Shown piece by piece: positions 1 to 64,000 of a DNA stretch of 64,000 nucleotides. The stretch covers positions 37,878,254-37,942,253 of the forward strand of contig OY482849.1 of the NCBI GenBank assembly GCA_960531495.1. Direction: 5' to 3'. The notes beneath the pieces are model-generated. The model saw only the letters and a list, made by a program, of their open reading frames with translations, ran no database searches and was not told the DNA's origin. Source of the stretch: Zeus faber. Its lineage: Eukaryota; Chordata; Actinopteri; Zeiformes; Zeidae. Each line of letters opens with the position of its first letter. Position 1 is the stretch's first letter. The translations under genes and the position numbers were made by a program.

Positions 1-149
1 TTTTGTTTCAAGTTGTTATGGATGGTTAAGAACACCCTATTTGTTTTTTTTGGGTGTTCATTTGTTATGGGTTTAAGCGTGGTTAAATAAACCTTATTTG
101 TTTTTGTTCCAAGTTGTTACGAATGGTTAAGATCACCTTGTTTGATTTG
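1..149 (+). repeat. Tail of a beta-family minisatellite arm
   Basis: T/G-rich degenerate repeats of roughly 44 bp, each with a GTTAAG-type core followed by ACACC(T/C)T and TTTGTTT. The sequence matches 4826-4973 and the equivalent parts of 55624-57051, so this is the right end of a beta unit whose A core lies left of the window. It breaks off into a mini-core. No gene is seen. Confidence 0.75.
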
Positions 150-346
150 TTGAGTACTGTATTGATGATTCCGTTTACCCAGTTGGGTATCCTGGCATGT
201 ATTGGTGAGTACTATTCCTATGTTCCCCCCTGGCCAGCATGGGCAGTTTGGTATAGGGGACCAAAGGTAATGCACGGTCTTGGTAAGATAATACATATAA
301 TGGGTTATAAGGAGAATCTGCTTTCCGAGGCACAGGCTAGGTTAGG
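150..346 (+). repeat. Mini-core A' (short 197-bp module)
   Basis: It begins with the usual A-core start but carries subtype markers (GATTCCGTTTACCCAGTTGGGTATCC). At the GTAATGCACGG point it jumps directly to the sequence that ends a full alpha unit (TAATACATATAATGGG to GGCTAGGTTAGG). It is therefore an internally deleted unit that keeps both outer ends. Copies lie at about 4974-5170, 56050-56247 and 57052-57249, each between two beta units. The core hairpin is preserved in altered form (TACCCA-GT-TGGGTA). Confidence 0.8.
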
Positions 347-997
347 TTGGTTGAGTACTGTATTGATGATCCCGTCTACCCAGTTTGGGTAGCCTGGTAT
401 GTATTGGTGAGTACTTTTCCTATGTTCCCCCCTGGCCAGCAAGGGCAGTTTGGTATAGGGGACCAAAGGTAATGCACGGGCCGTCGCACGTTATCAAGAT
501 TCTCCAATCCCGTATTATGTTAGGTAGAGAGTTAGGTTCCTGTTCAAGTTGTTGCGGATGGTTAAGAACGTTTTGTTTGTTTTTTGTTCTGGGTTTAAAC
601 GTGGTTAAATACACCTTGTTTGTTTTTGTTTCCAGTTGTTTATGGATGGTTAAGAACACCCTATTTGTTTTCTTTGGGTGTTCATTTGTTATGGGTTTAA
701 GCGTGGTTAAATAAACCTTGTTTGTTTTTGTTTCAAGTTGTTACGAATGGTTAAGATCACCTTGTTTGTTTTTTTGGTTACGGGTCTAAGCGTGGTTAGG
801 AACACCTTATTTGTTTCCGTTTCAAGTTTTTACGGATTGGTTCAGAACACCTTGTTTGTTCCTTATTACGGGTTTAAGCGTGGTTAAGTACATCTTGTTA
901 GTTTCTTGTTTAAAGTTGTTACCGATGGTAAGAAAACCTTGTTTGTTTTTCTATTTCGAGTTTAAGCGTGGTTAGGTACACCTTATTGTTTTTTTGG
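347..997 (+). repeat. Beta-family unit, truncated before segment C
   Basis: The A core (347 to about 533) is followed by the beta arm: degenerate 43-46 bp repeats alternating GTTTCAAGTTGTTACGGATGG-like and CGGGTTTAAGCGTGG-like halves, each ending in CACCTT. The unit stops in the arm and the next A core starts at once. The 109-residue open frame over the core and arm also appears in the other beta units. It reads through minisatellite DNA and I do not call it a gene. Confidence 0.8.
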
Positions 998-1724
998 TTG
1001 GTTGAGTACTGTATTGATGATCCCGTCTACCCAGTTTGGGTAGCCTGGTATGTATTGGTGAGTACTTTTCCTATGTTCCCCCTGGCCAGCAAAGGCAGTT
1101 TGGTATAGGGGACCAAAGGTAATGTACGGGCCGTCGCACGTTATCAAGATTCTCCAATCCCGTATTATGTTAGGTAGAGAGTTAGGTTCCTGTTCAAGTT
1201 GTTGCGGATGGTTAAGAACGTTTTGTTTGTTTTTTGTTCTGGGTTTAAACGTGGTTAAATACACCTTGTTTGTTTTTGTTTCCAGTTGTTTATGGATGGT
1301 TAAGAACACCCTATTTGTTTTCTTTGGGTGTTCATTTGTTATGGGTTTAAGCGTGGTTAAATAAACCTTGTTTGTTTTTGTTTCAAGTTGTTACGAATGG
1401 TTAAGATCACCTTGTTTGTTTTTTTGGTTACGGGTTTAAGCGTGGTTAGGTACACCTTATTTGTTTCTGTTTCAAGTTTTTACGGATCGGTTCAGAACAC
1501 CTTGTTTGTTCCTTATTACGGGTTTAAGCGTGGTTAAGTACATCTTGTTAGTTTCTTGTTTAAAGTTGTTACCGATGGTAAGAAAACCTTGTTTGTTTTT
1601 CTATTTCGAGTTTAAGCGTGGTTAGGTACACCTTATTGTTTTTTTGTTTCCAGTTGTTACGAATGGTTAAGCGCATCCTGTTTATTCTTTCTCCGAATTA
1701 CCATATGATTACTATTAGGAATTT
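998..1724 (+). repeat. Beta-family unit: A core and minisatellite arm
   Basis: A second adjacent beta unit, nearly identical to the previous one. Small changes in the core (one C fewer in the C run, GCAAAGGCAG, AATGTACGGG) show it has diverged. The arm runs to about 1690 and is followed by an AT-rich transition (CCATATGATTAC) that leads into segment C in every family. Confidence 0.8.
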
Positions 1725-1860
1725 AGGACACATTCATCAGTAGTGTACCTCAGGATCATTGAGTGTTTCAGCCTTTTAAACAAACTATACACCCTCTCCT
1801 TGAGGCAGGCCACCTGGGTTTGATCAAGACCCTGGTGTGTGTCCCCCGGTCAATTGGTTT
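1725..1860 (+). repeat. Conserved segment C, beta copy
   Basis: About 136 bp running from AGGACACATTCATCAG to CGGTCAATTGGTTT. The same segment occurs in alpha and beta units although their flanks differ completely, with only a few differences (for example GGGTTTGATC here and GGGCTTCGTC in the alpha array). It is the best conserved element shared by both families outside the A core. Its function is unknown. Confidence 0.8.
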
Positions 1861-3251
1861 TATTTAAAAAAAATGTGTAAGTTGGATTTCGTTGCATTTG
1901 GGTACGACCTTTATACGTTGGTAGGATATTCTTTTTCTTAGACTTTGAGTTTTTTTTGGTTAGGTTCTGTCTTTGTCATTGGGTAGTTCTTATTATGGTC
2001 ATTCGGATTTTGTTGAGTTTGGGTACGGTCTTTCTTTGTCGGTAAGATATTTCTGTCCTAGGATTCTGTTGAGTTTGGGTAAGTTTGTATCACTATTTTT
2101 TCTTAAGGTGCCTCCGGTATTATTGGTTGGACTTTGTTGAGCTTGGATAAGTTGGCTTTTAATTTATCCCAGGTACATTTCTGCTGTTGTTAGACGAGAT
2201 AGTCGAGTTTGGCTAAATTGAAATACCGTTGTTCTAACGTTATTCAAGTTGGTCGGGTTTTGGTTATTTTCTTGGGTAAGCTATCGTCTGTTTGATGATA
2301 GTTTGGTTACTTCGGTTATAATGGATAATAAGATCTGATTACGGGTATGTCTTGGGAGTAAGGATAAATTAGACCTAGTAGAGTAAGTGGTTACTGTTAT
2401 CTCCTAGGTATTATTATACAGGTTGGGTTAAAGGATGGAGATAGGTAGTTAGTTCTAAAAGGTCTAGGTCCCGGTGCATCCACGGCCTGGTCCCTAAGTT
2501 TGGACCAGGGGATGAGGAAATAAGGGTGTGAAAATTTAAATTGCTGTAAAAACAGCATTCTACTTTTAAAGGAACAATTCCTGTGTCCCGTACACCGCAC
2601 AACTCCAGGAATTGTCCAATATATCTATGTTTTTTTTAGTTTTACACCTAGAAACCTTGGATAACACTTACCCCAGCCAGGTCTTCATTATTTTATCACT
2701 TAAATTTCGTATAGGGTCTACTCGGGTTATATCTTTCACCCTCCTGGTTCCTGGGATTTTATGTTTTTAATAATGTAGTTGGGGTCCTGAATATTATATT
2801 TAGAATTTCATTAAACGATTGGTGGCATATAAATATTTTTTCGTGCAATAAAATGCGTGAAGAAATTAAAATTAAAAGTACCCATGGTTCATAGCGGTTT
2901 TTTTCGGTAGGAACGGCCGCTACTTCCTGAAGGGGAGTCTCTAGCATGATGTTCATCCTCTGATTGGTCCTCTATAATTATCCCATAATTCCTCTATTTT
3001 ATTAGTTGACTATGTTTTTGTATGTTAAATAATTTTCAATAGCCTACTGAAATTATTTTAACCAGAAAAAACATCGCGGAAGTGTTTCATTAACGTGGGG
3101 ATGTTGTAGGTTTTTTAAAAAAAAACGGTACCATGAGCGATAGCGGTAGCGCTTGTAATGACATGACAGCGGGAAAACAAAATAATCTCCGGGTGGACAA
3201 CTTCTGTCCAAAACAATCCGGTCGACAGCGAGCAACTCGCCGCCGAGAAAA
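1861..3251 (+). repeat. Beta flank D' plus X, first copy, truncated by telomere repeats
   Basis: Complex AT-rich DNA without a credible gene. Positions 1861-2577 match 6211-6928 closely, and 1861-3251 match 59082-61350 more distantly. The right-hand copy has an extra GC-rich insertion. Shared landmarks are a palindrome pair near 2573-2616, an ACCCATGGTTCATAG block near 2880 and a GGTACC...AGCGGTA block near 3125. The sequence stops at GCCGAGAAAA and telomere repeats start in the next base. Small hairpins are visible near the end (TGGACA/TGTCCA and GCGAG/CTCGC). Confidence 0.75.
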
Positions 3252-3254
3252 GGG

Positions 3255-3295
<41 letters not shown>

Positions 3296-3364
3296 GGTTA
3301 GGGTTAGGGTTAGGGTTAGGGTTAGGGGTTAGGGTTAGGGTTAGGGTTAGGGTTAGGGTTAGGG
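3252..3364 (+). repeat. Interstitial telomere tract 1 (TTAGGG)n
   Basis: About 19 TTAGGG repeats with a few length variants (one TTTAGGG, one TTAGGGG). The G-rich strand is on +, as at a right-hand chromosome end. The left junction is abrupt, in unrelated complex sequence. The right junction runs directly into the fixed A-core start at 3365. Confidence 0.97.
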
Positions 3365-4547
3365 TTGGGTGAGTACTGTATTGATGATCCCGTCTACCCA
3401 GTTTGGGTAGCCTGGTATGTATTGGTGAGTACTTTTCCTATGTTCCCCCCTGGCCAGCATGGTCAGTTTGGTATAGGGGACGAAAGGTAATGCACGGGCC
3501 GTCGCACGTTATCAAGATTCTCCAATCCCGTATTATGTTAGGTAGAGTGTTAGGTTCATGTTTTGTAGTTATCCCATTTGGGTTAAAGAATATTGGCATA
3601 TTCTGGCTTCAAGGAGAAGTCCCCTAACGAGGGTTTAAGGTGATTTAAAAGGATGCTTGTTTCCTCTTAGTAGCATAGGTCCAGAGTAATTTGTCTTATA
3701 TTTGTTGTTTAGATGCTTTATTAGTCGTTGGTAGACGTAGTTGTTTTCTTTAAGAGTGGTTAAGAACACCTTATTTGTTTTTTGTTTCAAGTTGTTTAAG
3801 AGTGGTTGAGAATACCTTATTTGTTCTTTCTCCGCATTTCTATATGATTACTTTTAGAAATTTAGGACACATTCATCAGTAGTGTACCTCAGGATCATTG
3901 AGTGTTTCAGCCTTTTAAACAAACTATACACCCTCTCCTTGAGGCAGGCCACCTGGGCTTGATCAAGACCCTGGTGTGTGTCCCCCGGTCAATTGGTTTA
4001 TTTTTAGAAAATATTTCTACTCTTGTTGGTTGGATTTTGTTGAGTTTGGGTACGACCTCTATTTGTCCATGGGATATCTATGTTCTTAGGTTTTGTTGAG
4101 TATAGGTAAGTTCCGTCTCTGTTTGTCTTTGGGAAACCTCTTCCATTTTCAATTGGATTTTGTAGAGTTTGGGTACGACCTCTATTTGTCAGTGGGATAT
4201 TTTTGTTCTTGGATTTTGTTGAGTTTGGGTACGACCTCTATTCGTCAATGGTTAGGGTTAGGATTTGGTTTTAGGGTTAGGATAAGGGTTAGGTTTAGGG
4301 CTAGGTCTTAGGGTTAACGTTAGGGTTAGGGTTAGGTTTAGAACCAGGGCTAGGCTTAGGTTTAGGGTTAGGCTAAGGGTTAGGTCTAGGGTTAGGTTTA
4401 GGGTTAAGTCTTAGGGTTAACGTTAGGGTTAGGGTTAGGTTTAGAGCTAGAGTTAGGGTTTGGGTTAGGGTCAGGGTTTTAGGATTAGGGTTGGAGAGGA
4501 GAGGGAAGTGGAGGAGAAGTATATGTAGAAGGGAGGTAGAGGGAAGG
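3365..4547 (+). repeat. Alpha unit, diverged, truncated in segment F
   Basis: A core, arm B, segment C (about 3867-4000), ~60-bp minisatellite D, degenerate telomeric E (about 4246-4490) and the first ~55 bp of purine-rich F. It ends at GGGAAGG, where a beta core begins. A 6-bp deletion in arm B (GGTGATTTAAAAGG), the GACGAAAGG change in the core and an expanded E set it apart from the array units. Confidence 0.8.
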
Positions 4548-4973
4548 TTGGTTGAGTACTGTATTGATGATCCCGTCTACCCAGTTTGGGTAGCCTGGTA
4601 TGTATTGGTGAGTACTTTTCCTATGTTCCCCCCTGGCCAGCAAGGGCAGTTTGGTATAGGGGACCAAAGGTAATGCACGGGCCGTCGCACGTTATCAAGA
4701 TTCTCCAATCCCGTATTATGTTAGGTAGAGAGTTAGGTTCCTGTTCAAGTTGTTGCGGATGGTTAAGAACGTTTTGTTTGTTTTTTGTTCTGGGTTTAAC
4801 CGTGGCAAAATACACCTTGTTGGTTTTTGTTTCAAGTTGTTATGGATGGTTAAGAACACCCTATTTGTTTTTTTTGGGTGTTCATTTGTTATGGGTTTAA
4901 GCGTGGTTAAATAAACCTTATTTGTTTTTGTTCCAAGTTGTTACGAATGGTTAAGATCACCTTGTTTGATTTG
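4548..4973 (+). repeat. Beta' unit (short)
   Basis: A core followed by a beta arm of the subtype marked TTTAACCGTGGCAAAATAC. The same subtype occurs at 55624, 56248, 56626 and 57250, and the tail at 1-149 matches it. It is followed by mini-core A', repeating the order beta', A', beta seen at the window start. Confidence 0.78.
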
Positions 4974-5170
4974 TTGAGTACTGTATTGATGATTCCGTTT
5001 ACCCAGTTGGGTATCCTGGCATGTATTGGTGAGTAATATTCCTATGTTCCCCCCTGGCCAGCATGGGCAGTTTGGTATAGGGGACCAAAGGTAATGCACG
5101 GTCTTGGTAAGATAATACATATAATGGGTTATAAGGAGAATCTGCTTTCCGAGGCACAGGCTAGGTTAGG
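4974..5170 (+). repeat. Mini-core A', second copy
   Basis: Near-identical to 150-346. One difference is GAGTAATATTCC here and GAGTACTATTCC there. It ends in GGCTAGGTTAGG against the next A-core start. Confidence 0.8.
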
Positions 5171-6074
5171 TTGGTTGAGTACTGTATTGATGATCCCGTC
5201 TACCCAGTTTGGGTAGCCTGGTATTTATTGGTGAGTACTTTTCCTATGTTCCCCCCTGGCCAGCAAGGGCAGTTTGGTATAGGGGACCAAAGGTAATGCA
5301 CGGGCCGTCGCACGTTATCAAGATTCTCCAATCCCGTATTATGTTAGGTAGAGAGTTAGGTTCCTGTTCAAGTTGTTGCGGATGGTTAAGAACGTTTTGT
5401 TTGTTTTTTGTTCTGGGTGTAAACGTGGTTAAATACACCTTGTTTGTTTTTGTTTCCAGTTGTTTATGGATGGTTAAGAACACCCTATTTGTTTTATTTG
5501 GGTGTTCATTTGTTATGGGTTTAAGCGTGGTTAAATAAACCTTGTTTGTTTTTGTTTCAAGTTGTTACGAATGGTTAAGATCACCTTGTTTGTTTTTTTG
5601 GTTACGGGTTTAAGCGTGGTTAGGTACACCTTATTTGTTTCTGTTTCAAGTTTTTACGGATTGGTTCAGAACACCTTGTTTGTTCCTTATTACGGGTTTA
5701 AGCGTGGTTAAGTACACCTTGTTAGTTCCTTGTTTAAAGTTGTTACGGATGGTTAAGATCACCTTGTTTGTTTTTTTGGTTACGGGTTTAAGCGTGGTTA
5801 GGTACACCTTATTTGTTTCTGTTTCAAGTTTTTACGGATTGGTTCAGAACACCTTGTTTGTTCCTTATTACGGGTTTAAGCGTGGTTAAGTACACCTTGT
5901 TAGTTTCTTGTTTAAAGTTGTTACGGATGGTAAGAAAACCTTGTTTGTTTTTTATTACGAGTTTAAGCCTGGTTAGGTACACCTTATTGTTTTTTGATTC
6001 AAGTTGTTACGGATGGTTAAGCGCACCCTGTTTCTTCTTTCTCTGAATTTCCATATGATTACTTTTAGGAATTT
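5171..6074 (+). repeat. Beta unit with internal 178-bp tandem duplication
   Basis: A core followed by a beta minisatellite arm. Positions around 5628-5805 are repeated with a 178-bp period around 5806-5983. That block is itself four degenerate 43-46 bp repeats, so the arm grows by steps of four repeats. The same 178-bp duplication appears at 57706-58060 and 58499-58850. Confidence 0.78.
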
Positions 6075-6210
6075 AGGACACATTCATCAGTAGTGTACCT
6101 CAGGATCATTGAGTGTTTCAGCCTTTTAAACAAACTATACACCCTCTCCTTGAGGCAGGCCACCTGGGTTTGATCAAGACCCTGGTGTGTGTCCCCCGGT
6201 CAATTGGTTT
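6075..6210 (+). repeat. Conserved segment C, second beta copy
   Basis: Same as 1725-1860 by eye, including GGGTTTGATCAAGACC. It sits between the beta arm and flank D'. Confidence 0.8.
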
Positions 6211-6928
6211 TATTTAAACAAAATTTGTAAGTTGGATTTCGTTGCATTTGGGTTCGACCTTTATACGTTGGTAGGATATTCTTTTTCTTAGACTTTGAGT
6301 TTTTTTTGGTTAGGTTCTGTCTTTGTCATTGGGTAGTTCTTACTATGGTCATTCGGATTTTGTTGAGTTTTGGGTACGGTCTTTCTTTGTCGGTAAGATA
6401 TTTCTGTCCTAGGATTCTGTTGAGTTTGGGTAAGTTTGTATCACTATTTTTTCTTAAGGTGCCTCCGGTATTATTGGTTGGACTTTGTTGAGCTTGGATA
6501 CGTTGCCTTTTAATTTATCCCAGGTACATTTCTGCTGTTGTTAGACGAGATAGTCGAGTTTGGTTAAATTGAAATACCGTTGTTCTAACGTTATTCAAGT
6601 TGGTCGGCTTTTGGTTATTTTCTTGGGTAAGCTATCGTCTGTTTGATGATAGTTTGGTTACTTCGGTTATAATGGATAATAAGATCTGATTACGGGTATG
6701 TCTTGGGAGTAAGGATAAATTAGACCTAGTAGAGTAAGTGGTTACTGTTATCTCCTAGGTATTATTATACAGGTTGGGTTAAAGGATGGAGATAGGTAGT
6801 TAGTTCTAAAAGGTCTAGGTCCCGGTGCATCCACGGCCTGGTCCCTAAGTTTGGACCAGGGGATGAGGAAATAAGGGTGTGAAAATTTAAATTGCTGTAA
6901 AAAAAGCATTCTACTTTTAAAGGAACAA
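6211..6928 (+). repeat. Beta flank D', second copy, truncated by telomere repeats
   Basis: Matches 1861-2577 with scattered single-base differences, then stops at AAAGGAACAA where TTAGGG repeats begin. In the longer copies the sequence continues AACAATTCCTG, the left arm of an inverted repeat, so the break falls inside that arm. No gene is visible. Confidence 0.8.
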
Positions 6929-7002
6929 GGGTTAGGGTTAGGGTTAGGGTTAGGGTTAGGGTTAGGGTTAGGGTTAGGGTTAGGGTTAGGTTAGGGTTAG
7001 GG

Positions 7003-7033
<31 letters not shown>

Positions 7034-7115
7034 GTTAGGGGTTAGGGGTTAGGGTTAGGGTTAGGGGTTAGGGTTAGGGTTAGGGGTTAGGGTTAGGGTT
7101 AGGGTTAGGGTTAGG
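6929..7115 (+). repeat. Interstitial telomere tract 2
   Basis: About 30 repeats, G-rich strand on +. TTAGGGG variants cluster in the middle and right part (about 7020-7090), with one shortened TTAGG unit and one TTTAGGG. It joins the A-core start at 7116. Confidence 0.97.
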
Positions 7116-8449
7116 GTGGGTGAGTACTGTATTGATGATCCCGTCTACCCAGTTTGGGTAGCCTGGTATGTATTGGTGAGTACTTTTCCTATGTTCCCCC
7201 CTGGCCAGCATGGGCAGTTTGGTATAGGGGACCAAAGGTAATGCACGGGCCGTCGCACGTTATCAAGATTCTCCAATCCCGTATTATGTTAGGTAGAGTG
7301 TTAGGTTCATGTTTTGTAGTTATCCCATTTGGGTTAAAGAATATAGGCATATTCTGGCTTCAAGGAGAAGTCCGCTAACCAGGGTTTAAGGTGACTTACA
7401 TTTAAAAGGATGCTTGTTTCCTCTTAGTAGTATAGGTCCAGAGTAATTTGTCTTATATTTGTTGTTTAGATGCTTTATTAGTCGTTGGTAGACGTAGTTG
7501 TTTTCTTTAAGAGTGGATAAGAACACCTTATTTGTTTTTTGTTTCAAGTTGTTAAGAGTGGTTGAGAATACCCTGTTTGTTTTTTTGTTTCCAGTTGTTA
7601 AGAGTGGTTAAGAACACCTTATTTGTTCTTTCTCCGCATTTCTATATGATTACTTTTAGAAATTTAGGACACATTCATCAGTAGTGTACCTCAGGATCAT
7701 TGAGTGTTTCAGCCTTTTAAACAAACTATACACCCTCTCCTTGAGGCAGGCCACCTGGGCTTGATCAAGACCCTGGTGTGTGTCCCCCGGTCAATTGGTT
7801 TATTTTAGGAAATATTTCTACTCTTGTTGGTTGGATTTTGTTGAGTTTGGGTACGACCTCTATTTGTCCGTGGGATATCTATGTTCTTAGATTTTGTTGA
7901 CTATAGGTAAGTTCCATCTCTGTTTGTCATTGGTAAACTTCTTCCATTTTCAATTGGATTTTGTAGTGTTTGGGTACGACCTCTATTTGTCAGTGGGATA
8001 TTTTTGTTCTTGGATTTTGTTGAGTTTGGGTACGACCTCTATTTGTCAATCGTTAGGGTTAGGATTTGGTTTTAGGGTTAGGATAAGGGTTAGGTTTAGG
8101 GTTAGGTTTGGGGTTAGGTTTGGGGCTAGGTCTTAGGGTTAACGTTAGGGTTAGGGTTAGGTTTAGAACCAGGGCTAGGGTTAGGTTTAGGGTTGGGCTA
8201 AGGGTTAGGTCTAGGTTTAGGTTTAGGGTTAAGTCTTAGGGTTAACATTAGGGTTAGGGTTAGGTTTAGAGCTAAAGTTAGGGTTAGGGTCAGGGTTTTA
8301 GGATAGGGTTGGAGAGGAGAGGGAAGTGGAGGAGAAGTAGATGTAGAAGGGAGGTAGAGGGAAGGAGAGCCGTCTGTTCGGACTGAATTCTCCTCCTGCC
8401 TGTTCGGGCTATTCTCTACCGTCCCAGCTCTCTCAGTTTCCTGAGAGAA
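7116..8449 (+). repeat. Alpha' unit truncated in segment F by telomere repeats
   Basis: Subtype markers are GCATGGGCAG, GTCCGCTAACCAGG, TTGACTATAGG and TCAATCGTTAGGG. The unit holds A, B, C, D and E and the first half of F. It ends one base after the right arm of the F hairpin (stem TCTCTCAG/CTGAGAGA), where GGGTTAGGG begins. In intact units this point reads AAGGGGAAG, so the junction shares AAGGG. Confidence 0.85.
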
Positions 8450-8795
8450 GGGTTAGGGTTAGGGTTAGGGTTAGGGTTAGGGGTTAGGGTTAGGGTTAGG
8501 GTTAGGGGTTAGGGTTAGGGTTAGGGTTAGGGGTTAGGGTTAGGGTTAGGGTTAGGGGTTAGGGGTTAGGGTTAGGGTTAGGGTTAGGGTTAGGGTTAGG
8601 GTTAGGGGTTAGGGTTAGGGTTAGGGTTTAGGGTTTAGGGTTAGGGTTAGGGTTAGGGTTAGGGTTCGGGTTAGGGTTAGGGTTAGGGTTCGGGTTCGGG
8701 TTAGGGTTAGGGTTAGGGTTCGGGTTAGGGTTAGGGTTAGGGTTAGGGTTAGGGTTAGGGTTCGGGTTAGGGTTAGGGTTAGGGTTAGGGTTAGG
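8450..8795 (+). repeat. Interstitial telomere tract 3 with TTCGGG variants
   Basis: The longest tract, about 58 repeats. The left half has TTAGGGG at fairly regular spacing. The right half has TTCGGG units (about 8665-8765), some adjacent, which are not seen in the other tracts. Right end joins the A-core start at 8796. Confidence 0.97.
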
Positions 8796-9202
8796 TTGGG
8801 TGAGTACTGTATTGATGATCCCGTCTACCCAGTTTGGGTAGCCTGGTATGTATTGGTGAGTACTTTTCCTATGTTCCCCCCTGGCCAGCATGGTCAGTTT
8901 GGTATAGGGGACCAAAGGTAATGCACGGGCCGTCGCACGTTATCAAGATTCTCCAATCCCGTATTATGTTAGGTAGAGTGTCAGGTTCATGTTTTGTAGT
9001 TATCCCATTTGGGTTAAAGAATATAGGCATATTCTGGCTTCAAGGAGAAGTCCCCTAACCAGGGTTTAAGGTGACTTACATTTAAAAGGATGCTTGTTTC
9101 CTCTTAGTAGTATAGGTCCAGAGTAATTTGTCTTATATTTGTTGTTTAGATGCTTTATTAGTTGTTGGTAGACGTAGTTGTTTTCTTTAAGAGTGGTTAA
9201 GA
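8796..9202 (+). repeat. Alpha'' unit, truncated in arm B
   Basis: Carries GTGTCAGGTTC, GTCCCCTAACCAGGG and TTAGTTGTTGGTAGACG, the markers of the units at 45464 and 46982. All of these lie in the same telomere-adjacent cluster. It stops in the minisatellite part of arm B at GTGGTTAAGA and is followed by a beta core. Confidence 0.8.
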
Positions 9203-10962
9203 TTGGGTGAGTACTGTATTGATGATCCCGTCTACCCAGTTTGGGTAGCCTGGTATGTATTGGTGAGTACTTTTCCTATGTTCCCCCCTGGCCAGCAAGG
9301 GCAGTTTGGTATAGGGGACCAAAGGTAATGCACGGGCCGTCGCACGTTATCAAGATTCTCCAATCCCGTATTATGTTAGGTAGAGAGTTAGGTTCCTGTT
9401 CAAGTTGTTGCGGATGGTTAAGAACGTTTTGTTTGTTTTTTGTTCTGGGTTTAAACGTGGTTAAATACACCTTGTTTGTTTTTGTTTCCAGTTGTTTATG
9501 GATGGTTAAGAACACCCTATTTGTTTTCTTTGGGTGTTCATTTGTTATGGGTTTAAGTGTGGTTAAATAAACCTTGTTTGTTTTTGTTTCAAGTTGTTAC
9601 GAATGGTTAAGATCACCTTGTTTGTTTTTTTGGTTACGGGTTTAAGTGTGGTTAGGTACACCTTATTTGTTTCTGTTTCAAGTTTTTACGGATTGGTTCA
9701 GAACACCTTGTTTGTTCCTTATTACGGGTTTAAGCGTGGTTAAGTACATCTTGTTAGTTTCTTGTTTAAAGTTGTTATCGATGGTAAGAAAACCTTGTTT
9801 GTTTTTCTATTTCGAGTTTAAGCGTGGTTAGGTACACCTTATTGTTTTTTTGTTTCCAGTTGTTACGAATGGTTGAGCGCATCCTGTTTATTCTTTCTCC
9901 GAATTACCATATGATTACTATTAGAAATTTAGGACACATTCATCAGTAGTGTACCTCAGGATCATTGAGTGTTTCAGCCTTTTAAACAAACTATACACCC
10001 TCTCCTTGAGGCAGGCCACCTGGGCTTGATCAAGACCCTGGTGTGTGTCCCCCGGTCAATTGGTTTATTTTAGGAAATATTTCTACTCTTGTTGGTTGGA
10101 TTTTGTTGAGTTTGGGTACGACCTCTATTTGTCTGTGGGATATCTATGTTCTTAGATTTTGTTGACTATAGGTAAGTTCCATCTCTGTTTGTCATTGGTA
10201 AACTTCTTCCATTTTCAATTGGATTTTGTAGTGTTTGGGTACGACCTCTATTTGTCAGTGGGATATTTTTGTTCTTGGATTTTGTTGAGTTTGGGTACGA
10301 CCTCTATTTGTCAATCGTTAGGGTTAGGATTTGGTTTTAGGGTTAGGATAAGGGTTAGGTTTAGGGTTAGGTTTGGGGTTAGGTTTGGGGCTAGGTCTTA
10401 GGGTTAACGTTAGGGTTAGGGTTAGGTTTAGAACCAGGGCTAGGGTTAGGTTTAGGGTTGGGCTAAGGGTTAGGTCTAGGGTTAGGTTTAGGGTTAAGTC
10501 TTAGGGTTAACATTAGGGTTAGGGTTAGGTTTAGAGCTAAAGTTAGGGTTAGGGTCAGGGTTTTAGGATAGGGTTGGAGAGGAGAGGGAAGTGGAGGAGA
10601 AGTAGATGTAGAAGGGAGGTAGAGGGAAGGAGAGCCGTCTGTTCGGACTGAATTCTCCTCCTGCCTGTTCGGGCTATTCTCTACCGTCCCAGCTCTCTCA
10701 GTTTCCTGAGAGAAGGGGAAGAGAGTGAGAAAAAGAATGAAAAAAGAAAAAAAAAAGAAAAAATTGTAAGCTAAGTTATTTTGTATAGTTGTTAATTTAT
10801 GAGAATAGACTCTAATCAATAGTTGGAAGTTGTTGTACACCTTATCTTGCGCCATGTCAATGCCTTTAAGAGGAGGAAAGAAAGGGGAGAGAGATTTGGT
10901 TAGATAATACATATAATGGGTTATAAGGAGAATCTGCTTTCCGAGGCACAGGCTAGATTAGG
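9203..10962 (+). repeat. Beta/alpha chimeric unit, full length (~1,760 bp)
   Basis: A beta A core and minisatellite arm lead into segment C (about 9929-10066). After C the sequence is alpha'-type: D, E and F, including the purine-rich part and the terminal GGCTAGATTAGG. The switch lies in or next to C, the only long stretch shared by the two families. The poly(A) run in F is interrupted by G. The open frames over D and E only translate telomere-like repeats. Confidence 0.82.
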
Positions 10963-11750
10963 TTGGGTGATTACTGTATTGATGATCCCGTCTACCCAGT
11001 TTGGGTAGCCTGGTATGTATTGGTGAGTACTTTTCCTATGTTCCCCCCTGGCCAGCAAGGGCAGTTTGGTATAGGGGACCAAAGGTAATGCACGGGCCGT
11101 CGCACGTTATCAAGATTCTCCAATCCCGTATTATGTTAGGTAGAGAGTTAGGTTCCTGTTCAAGTTGTTGCGGATGGTTAAGAACGTTTTGTTTGTTTTT
11201 TGTTCTGGGTTTAAACGTGGTTAAATACACCTTGTTTGTTTTTGTTTCCAGTTGTTTATGGATGGTTAAGAACACCCTATTTGTTTTCTTTGGGTGTTCA
11301 TTTGTTATGGGTTTAAGTGTGGTTAAATAAACCTTGTTTGTTTTTGTTTCAAGTTGTTACGAATGGTTAAGTTCACCTTGTTTGTTTTTTTGGTTACGGG
11401 TTTAAGTGTGGTTAGGTACACCTTATTTGTTTCTGTTTCAAGTTTTTACGGATTGGTTCAGAACACCTTGTTTGTTCCTTATTACGGGTTTAAGCGTGGT
11501 TAAGTACATCTTGTTAGTTTCTTGTTTAAAGTTGTTATCGATGGTAAGAAAACCTTGTTTGTTTTTCTATTTCGAGTTTAAGCGTGGTTAGGTACACCTT
11601 ATTGTTTTTTTGTTTCCAGTTGTTACGAATGGTTGAGCGCATCCTGTTTATTCTTTCTCCGAATTACCATATGATTACTATTAGAAATTTAGGACACATT
11701 CATCAGTAGTGTACCTCAGGATCATTGAGTGTTTCAGCCTTTTAAACAAA
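10963..11750 (+). repeat. Beta unit truncated inside segment C
   Basis: Nearly identical to 9203-9990 (shared GGGTTTAAGTGTGG and GTTATCGATGG markers). It therefore looks like a partial copy of the adjacent chimeric unit. It ends at TTTTAAACAAA in segment C and is capped by telomere repeats. The first core repeat reads GGGTGATTACTG instead of GAGTACTG. Confidence 0.83.
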
Positions 11751-11782
11751 GGGTTAGGGTTAGGGTTAGGGTTAGGGTTAGG
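11751..11782 (+). repeat. Interstitial telomere tract 4 (short)
   Basis: Five perfect GGGTTA repeats plus a partial one, between the truncated segment C and an A-core start. It is the shortest tract. Confidence 0.95.
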
Positions 11783-13148
11783 TTGGGTGAGTACTGTATT
11801 GATGATCCCGTCTACCCAGTTTGGGTAGCCTGGTATGTATTGGTGAGTACTTTTCCTATGTTCCCCCCTGGCCAGCATGGGCAGTTTGGTATAGGGGACC
11901 AAAGGTAATGCACGGGCCGTCGCACGTTATCAAGATTCTCCAATCCCGTATTATGTTAGGTAGAGTGTTAGGTTCATGTTTTGTAGTTATTCCATTTGGG
12001 TTAAAGAATATAGGCATATTCTGGCTTCAAGGAGAAGTCCGCTAACCAGGGTTTAAGGTGACTTACATTTAAAAGGATGCTTGTTTCCTCTTAGTAGTAT
12101 AGGTCCAGAGTAATTTGTCTTATATTTGTTGTTTAGATGCTTTATTAGTCGTTGGTAGACGTAGTTGTTTTCTTTAAGAGTGGTTAAGAACACCTTATTT
12201 GTTTTTTGTTTCAAGTTGTTAAGAGTGGTTGAGAATACCCTGTTGGTTTTTTTGTTTCCAGTTGTTAAGAGTGGTTAAGAACACCTTATTTGTTCTTTCT
12301 CCGCATTTCTATATGATTACTTTTAGAAATTTAGGACACATTCATCAGTAGTGTACCTCAGGATCATTGAGTGTTTCAGCCTTTTAAACAAACTATACAC
12401 CCTCTCCTTGAGGCAGGCCACCTGGGCTTCGTCAAGACCCTGGTGTGTGTCCCCCGGTCAATTGGTTTATTTTAGGAAATATTTCTACTCTTGTTGGTTG
12501 GATTTTGTTGAGTTTGGGTACGACCTCTATTTGTCTGTGGGATATCTATGTTCTTAGATTTTGTTGACTATAGGTAAGTTCCATCTCTGTTTGTCATTGG
12601 GAAACTTCTTCCATTTTCAATTGGATTTTGTAGTGTTTGGGTACGACCTCTATTTGTCAGTGGGATATTTTTGTTCTTGGATTTTGTTGAGTTTGGGTAC
12701 GACCTCTATTTGTCAATCGTTAGGGTTAGGATTTGGTTTTAGGGTTAGGATAAGGGTTAGGTTTAGGGTTAGGTTTGGGGTTAGGTTTGGGGCTAGGTCT
12801 TAGGGTTAACGTTAGGGTTAGGGTTAGGTTTAGAACCAGGGCTAGGGTTAGGTTTAGGGTTGGGCTAAGGGTTAGGTCTAGGGTTAGGTTTAGGGTTAAG
12901 TCTTAGGGTTAACATTAGGGTTAGGGTTAGGTTTAGAGCTAAAGTTAGGGTTAGGGTCAGGGTTTTAGGATAGGTTTGGAGAGGAGAGGGAAGTGGAGGA
13001 GAAGTAGATGTAGAAGGGAGGTAGAGGGAAGGAGAGCCGTCTGTTCGGACTGAATTCTCCTCCTGCCTGTTCGGGCTATTCTCTACCGTCCCAGCTCTCT
13101 CAGTTTCCTGAGAGAAGGGGAAGAGAGTGAGAAAAAGAATGAAAAAAG

Positions 13149-13181
<33 letters not shown>

Positions 13182-16100
13182 TAAGCTAAGTTATTTTGTA
13201 TAGTTGTTAATTTATGAGAATAGACTCTAATCAATAGTTGGAAGTTGTTGTACACCTTATCTTGCGCCATGTCAATGCCTTTAAGAGGAGGAAAGAAAGG
13301 GGAGAGAGATTTGGTTAGATAATACATATAATGGGTTATAAGGAGAATCTGCTTTCCGAGGCACAGGCTAGATTAGGTTGGGTGAGTACTGTATTGATGA
13401 TCCCGTCTACCCAGTTTGGGTAGCCTGGTATGTATTGGTGAGTACTTTTCCTATGTTCCCCCCTGGCCAGCATGGGCAGTTTGGTATAGGGGACCAAAGG
13501 TAATGCACGGGCCGTCGCACGTTATCAAGATTCTCCAATCCCGTATTATGTTAGGTAGAGTGTTAGGTTCATGTTTTGTAGTTATTCCATTTGGGTTAAA
13601 GAATATAGGCATATTCTGGCTTCAAGGAGAAGTCCGCTAACCAGGGTTTAAGGTGACTTACATTTAAAAGGATGCTTGTTTCCTCTTAGTAGTATAGGTC
13701 CAGAGTAATTTGTCTTATATTTGTTGTTTAGATGCTTTATTAGTCGTTGGTAGACGTAGTTGTTTTCTTTAAGAGTGGTTAAGAACACCTTATTTGTTTT
13801 TTGTTTCAAGTTGTTAAGAGTGGTTGAGAATACCCTGTTGGTTTTTTTGTTTCCAGTTGTTAAGAGTGGTTAAGAACACCTTATTTGTTCTTTCTCCGCA
13901 TTTCTATATGATTACTTTTAGAAATTTAGGACACATTCATCAGTAGTGTACCTCAGGATCATTGAGTGTTTCAGCCTTTTAAACAAACTATACACCCTCT
14001 CCTTGAGGCAGGCCACCTGGGCTTCGTCAAGACCCTGGTGTGTGTCCCCCGGTCAATTGGTTTATTTTAGGAAATATTTCTACTCTTGTTGGTTGGATTT
14101 TGTTGAGTTTGGGTACGACCTCTATTTGTCTGTGGGATATCTATGTTCTTAGATTTTGTTGACTATAGGTAAGTTCCATCTCTGTTTGTCATTGGGAAAC
14201 TTCTTCCATTTTCAATTGGATTTTGTAGTGTTTGGGTACGACCTCTATTTGTCAGTGGGATATTTTTGTTCTTGGATTTTGTTGAGTTTGGGTACGACCT
14301 CTATTTGTCAATCGTTAGGGTTAGGATTTGGTTTTAGGGTTAGGATAAGGGTTAGGTTTAGGGTTAGGTTTGGGGTTAGGTTTGGGGCTAGGTCTTAGGG
14401 TTAACGTTAGGGTTAGGGTTAGGTTTAGAACCAGGGCTAGGGTTAGGTTTAGGGTTGGGCTAAGGGTTAGGTCTAGGGTTAGGTTTAGGGTTAAGTCTTA
14501 GGGTTAACATTAGGGTTAGGGTTAGGTTTAGAGCTAAAGTTAGGGTTAGGGTCAGGGTTTTAGGATAGGTTTGGAGAGGAGAGGGAAGTGGAGGAGAAGT
14601 AGATGTAGAAGGGAGGTAGAGGGAAGGAGAGCCGTCTGTTCGGACTGAATTCTCCTCCTGCCTGTTCGGGCTATTCTCTACCGTCCCAGCTCTCTCAGTT
14701 TCCTGAGAGAAGGGGAAGAGAGTGAGAAAAAGAATGAAAAAAGAAAAAAAAAAAAAAAAAAAAAATTGTAAGCTAAGTTATTTTGTATAGTTGTTAATTT
14801 ATGAGAATAGACTCTAATCAATAGTTGGAAGTTGTTGTACACCTTATCTTGCGCCATGTCAATGCCTTTAAGAGGAGGAAAGAAAGGGGAGAGAGATTTG
14901 GTTAGATAATACATATAATGGGTTATAAGGAGAATCTGCTTTCCGAGGCACAGGCTAGATTAGGTTGGGTGAGTACTGTATTGATGATCCCGTCTACCCA
15001 GTTTGGGTAGCCTGGTATGTATTGGTGAGTACTTTTCCTATGTTCCCCCCTGGCCAGCATGGGCAGTTTGGTATAGGGGACCAAAGGTAATGCACGGGCC
15101 GTCGCACGTTATCAAGATTCTCCAATCCCGTATTATGTTAGGTAGAGTGTTAGGTTCATGTTTTGTAGTTATTCCATTTGGGTTAAAGAATATAGGCATA
15201 TTCTGGCTTCAAGGAGAAGTCCGCTAACCAGGGTTTAAGGTGACTTACATTTAAAAGGATGCTTGTTTCCTCTTAGTAGTATAGGTCCAGAGTAATTTGT
15301 CTTATATTTGTTGTTTAGATGCTTTATTAGTCGTTGGTAGACGTAGTTGTTTTCTTTAAGAGTGGTTAAGAACACCTTATTTGTTTTTTGTTTCAAGTTG
15401 TTAAGAGTGGTTGAGAATACCCTGTTTGTTTATTTGTTTCCAGTTGTTAAGAGTGGTTAAGAACACCTTATTTGTTCTTTCTCCGCATTTCTATATGATT
15501 ACTTTTAGAAATTTAGGACACATTCATCAGTAGTGTACCTCAGGATCATTGAGTGTTTCAGCCTTTTAAACAAACTATACACCCTCTCCTTGAGGCAGGC
15601 CACCTGGGCTTCGTCAAGACCCTGGTGTGTGTCCCCCGGTCAATTGGTTTATTTTAGGAAATATTTCTACTCTTGTTGGTTGGATTTTGTTGAGTTTGGG
15701 TACGACCTCTATTTGTCTGTGGGATATCTATGTTCTTAGATTTTGTTGACTATAGGTAAGTTCCATCTCTGTTTGTCATTGGGAAACTTCTTCCATTTTC
15801 AATTGGATTTTGTAGTGTTTGGGTACGACCTCTATTTGTCAGTGGGATATTTTTGTTCTTGGATTTTGTTGAGTTTGGGTACGACCTCTATTTGTCAATC
15901 GTTAGGGTTAGGATTTGGTTTTAGGGTTAGGATAAGGGTTAGGTTTAGGGTTAGGTTTGGGGTTAGGTTTGGGGCTAGGTCTTAGGGTTAACGTTAGGGT
16001 TAGGGTTAGGTTTAGAACCAGGGCTAGGGTTAGGTTTAGGGTTGGGCTAAGGGTTAGGTCTAGGGTTAGGTTTAGGGTTAAGTCTTAGGGTTAACATTAG

Positions 16101-16548
16101 GGTTAGGGTTAGGTTTAGAGCTAGAGTTAGGGTTAGGGTTAGGGTCAGGGTTTTAGGATTAGGGTTGGAGAGGAGAGGGAAGTGGAGGAGAAGTATATGT
16201 AGAAGGGAGGTAGAGGGAAGGAGAGCCGTCTGTTCGGACTGCATTCTCCTCCTGCCTGTTCGGGCTATTCTCTACCGTCCCAGCTCTCTCAGTTTCCTGA
16301 GAGAAGGGGAAGAGAGTGAGAAAAAGAATGAAAAAAGAGAAAAAAAAAATTGTAAGCTAAGTTATTTTGTATAGTTGTTAATTTATGAGAATAGACTCTA
16401 ATCAATAGTTAGAAGTTGTTGTACACCTTATCTTGCGCCATGTCAATGCCTTTAAGAGGAGGAAAGAAAGGGGAGAGAGATTTGGTTAGATAATACATAT
16501 AATGGGTTATAAGGAGAATCTGCTTTCCGAGGCACAGGCTAGATTAGG
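11783..16548 (+). repeat. Three tandem alpha' units
   Basis: Units start at 11783, 13378 and 14965 (1,595, 1,587 and 1,584 bp). They are longer than alpha units mainly because of a longer A-rich run (up to about 30 A near 13150-13179). Unit three begins as alpha' (GTCCGCTAACC) but ends as alpha (ATATGTAGAAGG, GGACTGCATTC). The change falls in E between about 16098 and 16122, so this unit is a recombinant marking the left edge of the homogeneous array. Confidence 0.88.
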
Positions 16549-19500
16549 TTGGGTGAGTACTGTATTGATGATCCCGTCTACCCAGTTTGGGTAGCCTGGT
16601 ATGTATTGGTGAGTACTTTTCCTATGTTCCCCCCTGGCCAGCATGGTCAGTTTGGTATAGGGGACCAAAGGTAATGCACGGGCCGTCGCACGTTATCAAG
16701 ATTCTCCAATCCCGTATTATGTTAGGTAGAGTGTTAGGTTCATGTTTTGTAGTTATCCCATTTGGGTTAAAGAATATTGGCATATTCTGGCTTCAAGGAG
16801 AAGTCCCCTAACGAGGGTTTAAGGTGACTTACATTTAAAAGGATGCTTGTTTCCTCTTAGTAGTATAGGTCCAGAGTAATTTGCTTATATTTGTTGTTTA
16901 GATGCTTTATTAGTCGTTGGTAGACGTAGTTGTTTTCTTTTAGAGTGGTTAAGAACACCTTATTTGTTTTTTGTTTCAAGTTGTTAAGAGTGGTTGAGAA
17001 TACCCTGTTTGTTTTTTTGTTTCCAGTTGTTAAGAGTGGTTAAGAACACCTTATTTGTTCTTTCTCCGCATTTCTATATGATTACTTTTAGAAATTTAGG
17101 ACACATTCATCAGTAGTGTACCTCAGGATCATTGAGTGTTTCAGCCTTTTAAACAAACTATACACCCTCTCCTTGAGGCAGGCCACCTGGGCTTCGTCAA
17201 GACCCTGGTGTGTGTCCCCCGGTCAATTGGTTTATTTTAGGAAATATTTCTACTCTTGTTGGTTGGATTTTGTTGATTTTGGGTACGACCTCTATTTGTC
17301 CGTGGGATATCTATGTTCTTAGATTTTGTTGAGTATAGGAAAGTTCCGTCTCTGTTTGTCATTGGGAAACTTCTTCCATTTTCAATTGGATTTTGTAGAG
17401 TTTGGGTACGACCTCTATTTGTCAGTGGGATATTTTTGTTCTTGGATTTTGTTGAGTTTGGGTACGACCTCTATTCGTCAATGGTTAGGGTTAGGATTTG
17501 GTTTTAGGGTTAGGATAAGGGTTAGGTTTAGGGTTAGGTTTGGGGTTAGGTTTAGGGCTAGGTCTTAGGGTTAACGTTAGTGTTAGGGTTAGGTTTAGAA
17601 CCAGGGCTAGGCTTAGGTTTAGGGTTAGGCTAAGGGTTAGGTTTAGGGTTAAGTCTTAGGGTTAACGTTAGGGTTAGGGTTAGGTTTAGAGCTAGAGTTA
17701 GGGTTAGGGTTAGGGTCAGGGTTTTAGGATTAGGGTTGGAGAGGAGAGGGAAGTGGAGGAGAAGTATATGTAGAAGGGAGGTAGAGGGAAGGAGAGCCGT
17801 CTGTTCGGACTGCATTCTCCTCCTGCCTGTTCGGGCTATTCTCTACCGTCCCAGCTCTCTCAGTTTCCTGAGAGAAGGGGAAGAGAGTGAGAAAAAGAAT
17901 GAAAAAAGAGAAAAAAAAAAATTGTAAGCTAAGTTATTTTGTATAGTTGTTAATTTATGAGAATAGACTCTAATCAATAGTTAGAAGTTGTTGTACACCT
18001 TATCTTGCGCCATGTCAATGCCTTTAAGAGGAGGAAAGAAAGGGGAGAGAGATTTGGTTAGATAATACATATAATGGGTTATAAGGAGAATCTGCTTTCC
18101 GAGGCACAGGCTAGATTAGGTTGGGTGAGTACTGTATTGATGATCCCGTCTACCCAGTTTGGGTAGCCTGGTATGTATTGGTGAGTACTTTTCCTATGTT
18201 CCCCCCTGGCCAGCATAGTCAGTTTGGTATAGGGGACCAAAGGTAATGCACGGGCCGTCGCACGTTATCAAGATTCTCCAATCCCGTATTATGTTAGGTA
18301 GAGTGTTAGGTTCATGTTTTGTAGTTATCCCATTTGGGTTAAAGAATATTGGCATATTCTGGCTTCAAGGAGAAGTCCCCTAACGAGGGTTTAAGGTGAC
18401 TTACATTTAAAAGGATGCTTGTTTCCTCTTAGTAGTATAGGTCCAGAGTAATTTGCTTATATTTGTTGTTTAGATGCTTTATTAGTCGTTGGTAGACGTA
18501 GTTGTTTTCTTTTAGAGTGGTTAAGAACACCTTATTTGTTTTTTGTTTCAAGTTGTTAAGAGTGGTTGAGAATACCCTGTTTGTTTTTTTGTTTCCAGTT
18601 GTTAAGAGTGGTTAAGAACACCTTATTTGTTCTTTCTCCGCATTTCTATATGATTACTTTTAGAAATTTAGGACACATTCATCAGTAGTGTACCTCAGGA
18701 TCATTGAGTGTTTCAGCCTTTTAAACAAACTATACACCCTCTCCTTGAGGCAGGCCACCTGGGCTTCGTCAAGACCCTGGTGTGTGTCCCCCGGTCAATT
18801 GGTTTATTTTAGGAAATATTTCTACTCTTGTTGGTTGGATTTTGTTGATTTTGGGTACGACCTCTATTTGTCCGTGGGATATCTATGTTCTTAGATTTTG
18901 TTGAGTATAGGAAAGTTCCGTCTCTGTTTGTCATTGGGAAACTTCTTCCATTTTCAATTGGATTTTGTAGAGTTTGGGTACGACCTCTATTTGTCAGTGG
19001 GATATTTTTGTTCTTGGATTTTGTTGAGTTTGGGTACGACCTCTATTCGTCAATGGTTAGGGTTAGGATTTGGTTTTAGGGTTAGGATAAGGGTTAGGTT
19101 TAGGGTTAGGTTTGGGGTTAGGTTTAGGGCTAGGTCTTAGGGTTAACGTTAGTGTTAGGGTTAGGTTTAGAACCAGGGCTAGGCTTAGGTTTAGGGTTAG
19201 GCTAAGGGTTAGGTTTAGGGTTAAGTCTTAGGGTTAACGTTAGGGTTAGGGTTAGGTTTAGAGCTAGAGTTAGGGTTAGGGTTAGGGTCAGGGTTTTAGG
19301 ATTAGGGTTGGAGAGGAGAGGGAAGTGGAGGAGAAGTATATGTAGAAGGGAGGTAGAGGGAAGGAGAGCCGTCTGTTCGGACTGCATTCTCCTCCTGCCT
19401 GTTCGGGCTATTCTCTACCGTCCCAGCTCTCTCAGTTTCCTGAGAGAAGGGGAAGAGAGTGAGAAAAAGAATGAAAAAAGAGAAAAAAAAAAATTGTAAG

Positions 19501-19721
19501 CTAAGTTATTTTGTATAGTTGTTAATTTATGAGAATAGACTCTAATCAATAGTTAGAAGTTGTTGTACACCTTATCTTGCGCCATGTCAATGCCTTTAAG
19601 AGGAGGAAAGAAAGGGGAGAGAGATTTGGTTAGATAATACATATAATGGGTTATAAGGAGAATCTGCTTTCCGAGGCACAGGCTAGATTAGGTTGGGTGA
19701 GTACTGTATTGATGATCCCGT

Positions 19722-19738
19722 CTACCCAGTTTGGGTAG
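19722..19738. other. Perfect hairpin in A core
   Basis: CTACCCA, loop GTT, TGGGTAG: a 7-bp perfect stem 29 bases from the fixed left edge. It is present in almost every A core. In A' the sequence is TACCCA-GT-TGGGTA, so the stem survives although its outer pair and loop differ. The copies at 56278 and 57280 have one mismatch (CTACCCC). Complementarity is seen; folding in vivo is not known. Confidence 0.75.
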
Positions 19739-19794
19739 CCTGGTATGTATTGGTGAGTACTTTTCCTATGTTCCCCCCTGGCCAGCATGGTCAG

Positions 19795-19813
19795 TTTGGT
19801 ATAGGGGACCAAA
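19795..19813. other. Second hairpin in A core
   Basis: TTTGGT, loop ATAGGGG, ACCAAA: a 6-bp perfect stem about 100 bases from the A-core start. It is conserved in nearly all copies of A and A'. The copy near 3480 reads ACGAAA and loses one pair. Confidence 0.65.
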
Positions 19814-19878
19814 GGTAATGCACGGGCCGTCGCACGTTATCAAGATTCTCCAATCCCGTATTATGTTAGGTAGAGTGT

Positions 19879-20241
19879 TAGGTTCATGTTTTGTAGTTAT
19901 CCCATTTGGGTTAAAGAATATTGGCATATTCTGGCTTCAAGGAGAAGTCCCCTAACGAGGGTTTAAGGTGACTTACATTTAAAAGGATGCTTGTTTCCTC
20001 TTAGTAGTATAGGTCCAGAGTAATTTGCTTATATTTGTTGTTTAGATGCTTTATTAGTCGTTGGTAGACGTAGTTGTTTTCTTTTAGAGTGGTTAAGAAC
20101 ACCTTATTTGTTTTTTGTTTCAAGTTGTTAAGAGTGGTTGAGAATACCCTGTTTGTTTTTTTGTTTCCAGTTGTTAAGAGTGGTTAAGAACACCTTATTT
20201 GTTCTTTCTCCGCATTTCTATATGATTACTTTTAGAAATTT
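19879..20241 (+). repeat. Reference unit: arm B
   Basis: The first ~200 bp are specific to alpha units (TTCATGTTTTGTAG to CGTTGGTAGACG). The rest is three degenerate ~45-bp repeats of AGAGTGGTTAAGAACACC...TTTGTTT type that resemble the beta minisatellite. The alpha'' units at 45464 and 46982 lack one of them. Homogeneous units read TAATTTGCTTATAT, one base shorter than alpha' and alpha'' (TTTGTCTTATAT). Confidence 0.8.
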
Positions 20242-20378
20242 AGGACACATTCATCAGTAGTGTACCTCAGGATCATTGAGTGTTTCAGCCTTTTAAACAA
20301 ACTATACACCCTCTCCTTGAGGCAGGCCACCTGGGCTTCGTCAAGACCCTGGTGTGTGTCCCCCGGTCAATTGGTTTA
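20242..20378 (+). repeat. Reference unit: conserved segment C
   Basis: Same element as 1725-1860 and 58946-59081. It follows the AT-rich transition CTATATGATTAC. A 68-residue frame covers it in alpha units but is not kept in frame in beta copies, so conservation is more likely at the DNA or RNA level. Confidence 0.8.
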
Positions 20379-20628
20379 TTTTAGGAAATATTTCTACTCT
20401 TGTTGGTTGGATTTTGTTGATTTTGGGTACGACCTCTATTTGTCCGTGGGATATCTATGTTCTTAGATTTTGTTGAGTATAGGAAAGTTCCGTCTCTGTT
20501 TGTCATTGGGAAACTTCTTCCATTTTCAATTGGATTTTGTAGAGTTTGGGTACGACCTCTATTTGTCAGTGGGATATTTTTGTTCTTGGATTTTGTTGAG
20601 TTTGGGTACGACCTCTATTCGTCAATGG
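20379..20628 (+). repeat. Reference unit: ~60-bp minisatellite D
   Basis: Four degenerate repeats of about 56-65 bp with the core TTGGATTTTGTTGAGTTTGG, then GTACGACCTCTATT and a GTC...GGGATAT tail. The last repeat runs into GGTTAGGG. Related GGGTACGACCTTTA wording is found at the start of beta flank D', suggesting a distant common origin. Confidence 0.8.
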
Positions 20629-20880
20629 TTAGGGTTAGGATTTGGTTTTAGGGTTAGGATAAGGGTTAGGTTTAGGGTTAGGTTTGGGGTTAGGTTTAGG
20701 GCTAGGTCTTAGGGTTAACGTTAGTGTTAGGGTTAGGTTTAGAACCAGGGCTAGGCTTAGGTTTAGGGTTAGGCTAAGGGTTAGGTTTAGGGTTAAGTCT
20801 TAGGGTTAACGTTAGGGTTAGGGTTAGGTTTAGAGCTAGAGTTAGGGTTAGGGTTAGGGTCAGGGTTTTAGGATTAGGGT
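20629..20880 (+). repeat. Reference unit: degenerate telomeric segment E
   Basis: About 250 bp of diverged TTAGGG: GGTTAGGG mixed with TTAGGTTTAGGG, GGCTAGG and TTAACGTTAG. It is in the same orientation as the pure tracts, so every unit carries internal telomere homology. E is where unit 46982 was cut and joined to a new core (48035) and where unit 14965 switches subtype. Alpha' and the unit at 3365 have longer E versions. Confidence 0.88.
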
Positions 20881-21264
20881 TGGAGAGGAGAGGGAAGTGG
20901 AGGAGAAGTATATGTAGAAGGGAGGTAGAGGGAAGGAGAGCCGTCTGTTCGGACTGCATTCTCCTCCTGCCTGTTCGGGCTATTCTCTACCGTCCCAGCT
21001 CTCTCAGTTTCCTGAGAGAAGGGGAAGAGAGTGAGAAAAAGAATGAAAAAAGAGAAAAAAAAAAATTGTAAGCTAAGTTATTTTGTATAGTTGTTAATTT
21101 ATGAGAATAGACTCTAATCAATAGTTAGAAGTTGTTGTACACCTTATCTTGCGCCATGTCAATGCCTTTAAGAGGAGGAAAGAAAGGGGAGAGAGATTTG
21201 GTTAGATAATACATATAATGGGTTATAAGGAGAATCTGCTTTCCGAGGCACAGGCTAGATTAGG
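20881..21264 (+). repeat. Reference unit: purine-rich segment F with poly(A)
   Basis: Begins with a GGAGAGGAGAGGG purine tract, then a mixed part (GCCGTCTGTTCGGACTGC), a hairpin at 21000-21019, another purine tract and a poly(A) run at 21055-21065. AT-rich sequence follows, ending GGCTAGATTAGG against the next A core. The final TTAGG is telomere-like, so every unit joint carries partial telomere homology. Confidence 0.82.
21000..21019. other. Hairpin in segment F
   Basis: TCTCTCAG, loop TTTC, CTGAGAGA: an 8-bp perfect stem with a four-base loop, present in all full units. The telomere-capped break at 8449/8450 lies one base past the right arm of this hairpin in an alpha' unit. Confidence 0.7.
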
Positions 21265-24200
21265 TTGGGTGAGTACTGTATTGATGATCCCGTCTACCCA
21301 GTTTGGGTAGCCTGGTATGTATTGGTGAGTACTTTTCCTATGTTCCCCCCTGGCCAGCATGGTCAGTTTGGTATAGGGGACCAAAGGTAATGCACGGGCC
21401 GTCGCACGTTATCAAGATTCTCCAATCCCGTATTATGTTAGGTAGAGTGTTAGGTTCATGTTTTGTAGTTATCCCATTTGGGTTAAAGAATATTGGCATA
21501 TTCTGGCTTCAAGGAGAAGTCCCCTAACGAGGGTTTAAGGTGACTTACATTTAAAAGGATGCTTGTTTCCTCTTAGTAGTATAGGTCCAGAGTAATTTGC
21601 TTATATTTGTTGTTTAGATGCTTTATTAGTCGTTGGTAGACGTAGTTGTTTTCTTTTAGAGTGGTTAAGAACACCTTATTTGTTTTTTGTTTCAAGTTGT
21701 TAAGAGTGGTTGAGAATACCCTGTTTGTTTTTTTGTTTCCAGTTGTTAAGAGTGGTTAAGAACACCTTATTTGTTCTTTCTCCGCATTTCTATATGATTA
21801 CTTTTAGAAATTTAGGACACATTCATCAGTAGTGTACCTCAGGATCATTGAGTGTTTCAGCCTTTTAAACAAACTATACACCCTCTCCTTGAGGCAGGCC
21901 ACCTGGGCTTCGTCAAGACCCTGGTGTGTGTCCCCCGGTCAATTGGTTTATTTTAGGAAATATTTCTACTCTTGTTGGTTGGATTTTGTTGATTTTGGGT
22001 ACGACCTCTATTTGTCCGTGGGATATCTATGTTCTTAGATTTTGTTGAGTATAGGAAAGTTCCGTCTCTGTTTGTCATTGGGAAACTTCTTCCATTTTCA
22101 ATTGGATTTTGTAGAGTTTGGGTACGACCTCTATTTGTCAGTGGGATATTTTTGTTCTTGGATTTTGTTGAGTTTGGGTACGACCTCTATTCGTCAATGG
22201 TTAGGGTTAGGATTTGGTTTTAGGGTTAGGATAAGGGTTAGGTTTAGGGTTAGGTTTGGGGTTAGGTTTAGGGCTAGGTCTTAGGGTTAACGTTAGTGTT
22301 AGGGTTAGGTTTAGAACCAGGGCTAGGCTTAGGTTTAGGGTTAGGCTAAGGGTTAGGTTTAGGGTTAAGTCTTAGGGTTAACGTTAGGGTTAGGGTTAGG
22401 TTTAGAGCTAGAGTTAGGGTTAGGGTTAGGGTCAGGGTTTTAGGATTAGGGTTGGAGAGGAGAGGGAAGTGGAGGAGAAGTATATGTAGAAGGGAGGTAG
22501 AGGGAAGGAGAGCCGTCTGTTCGGACTGCATTCTCCTCCTGCCTGTTCGGGCTATTCTCTACCGTCCCAGCTCTCTCAGTTTCCTGAGAGAAGGGGAAGA
22601 GAGTGAGAAAAAGAATGAAAAAAGAGAAAAAAAAAAATTGTAAGCTAAGTTATTTTGTATAGTTGTTAATTTATGAGAATAGACTCTAATCAATAGTTAG
22701 AAGTTGTTGTACACCTTATCTTGCGCCATGTCAATGCCTTTAAGAGGAGGAAAGAAAGGGGAGAGAGATTTGGTTAGATAATACATATAATGGGTTATAA
22801 GGAGAATCTGCTTTCCGAGGCACAGGCTAGATTAGGTTGGGTGAGTACTGTATTGATGATCCCGTCTACCCAGTTTGGGTAGCCTGGTATGTATTGGTGA
22901 GTACTTTTCCTATGTTCCCCCCTGGCCAGCATGGTCAGTTTGGTATAGGGGACCAAAGGTAATGCACGGGCCGTCGCACGTTATCAAGATTCTCCAATCC
23001 CGTATTATGTTAGGTAGAGTGTTAGGTTCATGTTTTGTAGTTATCCCATTTGGGTTAAAGAATATTGGCATATTCTGGCTTCAAGGAGAAGTCCCCTAAC
23101 GAGGGTTTAAGGTGACTTACATTTAAAAGGATGCTTGTTTCCTCTTAGTAGTATAGGTCCAGAGTAATTTGCTTATATTTGTTGTTTAGATGCTTTATTA
23201 GTCGTTGGTAGACGTAGTTGTTTTCTTTTAGAGTGGTTAAGAACACCTTATTTGTTTTTTGTTTCAAGTTGTTAAGAGTGGTTGAGAATACCCTGTTTGT
23301 TTTTTTGTTTCCAGTTGTTAAGAGTGGTTAAGAACACCTTATTTGTTCTTTCTCCGCATTTCTATATGATTACTTTTAGAAATTTAGGACACATTCATCA
23401 GTAGTGTACCTCAGGATCATTGAGTGTTTCAGCCTTTTAAACAAACTATACACCCTCTCCTTGAGGCAGGCCACCTGGGCTTCGTCAAGACCCTGGTGTG
23501 TGTCCCCCGGTCAATTGGTTTATTTTAGGAAATATTTCTACTCTTGTTGGTTGGATTTTGTTGATTTTGGGTACGACCTCTATTTGTCCGTGGGATATCT
23601 ATGTTCTTAGATTTTGTTGAGTATAGGAAAGTTCCGTCTCTGTTTGTCATTGGGAAACTTCTTCCATTTTCAATTGGATTTTGTAGAGTTTGGGTACGAC
23701 CTCTATTTGTCAGTGGGATATTTTTGTTCTTGGATTTTGTTGAGTTTGGGTACGACCTCTATTCGTCAATGGTTAGGGTTAGGATTTGGTTTTAGGGTTA
23801 GGATAAGGGTTAGGTTTAGGGTTAGGTTTGGGGTTAGGTTTAGGGCTAGGTCTTAGGGTTAACGTTAGTGTTAGGGTTAGGTTTAGAACCAGGGCTAGGC
23901 TTAGGTTTAGGGTTAGGCTAAGGGTTAGGTTTAGGGTTAAGTCTTAGGGTTAACGTTAGGGTTAGGGTTAGGTTTAGAGCTAGAGTTAGGGTTAGGGTTA
24001 GGGTCAGGGTTTTAGGATTAGGGTTGGAGAGGAGAGGGAAGTGGAGGAGAAGTATATGTAGAAGGGAGGTAGAGGGAAGGAGAGCCGTCTGTTCGGACTG
24101 CATTCTCCTCCTGCCTGTTCGGGCTATTCTCTACCGTCCCAGCTCTCTCAGTTTCCTGAGAGAAGGGGAAGAGAGTGAGAAAAAGAATGAAAAAAGAGAA

Positions 24201-27200
24201 AAAAAAAAATTGTAAGCTAAGTTATTTTGTATAGTTGTTAATTTATGAGAATAGACTCTAATCAATAGTTAGAAGTTGTTGTACACCTTATCTTGCGCCA
24301 TGTCAATGCCTTTAAGAGGAGGAAAGAAAGGGGAGAGAGATTTGGTTAGATAATACATATAATGGGTTATAAGGAGAATCTGCTTTCCGAGGCACAGGCT
24401 AGATTAGGTTGGGTGAGTACTGTATTGATGATCCCGTCTACCCAGTTTGGGTAGCCTGGTATGTATTGGTGAGTACTTTTCCTATGTTCCCCCCTGGCCA
24501 GCATGGTCAGTTTGGTATAGGGGACCAAAGGTAATGCACGGGCCGTCGCACCTTATCAAGATTCTCCAATCACGTATTATGTTAGGTAGAGTGTTAGGTT
24601 CATGTTTTGTAGTTATCCCATTTGGGTTAAAGAATATTGGCATATTCTGGCTTCAAGGAGAAGTCCCCTAACGAGGGTTTAAGGTGACTTACATTTAAAA
24701 GGATGCTTGTTTCCTCTTAGTAGTATAGGTCCAGAGTAATTTGCTTATATTTGTTGTTTAGATGCTTTATTAGTCGTTGGTAGACGTAGTTGTTTTCTTT
24801 TAGAGTGGTTAAGAACACCTTATTTGTTTTTTGTTTCAAGTTGTTAAGAGTGGTTGAGAATACCCTGTTTGTTTTTTTGTTTCCAGTTGTTAAGAGTGGT
24901 TAAGAACACCTTATTTGTTCTTTCTCCGCATTTCTATATGATTACTTTTAGAAATTTAGGACACATTCATCAGTAGTGTACCTCAGGATCATTGAGTGTT
25001 TCAGCCTTTTAAACAAACTATACACCCTCTCCTTGAGGCAGGCCACCTGGGCTTCGTCAAGACCCTGGTGTGTGTCCCCCGGTCAATTGGTTTATTTTAG
25101 GAAATATTTCTACTCTTGTTGGTTGGATTTTGTTGATTTTGGGTACGACCTCTATTTGTCCGTGGGATATCTATGTTCTTAGATTTTGTTGAGTATAGGA
25201 AAGTTCCGTCTCTGTTTGTCATTGGGAAACTTCTTCCATTTTCAATTGGATTTTGTAGAGTTTGGGTACGACCTCTATTTGTCAGTGGGATATTTTTGTT
25301 CTTGGATTTTGTTGAGTTTGGGTACGACCTCTATTCGTCAATGGTTAGGGTTAGGATTTGGTTTTAGGGTTAGGATAAGGGTTAGGTTTAGGGTTAGGTT
25401 TGGGGTTAGGTTTAGGGCTAGGTCTTAGGGTTAACGTTAGTGTTAGGGTTAGGTTTAGAACCAGGGCTAGGCTTAGGTTTAGGGTTAGGCTAAGGGTTAG
25501 GTTTAGGGTTAAGTCTTAGGGTTAACGTTAGGGTTAGGGTTAGGTTTAGAGCTAGAGTTAGGGTTAGGGTTAGGGTCAGGGTTTTAGGATTAGGGTTGGA
25601 GAGGAGAGGGAAGTGGAGGAGAAGTATATGTAGAAGGGAGGTAGAGGGAAGGAGAGCCGTCTGTTCGGACTGCATTCTCCTCCTGCCTGTTCGGGCTATT
25701 CTCTACCGTCCCAGCTCTCTCAGTTTCCTGAGAGAAGGGGAAGAGAGTGAGAAAAAGAATGAAAAAAGAGAAAAAAAAAAATTGTAAGCTAAGTTATTTT
25801 GTATAGTTGTTAATTTATGAGAATAGACTCTAATCAATAGTTAGAAGTTGTTGTACACCTTATCTTGCGCCATGTCAATGCCTTTAAGAGGAGGAAAGAA
25901 AGGGGAGAGAGATTTGGTTAGATAATACATATAATGGGTTATAAGGAGAATCTGCTTTCCGAGGCACAGGCTAGATTAGGTTGGGTGAGTACTGTATTGA
26001 TGATCCCGTCTACCCAGTTTGGGTAGCCTGGTATGTATTGGTGAGTACTTTTCCTATGTTCCCCCCTGGCCAGCATGGTCAGTTTGGTATAGGGGACCAA
26101 AGGTAATGCACGGGCCGTCGCACGTTATCAAGATTCTCCAATCCCGTATTATGTTAGGTAGAGTGTTAGGTTCATGTTTTGTAGTTATCCCATTTGGGTT
26201 AAAGAATATTGGCATATTCTGGCTTCAAGGAGAAGTCCCCTAACGAGGGTTTAAGGTGACTTACATTTAAAAGGATGCTTGTTTCCTCTTAGTAGTATAG
26301 GTCCAGAGTAATTTGCTTATATTTGTTGTTTAGATGCTTTATTAGTCGTTGGTAGACGTAGTTGTTTTCTTTTAGAGTGGTTAAGAACACCTTATTTGTT
26401 TTTTGTTTCAAGTTGTTAAGAGTGGTTGAGAATACCCTGTTTGTTTTTTTGTTTCCAGTTGTTAAGAGTGGTTAAGAACACCTTATTTGTTCTTTCTCCG
26501 CATTTCTATATGATTACTTTTAGAAATTTAGGACACATTCATCAGTAGTGTACCTCAGGATCATTGAGTGTTTCAGCCTTTTAAACAAACTATACACCCT
26601 CTCCTTGAGGCAGGCCACCTGGGCTTCGTCAAGACCCTGGTGTGTGTCCCCCGGTCAATTGGTTTATTTTAGGAAATATTTCTACTCTTGTTGGTTGGAT
26701 TTTGTTGATTTTGGGTACGACCTCTATTTGTCCGTGGGATATCTATGTTCTTAGATTTTGTTGAGTATAGGAAAGTTCCGTCTCTGTTTGTCATTGGGAA
26801 ACTTCTTCCATTTTCAATTGGATTTTGTAGAGTTTGGGTACGACCTCTATTTGTCAGTGGGATATTTTTGTTCTTGGATTTTGTTGAGTTTGGGTACGAC
26901 CTCTATTCGTCAATGGTTAGGGTTAGGATTTGGTTTTAGGGTTAGGATAAGGGTTAGGTTTAGGGTTAGGTTTGGGGTTAGGTTTAGGGCTAGGTCTTAG
27001 GGTTAACGTTAGTGTTAGGGTTAGGTTTAGAACCAGGGCTAGGCTTAGGTTTAGGGTTAGGCTAAGGGTTAGGTTTAGGGTTAAGTCTTAGGGTTAACGT
27101 TAGGGTTAGGGTTAGGTTTAGAGCTAGAGTTAGGGTTAGGGTTAGGGTCAGGGTTTTAGGATTAGGGTTGGAGAGGAGAGGGAAGTGGAGGAGAAGTATA

Positions 27201-30200
27201 TGTAGAAGGGAGGTAGAGGGAAGGAGAGCCGTCTGTTCGGACTGCATTCTCCTCCTGCCTGTTCGGGCTATTCTCTACCGTCCCAGCTCTCTCAGTTTCC
27301 TGAGAGAAGGGGAAGAGAGTGAGAAAAAGAATGAAAAAAGAGAAAAAAAAAAATTGTAAGCTAAGTTATTTTGTATAGTTGTTAATTTATGAGAATAGAC
27401 TCTAATCAATAGTTAGAAGTTGTTGTACACCTTATCTTGCGCCATGTCAATGCCTTTAAGAGGAGGAAAGAAAGGGGAGAGAGATTTGGTTAGATAATAC
27501 ATATAATGGGTTATAAGGAGAATCTGCTTTCCGAGGCACAGGCTAGATTAGGTTGGGTGAGTACTGTATTGATGATCCCGTCTACCCAGTTTGGGTAGCC
27601 TGGTATGTATTGGTGAGTACTTTTCCTATGTTCCCCCCTGGCCAGCATGGTCAGTTTGGTATAGGGGACCAAAGGTAATGCACGGGCCGTCGCACCTTAT
27701 CAAGATTCTCCAATCACGTATTATGTTAGGTAGAGTGTTAGGTTCATGTTTTGTAGTTATCCCATTTGGGTTAAAGAATATTGGCATATTCTGGCTTCAA
27801 GGAGAAGTCCCCTAACGAGGGTTTAAGGTGACTTACATTTAAAAGGATGCTTGTTTCCTCTTAGTAGTATAGGTCCAGAGTAATTTGCTTATATTTGTTG
27901 TTTAGATGCTTTATTAGTCGTTGGTAGACGTAGTTGTTTTCTTTTAGAGTGGTTAAGAACACCTTATTTGTTTTTTGTTTCAAGTTGTTAAGAGTGGTTG
28001 AGAATACCCTGTTTGTTTTTTTGTTTCCAGTTGTTAAGAGTGGTTAAGAACACCTTATTTGTTCTTTCTCCGCATTTCTATATGATTACTTTTAGAAATT
28101 TAGGACACATTCATCAGTAGTGTACCTCAGGATCATTGAGTGTTTCAGCCTTTTAAACAAACTATACACCCTCTCCTTGAGGCAGGCCACCTGGGCTTCG
28201 TCAAGACCCTGGTGTGTGTCCCCCGGTCAATTGGTTTATTTTAGGAAATATTTCTACTCTTGTTGGTTGGATTTTGTTGATTTTGGGTACGACCTCTATT
28301 TGTCCGTGGGATATCTATGTTCTTAGATTTTGTTGAGTATAGGAAAGTTCCGTCTCTGTTTGTCATTGGGAAACTTCTTCCATTTTCAATTGGATTTTGT
28401 AGAGTTTGGGTACGACCTCTATTTGTCAGTGGGATATTTTTGTTCTTGGATTTTGTTGAGTTTGGGTACGACCTCTATTCGTCAATGGTTAGGGTTAGGA
28501 TTTGGTTTTAGGGTTAGGATAAGGGTTAGGTTTAGGGTTAGGTTTGGGGTTAGGTTTAGGGCTAGGTCTTAGGGTTAACGTTAGTGTTAGGGTTAGGTTT
28601 AGAACCAGGGCTAGGCTTAGGTTTAGGGTTAGGCTAAGGGTTAGGTTTAGGGTTAAGTCTTAGGGTTAACGTTAGGGTTAGGGTTAGGTTTAGAGCTAGA
28701 GTTAGGGTTAGGGTTAGGGTCAGGGTTTTAGGATTAGGGTTGGAGAGGAGAGGGAAGTGGAGGAGAAGTATATGTAGAAGGGAGGTAGAGGGAAGGAGAG
28801 CCGTCTGTTCGGACTGCATTCTCCTCCTGCCTGTTCGGGCTATTCTCTACCGTCCCAGCTCTCTCAGTTTCCTGAGAGAAGGGGAAGAGAGTGAGAAAAA
28901 GAATGAAAAAAGAGAAAAAAAAAAATTGTAAGCTAAGTTATTTTGTATAGTTGTTAATTTATGAGAATAGACTCTAATCAATAGTTAGAAGTTGTTGTAC
29001 ACCTTATCTTGCGCCATGTCAATGCCTTTAAGAGGAGGAAAGAAAGGGGAGAGAGATTTGGTTAGATAATACATATAATGGGTTATAAGGAGAATCTGCT
29101 TTCCGAGGCACAGGCTAGATTAGGTTGGGTGAGTACTGTATTGATGATCCCGTCTACCCAGTTTGGGTAGCCTGGTATGTATTGGTGAGTACTTTTCCTA
29201 TGTTCCCCCCTGGCCAGCATGGTCAGTTTGGTATAGGGGACCAAAGGTAATGCACGGGCCGTCGCACGTTATCAAGATTCTCCAATCCCGTATTATGTTA
29301 GGTAGAGTGTTAGGTTCATGTTTTGTAGTTATCCCATTTGGGTTAAAGAATATTGGCATATTCTGGCTTCAAGGAGAAGTCCCCTAACGAGGGTTTAAGG
29401 TGACTTACATTTAAAAGGATGCTTGTTTCCTCTTAGTAGTATAGGTCCAGAGTAATTTGCTTATATTTGTTGTTTAGATGCTTTATTAGTCGTTGGTAGA
29501 CGTAGTTGTTTTCTTTTAGAGTGGTTAAGAACACCTTATTTGTTTTTTGTTTCAAGTTGTTAAGAGTGGTTGAGAATACCCTGTTTGTTTTTTTGTTTCC
29601 AGTTGTTAAGAGTGGTTAAGAACACCTTATTTGTTCTTTCTCCGCATTTCTATATGATTACTTTTAGAAATTTAGGACACATTCATCAGTAGTGTACCTC
29701 AGGATCATTGAGTGTTTCAGCCTTTTAAACAAACTATACACCCTCTCCTTGAGGCAGGCCACCTGGGCTTCGTCAAGACCCTGGTGTGTGTCCCCCGGTC
29801 AATTGGTTTATTTTAGGAAATATTTCTACTCTTGTTGGTTGGATTTTGTTGATTTTGGGTACGACCTCTATTTGTCCGTGGGATATCTATGTTCTTAGAT
29901 TTTGTTGAGTATAGGAAAGTTCCGTCTCTGTTTGTCATTGGGAAACTTCTTCCATTTTCAATTGGATTTTGTAGAGTTTGGGTACGACCTCTATTTGTCA
30001 GTGGGATATTTTTGTTCTTGGATTTTGTTGAGTTTGGGTACGACCTCTATTCGTCAATGGTTAGGGTTAGGATTTGGTTTTAGGGTTAGGATAAGGGTTA
30101 GGTTTAGGGTTAGGTTTGGGGTTAGGTTTAGGGCTAGGTCTTAGGGTTAACGTTAGTGTTAGGGTTAGGTTTAGAACCAGGGCTAGGCTTAGGTTTAGGG

Positions 30201-33200
30201 TTAGGCTAAGGGTTAGGTTTAGGGTTAAGTCTTAGGGTTAACGTTAGGGTTAGGGTTAGGTTTAGAGCTAGAGTTAGGGTTAGGGTTAGGGTCAGGGTTT
30301 TAGGATTAGGGTTGGAGAGGAGAGGGAAGTGGAGGAGAAGTATATGTAGAAGGGAGGTAGAGGGAAGGAGAGCCGTCTGTTCGGACTGCATTCTCCTCCT
30401 GCCTGTTCGGGCTATTCTCTACCGTCCCAGCTCTCTCAGTTTCCTGAGAGAAGGGGAAGAGAGTGAGAAAAAGAATGAAAAAAGAGAAAAAAAAAAATTG
30501 TAAGCTAAGTTATTTTGTATAGTTGTTAATTTATGAGAATAGACTCTAATCAATAGTTAGAAGTTGTTGTACACCTTATCTTGCGCCATGTCAATGCCTT
30601 TAAGAGGAGGAAAGAAAGGGGAGAGAGATTTGGTTAGATAATACATATAATGGGTTATAAGGAGAATCTGCTTTCCGAGGCACAGGCTAGATTAGGTTGG
30701 GTGAGTACTGTATTGATGATCCCGTCTACCCAGTTTGGGTAGCCTGGTATGTATTGGTGAGTACTTTTCCTATGTTCCCCCCTGGCCAGCATGGTCAGTT
30801 TGGTATAGGGGACCAAAGGTAATGCACGGGCCGTCGCACGTTATCAAGATTCTCCAATCCCGTATTATGTTAGGTAGAGTGTTAGGTTCATGTTTTGTAG
30901 TTATCCCATTTGGGTTAAAGAATATTGGCATATTCTGGCTTCAAGGAGAAGTCCCCTAACGAGGGTTTAAGGTGACTTACATTTAAAAGGATGCTTGTTT
31001 CCTCTTAGTAGTATAGGTCCAGAGTAATTTGCTTATATTTGTTGTTTAGATGCTTTATTAGTCGTTGGTAGACGTAGTTGTTTTCTTTTAGAGTGGTTAA
31101 GAACACCTTATTTGTTTTTTGTTTCAAGTTGTTAAGAGTGGTTGAGAATACCCTGTTTGTTTTTTTGTTTCCAGTTGTTAAGAGTGGTTAAGAACACCTT
31201 ATTTGTTCTTTCTCCGCATTTCTATATGATTACTTTTAGAAATTTAGGACACATTCATCAGTAGTGTACCTCAGGATCATTGAGTGTTTCAGCCTTTTAA
31301 ACAAACTATACACCCTCTCCTTGAGGCAGGCCACCTGGGCTTCGTCAAGACCCTGGTGTGTGTCCCCCGGTCAATTGGTTTATTTTAGGAAATATTTCTA
31401 CTCTTGTTGGTTGGATTTTGTTGATTTTGGGTACGACCTCTATTTGTCCGTGGGATATCTATGTTCTTAGATTTTGTTGAGTATAGGAAAGTTCCGTCTC
31501 TGTTTGTCATTGGGAAACTTCTTCCATTTTCAATTGGATTTTGTAGAGTTTGGGTACGACCTCTATTTGTCAGTGGGATATTTTTGTTCTTGGATTTTGT
31601 TGAGTTTGGGTACGACCTCTATTCGTCAATGGTTAGGGTTAGGATTTGGTTTTAGGGTTAGGATAAGGGTTAGGTTTAGGGTTAGGTTTGGGGTTAGGTT
31701 TAGGGCTAGGTCTTAGGGTTAACGTTAGTGTTAGGGTTAGGTTTAGAACCAGGGCTAGGCTTAGGTTTAGGGTTAGGCTAAGGGTTAGGTTTAGGGTTAA
31801 GTCTTAGGGTTAACGTTAGGGTTAGGGTTAGGTTTAGAGCTAGAGTTAGGGTTAGGGTTAGGGTCAGGGTTTTAGGATTAGGGTTGGAGAGGAGAGGGAA
31901 GTGGAGGAGAAGTATATGTAGAAGGGAGGTAGAGGGAAGGAGAGCCGTCTGTTCGGACTGCATTCTCCTCCTGCCTGTTCGGGCTATTCTCTACCGTCCC
32001 AGCTCTCTCAGTTTCCTGAGAGAAGGGGAAGAGAGTGAGAAAAAGAATGAAAAAAGAGAAAAAAAAAAATTGTAAGCTAAGTTATTTTGTATAGTTGTTA
32101 ATTTATGAGAATAGACTCTAATCAATAGTTAGAAGTTGTTGTACACCTTATCTTGCGCCATGTCAATGCCTTTAAGAGGAGGAAAGAAAGGGGAGAGAGA
32201 TTTGGTTAGATAATACATATAATGGGTTATAAGGAGAATCTGCTTTCCGAGGCACAGGCTAGATTAGGTTGGGTGAGTACTGTATTGATGATCCCGTCTA
32301 CCCAGTTTGGGTAGCCTGGTATGTATTGGTGAGTACTTTTCCTATGTTCCCCCCTGGCCAGCATGGTCAGTTTGGTATAGGGGACCAAAGGTAATGCACG
32401 GGCCGTCGCACGTTATCAAGATTCTCCAATCCCGTATTATGTTAGGTAGAGTGTTAGGTTCATGTTTTGTAGTTATCCCATTTGGGTTAAAGAATATTGG
32501 CATATTCTGGCTTCAAGGAGAAGTCCCCTAACGAGGGTTTAAGGTGACTTACATTTAAAAGGATGCTTGTTTCCTCTTAGTAGTATAGGTCCAGAGTAAT
32601 TTGCTTATATTTGTTGTTTAGATGCTTTATTAGTCGTTGGTAGACGTAGTTGTTTTCTTTTAGAGTGGTTAAGAACACCTTATTTGTTTTTTGTTTCAAG
32701 TTGTTAAGAGTGGTTGAGAATACCCTGTTTGTTTTTTTGTTTCCAGTTGTTAAGAGTGGTTAAGAACACCTTATTTGTTCTTTCTCCGCATTTCTATATG
32801 ATTACTTTTAGAAATTTAGGACACATTCATCAGTAGTGTACCTCAGGATCATTGAGTGTTTCAGCCTTTTAAACAAACTATACACCCTCTCCTTGAGGCA
32901 GGCCACCTGGGCTTCGTCAAGACCCTGGTGTGTGTCCCCCGGTCAATTGGTTTATTTTAGGAAATATTTCTACTCTTGTTGGTTGGATTTTGTTGATTTT
33001 GGGTACGACCTCTATTTGTCCGTGGGATATCTATGTTCTTAGATTTTGTTGAGTATAGGAAAGTTCCGTCTCTGTTTGTCATTGGGAAACTTCTTCCATT
33101 TTCAATTGGATTTTGTAGAGTTTGGGTACGACCTCTATTTGTCAGTGGGATATTTTTGTTCTTGGATTTTGTTGAGTTTGGGTACGACCTCTATTCGTCA

Positions 33201-36200
33201 ATGGTTAGGGTTAGGATTTGGTTTTAGGGTTAGGATAAGGGTTAGGTTTAGGGTTAGGTTTGGGGTTAGGTTTAGGGCTAGGTCTTAGGGTTAACGTTAG
33301 TGTTAGGGTTAGGTTTAGAACCAGGGCTAGGCTTAGGTTTAGGGTTAGGCTAAGGGTTAGGTTTAGGGTTAAGTCTTAGGGTTAACGTTAGGGTTAGGGT
33401 TAGGTTTAGAGCTAGAGTTAGGGTTAGGGTTAGGGTCAGGGTTTTAGGATTAGGGTTGGAGAGGAGAGGGAAGTGGAGGAGAAGTATATGTAGAAGGGAG
33501 GTAGAGGGAAGGAGAGCCGTCTGTTCGGACTGCATTCTCCTCCTGCCTGTTCGGGCTATTCTCTACCGTCCCAGCTCTCTCAGTTTCCTGAGAGAAGGGG
33601 AAGAGAGTGAGAAAAAGAATGAAAAAAGAGAAAAAAAAAAAATTGTAAGCTAAGTTATTTTGTATAGTTGTTAATTTATGAGAATAGACTCTAATCAATA
33701 GTTAGAAGTTGTTGTACACCTTATCTTGCGCCATGTCAATGCCTTTAAGAGGAGGAAAGAAAGGGGAGAGAGATTTGGTTAGATAATACATATAATGGGT
33801 TATAAGGAGAAACTGCTTTCCGAGGCACAGGCTAGATTAGGTTGGGTGAGTACTGTATTGATGATCCCGTCTACCCAGTTTGGGTAGCCTGGTATGTATT
33901 GGTGAGTACTTTTCCTATGTTCCCCCCTGGCCAGCATGGTCAGTTTGGTATAGGGGACCAAAGGTAATGCACGGGCCGTCGCACGTTATCAAGATTCTCC
34001 AATCCCGTATTATGTTAGGTAGAGTGTTAGGTTCATGTTTTGTAGTTATCCCATTTGGGTTAAAGAATATTGGCATATTCTGGCTTCAAGGAGAAGTCCC
34101 CTAACGAGGGTTTAAGGTGACTTACATTTAAAAGGATGCTTGTTTCCTCTTAGTAGTATAGGTCCAGAGTAATTTGCTTATATTTGTTGTTTAGATGCTT
34201 TATTAGTCGTTGGTAGACGTAGTTGTTTTCTTTTAGAGTGGTTAAGAACACCTTATTTGTTTTTTGTTTCAAGTTGTTAAGAGTGGTTGAGAATACCCTG
34301 TTTGTTTTTTTGTTTCCAGTTGTTAAGAGTGGTTAAGAACACCTTATTTGTTCTTTCTCCGCATTTCTATATGATTACTTTTAGAAATTTAGGACACATT
34401 CATCAGTAGTGTACCTCAGGATCATTGAGTGTTTCAGCCTTTTAAACAAACTATACACCCTCTCCTTGAGGCAGGCCACCTGGGCTTCGTCAAGACCCTG
34501 GTGTGTGTCCCCCGGTCAATTGGTTTATTTTAGGAAATATTTCTACTCTTGTTGGTTGGATTTTGTTGATTTTGGGTACGACCTCTATTTGTCCGTGGGA
34601 TCTCTATGTTCTTAGATTTTGTTGAGTATAGGAAAGTTCCGTCTCTGTTTGTCATTGGGAAACTTCTTCCATTTTCAATTGGATTTTGTAGAGTTTGGGT
34701 ACGACCTCTATTTGTCAGTGGGATATTTTTGTTCTTGGATTTTGTTGAGTTTGGGTACGACCTCTATTCGTCAATGGTTAGGGTTAGGATTTGGTTTTAG
34801 GGTTAGGATAAGGGTTAGGTTTAGGGTTAGGTTTGGGGTTAGGTTTAGGGCTAGGTCTTAGGGTTAACGTTAGTGTTAGGGTTAGGTTTAGAACCAGGGC
34901 TAGGCTTAGGTTTAGGGTTAGGCTAAGGGTTAGGTTTAGGGTTAAGTCTTAGGGTTAACGTTAGGGTTAGGGTTAGGTTTAGAGCTAGAGTTAGGGTTAG
35001 GGTTAGGGTCAGGGTTTTAGGATTAGGGTTGGAGAGGAGAGGGAAGTGGAGGAGAAGTATATGTAGAAGGGAGGTAGAGGGAAGGAGAGCCGTCTGTTCG
35101 GACTGCATTCTCCTCCTGCCTGTTCGGGCTATTCTCTACCGTCCCAGCTCTCTCAGTTTCCTGAGAGAAGGGGAAGAGAGTGAGAAAAAGAATGAAAAAA
35201 GAGAAAAAAAAAAATTGTAAGCTAAGTTATTTTGTATAGTTGTTAATTTATGAGAATAGACTCTAATCAATAGTTAGAAGTTGTTGTACACCTTATCTTG
35301 CGCCATGTCAATGCCTTTAAGAGGAGGAAAGAAAGGGGAGAGAGATTTGGTTAGATAATACATATAATGGGTTATAAGGAGAATCTGCTTTCCGAGGCAC
35401 AGGCTAGATTAGGTTGGGTGAGTACTGTATTGATGATCCCGTCTACCCAGTTTGGGTAGCCTGGTATGTATTGGTGAGTACTTTTCCTATGTTCCCCCCT
35501 GGCCAGCATGGTCAGTTTGGTATAGGGGACCAAAGGTAATGCACGGGCCGTCGCACGTTATCAAGATTCTCCAATCCCGTATTATGTTAGGTAGAGTGTT
35601 AGGTTCATGTTTTGTAGTTATCCCATTTGGGTTAAAGAATATTGGCATATTCTGGCTTCAAGGAGAAGTCCCCTAACGAGGGTTTAAGGTGACTTACATT
35701 TAAAAGGATGCTTGTTTCCTCTTAGTAGTATAGGTCCAGAGTAATTTGCTTATATTTGTTGTTTAGATGCTTTATTAGTCGTTGGTAGACGTAGTTGTTT
35801 TCTTTTAGAGTGGTTAAGAACACCTTATTTGTTTTTTGTTTCAAGTTGTTAAGAGTGGTTGAGAATACCCTGTTTGTTTTTTTGTTTCCAGTTGTTAAGA
35901 GTGGTTAAGAACACCTTATTTGTTCTTTCTCCGCATTTCTATATGATTACTTTTAGAAATTTAGGACACATTCATCAGTAGTGTACCTCAGGATCATTGA
36001 GTGTTTCAGCCTTTTAAACAAACTATACACCCTCTCCTTGAGGCAGGCCACCTGGGCTTCGTCAAGACCCTGGTGTGTGTCCCCCGGTCAATTGGTTTAT
36101 TTTAGGAAATATTTCTACTCTTGTTGGTTGGATTTTGTTGATTTTGGGTACGACCTCTATTTGTCCGTGGGATATCTATGTTCTTAGATTTTGTTGAGTA

Positions 36201-39200
36201 TAGGAAAGTTCCGTCTCTGTTTGTCATTGGGAAACTTCTTCCATTTTCAATTGGATTTTGTAGAGTTTGGGTACGACCTCTATTTGTCAGTGGGATATTT
36301 TTGTTCTTGGATTTTGTTGAGTTTGGGTACGACCTCTATTCGTCAATGGTTAGGGTTAGGATTTGGTTTTAGGGTTAGGATAAGGGTTAGGTTTAGGGTT
36401 AGGTTTGGGGTTAGGTTTAGGGCTAGGTCTTAGGGTTAACGTTAGTGTTAGGGTTAGGTTTAGAACCAGGGCTAGGCTTAGGTTTAGGGTTAGGCTAAGG
36501 GTTAGGTTTAGGGTTAAGTCTTAGGGTTAACGTTAGGGTTAGGGTTAGGTTTAGAGCTAGAGTTAGGGTTAGGGTTAGGGTCAGGGTTTTAGGATTAGGG
36601 TTGGAGAGGAGAGGGAAGTGGAGGAGAAGTATATGTAGAAGGGAGGTAGAGGGAAGGAGAGCCGTCTGTTCGGACTGCATTCTCCTCCTGCCTGTTCGGG
36701 CTATTCTCTACCGTCCCAGCTCTCTCAGTTTCCTGAGAGAAGGGGAAGAGAGTGAGAAAAAGAATGAAAAAAGAGAAAAAAAAAAAATTGTAAGCTAAGT
36801 TATTTTGTATAGTTGTTAATTTATGAGAATAGACTCTAATCAATAGTTAGAAGTTGTTGTACACCTTATCTTGCGCCATGTCAATGCCTTTAAGAGGAGG
36901 AAAGAAAGGGGAGAGAGATTTGGTTAGATAATACATATAATGGGTTATAAGGAGAATCTGCTTTCCGAGGCACAGGCTAGATTAGGTTGGGTGAGTACTG
37001 TATTGATGATCCCGTCTACCCAGTTTGGGTAGCCTGGTATGTATTGGTGAGTACTTTTCCTATGTTCCCCCCTGGCCAGCATGGTCAGTTTGGTATAGGG
37101 GACCAAAGGTAATGCACGGGCCGTCGCACGTTATCAAGATTCTCCAATCCCGTATTATGTTAGGTAGAGTGTTAGGTTCATGTTTTGTAGTTATCCCATT
37201 TGGGTTAAAGAATATTGGCATATTCTGGCTTCAAGGAGAAGTCCCCTAACGAGGGTTTAAGGTGACTTACATTTAAAAGGATGCTTGTTTCCTCTTAGTA
37301 GTATAGGTCCAGAGTAATTTGCTTATATTTGTTGTTTAGATGCTTTATTAGTCGTTGGTAGACGTAGTTGTTTTCTTTTAGAGTGGTTAAGAACACCTTA
37401 TTTGTTTTTTGTTTCAAGTTGTTAAGAGTGGTTGAGAATACCCTGTTTGTTTTTTTGTTTCCAGTTGTTAAGAGTGGTTAAGAACACCTTATTTGTTCTT
37501 TCTCCGCATTTCTATATGATTACTTTTAGAAATTTAGGACACATTCATCAGTAGTGTACCTCAGGATCATTGAGTGTTTCAGCCTTTTAAACAAACTATA
37601 CACCCTCTCCTTGAGGCAGGCCACCTGGGCTTCGTCAAGACCCTGGTGTGTGTCCCCCGGTCAATTGGTTTATTTTAGGAAATATTTCTACTCTTGTTGG
37701 TTGGATTTTGTTGATTTTGGGTACGACCTCTATTTGTCCGTGGGATATCTATGTTCTTAGATTTTGTTGAGTATAGGAAAGTTCCGTCTCTGTTTGTCAT
37801 TGGGAAACTTCTTCCATTTTCAATTGGATTTTGTAGAGTTTGGGTACGACCTCTATTTGTCAGTGGGATATTTTTGTTCTTGGATTTTGTTGAGTTTGGG
37901 TACGACCTCTATTCGTCAATGGTTAGGGTTAGGATTTGGTTTTAGGGTTAGGATAAGGGTTAGGTTTAGGGTTAGGTTTGGGGTTAGGTTTAGGGCTAGG
38001 TCTTAGGGTTAACGTTAGTGTTAGGGTTAGGTTTAGAACCAGGGCTAGGCTTAGGTTTAGGGTTAGGCTAAGGGTTAGGTTTAGGGTTAAGTCTTAGGGT
38101 TAACGTTAGGGTTAGGGTTAGGTTTAGAGCTAGAGTTAGGGTTAGGGTTAGGGTCAGGGTTTTAGGATTAGGGTTGGAGAGGAGAGGGAAGTGGAGGAGA
38201 AGTATATGTAGAAGGGAGGTAGAGGGAAGGAGAGCCGTCTGTTCGGACTGCATTCTCCTCCTGCCTGTTCGGGCTATTCTCTACCGTCCCAGCTCTCTCA
38301 GTTTCCTGAGAGAAGGGGAAGAGAGTGAGAAAAAGAATGAAAAAAGAGAAAAAAAAAAAATTGTAAGCTAAGTTATTTTGTATAGTTGTTAATTTATGAG
38401 AATAGACTCTAATCAATAGTTAGAAGTTGTTGTACACCTTATCTTGCGCCATGTCAATGCCTTTAAGAGGAGGAAAGAAAGGGGAGAGAGATTTGGTTAG
38501 ATAATACATATAATGGGTTATAAGGAGAATCTGCTTTCCGAGGCACAGGCTAGATTAGGTTGGGTGAGTACTGTATTGATGATCCCGTCTACCCAGTTTG
38601 GGTAGCCTGGTATGTATTGGTGAGTACTTTTCCTATGTTCCCCCCTGGCCAGCATGGTCAGTTTGGTATAGGGGACCAAAGGTAATGCACGGGCCGTCGC
38701 ACGTTATCAAGATTCTCCAATCCCGTATTATGTTAGGTAGAGTGTTAGGTTCATGTTTTGTAGTTATCCCATTTGGGTTAAAGAATATTGGCATATTCTG
38801 GCTTCAAGGAGAAGTCCCCTAACGAGGGTTTAAGGTGACTTACATTTAAAAGGATGCTTGTTTCCTCTTAGTAGTATAGGTCCAGAGTAATTTGCTTATA
38901 TTTGTTGTTTAGATGCTTTATTAGTCGTTGGTAGACGTAGTTGTTTTCTTTTAGAGTGGTTAAGAACACCTTATTTGTTTTTTGTTTCAAGTTGTTAAGA
39001 GTGGTTGAGAATACCCTGTTTGTTTTTTTGTTTCCAGTTGTTAAGAGTGGTTAAGAACACCTTATTTGTTCTTTCTCCGCATTTCTATATGATTACTTTT
39101 AGAAATTTAGGACACATTCATCAGTAGTGTACCTCAGGATCATTGAGTGTTTCAGCCTTTTAAACAAACTATACACCCTCTCCTTGAGGCAGGCCACCTG

Positions 39201-42200
39201 GGCTTCGTCAAGACCCTGGTGTGTGTCCCCCGGTCAATTGGTTTATTTTAGGAAATATTTCTACTCTTGTTGGTTGGATTTTGTTGATTTTGGGTACGAC
39301 CTCTATTTGTCCGTGGGATATCTATGTTCTTAGATTTTGTTGAGTATAGGAAAGTTCCGTCTCTGTTTGTCATTGGGAAACTTCTTCCATTTTCAATTGG
39401 ATTTTGTAGAGTTTGGGTACGACCTCTATTTGTCAGTGGGATATTTTTGTTCTTGGATTTTGTTGAGTTTGGGTACGACCTCTATTCGTCAATGGTTAGG
39501 GTTAGGATTTGGTTTTAGGGTTAGGATAAGGGTTAGGTTTAGGGTTAGGTTTGGGGTTAGGTTTAGGGCTAGGTCTTAGGGTTAACGTTAGTGTTAGGGT
39601 TAGGTTTAGAACCAGGGCTAGGCTTAGGTTTAGGGTTAGGCTAAGGGTTAGGTTTAGGGTTAAGTCTTAGGGTTAACGTTAGGGTTAGGGTTAGGTTTAG
39701 AGCTAGAGTTAGGGTTAGGGTTAGGGTCAGGGTTTTAGGATTAGGGTTGGAGAGGAGAGGGAAGTGGAGGAGAAGTATATGTAGAAGGGAGGTAGAGGGA
39801 AGGAGAGCCGTCTGTTCGGACTGCATTCTCCTCCTGCCTGTTCGGGCTATTCTCTACCGTCCCAGCTCTCTCAGTTTCCTGAGAGAAGGGGAAGAGAGTG
39901 AGAAAAAGAATGAAAAAAGAGAAAAAAAAAAAAATTGTAAGCTAAGTTATTTTGTATAGTTGTTAATTTATGAGAATAGACTCTAATCAATAGTTAGAAG
40001 TTGTTGTACACCTTATCTTGCGCCATGTCAATGCCTTTAAGAGGAGGAAAGAAAGGGGAGAGAGATTTGGTTAGATAATACATATAATGGGTTATAAGGA
40101 GAATCTGCTTTCCGAGGCACAGGCTAGATTAGGTTGGGTGAGTACTGTATTGATGATCCCGTCTACCCAGTTTGGGTAGCCTGGTATGTATTGGTGAGTA
40201 CTTTTCCTATGTTCCCCCCTGGCCAGCATGGTCAGTTTGGTATAGGGGACCAAAGGTAATGCACGGGCCGTCGCACGTTATCAAGATTCTCCAATCCCGT
40301 ATTATGTTAGGTAGAGTGTTAGGTTCATGTTTTGTAGTTATCCCATTTGGGTTAAAGAATATTGGCATATTCTGGCTTCAAGGAGAAGTCCCCTAACGAG
40401 GGTTTAAGGTGACTTACATTTAAAAGGATGCTTGTTTCCTCTTAGTAGTATAGGTCCAGAGTAATTTGCTTATATTTGTTGTTTAGATGCTTTATTAGTC
40501 GTTGGTAGACGTAGTTGTTTTCTTTTAGAGTGGTTAAGAACACCTTATTTGTTTTTTGTTTCAAGTTGTTAAGAGTGGTTGAGAATACCCTGTTTGTTTT
40601 TTTGTTTCCAGTTGTTAAGAGTGGTTAAGAACACCTTATTTGTTCTTTCTCCGCATTTCTATATGATTACTTTTAGAAATTTAGGACACATTCATCAGTA
40701 GTGTACCTCAGGATCATTGAGTGTTTCAGCCTTTTAAACAAACTATACACCCTCTCCTTGAGGCAGGCCACCTGGGCTTCGTCAAGACCCTGGTGTGTGT
40801 CCCCCGGTCAATTGGTTTATTTTAGGAAATATTTCTACTCTTGTTGGTTGGATTTTGTTGATTTTGGGTACGACCTCTATTTGTCCGTGGGATATCTATG
40901 TTCTTAGATTTTGTTGAGTATAGGAAAGTTCCGTCTCTGTTTGTCATTGGGAAACTTCTTCCATTTTCAATTGGATTTTGTAGAGTTTGGGTACGACCTC
41001 TATTTGTCAGTGGGATATTTTTGTTCTTGGATTTTGTTGAGTTTGGGTACGACCTCTATTCGTCAATGGTTAGGGTTAGGATTTGGTTTTAGGGTTAGGA
41101 TAAGGGTTAGGTTTAGGGTTAGGTTTGGGGTTAGGTTTAGGGCTAGGTCTTAGGGTTAACGTTAGTGTTAGGGTTAGGTTTAGAACCAGGGCTAGGCTTA
41201 GGTTTAGGGTTAGGCTAAGGGTTAGGTTTAGGGTTAAGTCTTAGGGTTAACGTTAGGGTTAGGGTTAGGTTTAGAGCTAGAGTTAGGGTTAGGGTTAGGG
41301 TCAGGGTTTTAGGATTAGGGTTGGAGAGGAGAGGGAAGTGGAGGAGAAGTATATGTAGAAGGGAGGTAGAGGGAAGGAGAGCCGTCTGTTCGGACTGCAT
41401 TCTCCTCCTGCCTGTTCGGGCTATTCTCTACCGTCCCAGCTCTCTCAGTTTCCTGAGAGAAGGGGAAGAGAGTGAGAAAAAGAATGAAAAAAGAGAAAAA
41501 AAAAAAAATTGTAAGCTAAGTTATTTTGTATAGTTGTTAATTTATGAGAATAGACTCTAATCAATAGTTAGAAGTTGTTGTACACCTTATCTTGCGCCAT
41601 GTCAATGCCTTTAAGAGGAGGAAAGAAAGGGGAGAGAGATTTGGTTAGATAATACATATAATGGGTTATAAGGAGAATCTGCTTTCCGAGGCACAGGCTA
41701 GATTAGGTTGGGTGAGTACTGTATTGATGATCCCGTCTACCCAGTTTGGGTAGCCTGGTATGTATTGGTGAGTACTTTTCCTATGTTCCCCCCTGGCCAG
41801 CATGGTCAGTTTGGTATAGGGGACCAAAGGTAATGCACGGGCCGTCGCACGTTATCAAGATTCTCCAATCCCGTATTATGTTAGGTAGAGTGTTAGGTTC
41901 ATGTTTTGTAGTTATCCCATTTGGGTTAAAGAATATTGGCATATTCTGGCTTCAAGGAGAAGTCCCCTAACGAGGGTTTAAGGTGACTTACATTTAAAAG
42001 GATGCTTGTTTCCTCTTAGTAGTATAGGTCCAGAGTAATTTGCTTATATTTGTTGTTTAGATGCTTTATTAGTCGTTGGTAGACGTAGTTGTTTTCTTTT
42101 AGAGTGGTTAAGAACACCTTATTTGTTTTTTGTTTCAAGTTGTTAAGAGTGGTTGAGAATACCCTGTTTGTTTTTTTGTTTCCAGTTGTTAAGAGTGGTT

Positions 42201-44854
42201 AAGAACACCTTATTTGTTCTTTCTCCGCATTTCTATATGATTACTTTTAGAAATTTAGGACACATTCATCAGTAGTGTACCTCAGGATCATTGAGTGTTT
42301 CAGCCTTTTAAACAAACTATACACCCTCTCCTTGAGGCAGGCCACCTGGGCTTCGTCAAGACCCTGGTGTGTGTCCCCCGGTCAATTGGTTTATTTTAGG
42401 AAATATTTCTACTCTTGTTGGTTGGATTTTGTTGATTTTGGGTACGACCTCTATTTGTCCGTGGGATATCTATGTTCTTAGATTTTGTTGAGTATAGGAA
42501 AGTTCCGTCTCTGTTTGTCATTGGGAAACTTCTTCCATTTTCAATTGGATTTTGTAGAGTTTGGGTACGACCTCTATTTGTCAGTGGGATATTTTTGTTC
42601 TTGGATTTTGTTGAGTTTGGGTACGACCTCTATTCGTCAATGGTTAGGGTTAGGATTTGGTTTTAGGGTTAGGATAAGGGTTAGGTTTAGGGTTAGGTTT
42701 GGGGTTAGGTTTAGGGCTAGGTCTTAGGGTTAACGTTAGTGTTAGGGTTAGGTTTAGAACCAGGGCTAGGCTTAGGTTTAGGGTTAGGCTAAGGGTTAGG
42801 TTTAGGGTTAAGTCTTAGGGTTAACGTTAGGGTTAGGGTTAGGTTTAGAGCTAGAGTTAGGGTTAGGGTTAGGGTCAGGGTTTTAGGATTAGGGTTGGAG
42901 AGGAGAGGGAAGTGGAGGAGAAGTATATGTAGAAGGGAGGTAGAGGGAAGGAGAGCCGTCTGTTCGGACTGCATTCTCCTCCTGCCTGTTCGGGCTATTC
43001 TCTACCGTCCCAGCTCTCTCAGTTTCCTGAGAGAAGGGGAAGAGAGTGAGAAAAAGAATGAAAAAAGAGAAAAAAAAAAAAATTGTAAGCTAAGTTATTT
43101 TGTATAGTTGTTAATTTATGAGAATAGACTCTAATCAATAGTTAGAAGTTGTTGTACACCTTATCTTGCGCCATGTCAATGCCTTTAAGAGGAGGAAAGA
43201 AAGGGGAGAGAGATTTGGTTAGATAATACATATAATGGGTTATAAGGAGAATCTGCTTTCCGAGGCACAGGCTAGATTAGGTTGGGTGAGTACTGTATTG
43301 ATGATCCCGTCTACCCAGTTTGGGTAGCCTGGTATGTATTGGTGAGTACTTTTCCTATGTTCCCCCCTGGCCAGCATGGTCAGTTTGGTATAGGGGACCA
43401 AAGGTAATGCACGGGCCGTCGCACGTTATCAAGATTCTCCAATCCCGTATTATGTTAGGTAGAGTGTTAGGTTCATGTTTTGTAGTTATCCCATTTGGGT
43501 TAAAGAATATTGGCATATTCTGGCTTCAAGGAGAAGTCCCCTAACGAGGGTTTAAGGTGACTTACATTTAAAAGGATGCTTGTTTCCTCTTAGTAGTATA
43601 GGTCCAGAGTAATTTGCTTATATTTGTTGTTTAGATGCTTTATTAGTCGTTGGTAGACGTAGTTGTTTTCTTTTAGAGTGGTTAAGAACACCTTATTTGT
43701 TTTTTGTTTCAAGTTGTTAAGAGTGGTTGAGAATACCCTGTTTGTTTTTTTGTTTCCAGTTGTTAAGAGTGGTTAAGAACACCTTATTTGTTCTTTCTCC
43801 GCATTTCTATATGATTACTTTTAGAAATTTAGGACACATTCATCAGTAGTGTACCTCAGGATCATTGAGTGTTTCAGCCTTTTAAACAAACTATACACCC
43901 TCTCCTTGAGGCAGGCCACCTGGGCTTCGTCAAGACCCTGGTGTGTGTCCCCCGGTCAATTGGTTTATTTTAGGAAATATTTCTACTCTTGTTGGTTGGA
44001 TTTTGTTGATTTTGGGTACGACCTCTATTTGTCCGTGGGATATCTATGTTCTTAGATTTTGTTGAGTATAGGAAAGTTCCGTCTCTGTTTGTCATTGGGA
44101 AACTTCTTCCATTTTCAATTGGATTTTGTAGAGTTTGGGTACGACCTCTATTTGTCAGTGGGATATTTTTGTTCTTGGATTTTGTTGAGTTTGGGTACGA
44201 CCTCTATTCGTCAATGGTTAGGGTTAGGATTTGGTTTTAGGGTTAGGATAAGGGTTAGGTTTAGGGTTAGGTTTGGGGTTAGGTTTAGGGCTAGGTCTTA
44301 GGGTTAACGTTAGTGTTAGGGTTAGGTTTAGAACCAGGGCTAGGCTTAGGTTTAGGGTTAGGCTAAGGGTTAGGTTTAGGGTTAAGTCTTAGGGTTAACG
44401 TTAGGGTTAGGGTTAGGTTTAGAGCTAGAGTTAGGGTTAGGGTTAGGGTCAGGGTTTTAGGATTAGGGTTGGAGAGGAGAGGGAAGTGGAGGAGAAGTAT
44501 ATGTAGAAGGGAGGTAGAGGGAAGGAGAGCCGTCTGTTCGGACTGCATTCTCCTCCTGCCTGTTCGGGCTATTCTCTACCGTCCCAGCTCTCTCAGTTTC
44601 CTGAGAGAAGGGGAAGAGAGTGAGAAAAAGAATGAAAAAAGAGAAAAAAAAAAAATTGTAAGCTAAGTTATTTTGTATAGTTGTTAATTTATGAGAATAG
44701 ACTCTAATCAATAGTTAGAAGTTGTTGTACACCTTATCTTGCGCCATGTCAATGCCTTTAAGAGGAGGAAAGAAAGGGGAGAGAGATTTGGTTAGATAAT
44801 ACATATAATGGGTTATAAGGAGAATCTGCTTTCCGAGGCACAGGCTAGATTAGG

Positions 44855-45226
44855 TTGGGTGAGTACTGTATTGATGATCCCGTCTACCCAGTTTGGGTAG
44901 CCTGGTATGTATTGGTGAGTACTTTTCCTATGTTCCCCCCTGGCCAGCATGGTCAGTTTGGTATAGGGGACCAAAGGTAATGCACGGGCCGTCGCACGTT
45001 ATCAAGATTCTCCAATCCCGTATTATGTTAGGTAGAGTGTTAGGTTCATGTTTTGTAGTTATCCCATTTGGGTTAAAGAATATTGGCATATTCTGGCTTC
45101 AAGGAGAAGTCCCCTAACGAGGGTTTAAGGTGACTTACATTTAAAAGGATGCTTGTTTCCTCTTAGTAGTATAGGTCCAGAGTAATTTGCTTATATTTGT
45201 TGTTTAGATGCTTTATTAGTCGTTGG
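44855..45226 (+). repeat. Alpha unit truncated in arm B by telomere repeats
   Basis: Nineteenth unit of the homogeneous array, cut at TAGTCGTTGG. Intact units continue TAGACG; here TTAGGG repeats follow. GGT is shared at the joint, as expected if telomere synthesis began on a GG or GGT end. Confidence 0.9.
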
Positions 45227-45391
45227 TTAGGGTTAGGGTTAGGGTTAGGGTTAGGGTTAGGGTTAGGGTTAGGGTTAGGGTTAGGGTTAGGGTTAGGGTT
45301 AGGGTTAGGGTTAGGGTTAGGGTTAGGGTTAGGGGTTAGGGTTAGGGTTAGGGGTTAGGGGTTAGGGTTAGGGTTAGGGTTAGGGTTAGGG

Positions 45392-45432
<41 letters not shown>

Positions 45433-45463
45433 GGTTAGGGTTAGGGTTAGGGTTAGGGTTAGG
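45227..45463 (+). repeat. Interstitial telomere tract 5
   Basis: About 39 repeats, mostly perfect TTAGGG, with a small group of TTAGGGG near 45330-45362 and one TTTAGGG near 45410. Same orientation as the others. It ends TTAGG against the A-core start at 45464. Confidence 0.97.
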
Positions 45464-48035
45464 TTGGGTGAGTACTGTATTGATGATCCCGTCTACCCAG
45501 TTTGGGTAGCCTGGTATGTATTGGTGAGTACTTTTCCTATGTTCCCCCCTGGCCAGCATGGTCAGTTTGGTATAGGGGACCAAAGGTAATGCACGGGCCG
45601 TCGCACGTTATCAAGATTCTCCAATCCCGTATTATGTTAGGTAGAGTGTCAGGTTCATGTTTTGTAGTTATCCCATTTGGGTTAAAGAATATAGGCATAT
45701 TCTGGCTTCAAGGAGAAGTCCCCTAACCAGGGTTTAAGGTGACTTACATTTAAAAGGATGCTTGTTTCCTCTTAGTAGTATAGGTCCAGAGTAATTTGTC
45801 TTATATTTGTTGTTTAGATGCTTTATTAGTTGTTGGTAGACGTAGTTGTTTTCTTTAAGAGTGGTTAAGAACACCTTATTTGTTTTTTGTTTCAAGTTGT
45901 TAAGAGTGGTTAAGAACACCTTATTTGTTCTTTCTCCGCATTTCTATATGATTACTTTTAGAAATTTAGGACACATTCATCAGTAGTGTACCTCAGGATC
46001 ATTGAGTGTTTCAGCCTTTTAAACAAACTATACACCCTCTCCTTGAGGCAGGCCACCTGGGCTTCGTCAAGACCCTGGTGTGTGTCCCCCGGTCAATTGG
46101 TTTATTTTAGGAAATATTTCTACTCTTGTTGGTTGGATTTTGATGAGTTTGGGTACGACCTCTATTTGTCCGTGGGATATCTATGTGCTTAGATTTAGTT
46201 GAGTATAGGTAAGTTCCGTCTCCGTTTGTCATTGGGAAACTTCTTCCATTTTCAATTGGATTTTGTAGAGTTTGGGTACGACCTCTATTTGTCAGTGGGA
46301 TATTTTTGTTCTTGGATTTTGTTGAGTTTGGGTACGACCTCTATTCGTCAATGGTTAGGGTTAGGATTTGGTTTTAGGGTTAGGATAGGGGTTAGGTTTA
46401 GGGTTAGGTTTGGGGTTAGGTTTAGGGCTAGGTCTTAGGGTTAACGTTAGGGTTAGGGTTAGGTTTAGAACCAGGGCTAGGCTTAGGTTTAGGGTTAGGC
46501 TAAGGGTTAGGTTTAGGGTTAAGTCTTAGGGTTAACGTTAGGGTTAGGTTTAGAGCTAGAGTTAGGGTTAGGGTTAGGGTCAGGGTTTTAGGATTAGGGT
46601 TGGAGAGGAGAGGGAAGTGGAGGAGAAGTATATGTAGAAGGGAGGTAGAGGGAAGGAGAGCCGTCTGTTCGGACTGCATTCTCCTCCTGCCTGTTCGGGC
46701 TATTCTCTACCGTCCCAGCTCTCTCAGTTTCCTGAGAGAAGGGGAAGAGAGTGAGAAAAAGAATGAAAAAAGAGAAAAAAAATTGTAAGCTAAGTTATTT
46801 TGTATAGTTGTTAATTTATGAGAATAGACTCTAAACAATAGTTGGAAGTTGTTGTACACCTTATCTTGCGCCATGTCAATGCCTTTAAGAGGAGGAAAGA
46901 AAGGGGAGAGAGATTTGGTTAGATAATACATATAATGGGTTATAAGGAGAATCTGCTTTCCGAGGCACAGGCTAGATTAGGTTGGGTGAGTACTGTATTG
47001 ATGATCCCGTCTACCCAGTTTGGGTAGCCTGGTATGTATTGGTGAGTACTTTTCCTATGTTCCCCCCTGGCCAGCATGGTCAGTTTGGTATAGGGGACCA
47101 AAGGTAATGCACGGGCCGTCGCACGTTATCAAGATTCTCCAATCCCGTATTATGTTAGGTAGAGTGTCAGGTTCATGTTTTGTAGTTATCCCATTTGGGT
47201 TAAAGAATATAGGCATATTCTGGCTTCAAGGAGAAGTCCCCTAACCAGGGTTTAAGGTGACTTACATTTAAAAGGATGCTTGTTTCCTCTTAGTAGTATA
47301 GGTCCAGAGTAATTTGTCTTATATTTGTTGTTTAGATGCTTTATTAGTTGTTGGTAGACGTAGTTGTTTTCTTTAAGAGTGGTTAAGAACACCTTATTTG
47401 TTTTTTGTTTCAAGTTGTTAAGAGTGGTTAAGAACACCTTATTTGTTCTTTCTCCGCATTTCTATATGATTACTTTTAGAAATTTAGGACACATTCATCA
47501 GTAGTGTACCTCAGGATCATTGAGTGTTTCAGCCTTTTAAACAAACTATACACCCTCTCCTTGAGGCAGGCCACCTGGGCTTCGTCAAGACCCTGGTGTG
47601 TGTCCCCCGGTCAATTGGTTTATTTTAGGAAATATTTCTACTCTTGTTGGTTGGATTTTGATGAGTTTGGGTACGACCTCTATTTGTCCGTGGGATATCT
47701 ATGTGCTTAGATTTAGTTGAGTATAGGTAAGTTCCGTCTCCGTTTGTCATTGGGAAACTTCTTCCATTTTCAATTGGATTTTGTAGAGTTTGGGTACGAC
47801 CTCTATTTGTCAGTGGGATATTTTTGTTCTTGGATTTTGTTGAGTTTGGGTACGACCTCTATTCGTCAATGGTTAGGGTTAGGATTTGGTTTTAGGGTTA
47901 GGATAGGGGTTAGGTTTAGGGTTAGGTTTGGGGTTAGGTTTAGGGCTAGGTCTTAGGGTTAACGTTAGGGTTAGGGTTAGGTTTAGAACCAGGGCTAGGC
48001 TTAGGTTTAGGGTTAGGCTAAGGGTTAGGTTTAGG
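45464..48035 (+). repeat. Two tandem alpha'' units, the second truncated in E
   Basis: Unit 1 is 1,518 bp and unit 2 is 1,054 bp. They share private markers: GTGTCAGGTTC, GATGAGTTTGGG, GTGCTTAGATTTAGTTGAG, CTCCGTTTGTC and GATAGGGGTTAGG. They lack one ~46-bp repeat in arm B and one TTAGGG in E, and unit 1 has only 8 A in its poly(A). Unit 2 stops in E at AGGGTTAGGTTTA and continues with the A core at 48036, a joint made within telomere-like sequence. Confidence 0.87.
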
Positions 48036-51000
48036 TTGGGTGAGTACTGTATTGATGATCCCGTCTACCCAGTTTGGGTAGCCTGGTATGTATTGGTGAG
48101 TACTTTTCCTATGTTCCCCCCTGGCCAGCATGGTCAGTTTGGTATAGGGGACCAAAGGTAATGCACGGGCCGTCGCACGTTATCAAGATTCTCCAATCCC
48201 GTATTATGTTAGGTAGAGTGTTAGGTTCATGTTTTGTAGTTATCCCATTTGGGTTAAAGAATATTGGCATATTCTGGCTTCAAGGAGAAGTCCCCTAACG
48301 AGGGTTTAAGGTGACTTACATTTAAAAGGATGCTTGTTTCCTCTTAGTAGTATAGGTCCAGAGTAATTTGCTTATATTTGTTGTTTAGATGCTTTATTAG
48401 TCGTTGGTAGACGTAGTTGTTTTCTTTAAGAGTGGTTAAGAACACCTTATTTGTTTTTTGTTTCAAGTTGTTAAGAGTGGTTGAGAATACCCTGTTTGTT
48501 TTTTTGTTTCCAGTTGTTAAGAGTGGTTAAGAACACCTTATTTGTTCTTTCTCCGCATTTCTATATGATTACTTTTAGAAATTTAGGACACATTCATCAG
48601 TAGTGTACCTCAGGATCATTGAGTGTTTCAGCCTTTTAAACAAACTATACACCCTCTCCTTGAGGCAGGCCACCTGGGCTTCGTCAAGACCCTGGTGTGT
48701 GTCCCCCGGTCAATTGGTTTATTTTAGGAAATATTTCTACTCTTGTTGGTTGGATTTTGTTGATTTTGGGTACGACCTCTATTTGTCCGTGGGATATCTA
48801 TGTTCTTAGATTTTGTTGAGTATAGGAAAGTTCCGTCTCTGTTTGTCATTGGGAAACTTCTTCCATTTTCAATTGGATTTTGTAGAGTTTGGGTACGACC
48901 TCTATTTGTCAGTGGGATATTTTTGTTCTTGGATTTTGTTGAGTTTGGGTACGACCTCTATTCGTCAATGGTTAGGGTTAGGATTTGGTTTTAGGGTTAG
49001 GATAAGGGTTAGGTTTAGGGTTAGGTTTGGGGTTAGGTTTAGGGCTAGGTCTTAGGGTTAACGTTAGTGTTAGGGTTAGGTTTAGAACCAGGGCTAGGCT
49101 TAGGTTTAGGGTTAGGCTAAGGGTTAGGTTTAGGGTTAAGTCTTAGGGTTAACGTTAGGGTTAGGGTTAGGTTTAGAGCTAGAGTTAGGGTTAGGGTTAG
49201 GGTCAGGGTTTTAGGATTAGGGTTGGAGAGGAGAGGGAAGTGGAGGAGAAGTATATGTAGAAGGGAGGTAGAGGGAAGGAGAGCCGTCTGTTCGGACTGC
49301 ATTCTCCTCCTGCCTGTTCGGGCTATTCTCTACCGTCCCAGCTCTCTCAGTTTCCTGAGAGAAGGGGAAGAGAGTGAGAAAAAGAATGAAAAAAGAGAAA
49401 AAAAAAATTGTAAGCTAAGTTATTTTGTATAGTTGTTAATTTATGAGAATAGACTCTAATCAATAGTTAGAAGTTGTTGTACACCTTATCTTGCGCCATG
49501 TCAATGCCTTTAAGAGGAGGAAAGAAAGGGGAGAGAGATTTGGTTAGATAATACATATAATGGGTTATAAGGAGAATCTGCTTTCCGAGGCACAGGCTAG
49601 ATTAGGTTGGGTGAGTACTGTATTGATGATCCCGTCTACCCAGTTTGGGTAGCCTGGTATGTATTGGTGAGTACTTTTCCTATGTTCCCCCCTGGCCAGC
49701 ATGGTCAGTTTGGTATAGGGGACCAAAGGTAATGCACGGGCCGTCGCACGTTATCAAGATTCTCCAATCCCGTATTATGTTAGGTAGAGTGTTAGGTTCA
49801 TGTTTTGTAGTTATCCCATTTGGGTTAAAGAATATTGGCATATTCTGGCTTCAAGGAGAAGTCCCCTAACGAGGGTTTAAGGTGACTTACATTTAAAAGG
49901 ATGCTTGTTTCCTCTTAGTAGTATAGGTCCAGAGTAATTTGCTTATATTTGTTGTTTAGATGCTTTATTAGTCGTTGGTAGACGTAGTTGTTTTCTTTAA
50001 GAGTGGTTAAGAACACCTTATTTGTTTTTTGTTTCAAGTTGTTAAGAGTGGTTGAGAATACCCTGTTTGTTTTTTTGTTTCCAGTTGTTAAGAGTGGTTA
50101 AGAACACCTTATTTGTTCTTTCTCCGCATTTCTATATGATTACTTTTAGAAATTTAGGACACATTCATCAGTAGTGTACCTCAGGATCATTGAGTGTTTC
50201 AGCCTTTTAAACAAACTATACACCCTCTCCTTGAGGCAGGCCACCTGGGCTTCGTCAAGACCCTGGTGTGTGTCCCCCGGTCAATTGGTTTATTTTAGGA
50301 AATATTTCTACTCTTGTTGGTTGGATTTTGTTGATTTTGGGTACGACCTCTATTTGTCCGTGGGATATCTATGTTCTTAGATTTTGTTGAGTATAGGAAA
50401 GTTCCGTCTCTGTTTGTCATTGGGAAACTTCTTCCATTTTCAATTGGATTTTGTAGAGTTTGGGTACGACCTCTATTTGTCAGTGGGATATTTTTGTTCT
50501 TGGATTTTGTTGAGTTTGGGTACGACCTCTATTCGTCAATGGTTAGGGTTAGGATTTGGTTTTAGGGTTAGGATAAGGGTTAGGTTTAGGGTTAGGTTTG
50601 GGGTTAGGTTTAGGGCTAGGTCTTAGGGTTAACGTTAGTGTTAGGGTTAGGTTTAGAACCAGGGCTAGGCTTAGGTTTAGGGTTAGGCTAAGGGTTAGGT
50701 TTAGGGTTAAGTCTTAGGGTTAACGTTAGGGTTAGGGTTAGGTTTAGAGCTAGAGTTAGGGTTAGGGTTAGGGTCAGGGTTTTAGGATTAGGGTTGGAGA
50801 GGAGAGGGAAGTGGAGGAGAAGTATATGTAGAAGGGAGGTAGAGGGAAGGAGAGCCGTCTGTTCGGACTGCATTCTCCTCCTGCCTGTTCGGGCTATTCT
50901 CTACCGTCCCAGCTCTCTCAGTTTCCTGAGAGAAGGGGAAGAGAGTGAGAAAAAGAATGAAAAAAGAGAAAAAAAAAATTGTAAGCTAAGTTATTTTGTA

Positions 51001-54000
51001 TAGTTGTTAATTTATGAGAATAGACTCTAATCAATAGTTAGAAGTTGTTGTACACCTTATCTTGCGCCATGTCAATGCCTTTAAGAGGAGGAAAGAAAGG
51101 GGAGAGAGATTTGGTTAGATAATACATATAATGGGTTATAAGGAGAATCTGCTTTCCGAGGCACAGGCTAGATTAGGTTGGGTGAGTACTGTATTGATGA
51201 TCCCGTCTACCCAGTTTGGGTAGCCTGGTATGTATTGGTGAGTACTTTTCCTATGTTCCCCCCTGGCCAGCATGGTCAGTTTGGTATAGGGGACCAAAGG
51301 TAATGCACGGGCCGTCGCACGTTATCAAGATTCTCCAATCCCGTATTATGTTAGGTAGAGTGTTAGGTTCATGTTTTGTAGTTATCCCATTTGGGTTAAA
51401 GAATATTGGCATATTCTGGCTTCAAGGAGAAGTCCCCTAACGAGGGTTTAAGGTGACTTACATTTAAAAGGATGCTTGTTTCCTCTTAGTAGTATAGGTC
51501 CAGAGTAATTTGCTTATATTTGTTGTTTAGATGCTTTATTAGTCGTTGGTAGACGTAGTTGTTTTCTTTAAGAGTGGTTAAGAACACCTTATTTGTTTTT
51601 TGTTTCAAGTTGTTAAGAGTGGTTGAGAATACCCTGTTTGTTTTTTTGTTTCCAGTTGTTAAGAGTGGTTAAGAACACCTTATTTGTTCTTTCTCCGCAT
51701 TTCTATATGATTACTTTTAGAAATTTAGGACACATTCATCAGTAGTGTACCTCAGGATCATTGAGTGTTTCAGCCTTTTAAACAAACTATACACCCTCTC
51801 CTTGAGGCAGGCCACCTGGGCTTCGTCAAGACCCTGGTGTGTGTCCCCCGGTCAATTGGTTTATTTTAGGAAATATTTCTACTCTTGTTGGTTGGATTTT
51901 GTTGATTTTGGGTACGACCTCTATTTGTCCGTGGGATATCTATGTTCTTAGATTTTGTTGAGTATAGGAAAGTTCCGTCTCTGTTTGTCATTGGGAAACT
52001 TCTTCCATTTTCAATTGGATTTTGTAGAGTTTGGGTACGACCTCTATTTGTCAGTGGGATATTTTTGTTCTTGGATTTTGTTGAGTTTGGGTACGACCTC
52101 TATTCGTCAATGGTTAGGGTTAGGATTTGGTTTTAGGGTTAGGATAAGGGTTAGGTTTAGGGTTAGGTTTGGGGTTAGGTTTAGGGCTAGGTCTTAGGGT
52201 TAACGTTAGTGTTAGGGTTAGGTTTAGAACCAGGGCTAGGCTTAGGTTTAGGGTTAGGCTAAGGGTTAGGTTTAGGGTTAAGTCTTAGGGTTAACGTTAG
52301 GGTTAGGGTTAGGTTTAGAGCTAGAGTTAGGGTTAGGGTTAGGGTCAGGGTTTTAGGATTAGGGTTGGAGAGGAGAGGGAAGTGGAGGAGAAGTATATGT
52401 AGAAGGGAGGTAGAGGGAAGGAGAGCCGTCTGTTCGGACTGCATTCTCCTCCTGCCTGTTCGGGCTATTCTCTACCGTCCCAGCTCTCTCAGTTTCCTGA
52501 GAGAAGGGGAAGAGAGTGAGAAAAAGAATGAAAAAAGAGAAAAAAAAAAATTGTAAGCTAAGTTATTTTGTATAGTTGTTAATTTATGAGAATAGACTCT
52601 AATCAATAGTTAGAAGTTGTTGTACACCTTATCTTGCGCCATGTCAATGCCTTTAAGAGGAGGAAAGAAAGGGGAGAGAGATTTGGTTAGATAATACATA
52701 TAATGGGTTATAAGGAGAATCTGCTTTCCGAGGCACAGGCTAGATTAGGTTGGGTGAGTACTGTATTGATGATCCCGTCTACCCAGTTTGGGTAGCCTGG
52801 TATGTATTGGTGAGTACTTTTCCTATGTTCCCCCCTGGCCAGCATGGTCAGTTTGGTATAGGGGACCAAAGGTAATGCACGGGCCGTCGCACGTTATCAA
52901 GATTCTCCAATCCCGTATTATGTTAGGTAGAGTGTTAGGTTCATGTTTTGTAGTTATCCCATTTGGGTTAAAGAATATTGGCATATTCTGGCTTCAAGGA
53001 GAAGTCCCCTAACGAGGGTTTAAGGTGACTTACATTTAAAAGGATGCTTGTTTCCTCTTAGTAGTATAGGTCCAGAGTAATTTGCTTATATTTGTTGTTT
53101 AGATGCTTTATTAGTCGTTGGTAGACGTAGTTGTTTTCTTTTAGAGTGGTTAAGAACACCTTATTTGTTTTTTGTTTCAAGTTGTTAAGAGTGGTTGAGA
53201 ATACCCTGTTTGTTTTTTTGTTTCCAGTTGTTAAGAGTGGTTAAGAACACCTTATTTGTTCTTTCTCCGCATTTCTATATGATTACTTTTAGAAATTTAG
53301 GACACATTCATCAGTAGTGTACCTCAGGATCATTGAGTGTTTCAGCCTTTTAAACAAACTATACACCCTCTCCTTGAGGCAGGCCACCTGGGCTTCGTCA
53401 AGACCCTGGTGTGTGTCCCCCGGTCAATTGGTTTATTTTAGGAAATATTTCTACTCTTGTTGGTTGGATTTTGTTGATTTTGGGTACGACCTCTATTTGT
53501 CCGTGGGATATCTATGTTCTTAGATTTTGTTGAGTATAGGAAAGTTCCGTCTCTGTTTGTCATTGGGAAACTTCTTCCATTTTCAATTGGATTTTGTAGA
53601 GTTTGGGTACGACCTCTATTTGTCAGTGGGATATTTTTGTTCTTGGATTTTGTTGAGTTTGGGTACGACCTCTATTCGTCAATGGTTAGGGTTAGGATTT
53701 GGTTTTAGGGTTAGGATAAGGGTTAGGTTTAGGGTTAGGTTTGGGGTTAGGTTTAGGGCTAGGTCTTAGGGTTAACGTTAGTGTTAGGGTTAGGTTTAGA
53801 ACCAGGGCTAGGCTTAGGTTTAGGGTTAGGCTAAGGGTTAGGTTTAGGGTTAAGTCTTAGGGTTAACGTTAGGGTTAGGGTTAGGTTTAGAGCTAGAGTT
53901 AGGGTTAGGGTTAGGGTCAGGGTTTTAGGATTAGGGTTGGAGAGGAGAGGGAAGTGGAGGAGAAGTATATGTAGAAGGGAGGTAGAGGGAAGGAGAGCCG

Positions 54001-54322
54001 TCTGTTCGGACTGCATTCTCCTCCTGCCTGTTCGGGCTATTCTCTACCGTCCCAGCTCTCTCAGTTTCCTGAGAGAAGGGGAAGAGAGTGAGAAAAAGAA
54101 TGAAAAAAGAGAAAAAAAAAAAATTGTAAGCTAAGTTATTTTGTATAGTTGTTAATTTATGAGAATAGACTCTAATCAATAGTTAGAAGTTGTTGTACAC
54201 CTTATCTTGCGCCATGTCAATGCCTTTAAGAGGAGGAAAGAAAGGGGAGAGAGATTTGGTTAGATAATACATATAATGGGTTATAAGGAGAATCTGCTTT
54301 CCGAGGCACAGGCTAGATTAGG
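48036..54322 (+). repeat. Second alpha array: four full units
   Basis: Starts at 48036, 49607, 51178 and 52750. Poly(A) lengths are 10, 10, 11 and 12, which fully accounts for unit lengths of 1,571, 1,571, 1,572 and 1,573. The first three read TTTCTTTAAGAGTGG, whereas unit four and the large array read TTTCTTTTAGAGTGG. The fourth unit is therefore closer to the large array than to its own neighbours. Confidence 0.93.
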
Positions 54323-55623
54323 TTGGGTGAGTACTGTATTGATGATCCCGTCTACCCAGTTTGGGTAGCCTGGTATGTATTGGTGAGTACTTTTCCTATG
54401 TTCCCCCCTGGCCAGCATGGGCAGTTTGGTATAGGGGACCAAAGGTAATGCACGGGCCGTCGCACGTTATCAAGATTCTCCAATCCCGTATTATGTTAGG
54501 TAGAGTGTTAGGTTCATGTTTTGTAGTTATCCCATTTGGGTTAAAGAATATAGGCATATTCTGGCTTCAAGGAGAAGTCCGCTAACCAGGGTTTAAGGTG
54601 ACTTACATTTAAAAGGATGCTTGTTTCCTCTTAGTAGTATAGGTCCAGAGTAATTTGTCTTATATTTGTTGTTTAGATGCTTTATTAGTCGTTGGTAGAC
54701 GTAGTTGTTTTCTTTAAGAGTGGTTAAGAACACCTTATTTGTTTTTTGTTTCAAGTTGTTAAGAGTGGTTGAGAATACCCTGTTTGTTTTTTTGTTTCCA
54801 GTTGTTAAGAGTGGTTAAGAACACCTTATTTGTTCTTTCTCCGCATTTCTATATGATTACTTTTAGAAATTTAGGACACATTCATCAGTAGTGTACCTCA
54901 GGATCATTGAGTGTTTCAGCCTTTTAAACAAACTATACACCCTCTCCTTGAGGCAGGCCACCTGGGCTTCGTCAAGACCCTGGTGTGTGTCCCCCGGTCA
55001 ATTGGTTTATTTTAGGAAATATTTCTACTCTTGTTGGTTGGATTTTGTTGAGTTTGGGTACGACCTCTATTTGTCTGTGGGATATCTATGTTCTTAGATT
55101 TTGTTGACTATAGGTAAGTTCCATCTCTGTTTGTCATTGGTAAACTTCTTCCATTTTCAATTGGATTTTGTAGTGTTTGGGTACGACCTCTATTTGTCAG
55201 TGGGATATTTTTGTTCTTGGATTTTGTTGAGTTTGGGTACGACCTCTATTTGTCAATCGTTAGGGTTAGGATTTGGTTTTAGGGTTAGGATAAGGGTTAG
55301 GTTTAGGGTTAGGTTTGGGGTTAGGTTTGGGGCTAGGTCTTAGGGTTAACGTTAGGGTTAGGGTTAGGTTTAGAACCAGGGCTAGGGTTAGGTTTAGGGT
55401 TGGGCTAAGGGTTAGGTCTAGGGTTAGGTTTAGGGTTAAGTCTTAGGGTTAACATTAGGGTTAGGGTTAGGTTTAGAGCTAAAGTTAGGGTTAGGGTCAG
55501 GGTTTTAGGATAGGTTTGGAGAGGAGAGGGAAGTGGAGGAGAAGTAGATGTAGAAGGGAGGTAGAGGGAAGGAGAGCCGTCTGTTCGGACTGAATTCTCC
55601 TCCTGCCTGTTCGGGCGGTTGGG
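54323..55623 (+). repeat. Alpha' unit truncated in F
   Basis: Alpha' markers again (GTCCGCTAACC, TTGACTATAGG, TCAATCGTTAGG), so alpha' flanks the homogeneous arrays on both sides. The unit is cut after CCTGTTCGGGC at about 55616. A short GGTTGGG linker leads into a beta core. Confidence 0.85.
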
Positions 55624-57624
55624 TTGGTTGAGTACTGTATTGATGATCCCGTCTACCCAGTTTGGGTAGCCTGGTATGTATTGGCGAGTACTTTTCCTAT
55701 GTTCCCCCCTGGCCAGCAAGGGCAGTTTGGTATAGGGGACCAAAGGTAATGCACGGGCCGTCGCACGTTATCAAGATTCTCCAATCCCGTATTATGTTAG
55801 GTAGAGAGTTAGGTTCCTGTTCAGGTTGTTGCGGATGGTCAAGAACGTTTTGTTTGTTTTTTTGTTCTGGGTTTAACCGTGGCAAAATACACCTTGTTGG
55901 TTTTTGTTTCAAGTTGTTATGGATGGTTAAGAACACCCTATTTGTTTTTTTTGGGTGTTCATTTGTTATGGGTTTAAGAGTGGTTAAACAAACCTTATTT
56001 GTTTTTGTTCCAAGTTGTTACGAATGGTTAAGATCACCTTGTTTGATTTGTTGAGTACTGTATTGATGATTCCGTTTACCCAGTTGGGTATCCTGGCATG
56101 TATTGGTGAGTAATATTCCTATGTTCCCCCCTGGCCAGCATGGGCAGTTTGGTATAGGGGACCAAAGGTAATGTACGGTCTTGGTAAGATAATACATGTA
56201 ATGGGTTATGAGGAGAATCTGCTTTCCGAGGCACAGGCTAGGTTAGGTTGGTTGAGTACTGTATTGATGATCCCGTCTACCCCGTTTGGGTAGCCTGGTA
56301 TGTATTGGTGAGTACTTTTCCCATGTTCCCCCCTGGCCAGCAAGGGCAGTTTGGTATAGGGGACCAAAGGTAATGCACGGGCCGTCGCACGTTATCAAGA
56401 TTCTCCAATCCCGTATTATGTTAGGTAGAGAGTTAGGTTCCTGTTCAAGTTGTTGCGGATGGTTAAGAACGTTTTGTTTGTTTTTTGTTCTGGGTTTAAC
56501 CGTGGCAAAATACACCTTGTTGGTTTTTGTTTCAAGTTGTTATGGATGGTTAAGAACACCCTATTTGTTTTATTTGGGTGTTCATTTGTTATGGGTTTAA
56601 GCGTGGTTAAATAAACCTTGTTAAGTTGGTTGAGTACTGTATTGATGATCCCGTCTACCCAGTTTGGGTAGCCTGGTATGTATTGGCGAGTACTTTTCCT
56701 ATGTTCCCCCCTGGCCAGCAAGGGCAGTTTGGTATAGGGGACCAAAGGTAATGCACGGGCCGTCGCACGTTATCAAGATTCTCCAATCCCGTATTATGTT
56801 AGGTAGAGAGTTAGGTTCCTGTTCAGGTTGTTGCGGATGGTCAAGAACGTTTTGTTTGTTTTTTTGTTCTGGGTTTAACCGTGGCAAAATACACCTTGTT
56901 GGTTTTTGTTTCAAGTTGTTATGGATGGTTAAGAACACCCTATTTGTTTTTTTTGGGTGTTCATTTGTTATGGGTTTAAGAGTGGTTAAACAAACCTTAT
57001 TTGTTTTTGTTCCAAGTTGTTACGAATGGTTAAGATCACCTTGTTTGATTTGTTGAGTACTGTATTGATGATTCCGTTTACCCAGTTGGGTATCCTGGCA
57101 TGTATTGGTGAGTAATATTCCTATGTTCCCCCCTGGCCAGCATGGGCAGTTTGGTATAGGGGACCAAAGGTAATGTACGGTCTTGGTAAGATAATACATG
57201 TAATGGGTTATGAGGAGAATCTGCTTTCCGAGGCACAGGCTAGGTTAGGTTGGTTGAGTACTGTATTGATGATCCCGTCTACCCCGTTTGGGTAGCCTGG
57301 TATGTATTGGTGAGTACTTTTCCCATGTTCCCCCCTGGCCAGCAAGGGCAGTTTGGTATAGGGGACCAAAGGTAATGCACGGGCCGTCGCACGTTATCAA
57401 GATTCTCCAATCCCGTATTATGTTAGGTAGAGAGTTAGGTTCCTGTTCAAGTTGTTGCGGATGGTTAAGAACGTTTTGTTTGTTTTTTGTTCTGGGTTTA
57501 ACCGTGGCAAAATACACCTTGTTGGTTTTTGTTTCAAGTTGTTATGGATGGTTAAGAACACCCTATTTGTTTTATTTGGGTGTTCATTTGTTATGGGTTT
57601 AAGCGTGGTTAAATAAACCTTGTT
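55624..57624 (+). repeat. 1,002-bp tandem duplication of a beta'-A'-beta' cassette
   Basis: Positions 55624-56622 and 56626-57624 carry the same cassette: beta' unit, mini-core A' (about 56050 and 57052), beta' unit. They share rare variants, such as CAGGTTGTTGCGGATGGTC, CTACCCCGTTTGGG and TAATACATGTAATGGG, and look identical by eye. The first copy ends CCTTGTT with AAG before the second core, while the second continues into a longer arm. Confidence 0.87.
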
Positions 57625-58040
57625 TGTTTTTGTTTCAAGTTGTTACGAATGGTTAAGATCACCTTGTTTGTTTTTTTGGTTACGGGTTTAAGCGTGGTTA
57701 GGTACACCTTATTTGTTTCTGTTTCAAGTTTTTACGGATTGGTTCAGAACACCTTGTTTGTTCCTTATTACGGGTTTAAGCGTGGTTAAGTACACCTTGT
57801 TAGTTTCTTGTTTAAAGTTGTTACGGATGGTTAAGATCACCTTGTTTGTTTTTTTGGTTACGGGTTTAAGCGTGGTTAGGTACACCTTATTTGTTTCTGT
57901 TTCAAGTTTTTACGGATTGGTTCAGAACACCTTGTTTGTTCCTTATTACGGGTTTAAGCGTGGTTAAGTACACCTTGTTAGTTTCTTGTTTAAAGTTGTT
58001 ACGGATGGTAAGAAAACCTTGTTTGTTTTTTATTATTAGG
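57625..58040 (+). repeat. Beta minisatellite arm with 178-bp duplication, cut short
   Basis: Continuation of the beta' unit that starts at 57250. The ~44-bp repeats include the 178-bp tandem duplication (period seen between about 57713 and 57891). The arm ends TTTTTTATTATTAGG against the next A core. An open frame of 172 residues runs across this joint only because no stop happens to lie there. Confidence 0.75.
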
Positions 58041-58945
58041 TTGGTTGAGTACTGTATTGATGATCCCGTCTACCCAGTTTGGGTAGCCTGGTATGTATTG
58101 GTGAGTACTTTTTCCTATGTTCCCCCCTGGCCAGCAAGGGCAGTTTGGTATAGGGGACCAAAGGTAATGCACGGGCCGTCGCACGTTATCAAGATTCTCC
58201 AATCCCGTATTATGTTAGGTAGAGAGTTAGGTTCCTGTTCAAGTTGTTGCGGATGGTTAAGAACGTTTTGTTTGTTTTTTGTTCTGGGTTTAAACGTGGT
58301 TAAATACACCTTGTTTGTTTTTGTTTCCAGTTGTTTATGGATGGTTAAGAACACCCTATTTGTTTTCTTTGGGTGTTCATTTGTTATGGGTTTAAGCGTG
58401 GTTAAATAAACTTTGTTTGTTTTTGTTTCAAGTTGTTACGAATGGTTAAGATCACCTTGTTTGTTTTTTTGGTTACGGGTTTAAGCATGGTTAGGTACAC
58501 CTTATTTGTTTCTGTTTCAAGTTTTTACGGATTGGTTCAGAACACCTTGTTTGTTCCTTATTACGGGTTTAAGCGTGGTTAAGTACACCTTGTTAGTTTC
58601 TTGTTTAAAGTTGTTACGGATGGTTAAGATCGCCTTGTTTGTTTTTTTGGTTACGGGTTTAAGCGTGGTTAGGTACACCTTATTTGTTTCTGTTTCAAGT
58701 TTTTACGGATTGGTTCAGAACACCTTGTTTGTTCCTTATTGCGGGTTTAAGCGTGGTTAAGTACACCTTGTTAGTTTCTTGTTTAAAGTTGTTACGGATG
58801 GTACGAAAACCTTGTTTGTTTTTTATTACGAGTTTAAGCGTGGTTAGGTACACCTTATTGTTTTTTGATTCAAGTTGTTACGGATGGTTAAGTGTACCCT
58901 GTTTCTTCTTTCTCTTAATTTCCGTATGATTACTTTTAGGAATTT
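58041..58945 (+). repeat. Beta unit leading into the rightmost C and flank
   Basis: A core plus minisatellite arm, again with the 178-bp duplication (about 58506 and 58684). It corresponds to the units at 998 and 5171 and leads into C with the AT-rich transition CCGTATGATTAC. Confidence 0.8.
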
Positions 58946-59081
58946 AGGACACATTCATCAGTAGTGTACCTCAGGATCATTGAGTGTTTCAGCCTTTTAA
59001 ACAAACTATACACCCTCTCCTAGAGGCAGGCCACCTGGGTTTGATCAAGACCCTGGTGTGTGTCCCTCGGTCAATTGGTTT
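58946..59081 (+). repeat. Conserved segment C, rightmost beta copy
   Basis: Differs from the other copies at few positions (CTCCTAGAGGCAGG, GTCCCTCGGTC), although the flank that follows has diverged much more. This contrast supports constraint on C or exchange limited to it. Confidence 0.8.
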
Positions 59082-59806
59082 TTTTCAAAAAAGGTTATTA
59101 CTCGGATTTTGGGTACGAGCTCTATACGTTGGTAGGATATTTCTTGAATCTTTTCTGTTGTTGTTTTTTATTTATTTATTATTTTTTTTAAAAAAATAAA
59201 TTTTTCTTAAAAAAATTATTATTTTTTAATTAATTTTTTGAGAAAATTTATTTGTCCTTGGGCAATTATTACTTTGATTATTCGGCTTTTCTAAGTTTTT
59301 GGGTACGTTCTTTATTTGTCGATGGATATTTCTATCCTAGGTCCTTGTTGAGTTTGGGTAAGTTTCCGTTTTTCCTCAAGCGCCTCTGGTATAATTGGTT
59401 GGACTTCGTTGAGTCTGCATCGGCCGCCTTAAAATCTAATCCAGGATTATTTTTGCTGTCGTTTAGATGAGATTAGTCGAGTAGGCATTATTGAAACGCT
59501 GTTGTTATCCCTTTATTCCGGTTGGTCAAGTTTTGGTTATTTACTTGGGTAAGGTGTAACTTGTTTGATAATTGGTTACTTTGATTATGGTGGCTAAAAA
59601 AATCTAAGAAACAGGTGGTTCCGGGAGTAAAGATAAATTTAGATTTAGTAGACAAAGCGGTTTCTATTATCATCTAAGCGTTTACCAATCTGTCGAGTCG
59701 GGGACGGTAGTTGGTTATAATTGGTCTAAGGTACGGTAGGTCCACGGCCTGGTCCATAAGTTTGAACCAGGGGATGAGGGCAAAAACTGATTTTTGTGAG
59801 AATTTA
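59082..59806 (+). repeat. Beta flank D', third and most diverged copy
   Basis: Alignable by eye to 1861-2540 through landmarks (GTTGAGTTTGGGTAAG, CCACGGCCTGGTCC, GAACCAGGGGATGAGG). It contains an AT-rich low-complexity stretch at about 59163-59250. I see no gene in it. Confidence 0.65.
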
Positions 59807-60646
59807 AGGGTGTCCAATTAGTTTTTTTTGGCAAGTAACATTAACCGTGTGTGGTGTAATGTGCTGTTGCATGGGTGGGGCTAATCCCCATAGAAGACTG
59901 GGCAACGTTCAAGGTCCTGATGCCCTGGACCACCACACCCTGCGTGCTGTCCAAGTGGACGCAAGGGGGGCCGCATACTTACCCCCTAGCCGAACAGACT
60001 GTTTGTTAACACCGCAAGGTTACCCCAGTCTGTCCAGACTAAGGCCTGGAGGTCATGAGGACAAAAATGGCTAAAATGGTTATGGACATATCACGAGGGC
60101 TCAGCAGCAACCAGGCAGCCGAGGGCTGCTCTGGGGTACCGTACCGGGAGTCCAGTGTAAGACCCTGGTCGGGGGCAAGGGTCGACAATGCGAACACCGT
60201 CTTCCCCGTCCCCCCGAATCAGAGAGCAAACACAAGGAGGGACGTACTTAAATATCGTCCAGGACCAGGGTCAACAAAGCCGGAGCGTCGTATTCCCATT
60301 CAAGTCTCTGGAACGAGTATCAAGACGAGTCCAACCGAGATCCTCATCAGGGACCAGGGTCAACAATGCATCCGCACTGCTTTCCTGGTTGCCCCCGAGT
60401 CGAGAACCCAGTTCTCCCAGTCCGAAACCTCCGTTGGGGACCAGGGTCAACCGAGCCGAAGCCCTGTTTTCCTGGTAGCCCCCGGGCTGGAGGATTCCGA
60501 CCGGTACCTGGTGGCCACTAATGCCCCTCCAGGGATACTCCATCTATGGCAGTGACAAGAGCAACTGGATCAGCGGGGAGGAGAATGGGCCGGAACCACG
60601 CATCTCCCCCCAAGCTTCTACTGACCCAGGGACCCAGCCACTACCA
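59807..60646. repeat. GC-rich, CpG-rich insertion of ~840 bp, unclassified
   Basis: Absent between the matching flanks of the left copy (2530-2545), so it is an insertion here or a deletion there. It is much richer in G+C and CpG than its surroundings. Short inverted repeats include GCAGCC/GGCTGC at 60115-60129, GTCTG/CAGAC near 60030 and TGGGG/CCCCA near 59877. I found no clear terminal inverted repeats, target duplication, poly(A) tail or transposase. It could be a non-autonomous mobile element or captured unique DNA. A 166-residue open frame (60055-60555) lies in it but is probably not coding. Confidence 0.5.
60150..60530 (+). repeat. 88-bp minisatellite, four degenerate copies
   Basis: The motif (A/G)CCAGGGTCAAC(A/C) recurs with CCAGGG (or CAAGGG) at about 60176, 60265, 60354 and 60441, spacings of 87-89 bp. 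Copies 3 and 4 are closest, sharing TTTCCTGGT(T/A)GCCCCCG. Spacings that are not a constant multiple of three shift the reading frame between copies, which argues against a conserved protein. Confidence 0.75.
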
Positions 60647-60720
60647 ACTGTAAAAACAGTATTCTACTTTTGAAGAAACAATTCCTGTGTCCCGTACACC
60701 GCACAACCCCAGGAATTGTT
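60647..60720. other. Two inverted repeats conserved between flank copies
   Basis: The first is ACTGT-AAAA-ACAGT (60647-60660). The left copy at 2543-2556 reads GCTGT-AAAA-ACAGC, a paired change that keeps the stem. The second is AACAATTCCTG ... CAGGAATTGTT (60677-60687 with 60710-60720), a perfect 11-bp stem with a 22-base spacer. In the left copy (2573-2616) its outermost pair is lost. The copy ending at 6928 is broken in the left arm. Confidence 0.65.
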
Positions 60721-61234
60721 CAGTAATCTATGTTTTTTAGTTTTATACCTAAAAACATTGAATAGCGCTTACCTGAGCAAGGTCTTCATTATTTTGGCAA
60801 TGAAATTTCGTCCAGGGTCTATTCGGGTTGTGCCTTTTACCCTCATGGTATTGTTATTAAAAAATTTTTTAAGCTGTTGTTGGGGTCCTATGTCTCGTGT
60901 TATTGATTTTTTTTATTTAAATGGTGGTCTATAAATATACCTTGTGCTTAAAAAATGGGTAAAGAGATTAAAATTAAAATACCCATGGTTCATAGTGGTC
61001 GGAACGGCCGCTATTTCCTGAAGTGGAGTCTACATCGTGTTATACATCCCTTGATTGGTTCACTATAATTGTCCCACAATGCCTATTTTCCAGAAGCTGA
61101 TCGTATTTATTATGTTAAAATAATAAAATAATGATAAACCTTTGTCCATTGGAATTAATTTGAACCAGAAAAGATAGTCTGAAACTGTTTCATTGAAGTG
61201 AAGGTGTTCCGGGTTTCTATTCCTAAGTAATTGG

Positions 61235-61316
61235 TACCGCCAGCGAAAGCGGTATACGGTTGTAATAACGCGCCCACAGCGCGTGATATATTTACTGGGT
61301 GGGTAGTCACCGCCCA
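61235..61316. other. Cluster of three hairpins in flank X
   Basis: TACCGC/GCGGTA at 61235-61254, ACGCGC/GCGCGT at 61268-61284, and TGGGTGG/CCGCCCA at 61296-61316 (one G-U pair if transcribed). Three stems of 6-7 bp within 82 bases is more than the surrounding AT-rich DNA suggests. The left paralog (about 3128-3235) keeps only part of the first stem but has other hairpins. Possible structured RNA, unproven. Confidence 0.45.
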
Positions 61317-61426
61317 AATCCAACAGGCTGGCGATGAGGAGAAGGAACCCACCGCCGGGAAGCCACAGACCCCAAAAAAACTCATCCCTACACCAGCAAA
61401 TAAACCGATCCCCCTCCCGGTAACCC

Positions 61427-61475
61427 GAGTGCGCCGTGTTTAAAGTGGCGCTCCATCATTCCCGGAGGGTTCGGT
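61427..61475. repeat. Duplicated inverted-repeat motif, copy 1
   Basis: GAGTGCGCC followed by TTTAAAGTGGCGCTCC and CGGAGG. The GCGCC/GGCGC arms (61431-61435, 61447-61451) can pair. A related copy lies 540 bp to the right. Confidence 0.55.
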
Positions 61476-61967
61476 TATCGTATTCCCCCTTTATTTCTTT
61501 TCTCTTTATTTTCTCTTTGGGGCATACACCTATGTATGAAGTGTGCTCCGTAATGAAATGTAACGTAGCCACTTACTCTTTATCTGTAGCGGAGTCTCCG
61601 TTGTGGATGTCCATTTTATAGTCGGTTTATTATAATACATCCCAAATGTCCCTATAATAAAGATAATATTAAACTATGTTTTATTTAAATGAACGTCTCA
61701 TGTACTATTAAAATTGATATGTAACGGGGCCAAAAAAAAGGACACATACGCACACAACCATGTTCCCTTAAAGTCGGGATGTAATGGGTTTTATTGTGAA
61801 GAGCACAACATTCTTGAGTGATACCAGAAAGGTTGTAGTCCTCTGGTAGCGAAGAAGTGATACTATCCCCGGTTGGTCCATCTCCATACTTGCGAGGGAT
61901 TTGCCCCGGAGGCAGCCCGGAGTCCCGTAACCCGCCAGTCGATCTGCCAGTATCCCGGGTGCGCCGC

Positions 61968-62014
61968 GAGTGCGCCCTGATTAAAGTGGCACTCCCGCGC
62001 TCACGGGAGGACTA
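61968..62014. repeat. Duplicated inverted-repeat motif, copy 2
   Basis: GAGTGCGCC, then ATTAAAGTGGCACTCC and ACGGGAGG. GAGTG..CC pairs with GGCACTC with a two-base bulge, and CTCCCG/CGGGAG (61992-62009) forms a second perfect stem. The shared TTAAAGTGGC(G/A)CTCC core links it to copy 1. Confidence 0.55.
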
Positions 62015-62100
62015 GGTTCCCGCAACCAAAGTGTGAAGTCCCGCATTTGGGCATGGGGAACGTTCCGTGTCGGAGTGTCCACAGTTATTTAGCCTGTTTC

Positions 62101-62439
62101 GTCGTTTTTATAAAGTTTTTTTTAAAAGAAATTTTTGTGGTCCGTTGATAATTGGAGATTTGTAATTTTAATGTTGAGTTAGGTATTAAGAGGGACTCTA
62201 GGTTGGACCGGGGCAGTTCTAGTGTTAAAGTTAGGTCTAATGATTAGGTTTTTTTTGAAAGAACTTTTTTTTAAAAAATTTTTATAACAAAAACAGTAAT
62301 TTTTTCGGTTAAGTATAGGGCTAGGAGAAAGTTTTAGCGTTAGATTTTAAAATTAGGCCCTGGGTTGGTTTAAAATTGGGTTCTAGGTTAAGATTTGAAA
62401 GTAGGAATCGGGTTAGGGTAAAAATTAAGGTGAAAGTTG
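62101..62439 (+). other. AT-rich transition into degenerate telomeric DNA
   Basis: T-rich and A-rich runs (TTTTTTTTAAAAAATTTTT near 62265) grade into increasingly TTAGG-like sequence from about 62340. No gene or clear repeat boundary is visible. Confidence 0.6.
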
Positions 62440-63490
62440 GGTTTGGTTTAGGGTTGGAGTTGGGGTTGGGGTTGAAATTGGGGATTTAGAATTAGGGATA
62501 GGGTTATAGATGGGGTTGGGGTTGGGGTTAGGGTTAGGGTTGGGGTTAGGGTTTAGGGTTAGGGTTGGGAATATGTTAAGGGTAGGGGTTAGGGTTGGTA
62601 TAGATTCAGAGTTAGGTTGGGGTTAGTTAGGTTTAAGATTGGGGTTGGGGTTAGGGTTAGGGTTGGGAATATATTGAGGGTAGGGGTTAAGGTTAGGGTT
62701 AGGGTTTAGGTCTGAATTCAGGATTGGGAACGGGTTAATAGGGTATAGGTTTATGTTAAGGGTAGGGGTTAGGGTTAGGTTTGGGTTCCGAATAAGGTTA
62801 GGCTCAAGGTTGGGGTCGGGGTAAGGGTTAGGGTTATGGTTAGGGTTAGGGTTAGGGTTAGGTTTGTGTTGAAGATCGGGTTGGGGTTATTGAGGTATGG
62901 TTTGTGTTTGGGGTTGGGAATAGGTTAAGGGTAGGGGTTAGGTTTAGGGTTAGGTTTAGGTTTGGATTCCGAATTAGGTTAGGGTATGTTGGGGTTAAGG
63001 TTGGGGTTGGGGTTAGGGTTAGGGTTGGGGTTGGGGTTAGGGTTAGGGTTAGGGTTAGGTTTGGATTCAAGATTGGGTTAGTGTTAATAAGGTAAGGTTT
63101 TGCGTTTAGGGTTAGGGTTAGGGTTGGGAATATGTTAAGGGTAGGGGTTAGGGTTGGTTTTAGATTCAGAGTTAGGTTAGGGTTAGTTAGGCTTAAGATT
63201 GGGGTTGGGGTTAGGGTTAGGGTTGGGAATATGTTGACGGTAGGGGTTAAGGTTAGGGTTAGGGTTTAGGTCTGAATGCAGGATTGGGAGGGTTAATATG
63301 GTATAGGTTTATGTTTAAGGTTAGGGTTGAGTTAGGGTTAGGGTTGGGAATATTGTTAAAGGTAGGGGTTGGGGTTTAGGTTTTAGGTTTGGATCCAGAG
63401 TTGGGTTAGGGTTTAGTTAGGTTTAAAGGTTGGGGTTGGGGTTAGGGTTAGGGTTGGGGATATGTCTAGGGTAGGGGTTAGGGTTAGGTT
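62440..63490 (+). repeat. Degenerate telomeric repeats with a ~559-bp higher-order duplication
   Basis: Diverged TTAGGG/TTGGGG repeats. The block beginning GGGTTGGGAATATGTTAAGG at 62563 recurs at 63122 with the same order of landmarks (AGATTCAGAGTTAGG, AAGATTGGGG, GGTATAGGTTTATG). Shorter echoes of GTTGGGAATA recur near 62664, 62914, 63223 and 63342. Orientation matches the pure tracts. Frames rich in PNPNPN or RVRVRV are the repeat read as protein. Confidence 0.85.
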
Positions 63491-63566
63491 TAGGGTTAGG
63501 GTTAGGGTTAGGGTTAGGGTTAGGGTTAGGGTTAGGGTTAGGGTTAGGGTTAGGGTTAGGGTTAGG
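63491..63566 (+). repeat. Interstitial telomere tract 6
   Basis: About 12 perfect TTAGGG repeats at the right end of the degenerate region, joining the A-core start at 63567. Unlike tracts 1-5 it is preceded by a graded degenerate zone and not by an abrupt cut. Confidence 0.95.
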
Positions 63567-64000
63567 TTGGGTGAGTACTGTATTGATGATCCCGTCTACC
63601 CAGTTTGGGTAGCCTGGTATGTATTGGTGAGTACTTTTCCTATGTTCCCCCCTGGCCAGCATGGGCAGTTTGGTATAGGGGACCAAAGGTAATGCACGGG
63701 CCGTCGCACGTTATCAAGATTCTCCAATCCCGTATTATGTTAGGTAGAGTGTTAGGTTCATGTTTTGTAGTTATCCCATTTGGGTTAAAGAATATAGGCA
63801 TATTCTGGCTTCAAGGAGAAGTCCGCTAACCAGGGTTTAAGGTGACTTACATTTAAAAGGATGCTTGTTTCCTCTTAGTAGTATAGGTCCAGAGTAATTT
63901 GTCTTATATTTGTTGTTTAGATGCTTTATTAGTCGTTGGTAGACGTAGTTGTTTTCTTTAAGAGTGGTTAAGAACACCTTATTTGTTTTTTGTTTCAAGT
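63567..64000 (+). repeat. Alpha' unit, cut by the window end
   Basis: A core and part of arm B with alpha' markers (GCATGGGCAG, GTCCGCTAACCAGG). It shows that even the rightmost telomere tract here is internal and the modular region continues. Confidence 0.88.

Follow-up and report, generated by a model that had tools for sequence, protein, structure and literature searches.

The window, the 64,000-nucleotide stretch of Zeus faber DNA analysed here, lies in a subtelomere of contig C5, the end of which is 41 kb away. It carries a non-coding repeat family that has probably spread by recombination at telomere-like DNA. The sequence points to this through the orientation of the units, their truncation bias, the telomeric caps, the TTAGGG resemblance at direct junctions, variant telomeric repeats common to core-proximal tracts, multi-unit blocks common to different chromosomes and a genomic match to a telomerase domain. 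The preliminary description had proposed that units accrete at chromosome ends on an RNA template. Accretion is borne out: growth is toward the telomere, the inner edge is fixed, the outer edges vary, and truncated units are capped by TTAGGG repeats. The RNA template has lost ground, given the variant repeats that precede the core in 10 of the 27 tracts, TTAGGG-like direct junctions and two blocks that moved whole, and recombination of DNA is the more likely source.

Organization of the window

All features lie on the + strand. A half-core of 201 bp (149..349), consisting of core 1-130 fused to tail 1518-1587 of the G unit, is one of many copies and recurs at 4973, 56050 and 57052. It is followed by a beta-type unit (350..997) that runs to beta 646 and is joined directly to the next core, and by a long beta unit (1001..3250) ending in GAGAAAA at B 2427 (right edge 3251). 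There an internal TTAGGG tract begins (3251..3366), with a TTAGGGG variant close to the core. The next G-type unit (3368..4547) extends to about G 1247, again with a direct join to the following core. Block D (3850..4010; about 150 bp, limits set by eye) is 90-100% conserved between the G and B/Lb families, whereas the adjoining arms are 55-80% alike.

The composite B1 - half-core - B2 (4551..6927) has its right edge at B 1754 (6928) and precedes an internal TTAGGG tract (6928..7117) in which TTAGGGG variants are clustered. The G-type unit at 7119..8448 is cut at G 1334 (8449), and the TTAGGG tract beyond it (8449..8795) starts at the GGG of the truncated unit. Another G-type unit (8799..9202) stops at G 404 in the direct join GGTTAAGA / TTGGGTGAG. 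The segment 9206..11749 comprises a unit with a homologous switch from beta to G and a unit ending within block D; this edge (11750) was placed by eye, and the automatic match ends sooner, at beta 694. After a short TTAGGG tract (11750..11782) comes a G array of period 1572-1595 (11786..45224) with its final unit cut at G 371 (45226), then a further TTAGGG tract (45225..45463) and G units (45467..55616) with truncations at G 1097 (48035) and G 1291 (55616). Two composites (55627..58040) are cut at B 373, joined via AA, and at B 784, joined via TTAG (58040, beta 784). Lb, the longest beta unit (58044..62430), is followed by a telomeric tract (62439..63569), degenerate and then perfect, ahead of a core at 63570.

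The inner edge of the units

The core start has 48 matches in the window, four of them half-cores. All are on the + strand and none on the − strand, and in the orientation survey every core faced the contig end. More than forty cores had been described as starting from one point. The count stands, but forty cores are not forty events because the full-length G units, 102 of the 176 units in our wider sample, represent a single tail-to-core junction amplified in tandem. The window cores have about 16 different left contexts.

The wider sample covers nine ends, the left ends of C1, C3, C7 and C21 and the right ends of C2, C4, C5, C10 and C17; the left end of C5 (20 kb) lies outside it and is without a core. 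Each unit follows one of three reference elements, and copies are head-to-tail with no reversed core at any of the nine ends. Relatives of one flank segment from this family occur on nine other contigs. All 176 units start at reference position 1-4, which is partly by construction since units were delimited at core starts, and three contain unread letters and are not judgeable along their whole length. The decisive test for left truncation is whether a later segment within a unit, preceded by foreign sequence or by a telomeric tract, starts partway into the element. Of 32 extra segments picked out, 18 were colinear, 11 were switches and 3 were of other kinds. In our reading they comprise arm deletions, places where the G and B families switch by homology, a single LINE insertion, the half-core and telomere-like matches. 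No clear left-truncated copy was found among the 176 units.

The left edge is apparently not a single base. In 20 distinct direct junctions the copied sequence begins 4-17 nt upstream of GAGTACTG, and at junctions that bear a tract copying appears to begin within the telomeric repeats. By eye, a candidate polyadenylation-like word, AATACA (− strand), and a candidate 5' splice-site-like word, GTGAGT (+ strand), are seen near the core start.

The outer edges of the units

All eleven right edges named for the window in the preliminary description were located where it had placed them, each at its own point of an element. The fixed inner and variable outer geometry holds for the wider sample, where right ends fall into 40 bins of 4 nt. 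Six bins are full-length, reference or composite ends, leaving about 34 truncation bins. Genome-wide counts drop from left to right, with 1,576 for the core start, 1,525 for the core end and 1,333 for block D, these being approximate because matching was exact. On C7, where the core is cut at 111, and on C3 and C1 the terminal unit runs straight into a TTAGGG cap, and elsewhere telomeric repeats come after the end of a truncated unit, though not in every case. A terminal break removes the distal side alone, so the bias to right truncation can be explained without a reverse transcriptase.

Telomeric tracts and direct junctions

Many units are flanked by telomere-like repeats of the same orientation, and others are joined directly. 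Internal TTAGGG tracts pointing to the telomere are found at block boundaries. We compared 27 tracts left of a core, excluding position 58 of C2, which is cut by the start of the piece; they are not all independent, three C3 tracts having one left context in common. Ten contain TTAGGGG variants 3-9 repeats from the core (within 90 nt; 29 occurrences), and 17 lack them. No such variant occurs in about 3,730 repeats from three caps (C7, C3, C1) and a single inner tract some 8 kb long. The ten variant-bearing tracts have ten different sequences further left. Since similar variant clusters lie by the core despite differing left sequence, it seems that telomeric DNA was copied along with the core. 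Counting against such co-copying, variants may accumulate in old internal tracts on their own.

The set of 20 direct junctions leaves out C5R 48042 (in telomere-like sequence), C3L 12213 (after a unit tail) and the tail-to-core classes. At these tract-free junctions the last 8 nt of the truncated units resemble TTAGGG in register. Bases 1-8 to the left of the break give 78 in-register matches, against 42.8 ± 6.2 expected (z = 5.7). The resemblance is weaker once the bases closest to the break are omitted (z = 4.4 for bases 3-8, 2.7 for 4-9 and −0.1 for 9-16, with breaks set by eye). Break points set by script agreed with those set by eye in 17 of 20 cases; the script value of 22 for C3L 12001 seems to have been misled by a T run. 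Script-set breaks gave z = 5.1, 3.6, 2.5 and 0.3 for the same four windows, and 4.2, 2.9, 1.9 and −0.5 after removal of two junctions that are telomere-like on the left in any case. Several direct junctions have short overlaps or small insertions. The one or two extra bases at some joins (AA, A, C) are not accounted for by homology, and on C17 a short stub resembling one core start stands before another core start.

Blocks common to different chromosomes

In a filtered list of blocks of at least 1,500 bases, two multi-unit blocks with older junctions inside are nearly identical between chromosomes: C5 56620-60431 with C17 (99.63%) and C7 26218-29757 with C10 (99.46%). The left limits of both lie 7-12 nt ahead of a core. 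They appear to have been transferred whole between chromosomes. The Lb unit is 99.3% identical to a stretch of C2, and its left part (to 60431) falls within the block that is 99.6% identical to C17. A 13-kb block common to C5 and C1 was dropped as proof of transfer, since the full units of C1 (1580-1581 bp) may be locally amplified.

Coding content

No convincing coding frame was found in the stretches examined, including Lb, and the 166-aa frame at 60055 has no Pfam family match up to E = 1. Inspection by eye of a 6.2-kb unit on C10 as a potential coding source element gave no convincing reading frame. The reverse transcriptase in one array is that of an ordinary dispersed LINE, the sole LINE family seen in the arrays. 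Stop-free LINE reverse transcriptase frames are abundant in the genome, which also has a Telomerase_RBD match (E = 3.7e-34) at C1:28.96 Mb, interrupted by a single stop. Rfam gave no match in the window at gathering score. At relaxed E-value, 3300-4560 gave two weak matches (E = 1.6 and 4.4), which we take as chance. A 5S- or tRNA-derived core was rejected, as neither family is among these relaxed matches (one unit) and ARAGORN found none in the window. Helitron-like one-ended transposition was considered from end motifs and set aside.

A possible mechanism and its alternatives

We propose that the terminal unit would lose its distal part by breakage or erosion, generating the variable right edge. 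The new end would be capped with TTAGGG repeats, or would retain a 3' end that resembles TTAGGG by chance. This telomere-like 3' end could then pair with a (TTAGGG)n-core junction elsewhere, in another unit or on another chromosome, and be extended by copying outward from the donor junction, i.e. break-induced replication. The core start would look fixed because telomere homology in the donors stops there, and unequal exchange would subsequently amplify some junctions in tandem. Break-induced replication is the likely enzymology, with telomerase the presumed capping enzyme. Some observations sit less easily with recombination, among them the many distinct left contexts without a full telomeric tract and the narrow join window (4-17 nt). 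Co-copied variants and a preference for telomere-like primers would also be expected of an RNA template with CCCTAA repeats at the 3' end.

Target-primed reverse transcription seems to us unlikely. Here the template would be a − strand RNA whose end lies at the core start or slightly beyond it and may carry CCCTAA repeats. A LINE, Penelope-like or telomerase enzyme would copy it onto an uncapped chromosome 3' end, the right edges reflecting incomplete copying. The geometry fits, as do very short units (G 61, 64, 77 and 111), the small extra bases at some direct joins and the C17 stub, and the LINE frames could supply an enzyme. Yet the TCTTGAA-type tail of the array LINE is unlike the core, the examined stretches show no convincing coding frame, and blocks with older junctions move whole. 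Variant repeats seem to move with the core; as their clusters lie left of it in ten contexts, copying seems not to begin at a core-start RNA end. Similar marks would be expected from an RNA that carries CCCTAA repeats at the 3' end, so that RNA templating is weakened only. Just as doubtful is a non-autonomous vertebrate telomeric retroelement. Its − strand RNA would continue at the 3' end past the core start into CCCTAA repeats, a LINE or telomerase enzyme would copy this RNA onto telomere-like 3' ends, and many chromosome ends would have RNA-templated accretion alongside telomerase.

Terminal translocation by end joining has been proposed for human subtelomeres. The telomere-like core start would be a hotspot of breakage, with distal fragments ligated to other broken ends. 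The small insertions, short overlaps and distal blocks common to chromosomes are consistent with this, but plain end joining does not predict a broken left end that is TTAGGG-like in register, and all 20 joins would require a break in one short stretch. We regard it as improbable. Less probable still is that an old tandem array changed by unequal crossing-over and slippage alone, with right-side deletions arising by chance, or that the pattern is an assembly artefact: one amplified junction accounts for most units, long arrays assemble poorly and a misjoin could explain the inner telomeric tract (about 8 kb) on C1, but the number of truncation bins with no clear left-truncated copy, the foreign left contexts on several ends and the recurrence of the same junctions on different chromosomes all stand against it.

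The arrays can probably be read as a record of earlier damage and repair at chromosome ends: each right edge marks the loss of an end, and the tracts and telomere-like joins hint at how it was rescued. End rebuilding by recombination has mostly been studied in survivors and tumours; its frequency in telomerase-bearing animals could be asked from assembled genomes alone. Common telomeric variants by the core offer a simple test of DNA copying against RNA-templated attachment in other species.

Comparison with known systems

HeT-A/TART and Penelope-like elements have a fixed inner end, and encode reverse transcriptase or borrow that of a partner. HeT-A/TART and endonuclease-deficient Penelope-like elements are described as attached to chromosome ends, the latter with a truncated outer end followed by telomeric repeats (PMC3846280, PMC5537684). 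The units here share with HeT-A/TART and Athena-type elements the fixed inner end, the variable outer truncation and the telomeric repeats after truncated ends. They differ in that no reverse transcriptase tied to the core was found in the units examined or the array LINE, and in that telomeric DNA to the left of the core seems to have been copied together with it.

The proposed process belongs to a known kind, that of TALTs, Y' elements and human duplicons. The yeast Y' element is a subtelomeric tandem unit with telomeric tracts between copies, and encodes a helicase. Our units have a similar arrangement, but no coding unit was found. Y' elements are named in PMC7889907. Human subtelomeric duplicons are reported to have internal (TTAGGG)n at block boundaries, usually telomere-oriented, with some boundaries tractless; many are large, and some have genes (PMC2323237). 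Telomere-oriented tracts and tractless boundaries are likewise found here, but with short non-coding units that have one common start.

The closest descriptions are of TALT1 and TALT2 of C. elegans and mTALT of mouse, a non-telomeric block with telomere-like flanks in one orientation, which is tandem at chromosome ends, spreads via telomere recombination and comes mainly from telomerase-negative survivors or single strain arrays (PMC4595603, PMC9066243, PMC7889907). Among titles and abstract openings we found no account of such arrays in fish, though one may exist in print. The family described here resembles TALTs in its same-orientation telomere-like flanks and tandem head-to-tail copies at several chromosome ends, and both TALTs and Y' in that telomeric repeats are probably co-copied with the unit, as the variants near the core suggest. 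It differs from TALTs in occupying many ends of a genome with a telomerase domain match, and in its extensive right truncation.

Location and composition of the arrays

The assembly comprises 803 Mb in 153 contigs. The window (C5:37878254-37942253) ends 41 kb before the end of C5, a contig of 37,983,157 bases. Every core found faces outward toward the near contig end, and TTAGGG reads the same way. The exact core start occurs 1,576 times genome-wide; the 100 matches listed are all confined to the outermost ~110 kb of contigs C1-C4 and face outward. Among these 100 matches, C1, C2 and C3 carry exact core copies at one end only. No core was seen in the left 20 kb of C5 either. On this basis the arrays may be confined to one arm of each chromosome. 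C1 also has a Telomerase_RBD match (E 3.7e-34, with one stop within the matched stretch), which points to a putative telomerase gene.

A core of about 195 bp is common to the two main unit families, G and B/Lb. Units of the G family are tandem and about 1,470-1,700 bp long (1,572-1,595 bp in the window's array); B/Lb units reach several kb and also occur as a composite, B1 - half-core - B2. The arms of G differ from those of B or Lb by 20-45%, whereas the cores are 95-98% alike. Block D (window 3850-4010 and copies, about 150 bp) is 90-100% conserved between the families, its neighbouring arms being 55-80% alike, and may be a promoter, an insulator or a conversion patch. The unit stretches examined yielded no convincing coding frame.

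Edges of the units

The preliminary description held that many cores start at one point while right edges vary, and read this as possible RNA-templated end accretion. At nine contig ends 176/176 units start at reference position 1-4. Since units were cut at core starts before this count, the informative part is that no clear left-truncated copy occurs among 32 extra segments flagged inside the 176 units, three of which hold unread letters. These segments represent deletions in the arms, homologous switches between G and B, an inserted LINE, the half-core deletion and telomere-like matches. The cores are not as many separate instances: one tail-to-core junction recurs in 102 of the 176 units, all of them full-length G, and the window's cores have about 16 left contexts. 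Right ends fall into 40 bins, of which six correspond to ends that are full-length, reference or composite, and all 11 right edges named earlier were correct. Exact marker counts genome-wide fall from left to right (core start 1,576, core end 1,525, block D 1,333).

Telomeric variants, shared blocks and reverse transcriptase

Had units been attached at the core start, each telomeric tract to the left would belong to the recipient and differ between events. In 10 of the 27 tracts, TTAGGGG variants occur no more than 90 nt from the core (29 occurrences, the nearest 3-9 repeats away). Left of the tract, all ten have different sequence, including long-unit ends, G-unit ends, a LINE and DNA outside the family. 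About 3,730 repeats contain no such variant: three caps (C7, C3, C1) together with the 8-kb inner tract of C1 minus its last 100 nt. This is most plainly read as copying of donor telomeric repeats together with the core. Several points count against co-copying: seventeen of the 27 tracts are variant-free, the tracts are not fully independent of one another, the repeat number between variant and core varies, and older internal tracts may gather variants by themselves.

The inner tract at the left end of C1 is nearly perfect TTAGGG of telomere length (about 8 kb) before a nine-core array, reflecting either addition onto a full telomere or an assembly misjoin. In L030, a piece of C4, two 64-bp cores follow in succession (356-640), each with about a dozen telomeric repeats after it.

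Two segments of 3.5-3.8 kb, each with several units and older junctions inside, are shared between ends: C5 56620-60431 with C17 (99.63%) and C7 26218-29757 with C10 (99.46%). C5 and C2 also have one long unit in common (C5 58035-63562; 99.33% over 5.5 kb). The left limits of shared blocks lie 7-12 nt before a core, and their left contexts differ. The multi-unit blocks imply that the template was a pre-existing array stretch, either in DNA form or as a long array transcript. The variant repeats left of the core in 10/27 tracts, most plainly read as co-copied, weigh against RNA-templated attachment, which we consider unlikely.

In the reverse TRANSCRIPTASE test, L019 (a piece of C3, about 520-2810, - strand) held a LINE fragment inside a core, with a 602-aa open frame matching RVT_1 (E 1.1e-26). 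The insertion lies near core position 142 and is flanked on each side by ACGT. The LINE 3' tail is TCTTGAA-type, unlike the core start, and copies of the family are scattered genome-wide (73 scored of 23,108 candidates). No partner with a 3' end matching the core was found in the LINE family seen in the arrays. A second copy, 5'-truncated and reversed, lies at the base of the C21 array (L034, about 270-2600); its 5' end abuts TTAGGG with nothing between, a structure that either a healed break or a LINE attaching to an open end would give.

Direct junctions

At 20 distinct junctions lacking a tract, the join to unit sequence falls 4-17 nt before GAGTACTG. Truncated units end in bases that match TTAGGG in register with the donor leader: with break points set by eye, bases 1-8 give 78 matches against 42.8 +- 6.2 expected (z 5.7), with z 4.4 without the last two bases, 2.7 for bases 4-9 and -0.1 for bases 9-16. 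Break points set afterwards by script were the same in 17/20 and gave z 5.1, 3.6, 2.5 and 0.3 respectively, or 4.2, 2.9, 1.9 and -0.5 once two junctions with an inherently telomere-like left side were removed. Broken 3' ends like telomeric sequence were thus favoured, the effect being confined to the last ~8 bases. Some joins have AA, A or C added, or no overlap, and pairing explains none of these. End joining at a break hotspot we judge improbable. In L031 (a piece of C17, about 1240-1270) a stub like a core start (TTGGGTGAG) immediately precedes a further core start, as though copying had aborted and begun again.

Proposed mechanism

Truncated units run straight into telomeric repeats at C7 (core cut at 111), C3 and C1. 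Right truncation would follow from the loss of a terminal piece, with no need for an enzyme preference. A 3' end that is telomeric or resembles a telomere could then pair with a donor TTAGGG-core junction, from which copying would proceed outward. Pairing with outward copying would explain the fixed left edge, the shared variants and the shared blocks, and terminal loss followed by these two steps is probably how the arrays arose. Array slippage or artefact is very unlikely.

Relation to known systems

Endonuclease-deficient Penelope-like elements are described as being added at exposed ends and followed by telomeric repeats (PMC3846280). They share the outline of the present units, but in the units and the LINE family examined we found no linked reverse transcriptase or single-base start. 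Human subtelomeres are reported to have internal TTAGGG tracts, usually telomere-oriented, at block boundaries, those without tracts being attributed to loss or decay (PMC2323237). TALT units are described as genomic blocks with telomere-like repeats on their flanks, duplicated to ends (PMC4595603); a wild strain of C. elegans acquired one such copy, through telomere-repeat homology as its authors suppose (PMC9066243). The subtelomeric element mTALT is described as lying head to tail with telomeric repeats (PMC7889907). Beside these systems, the Zeus faber arrays are of interest as a rich natural record.
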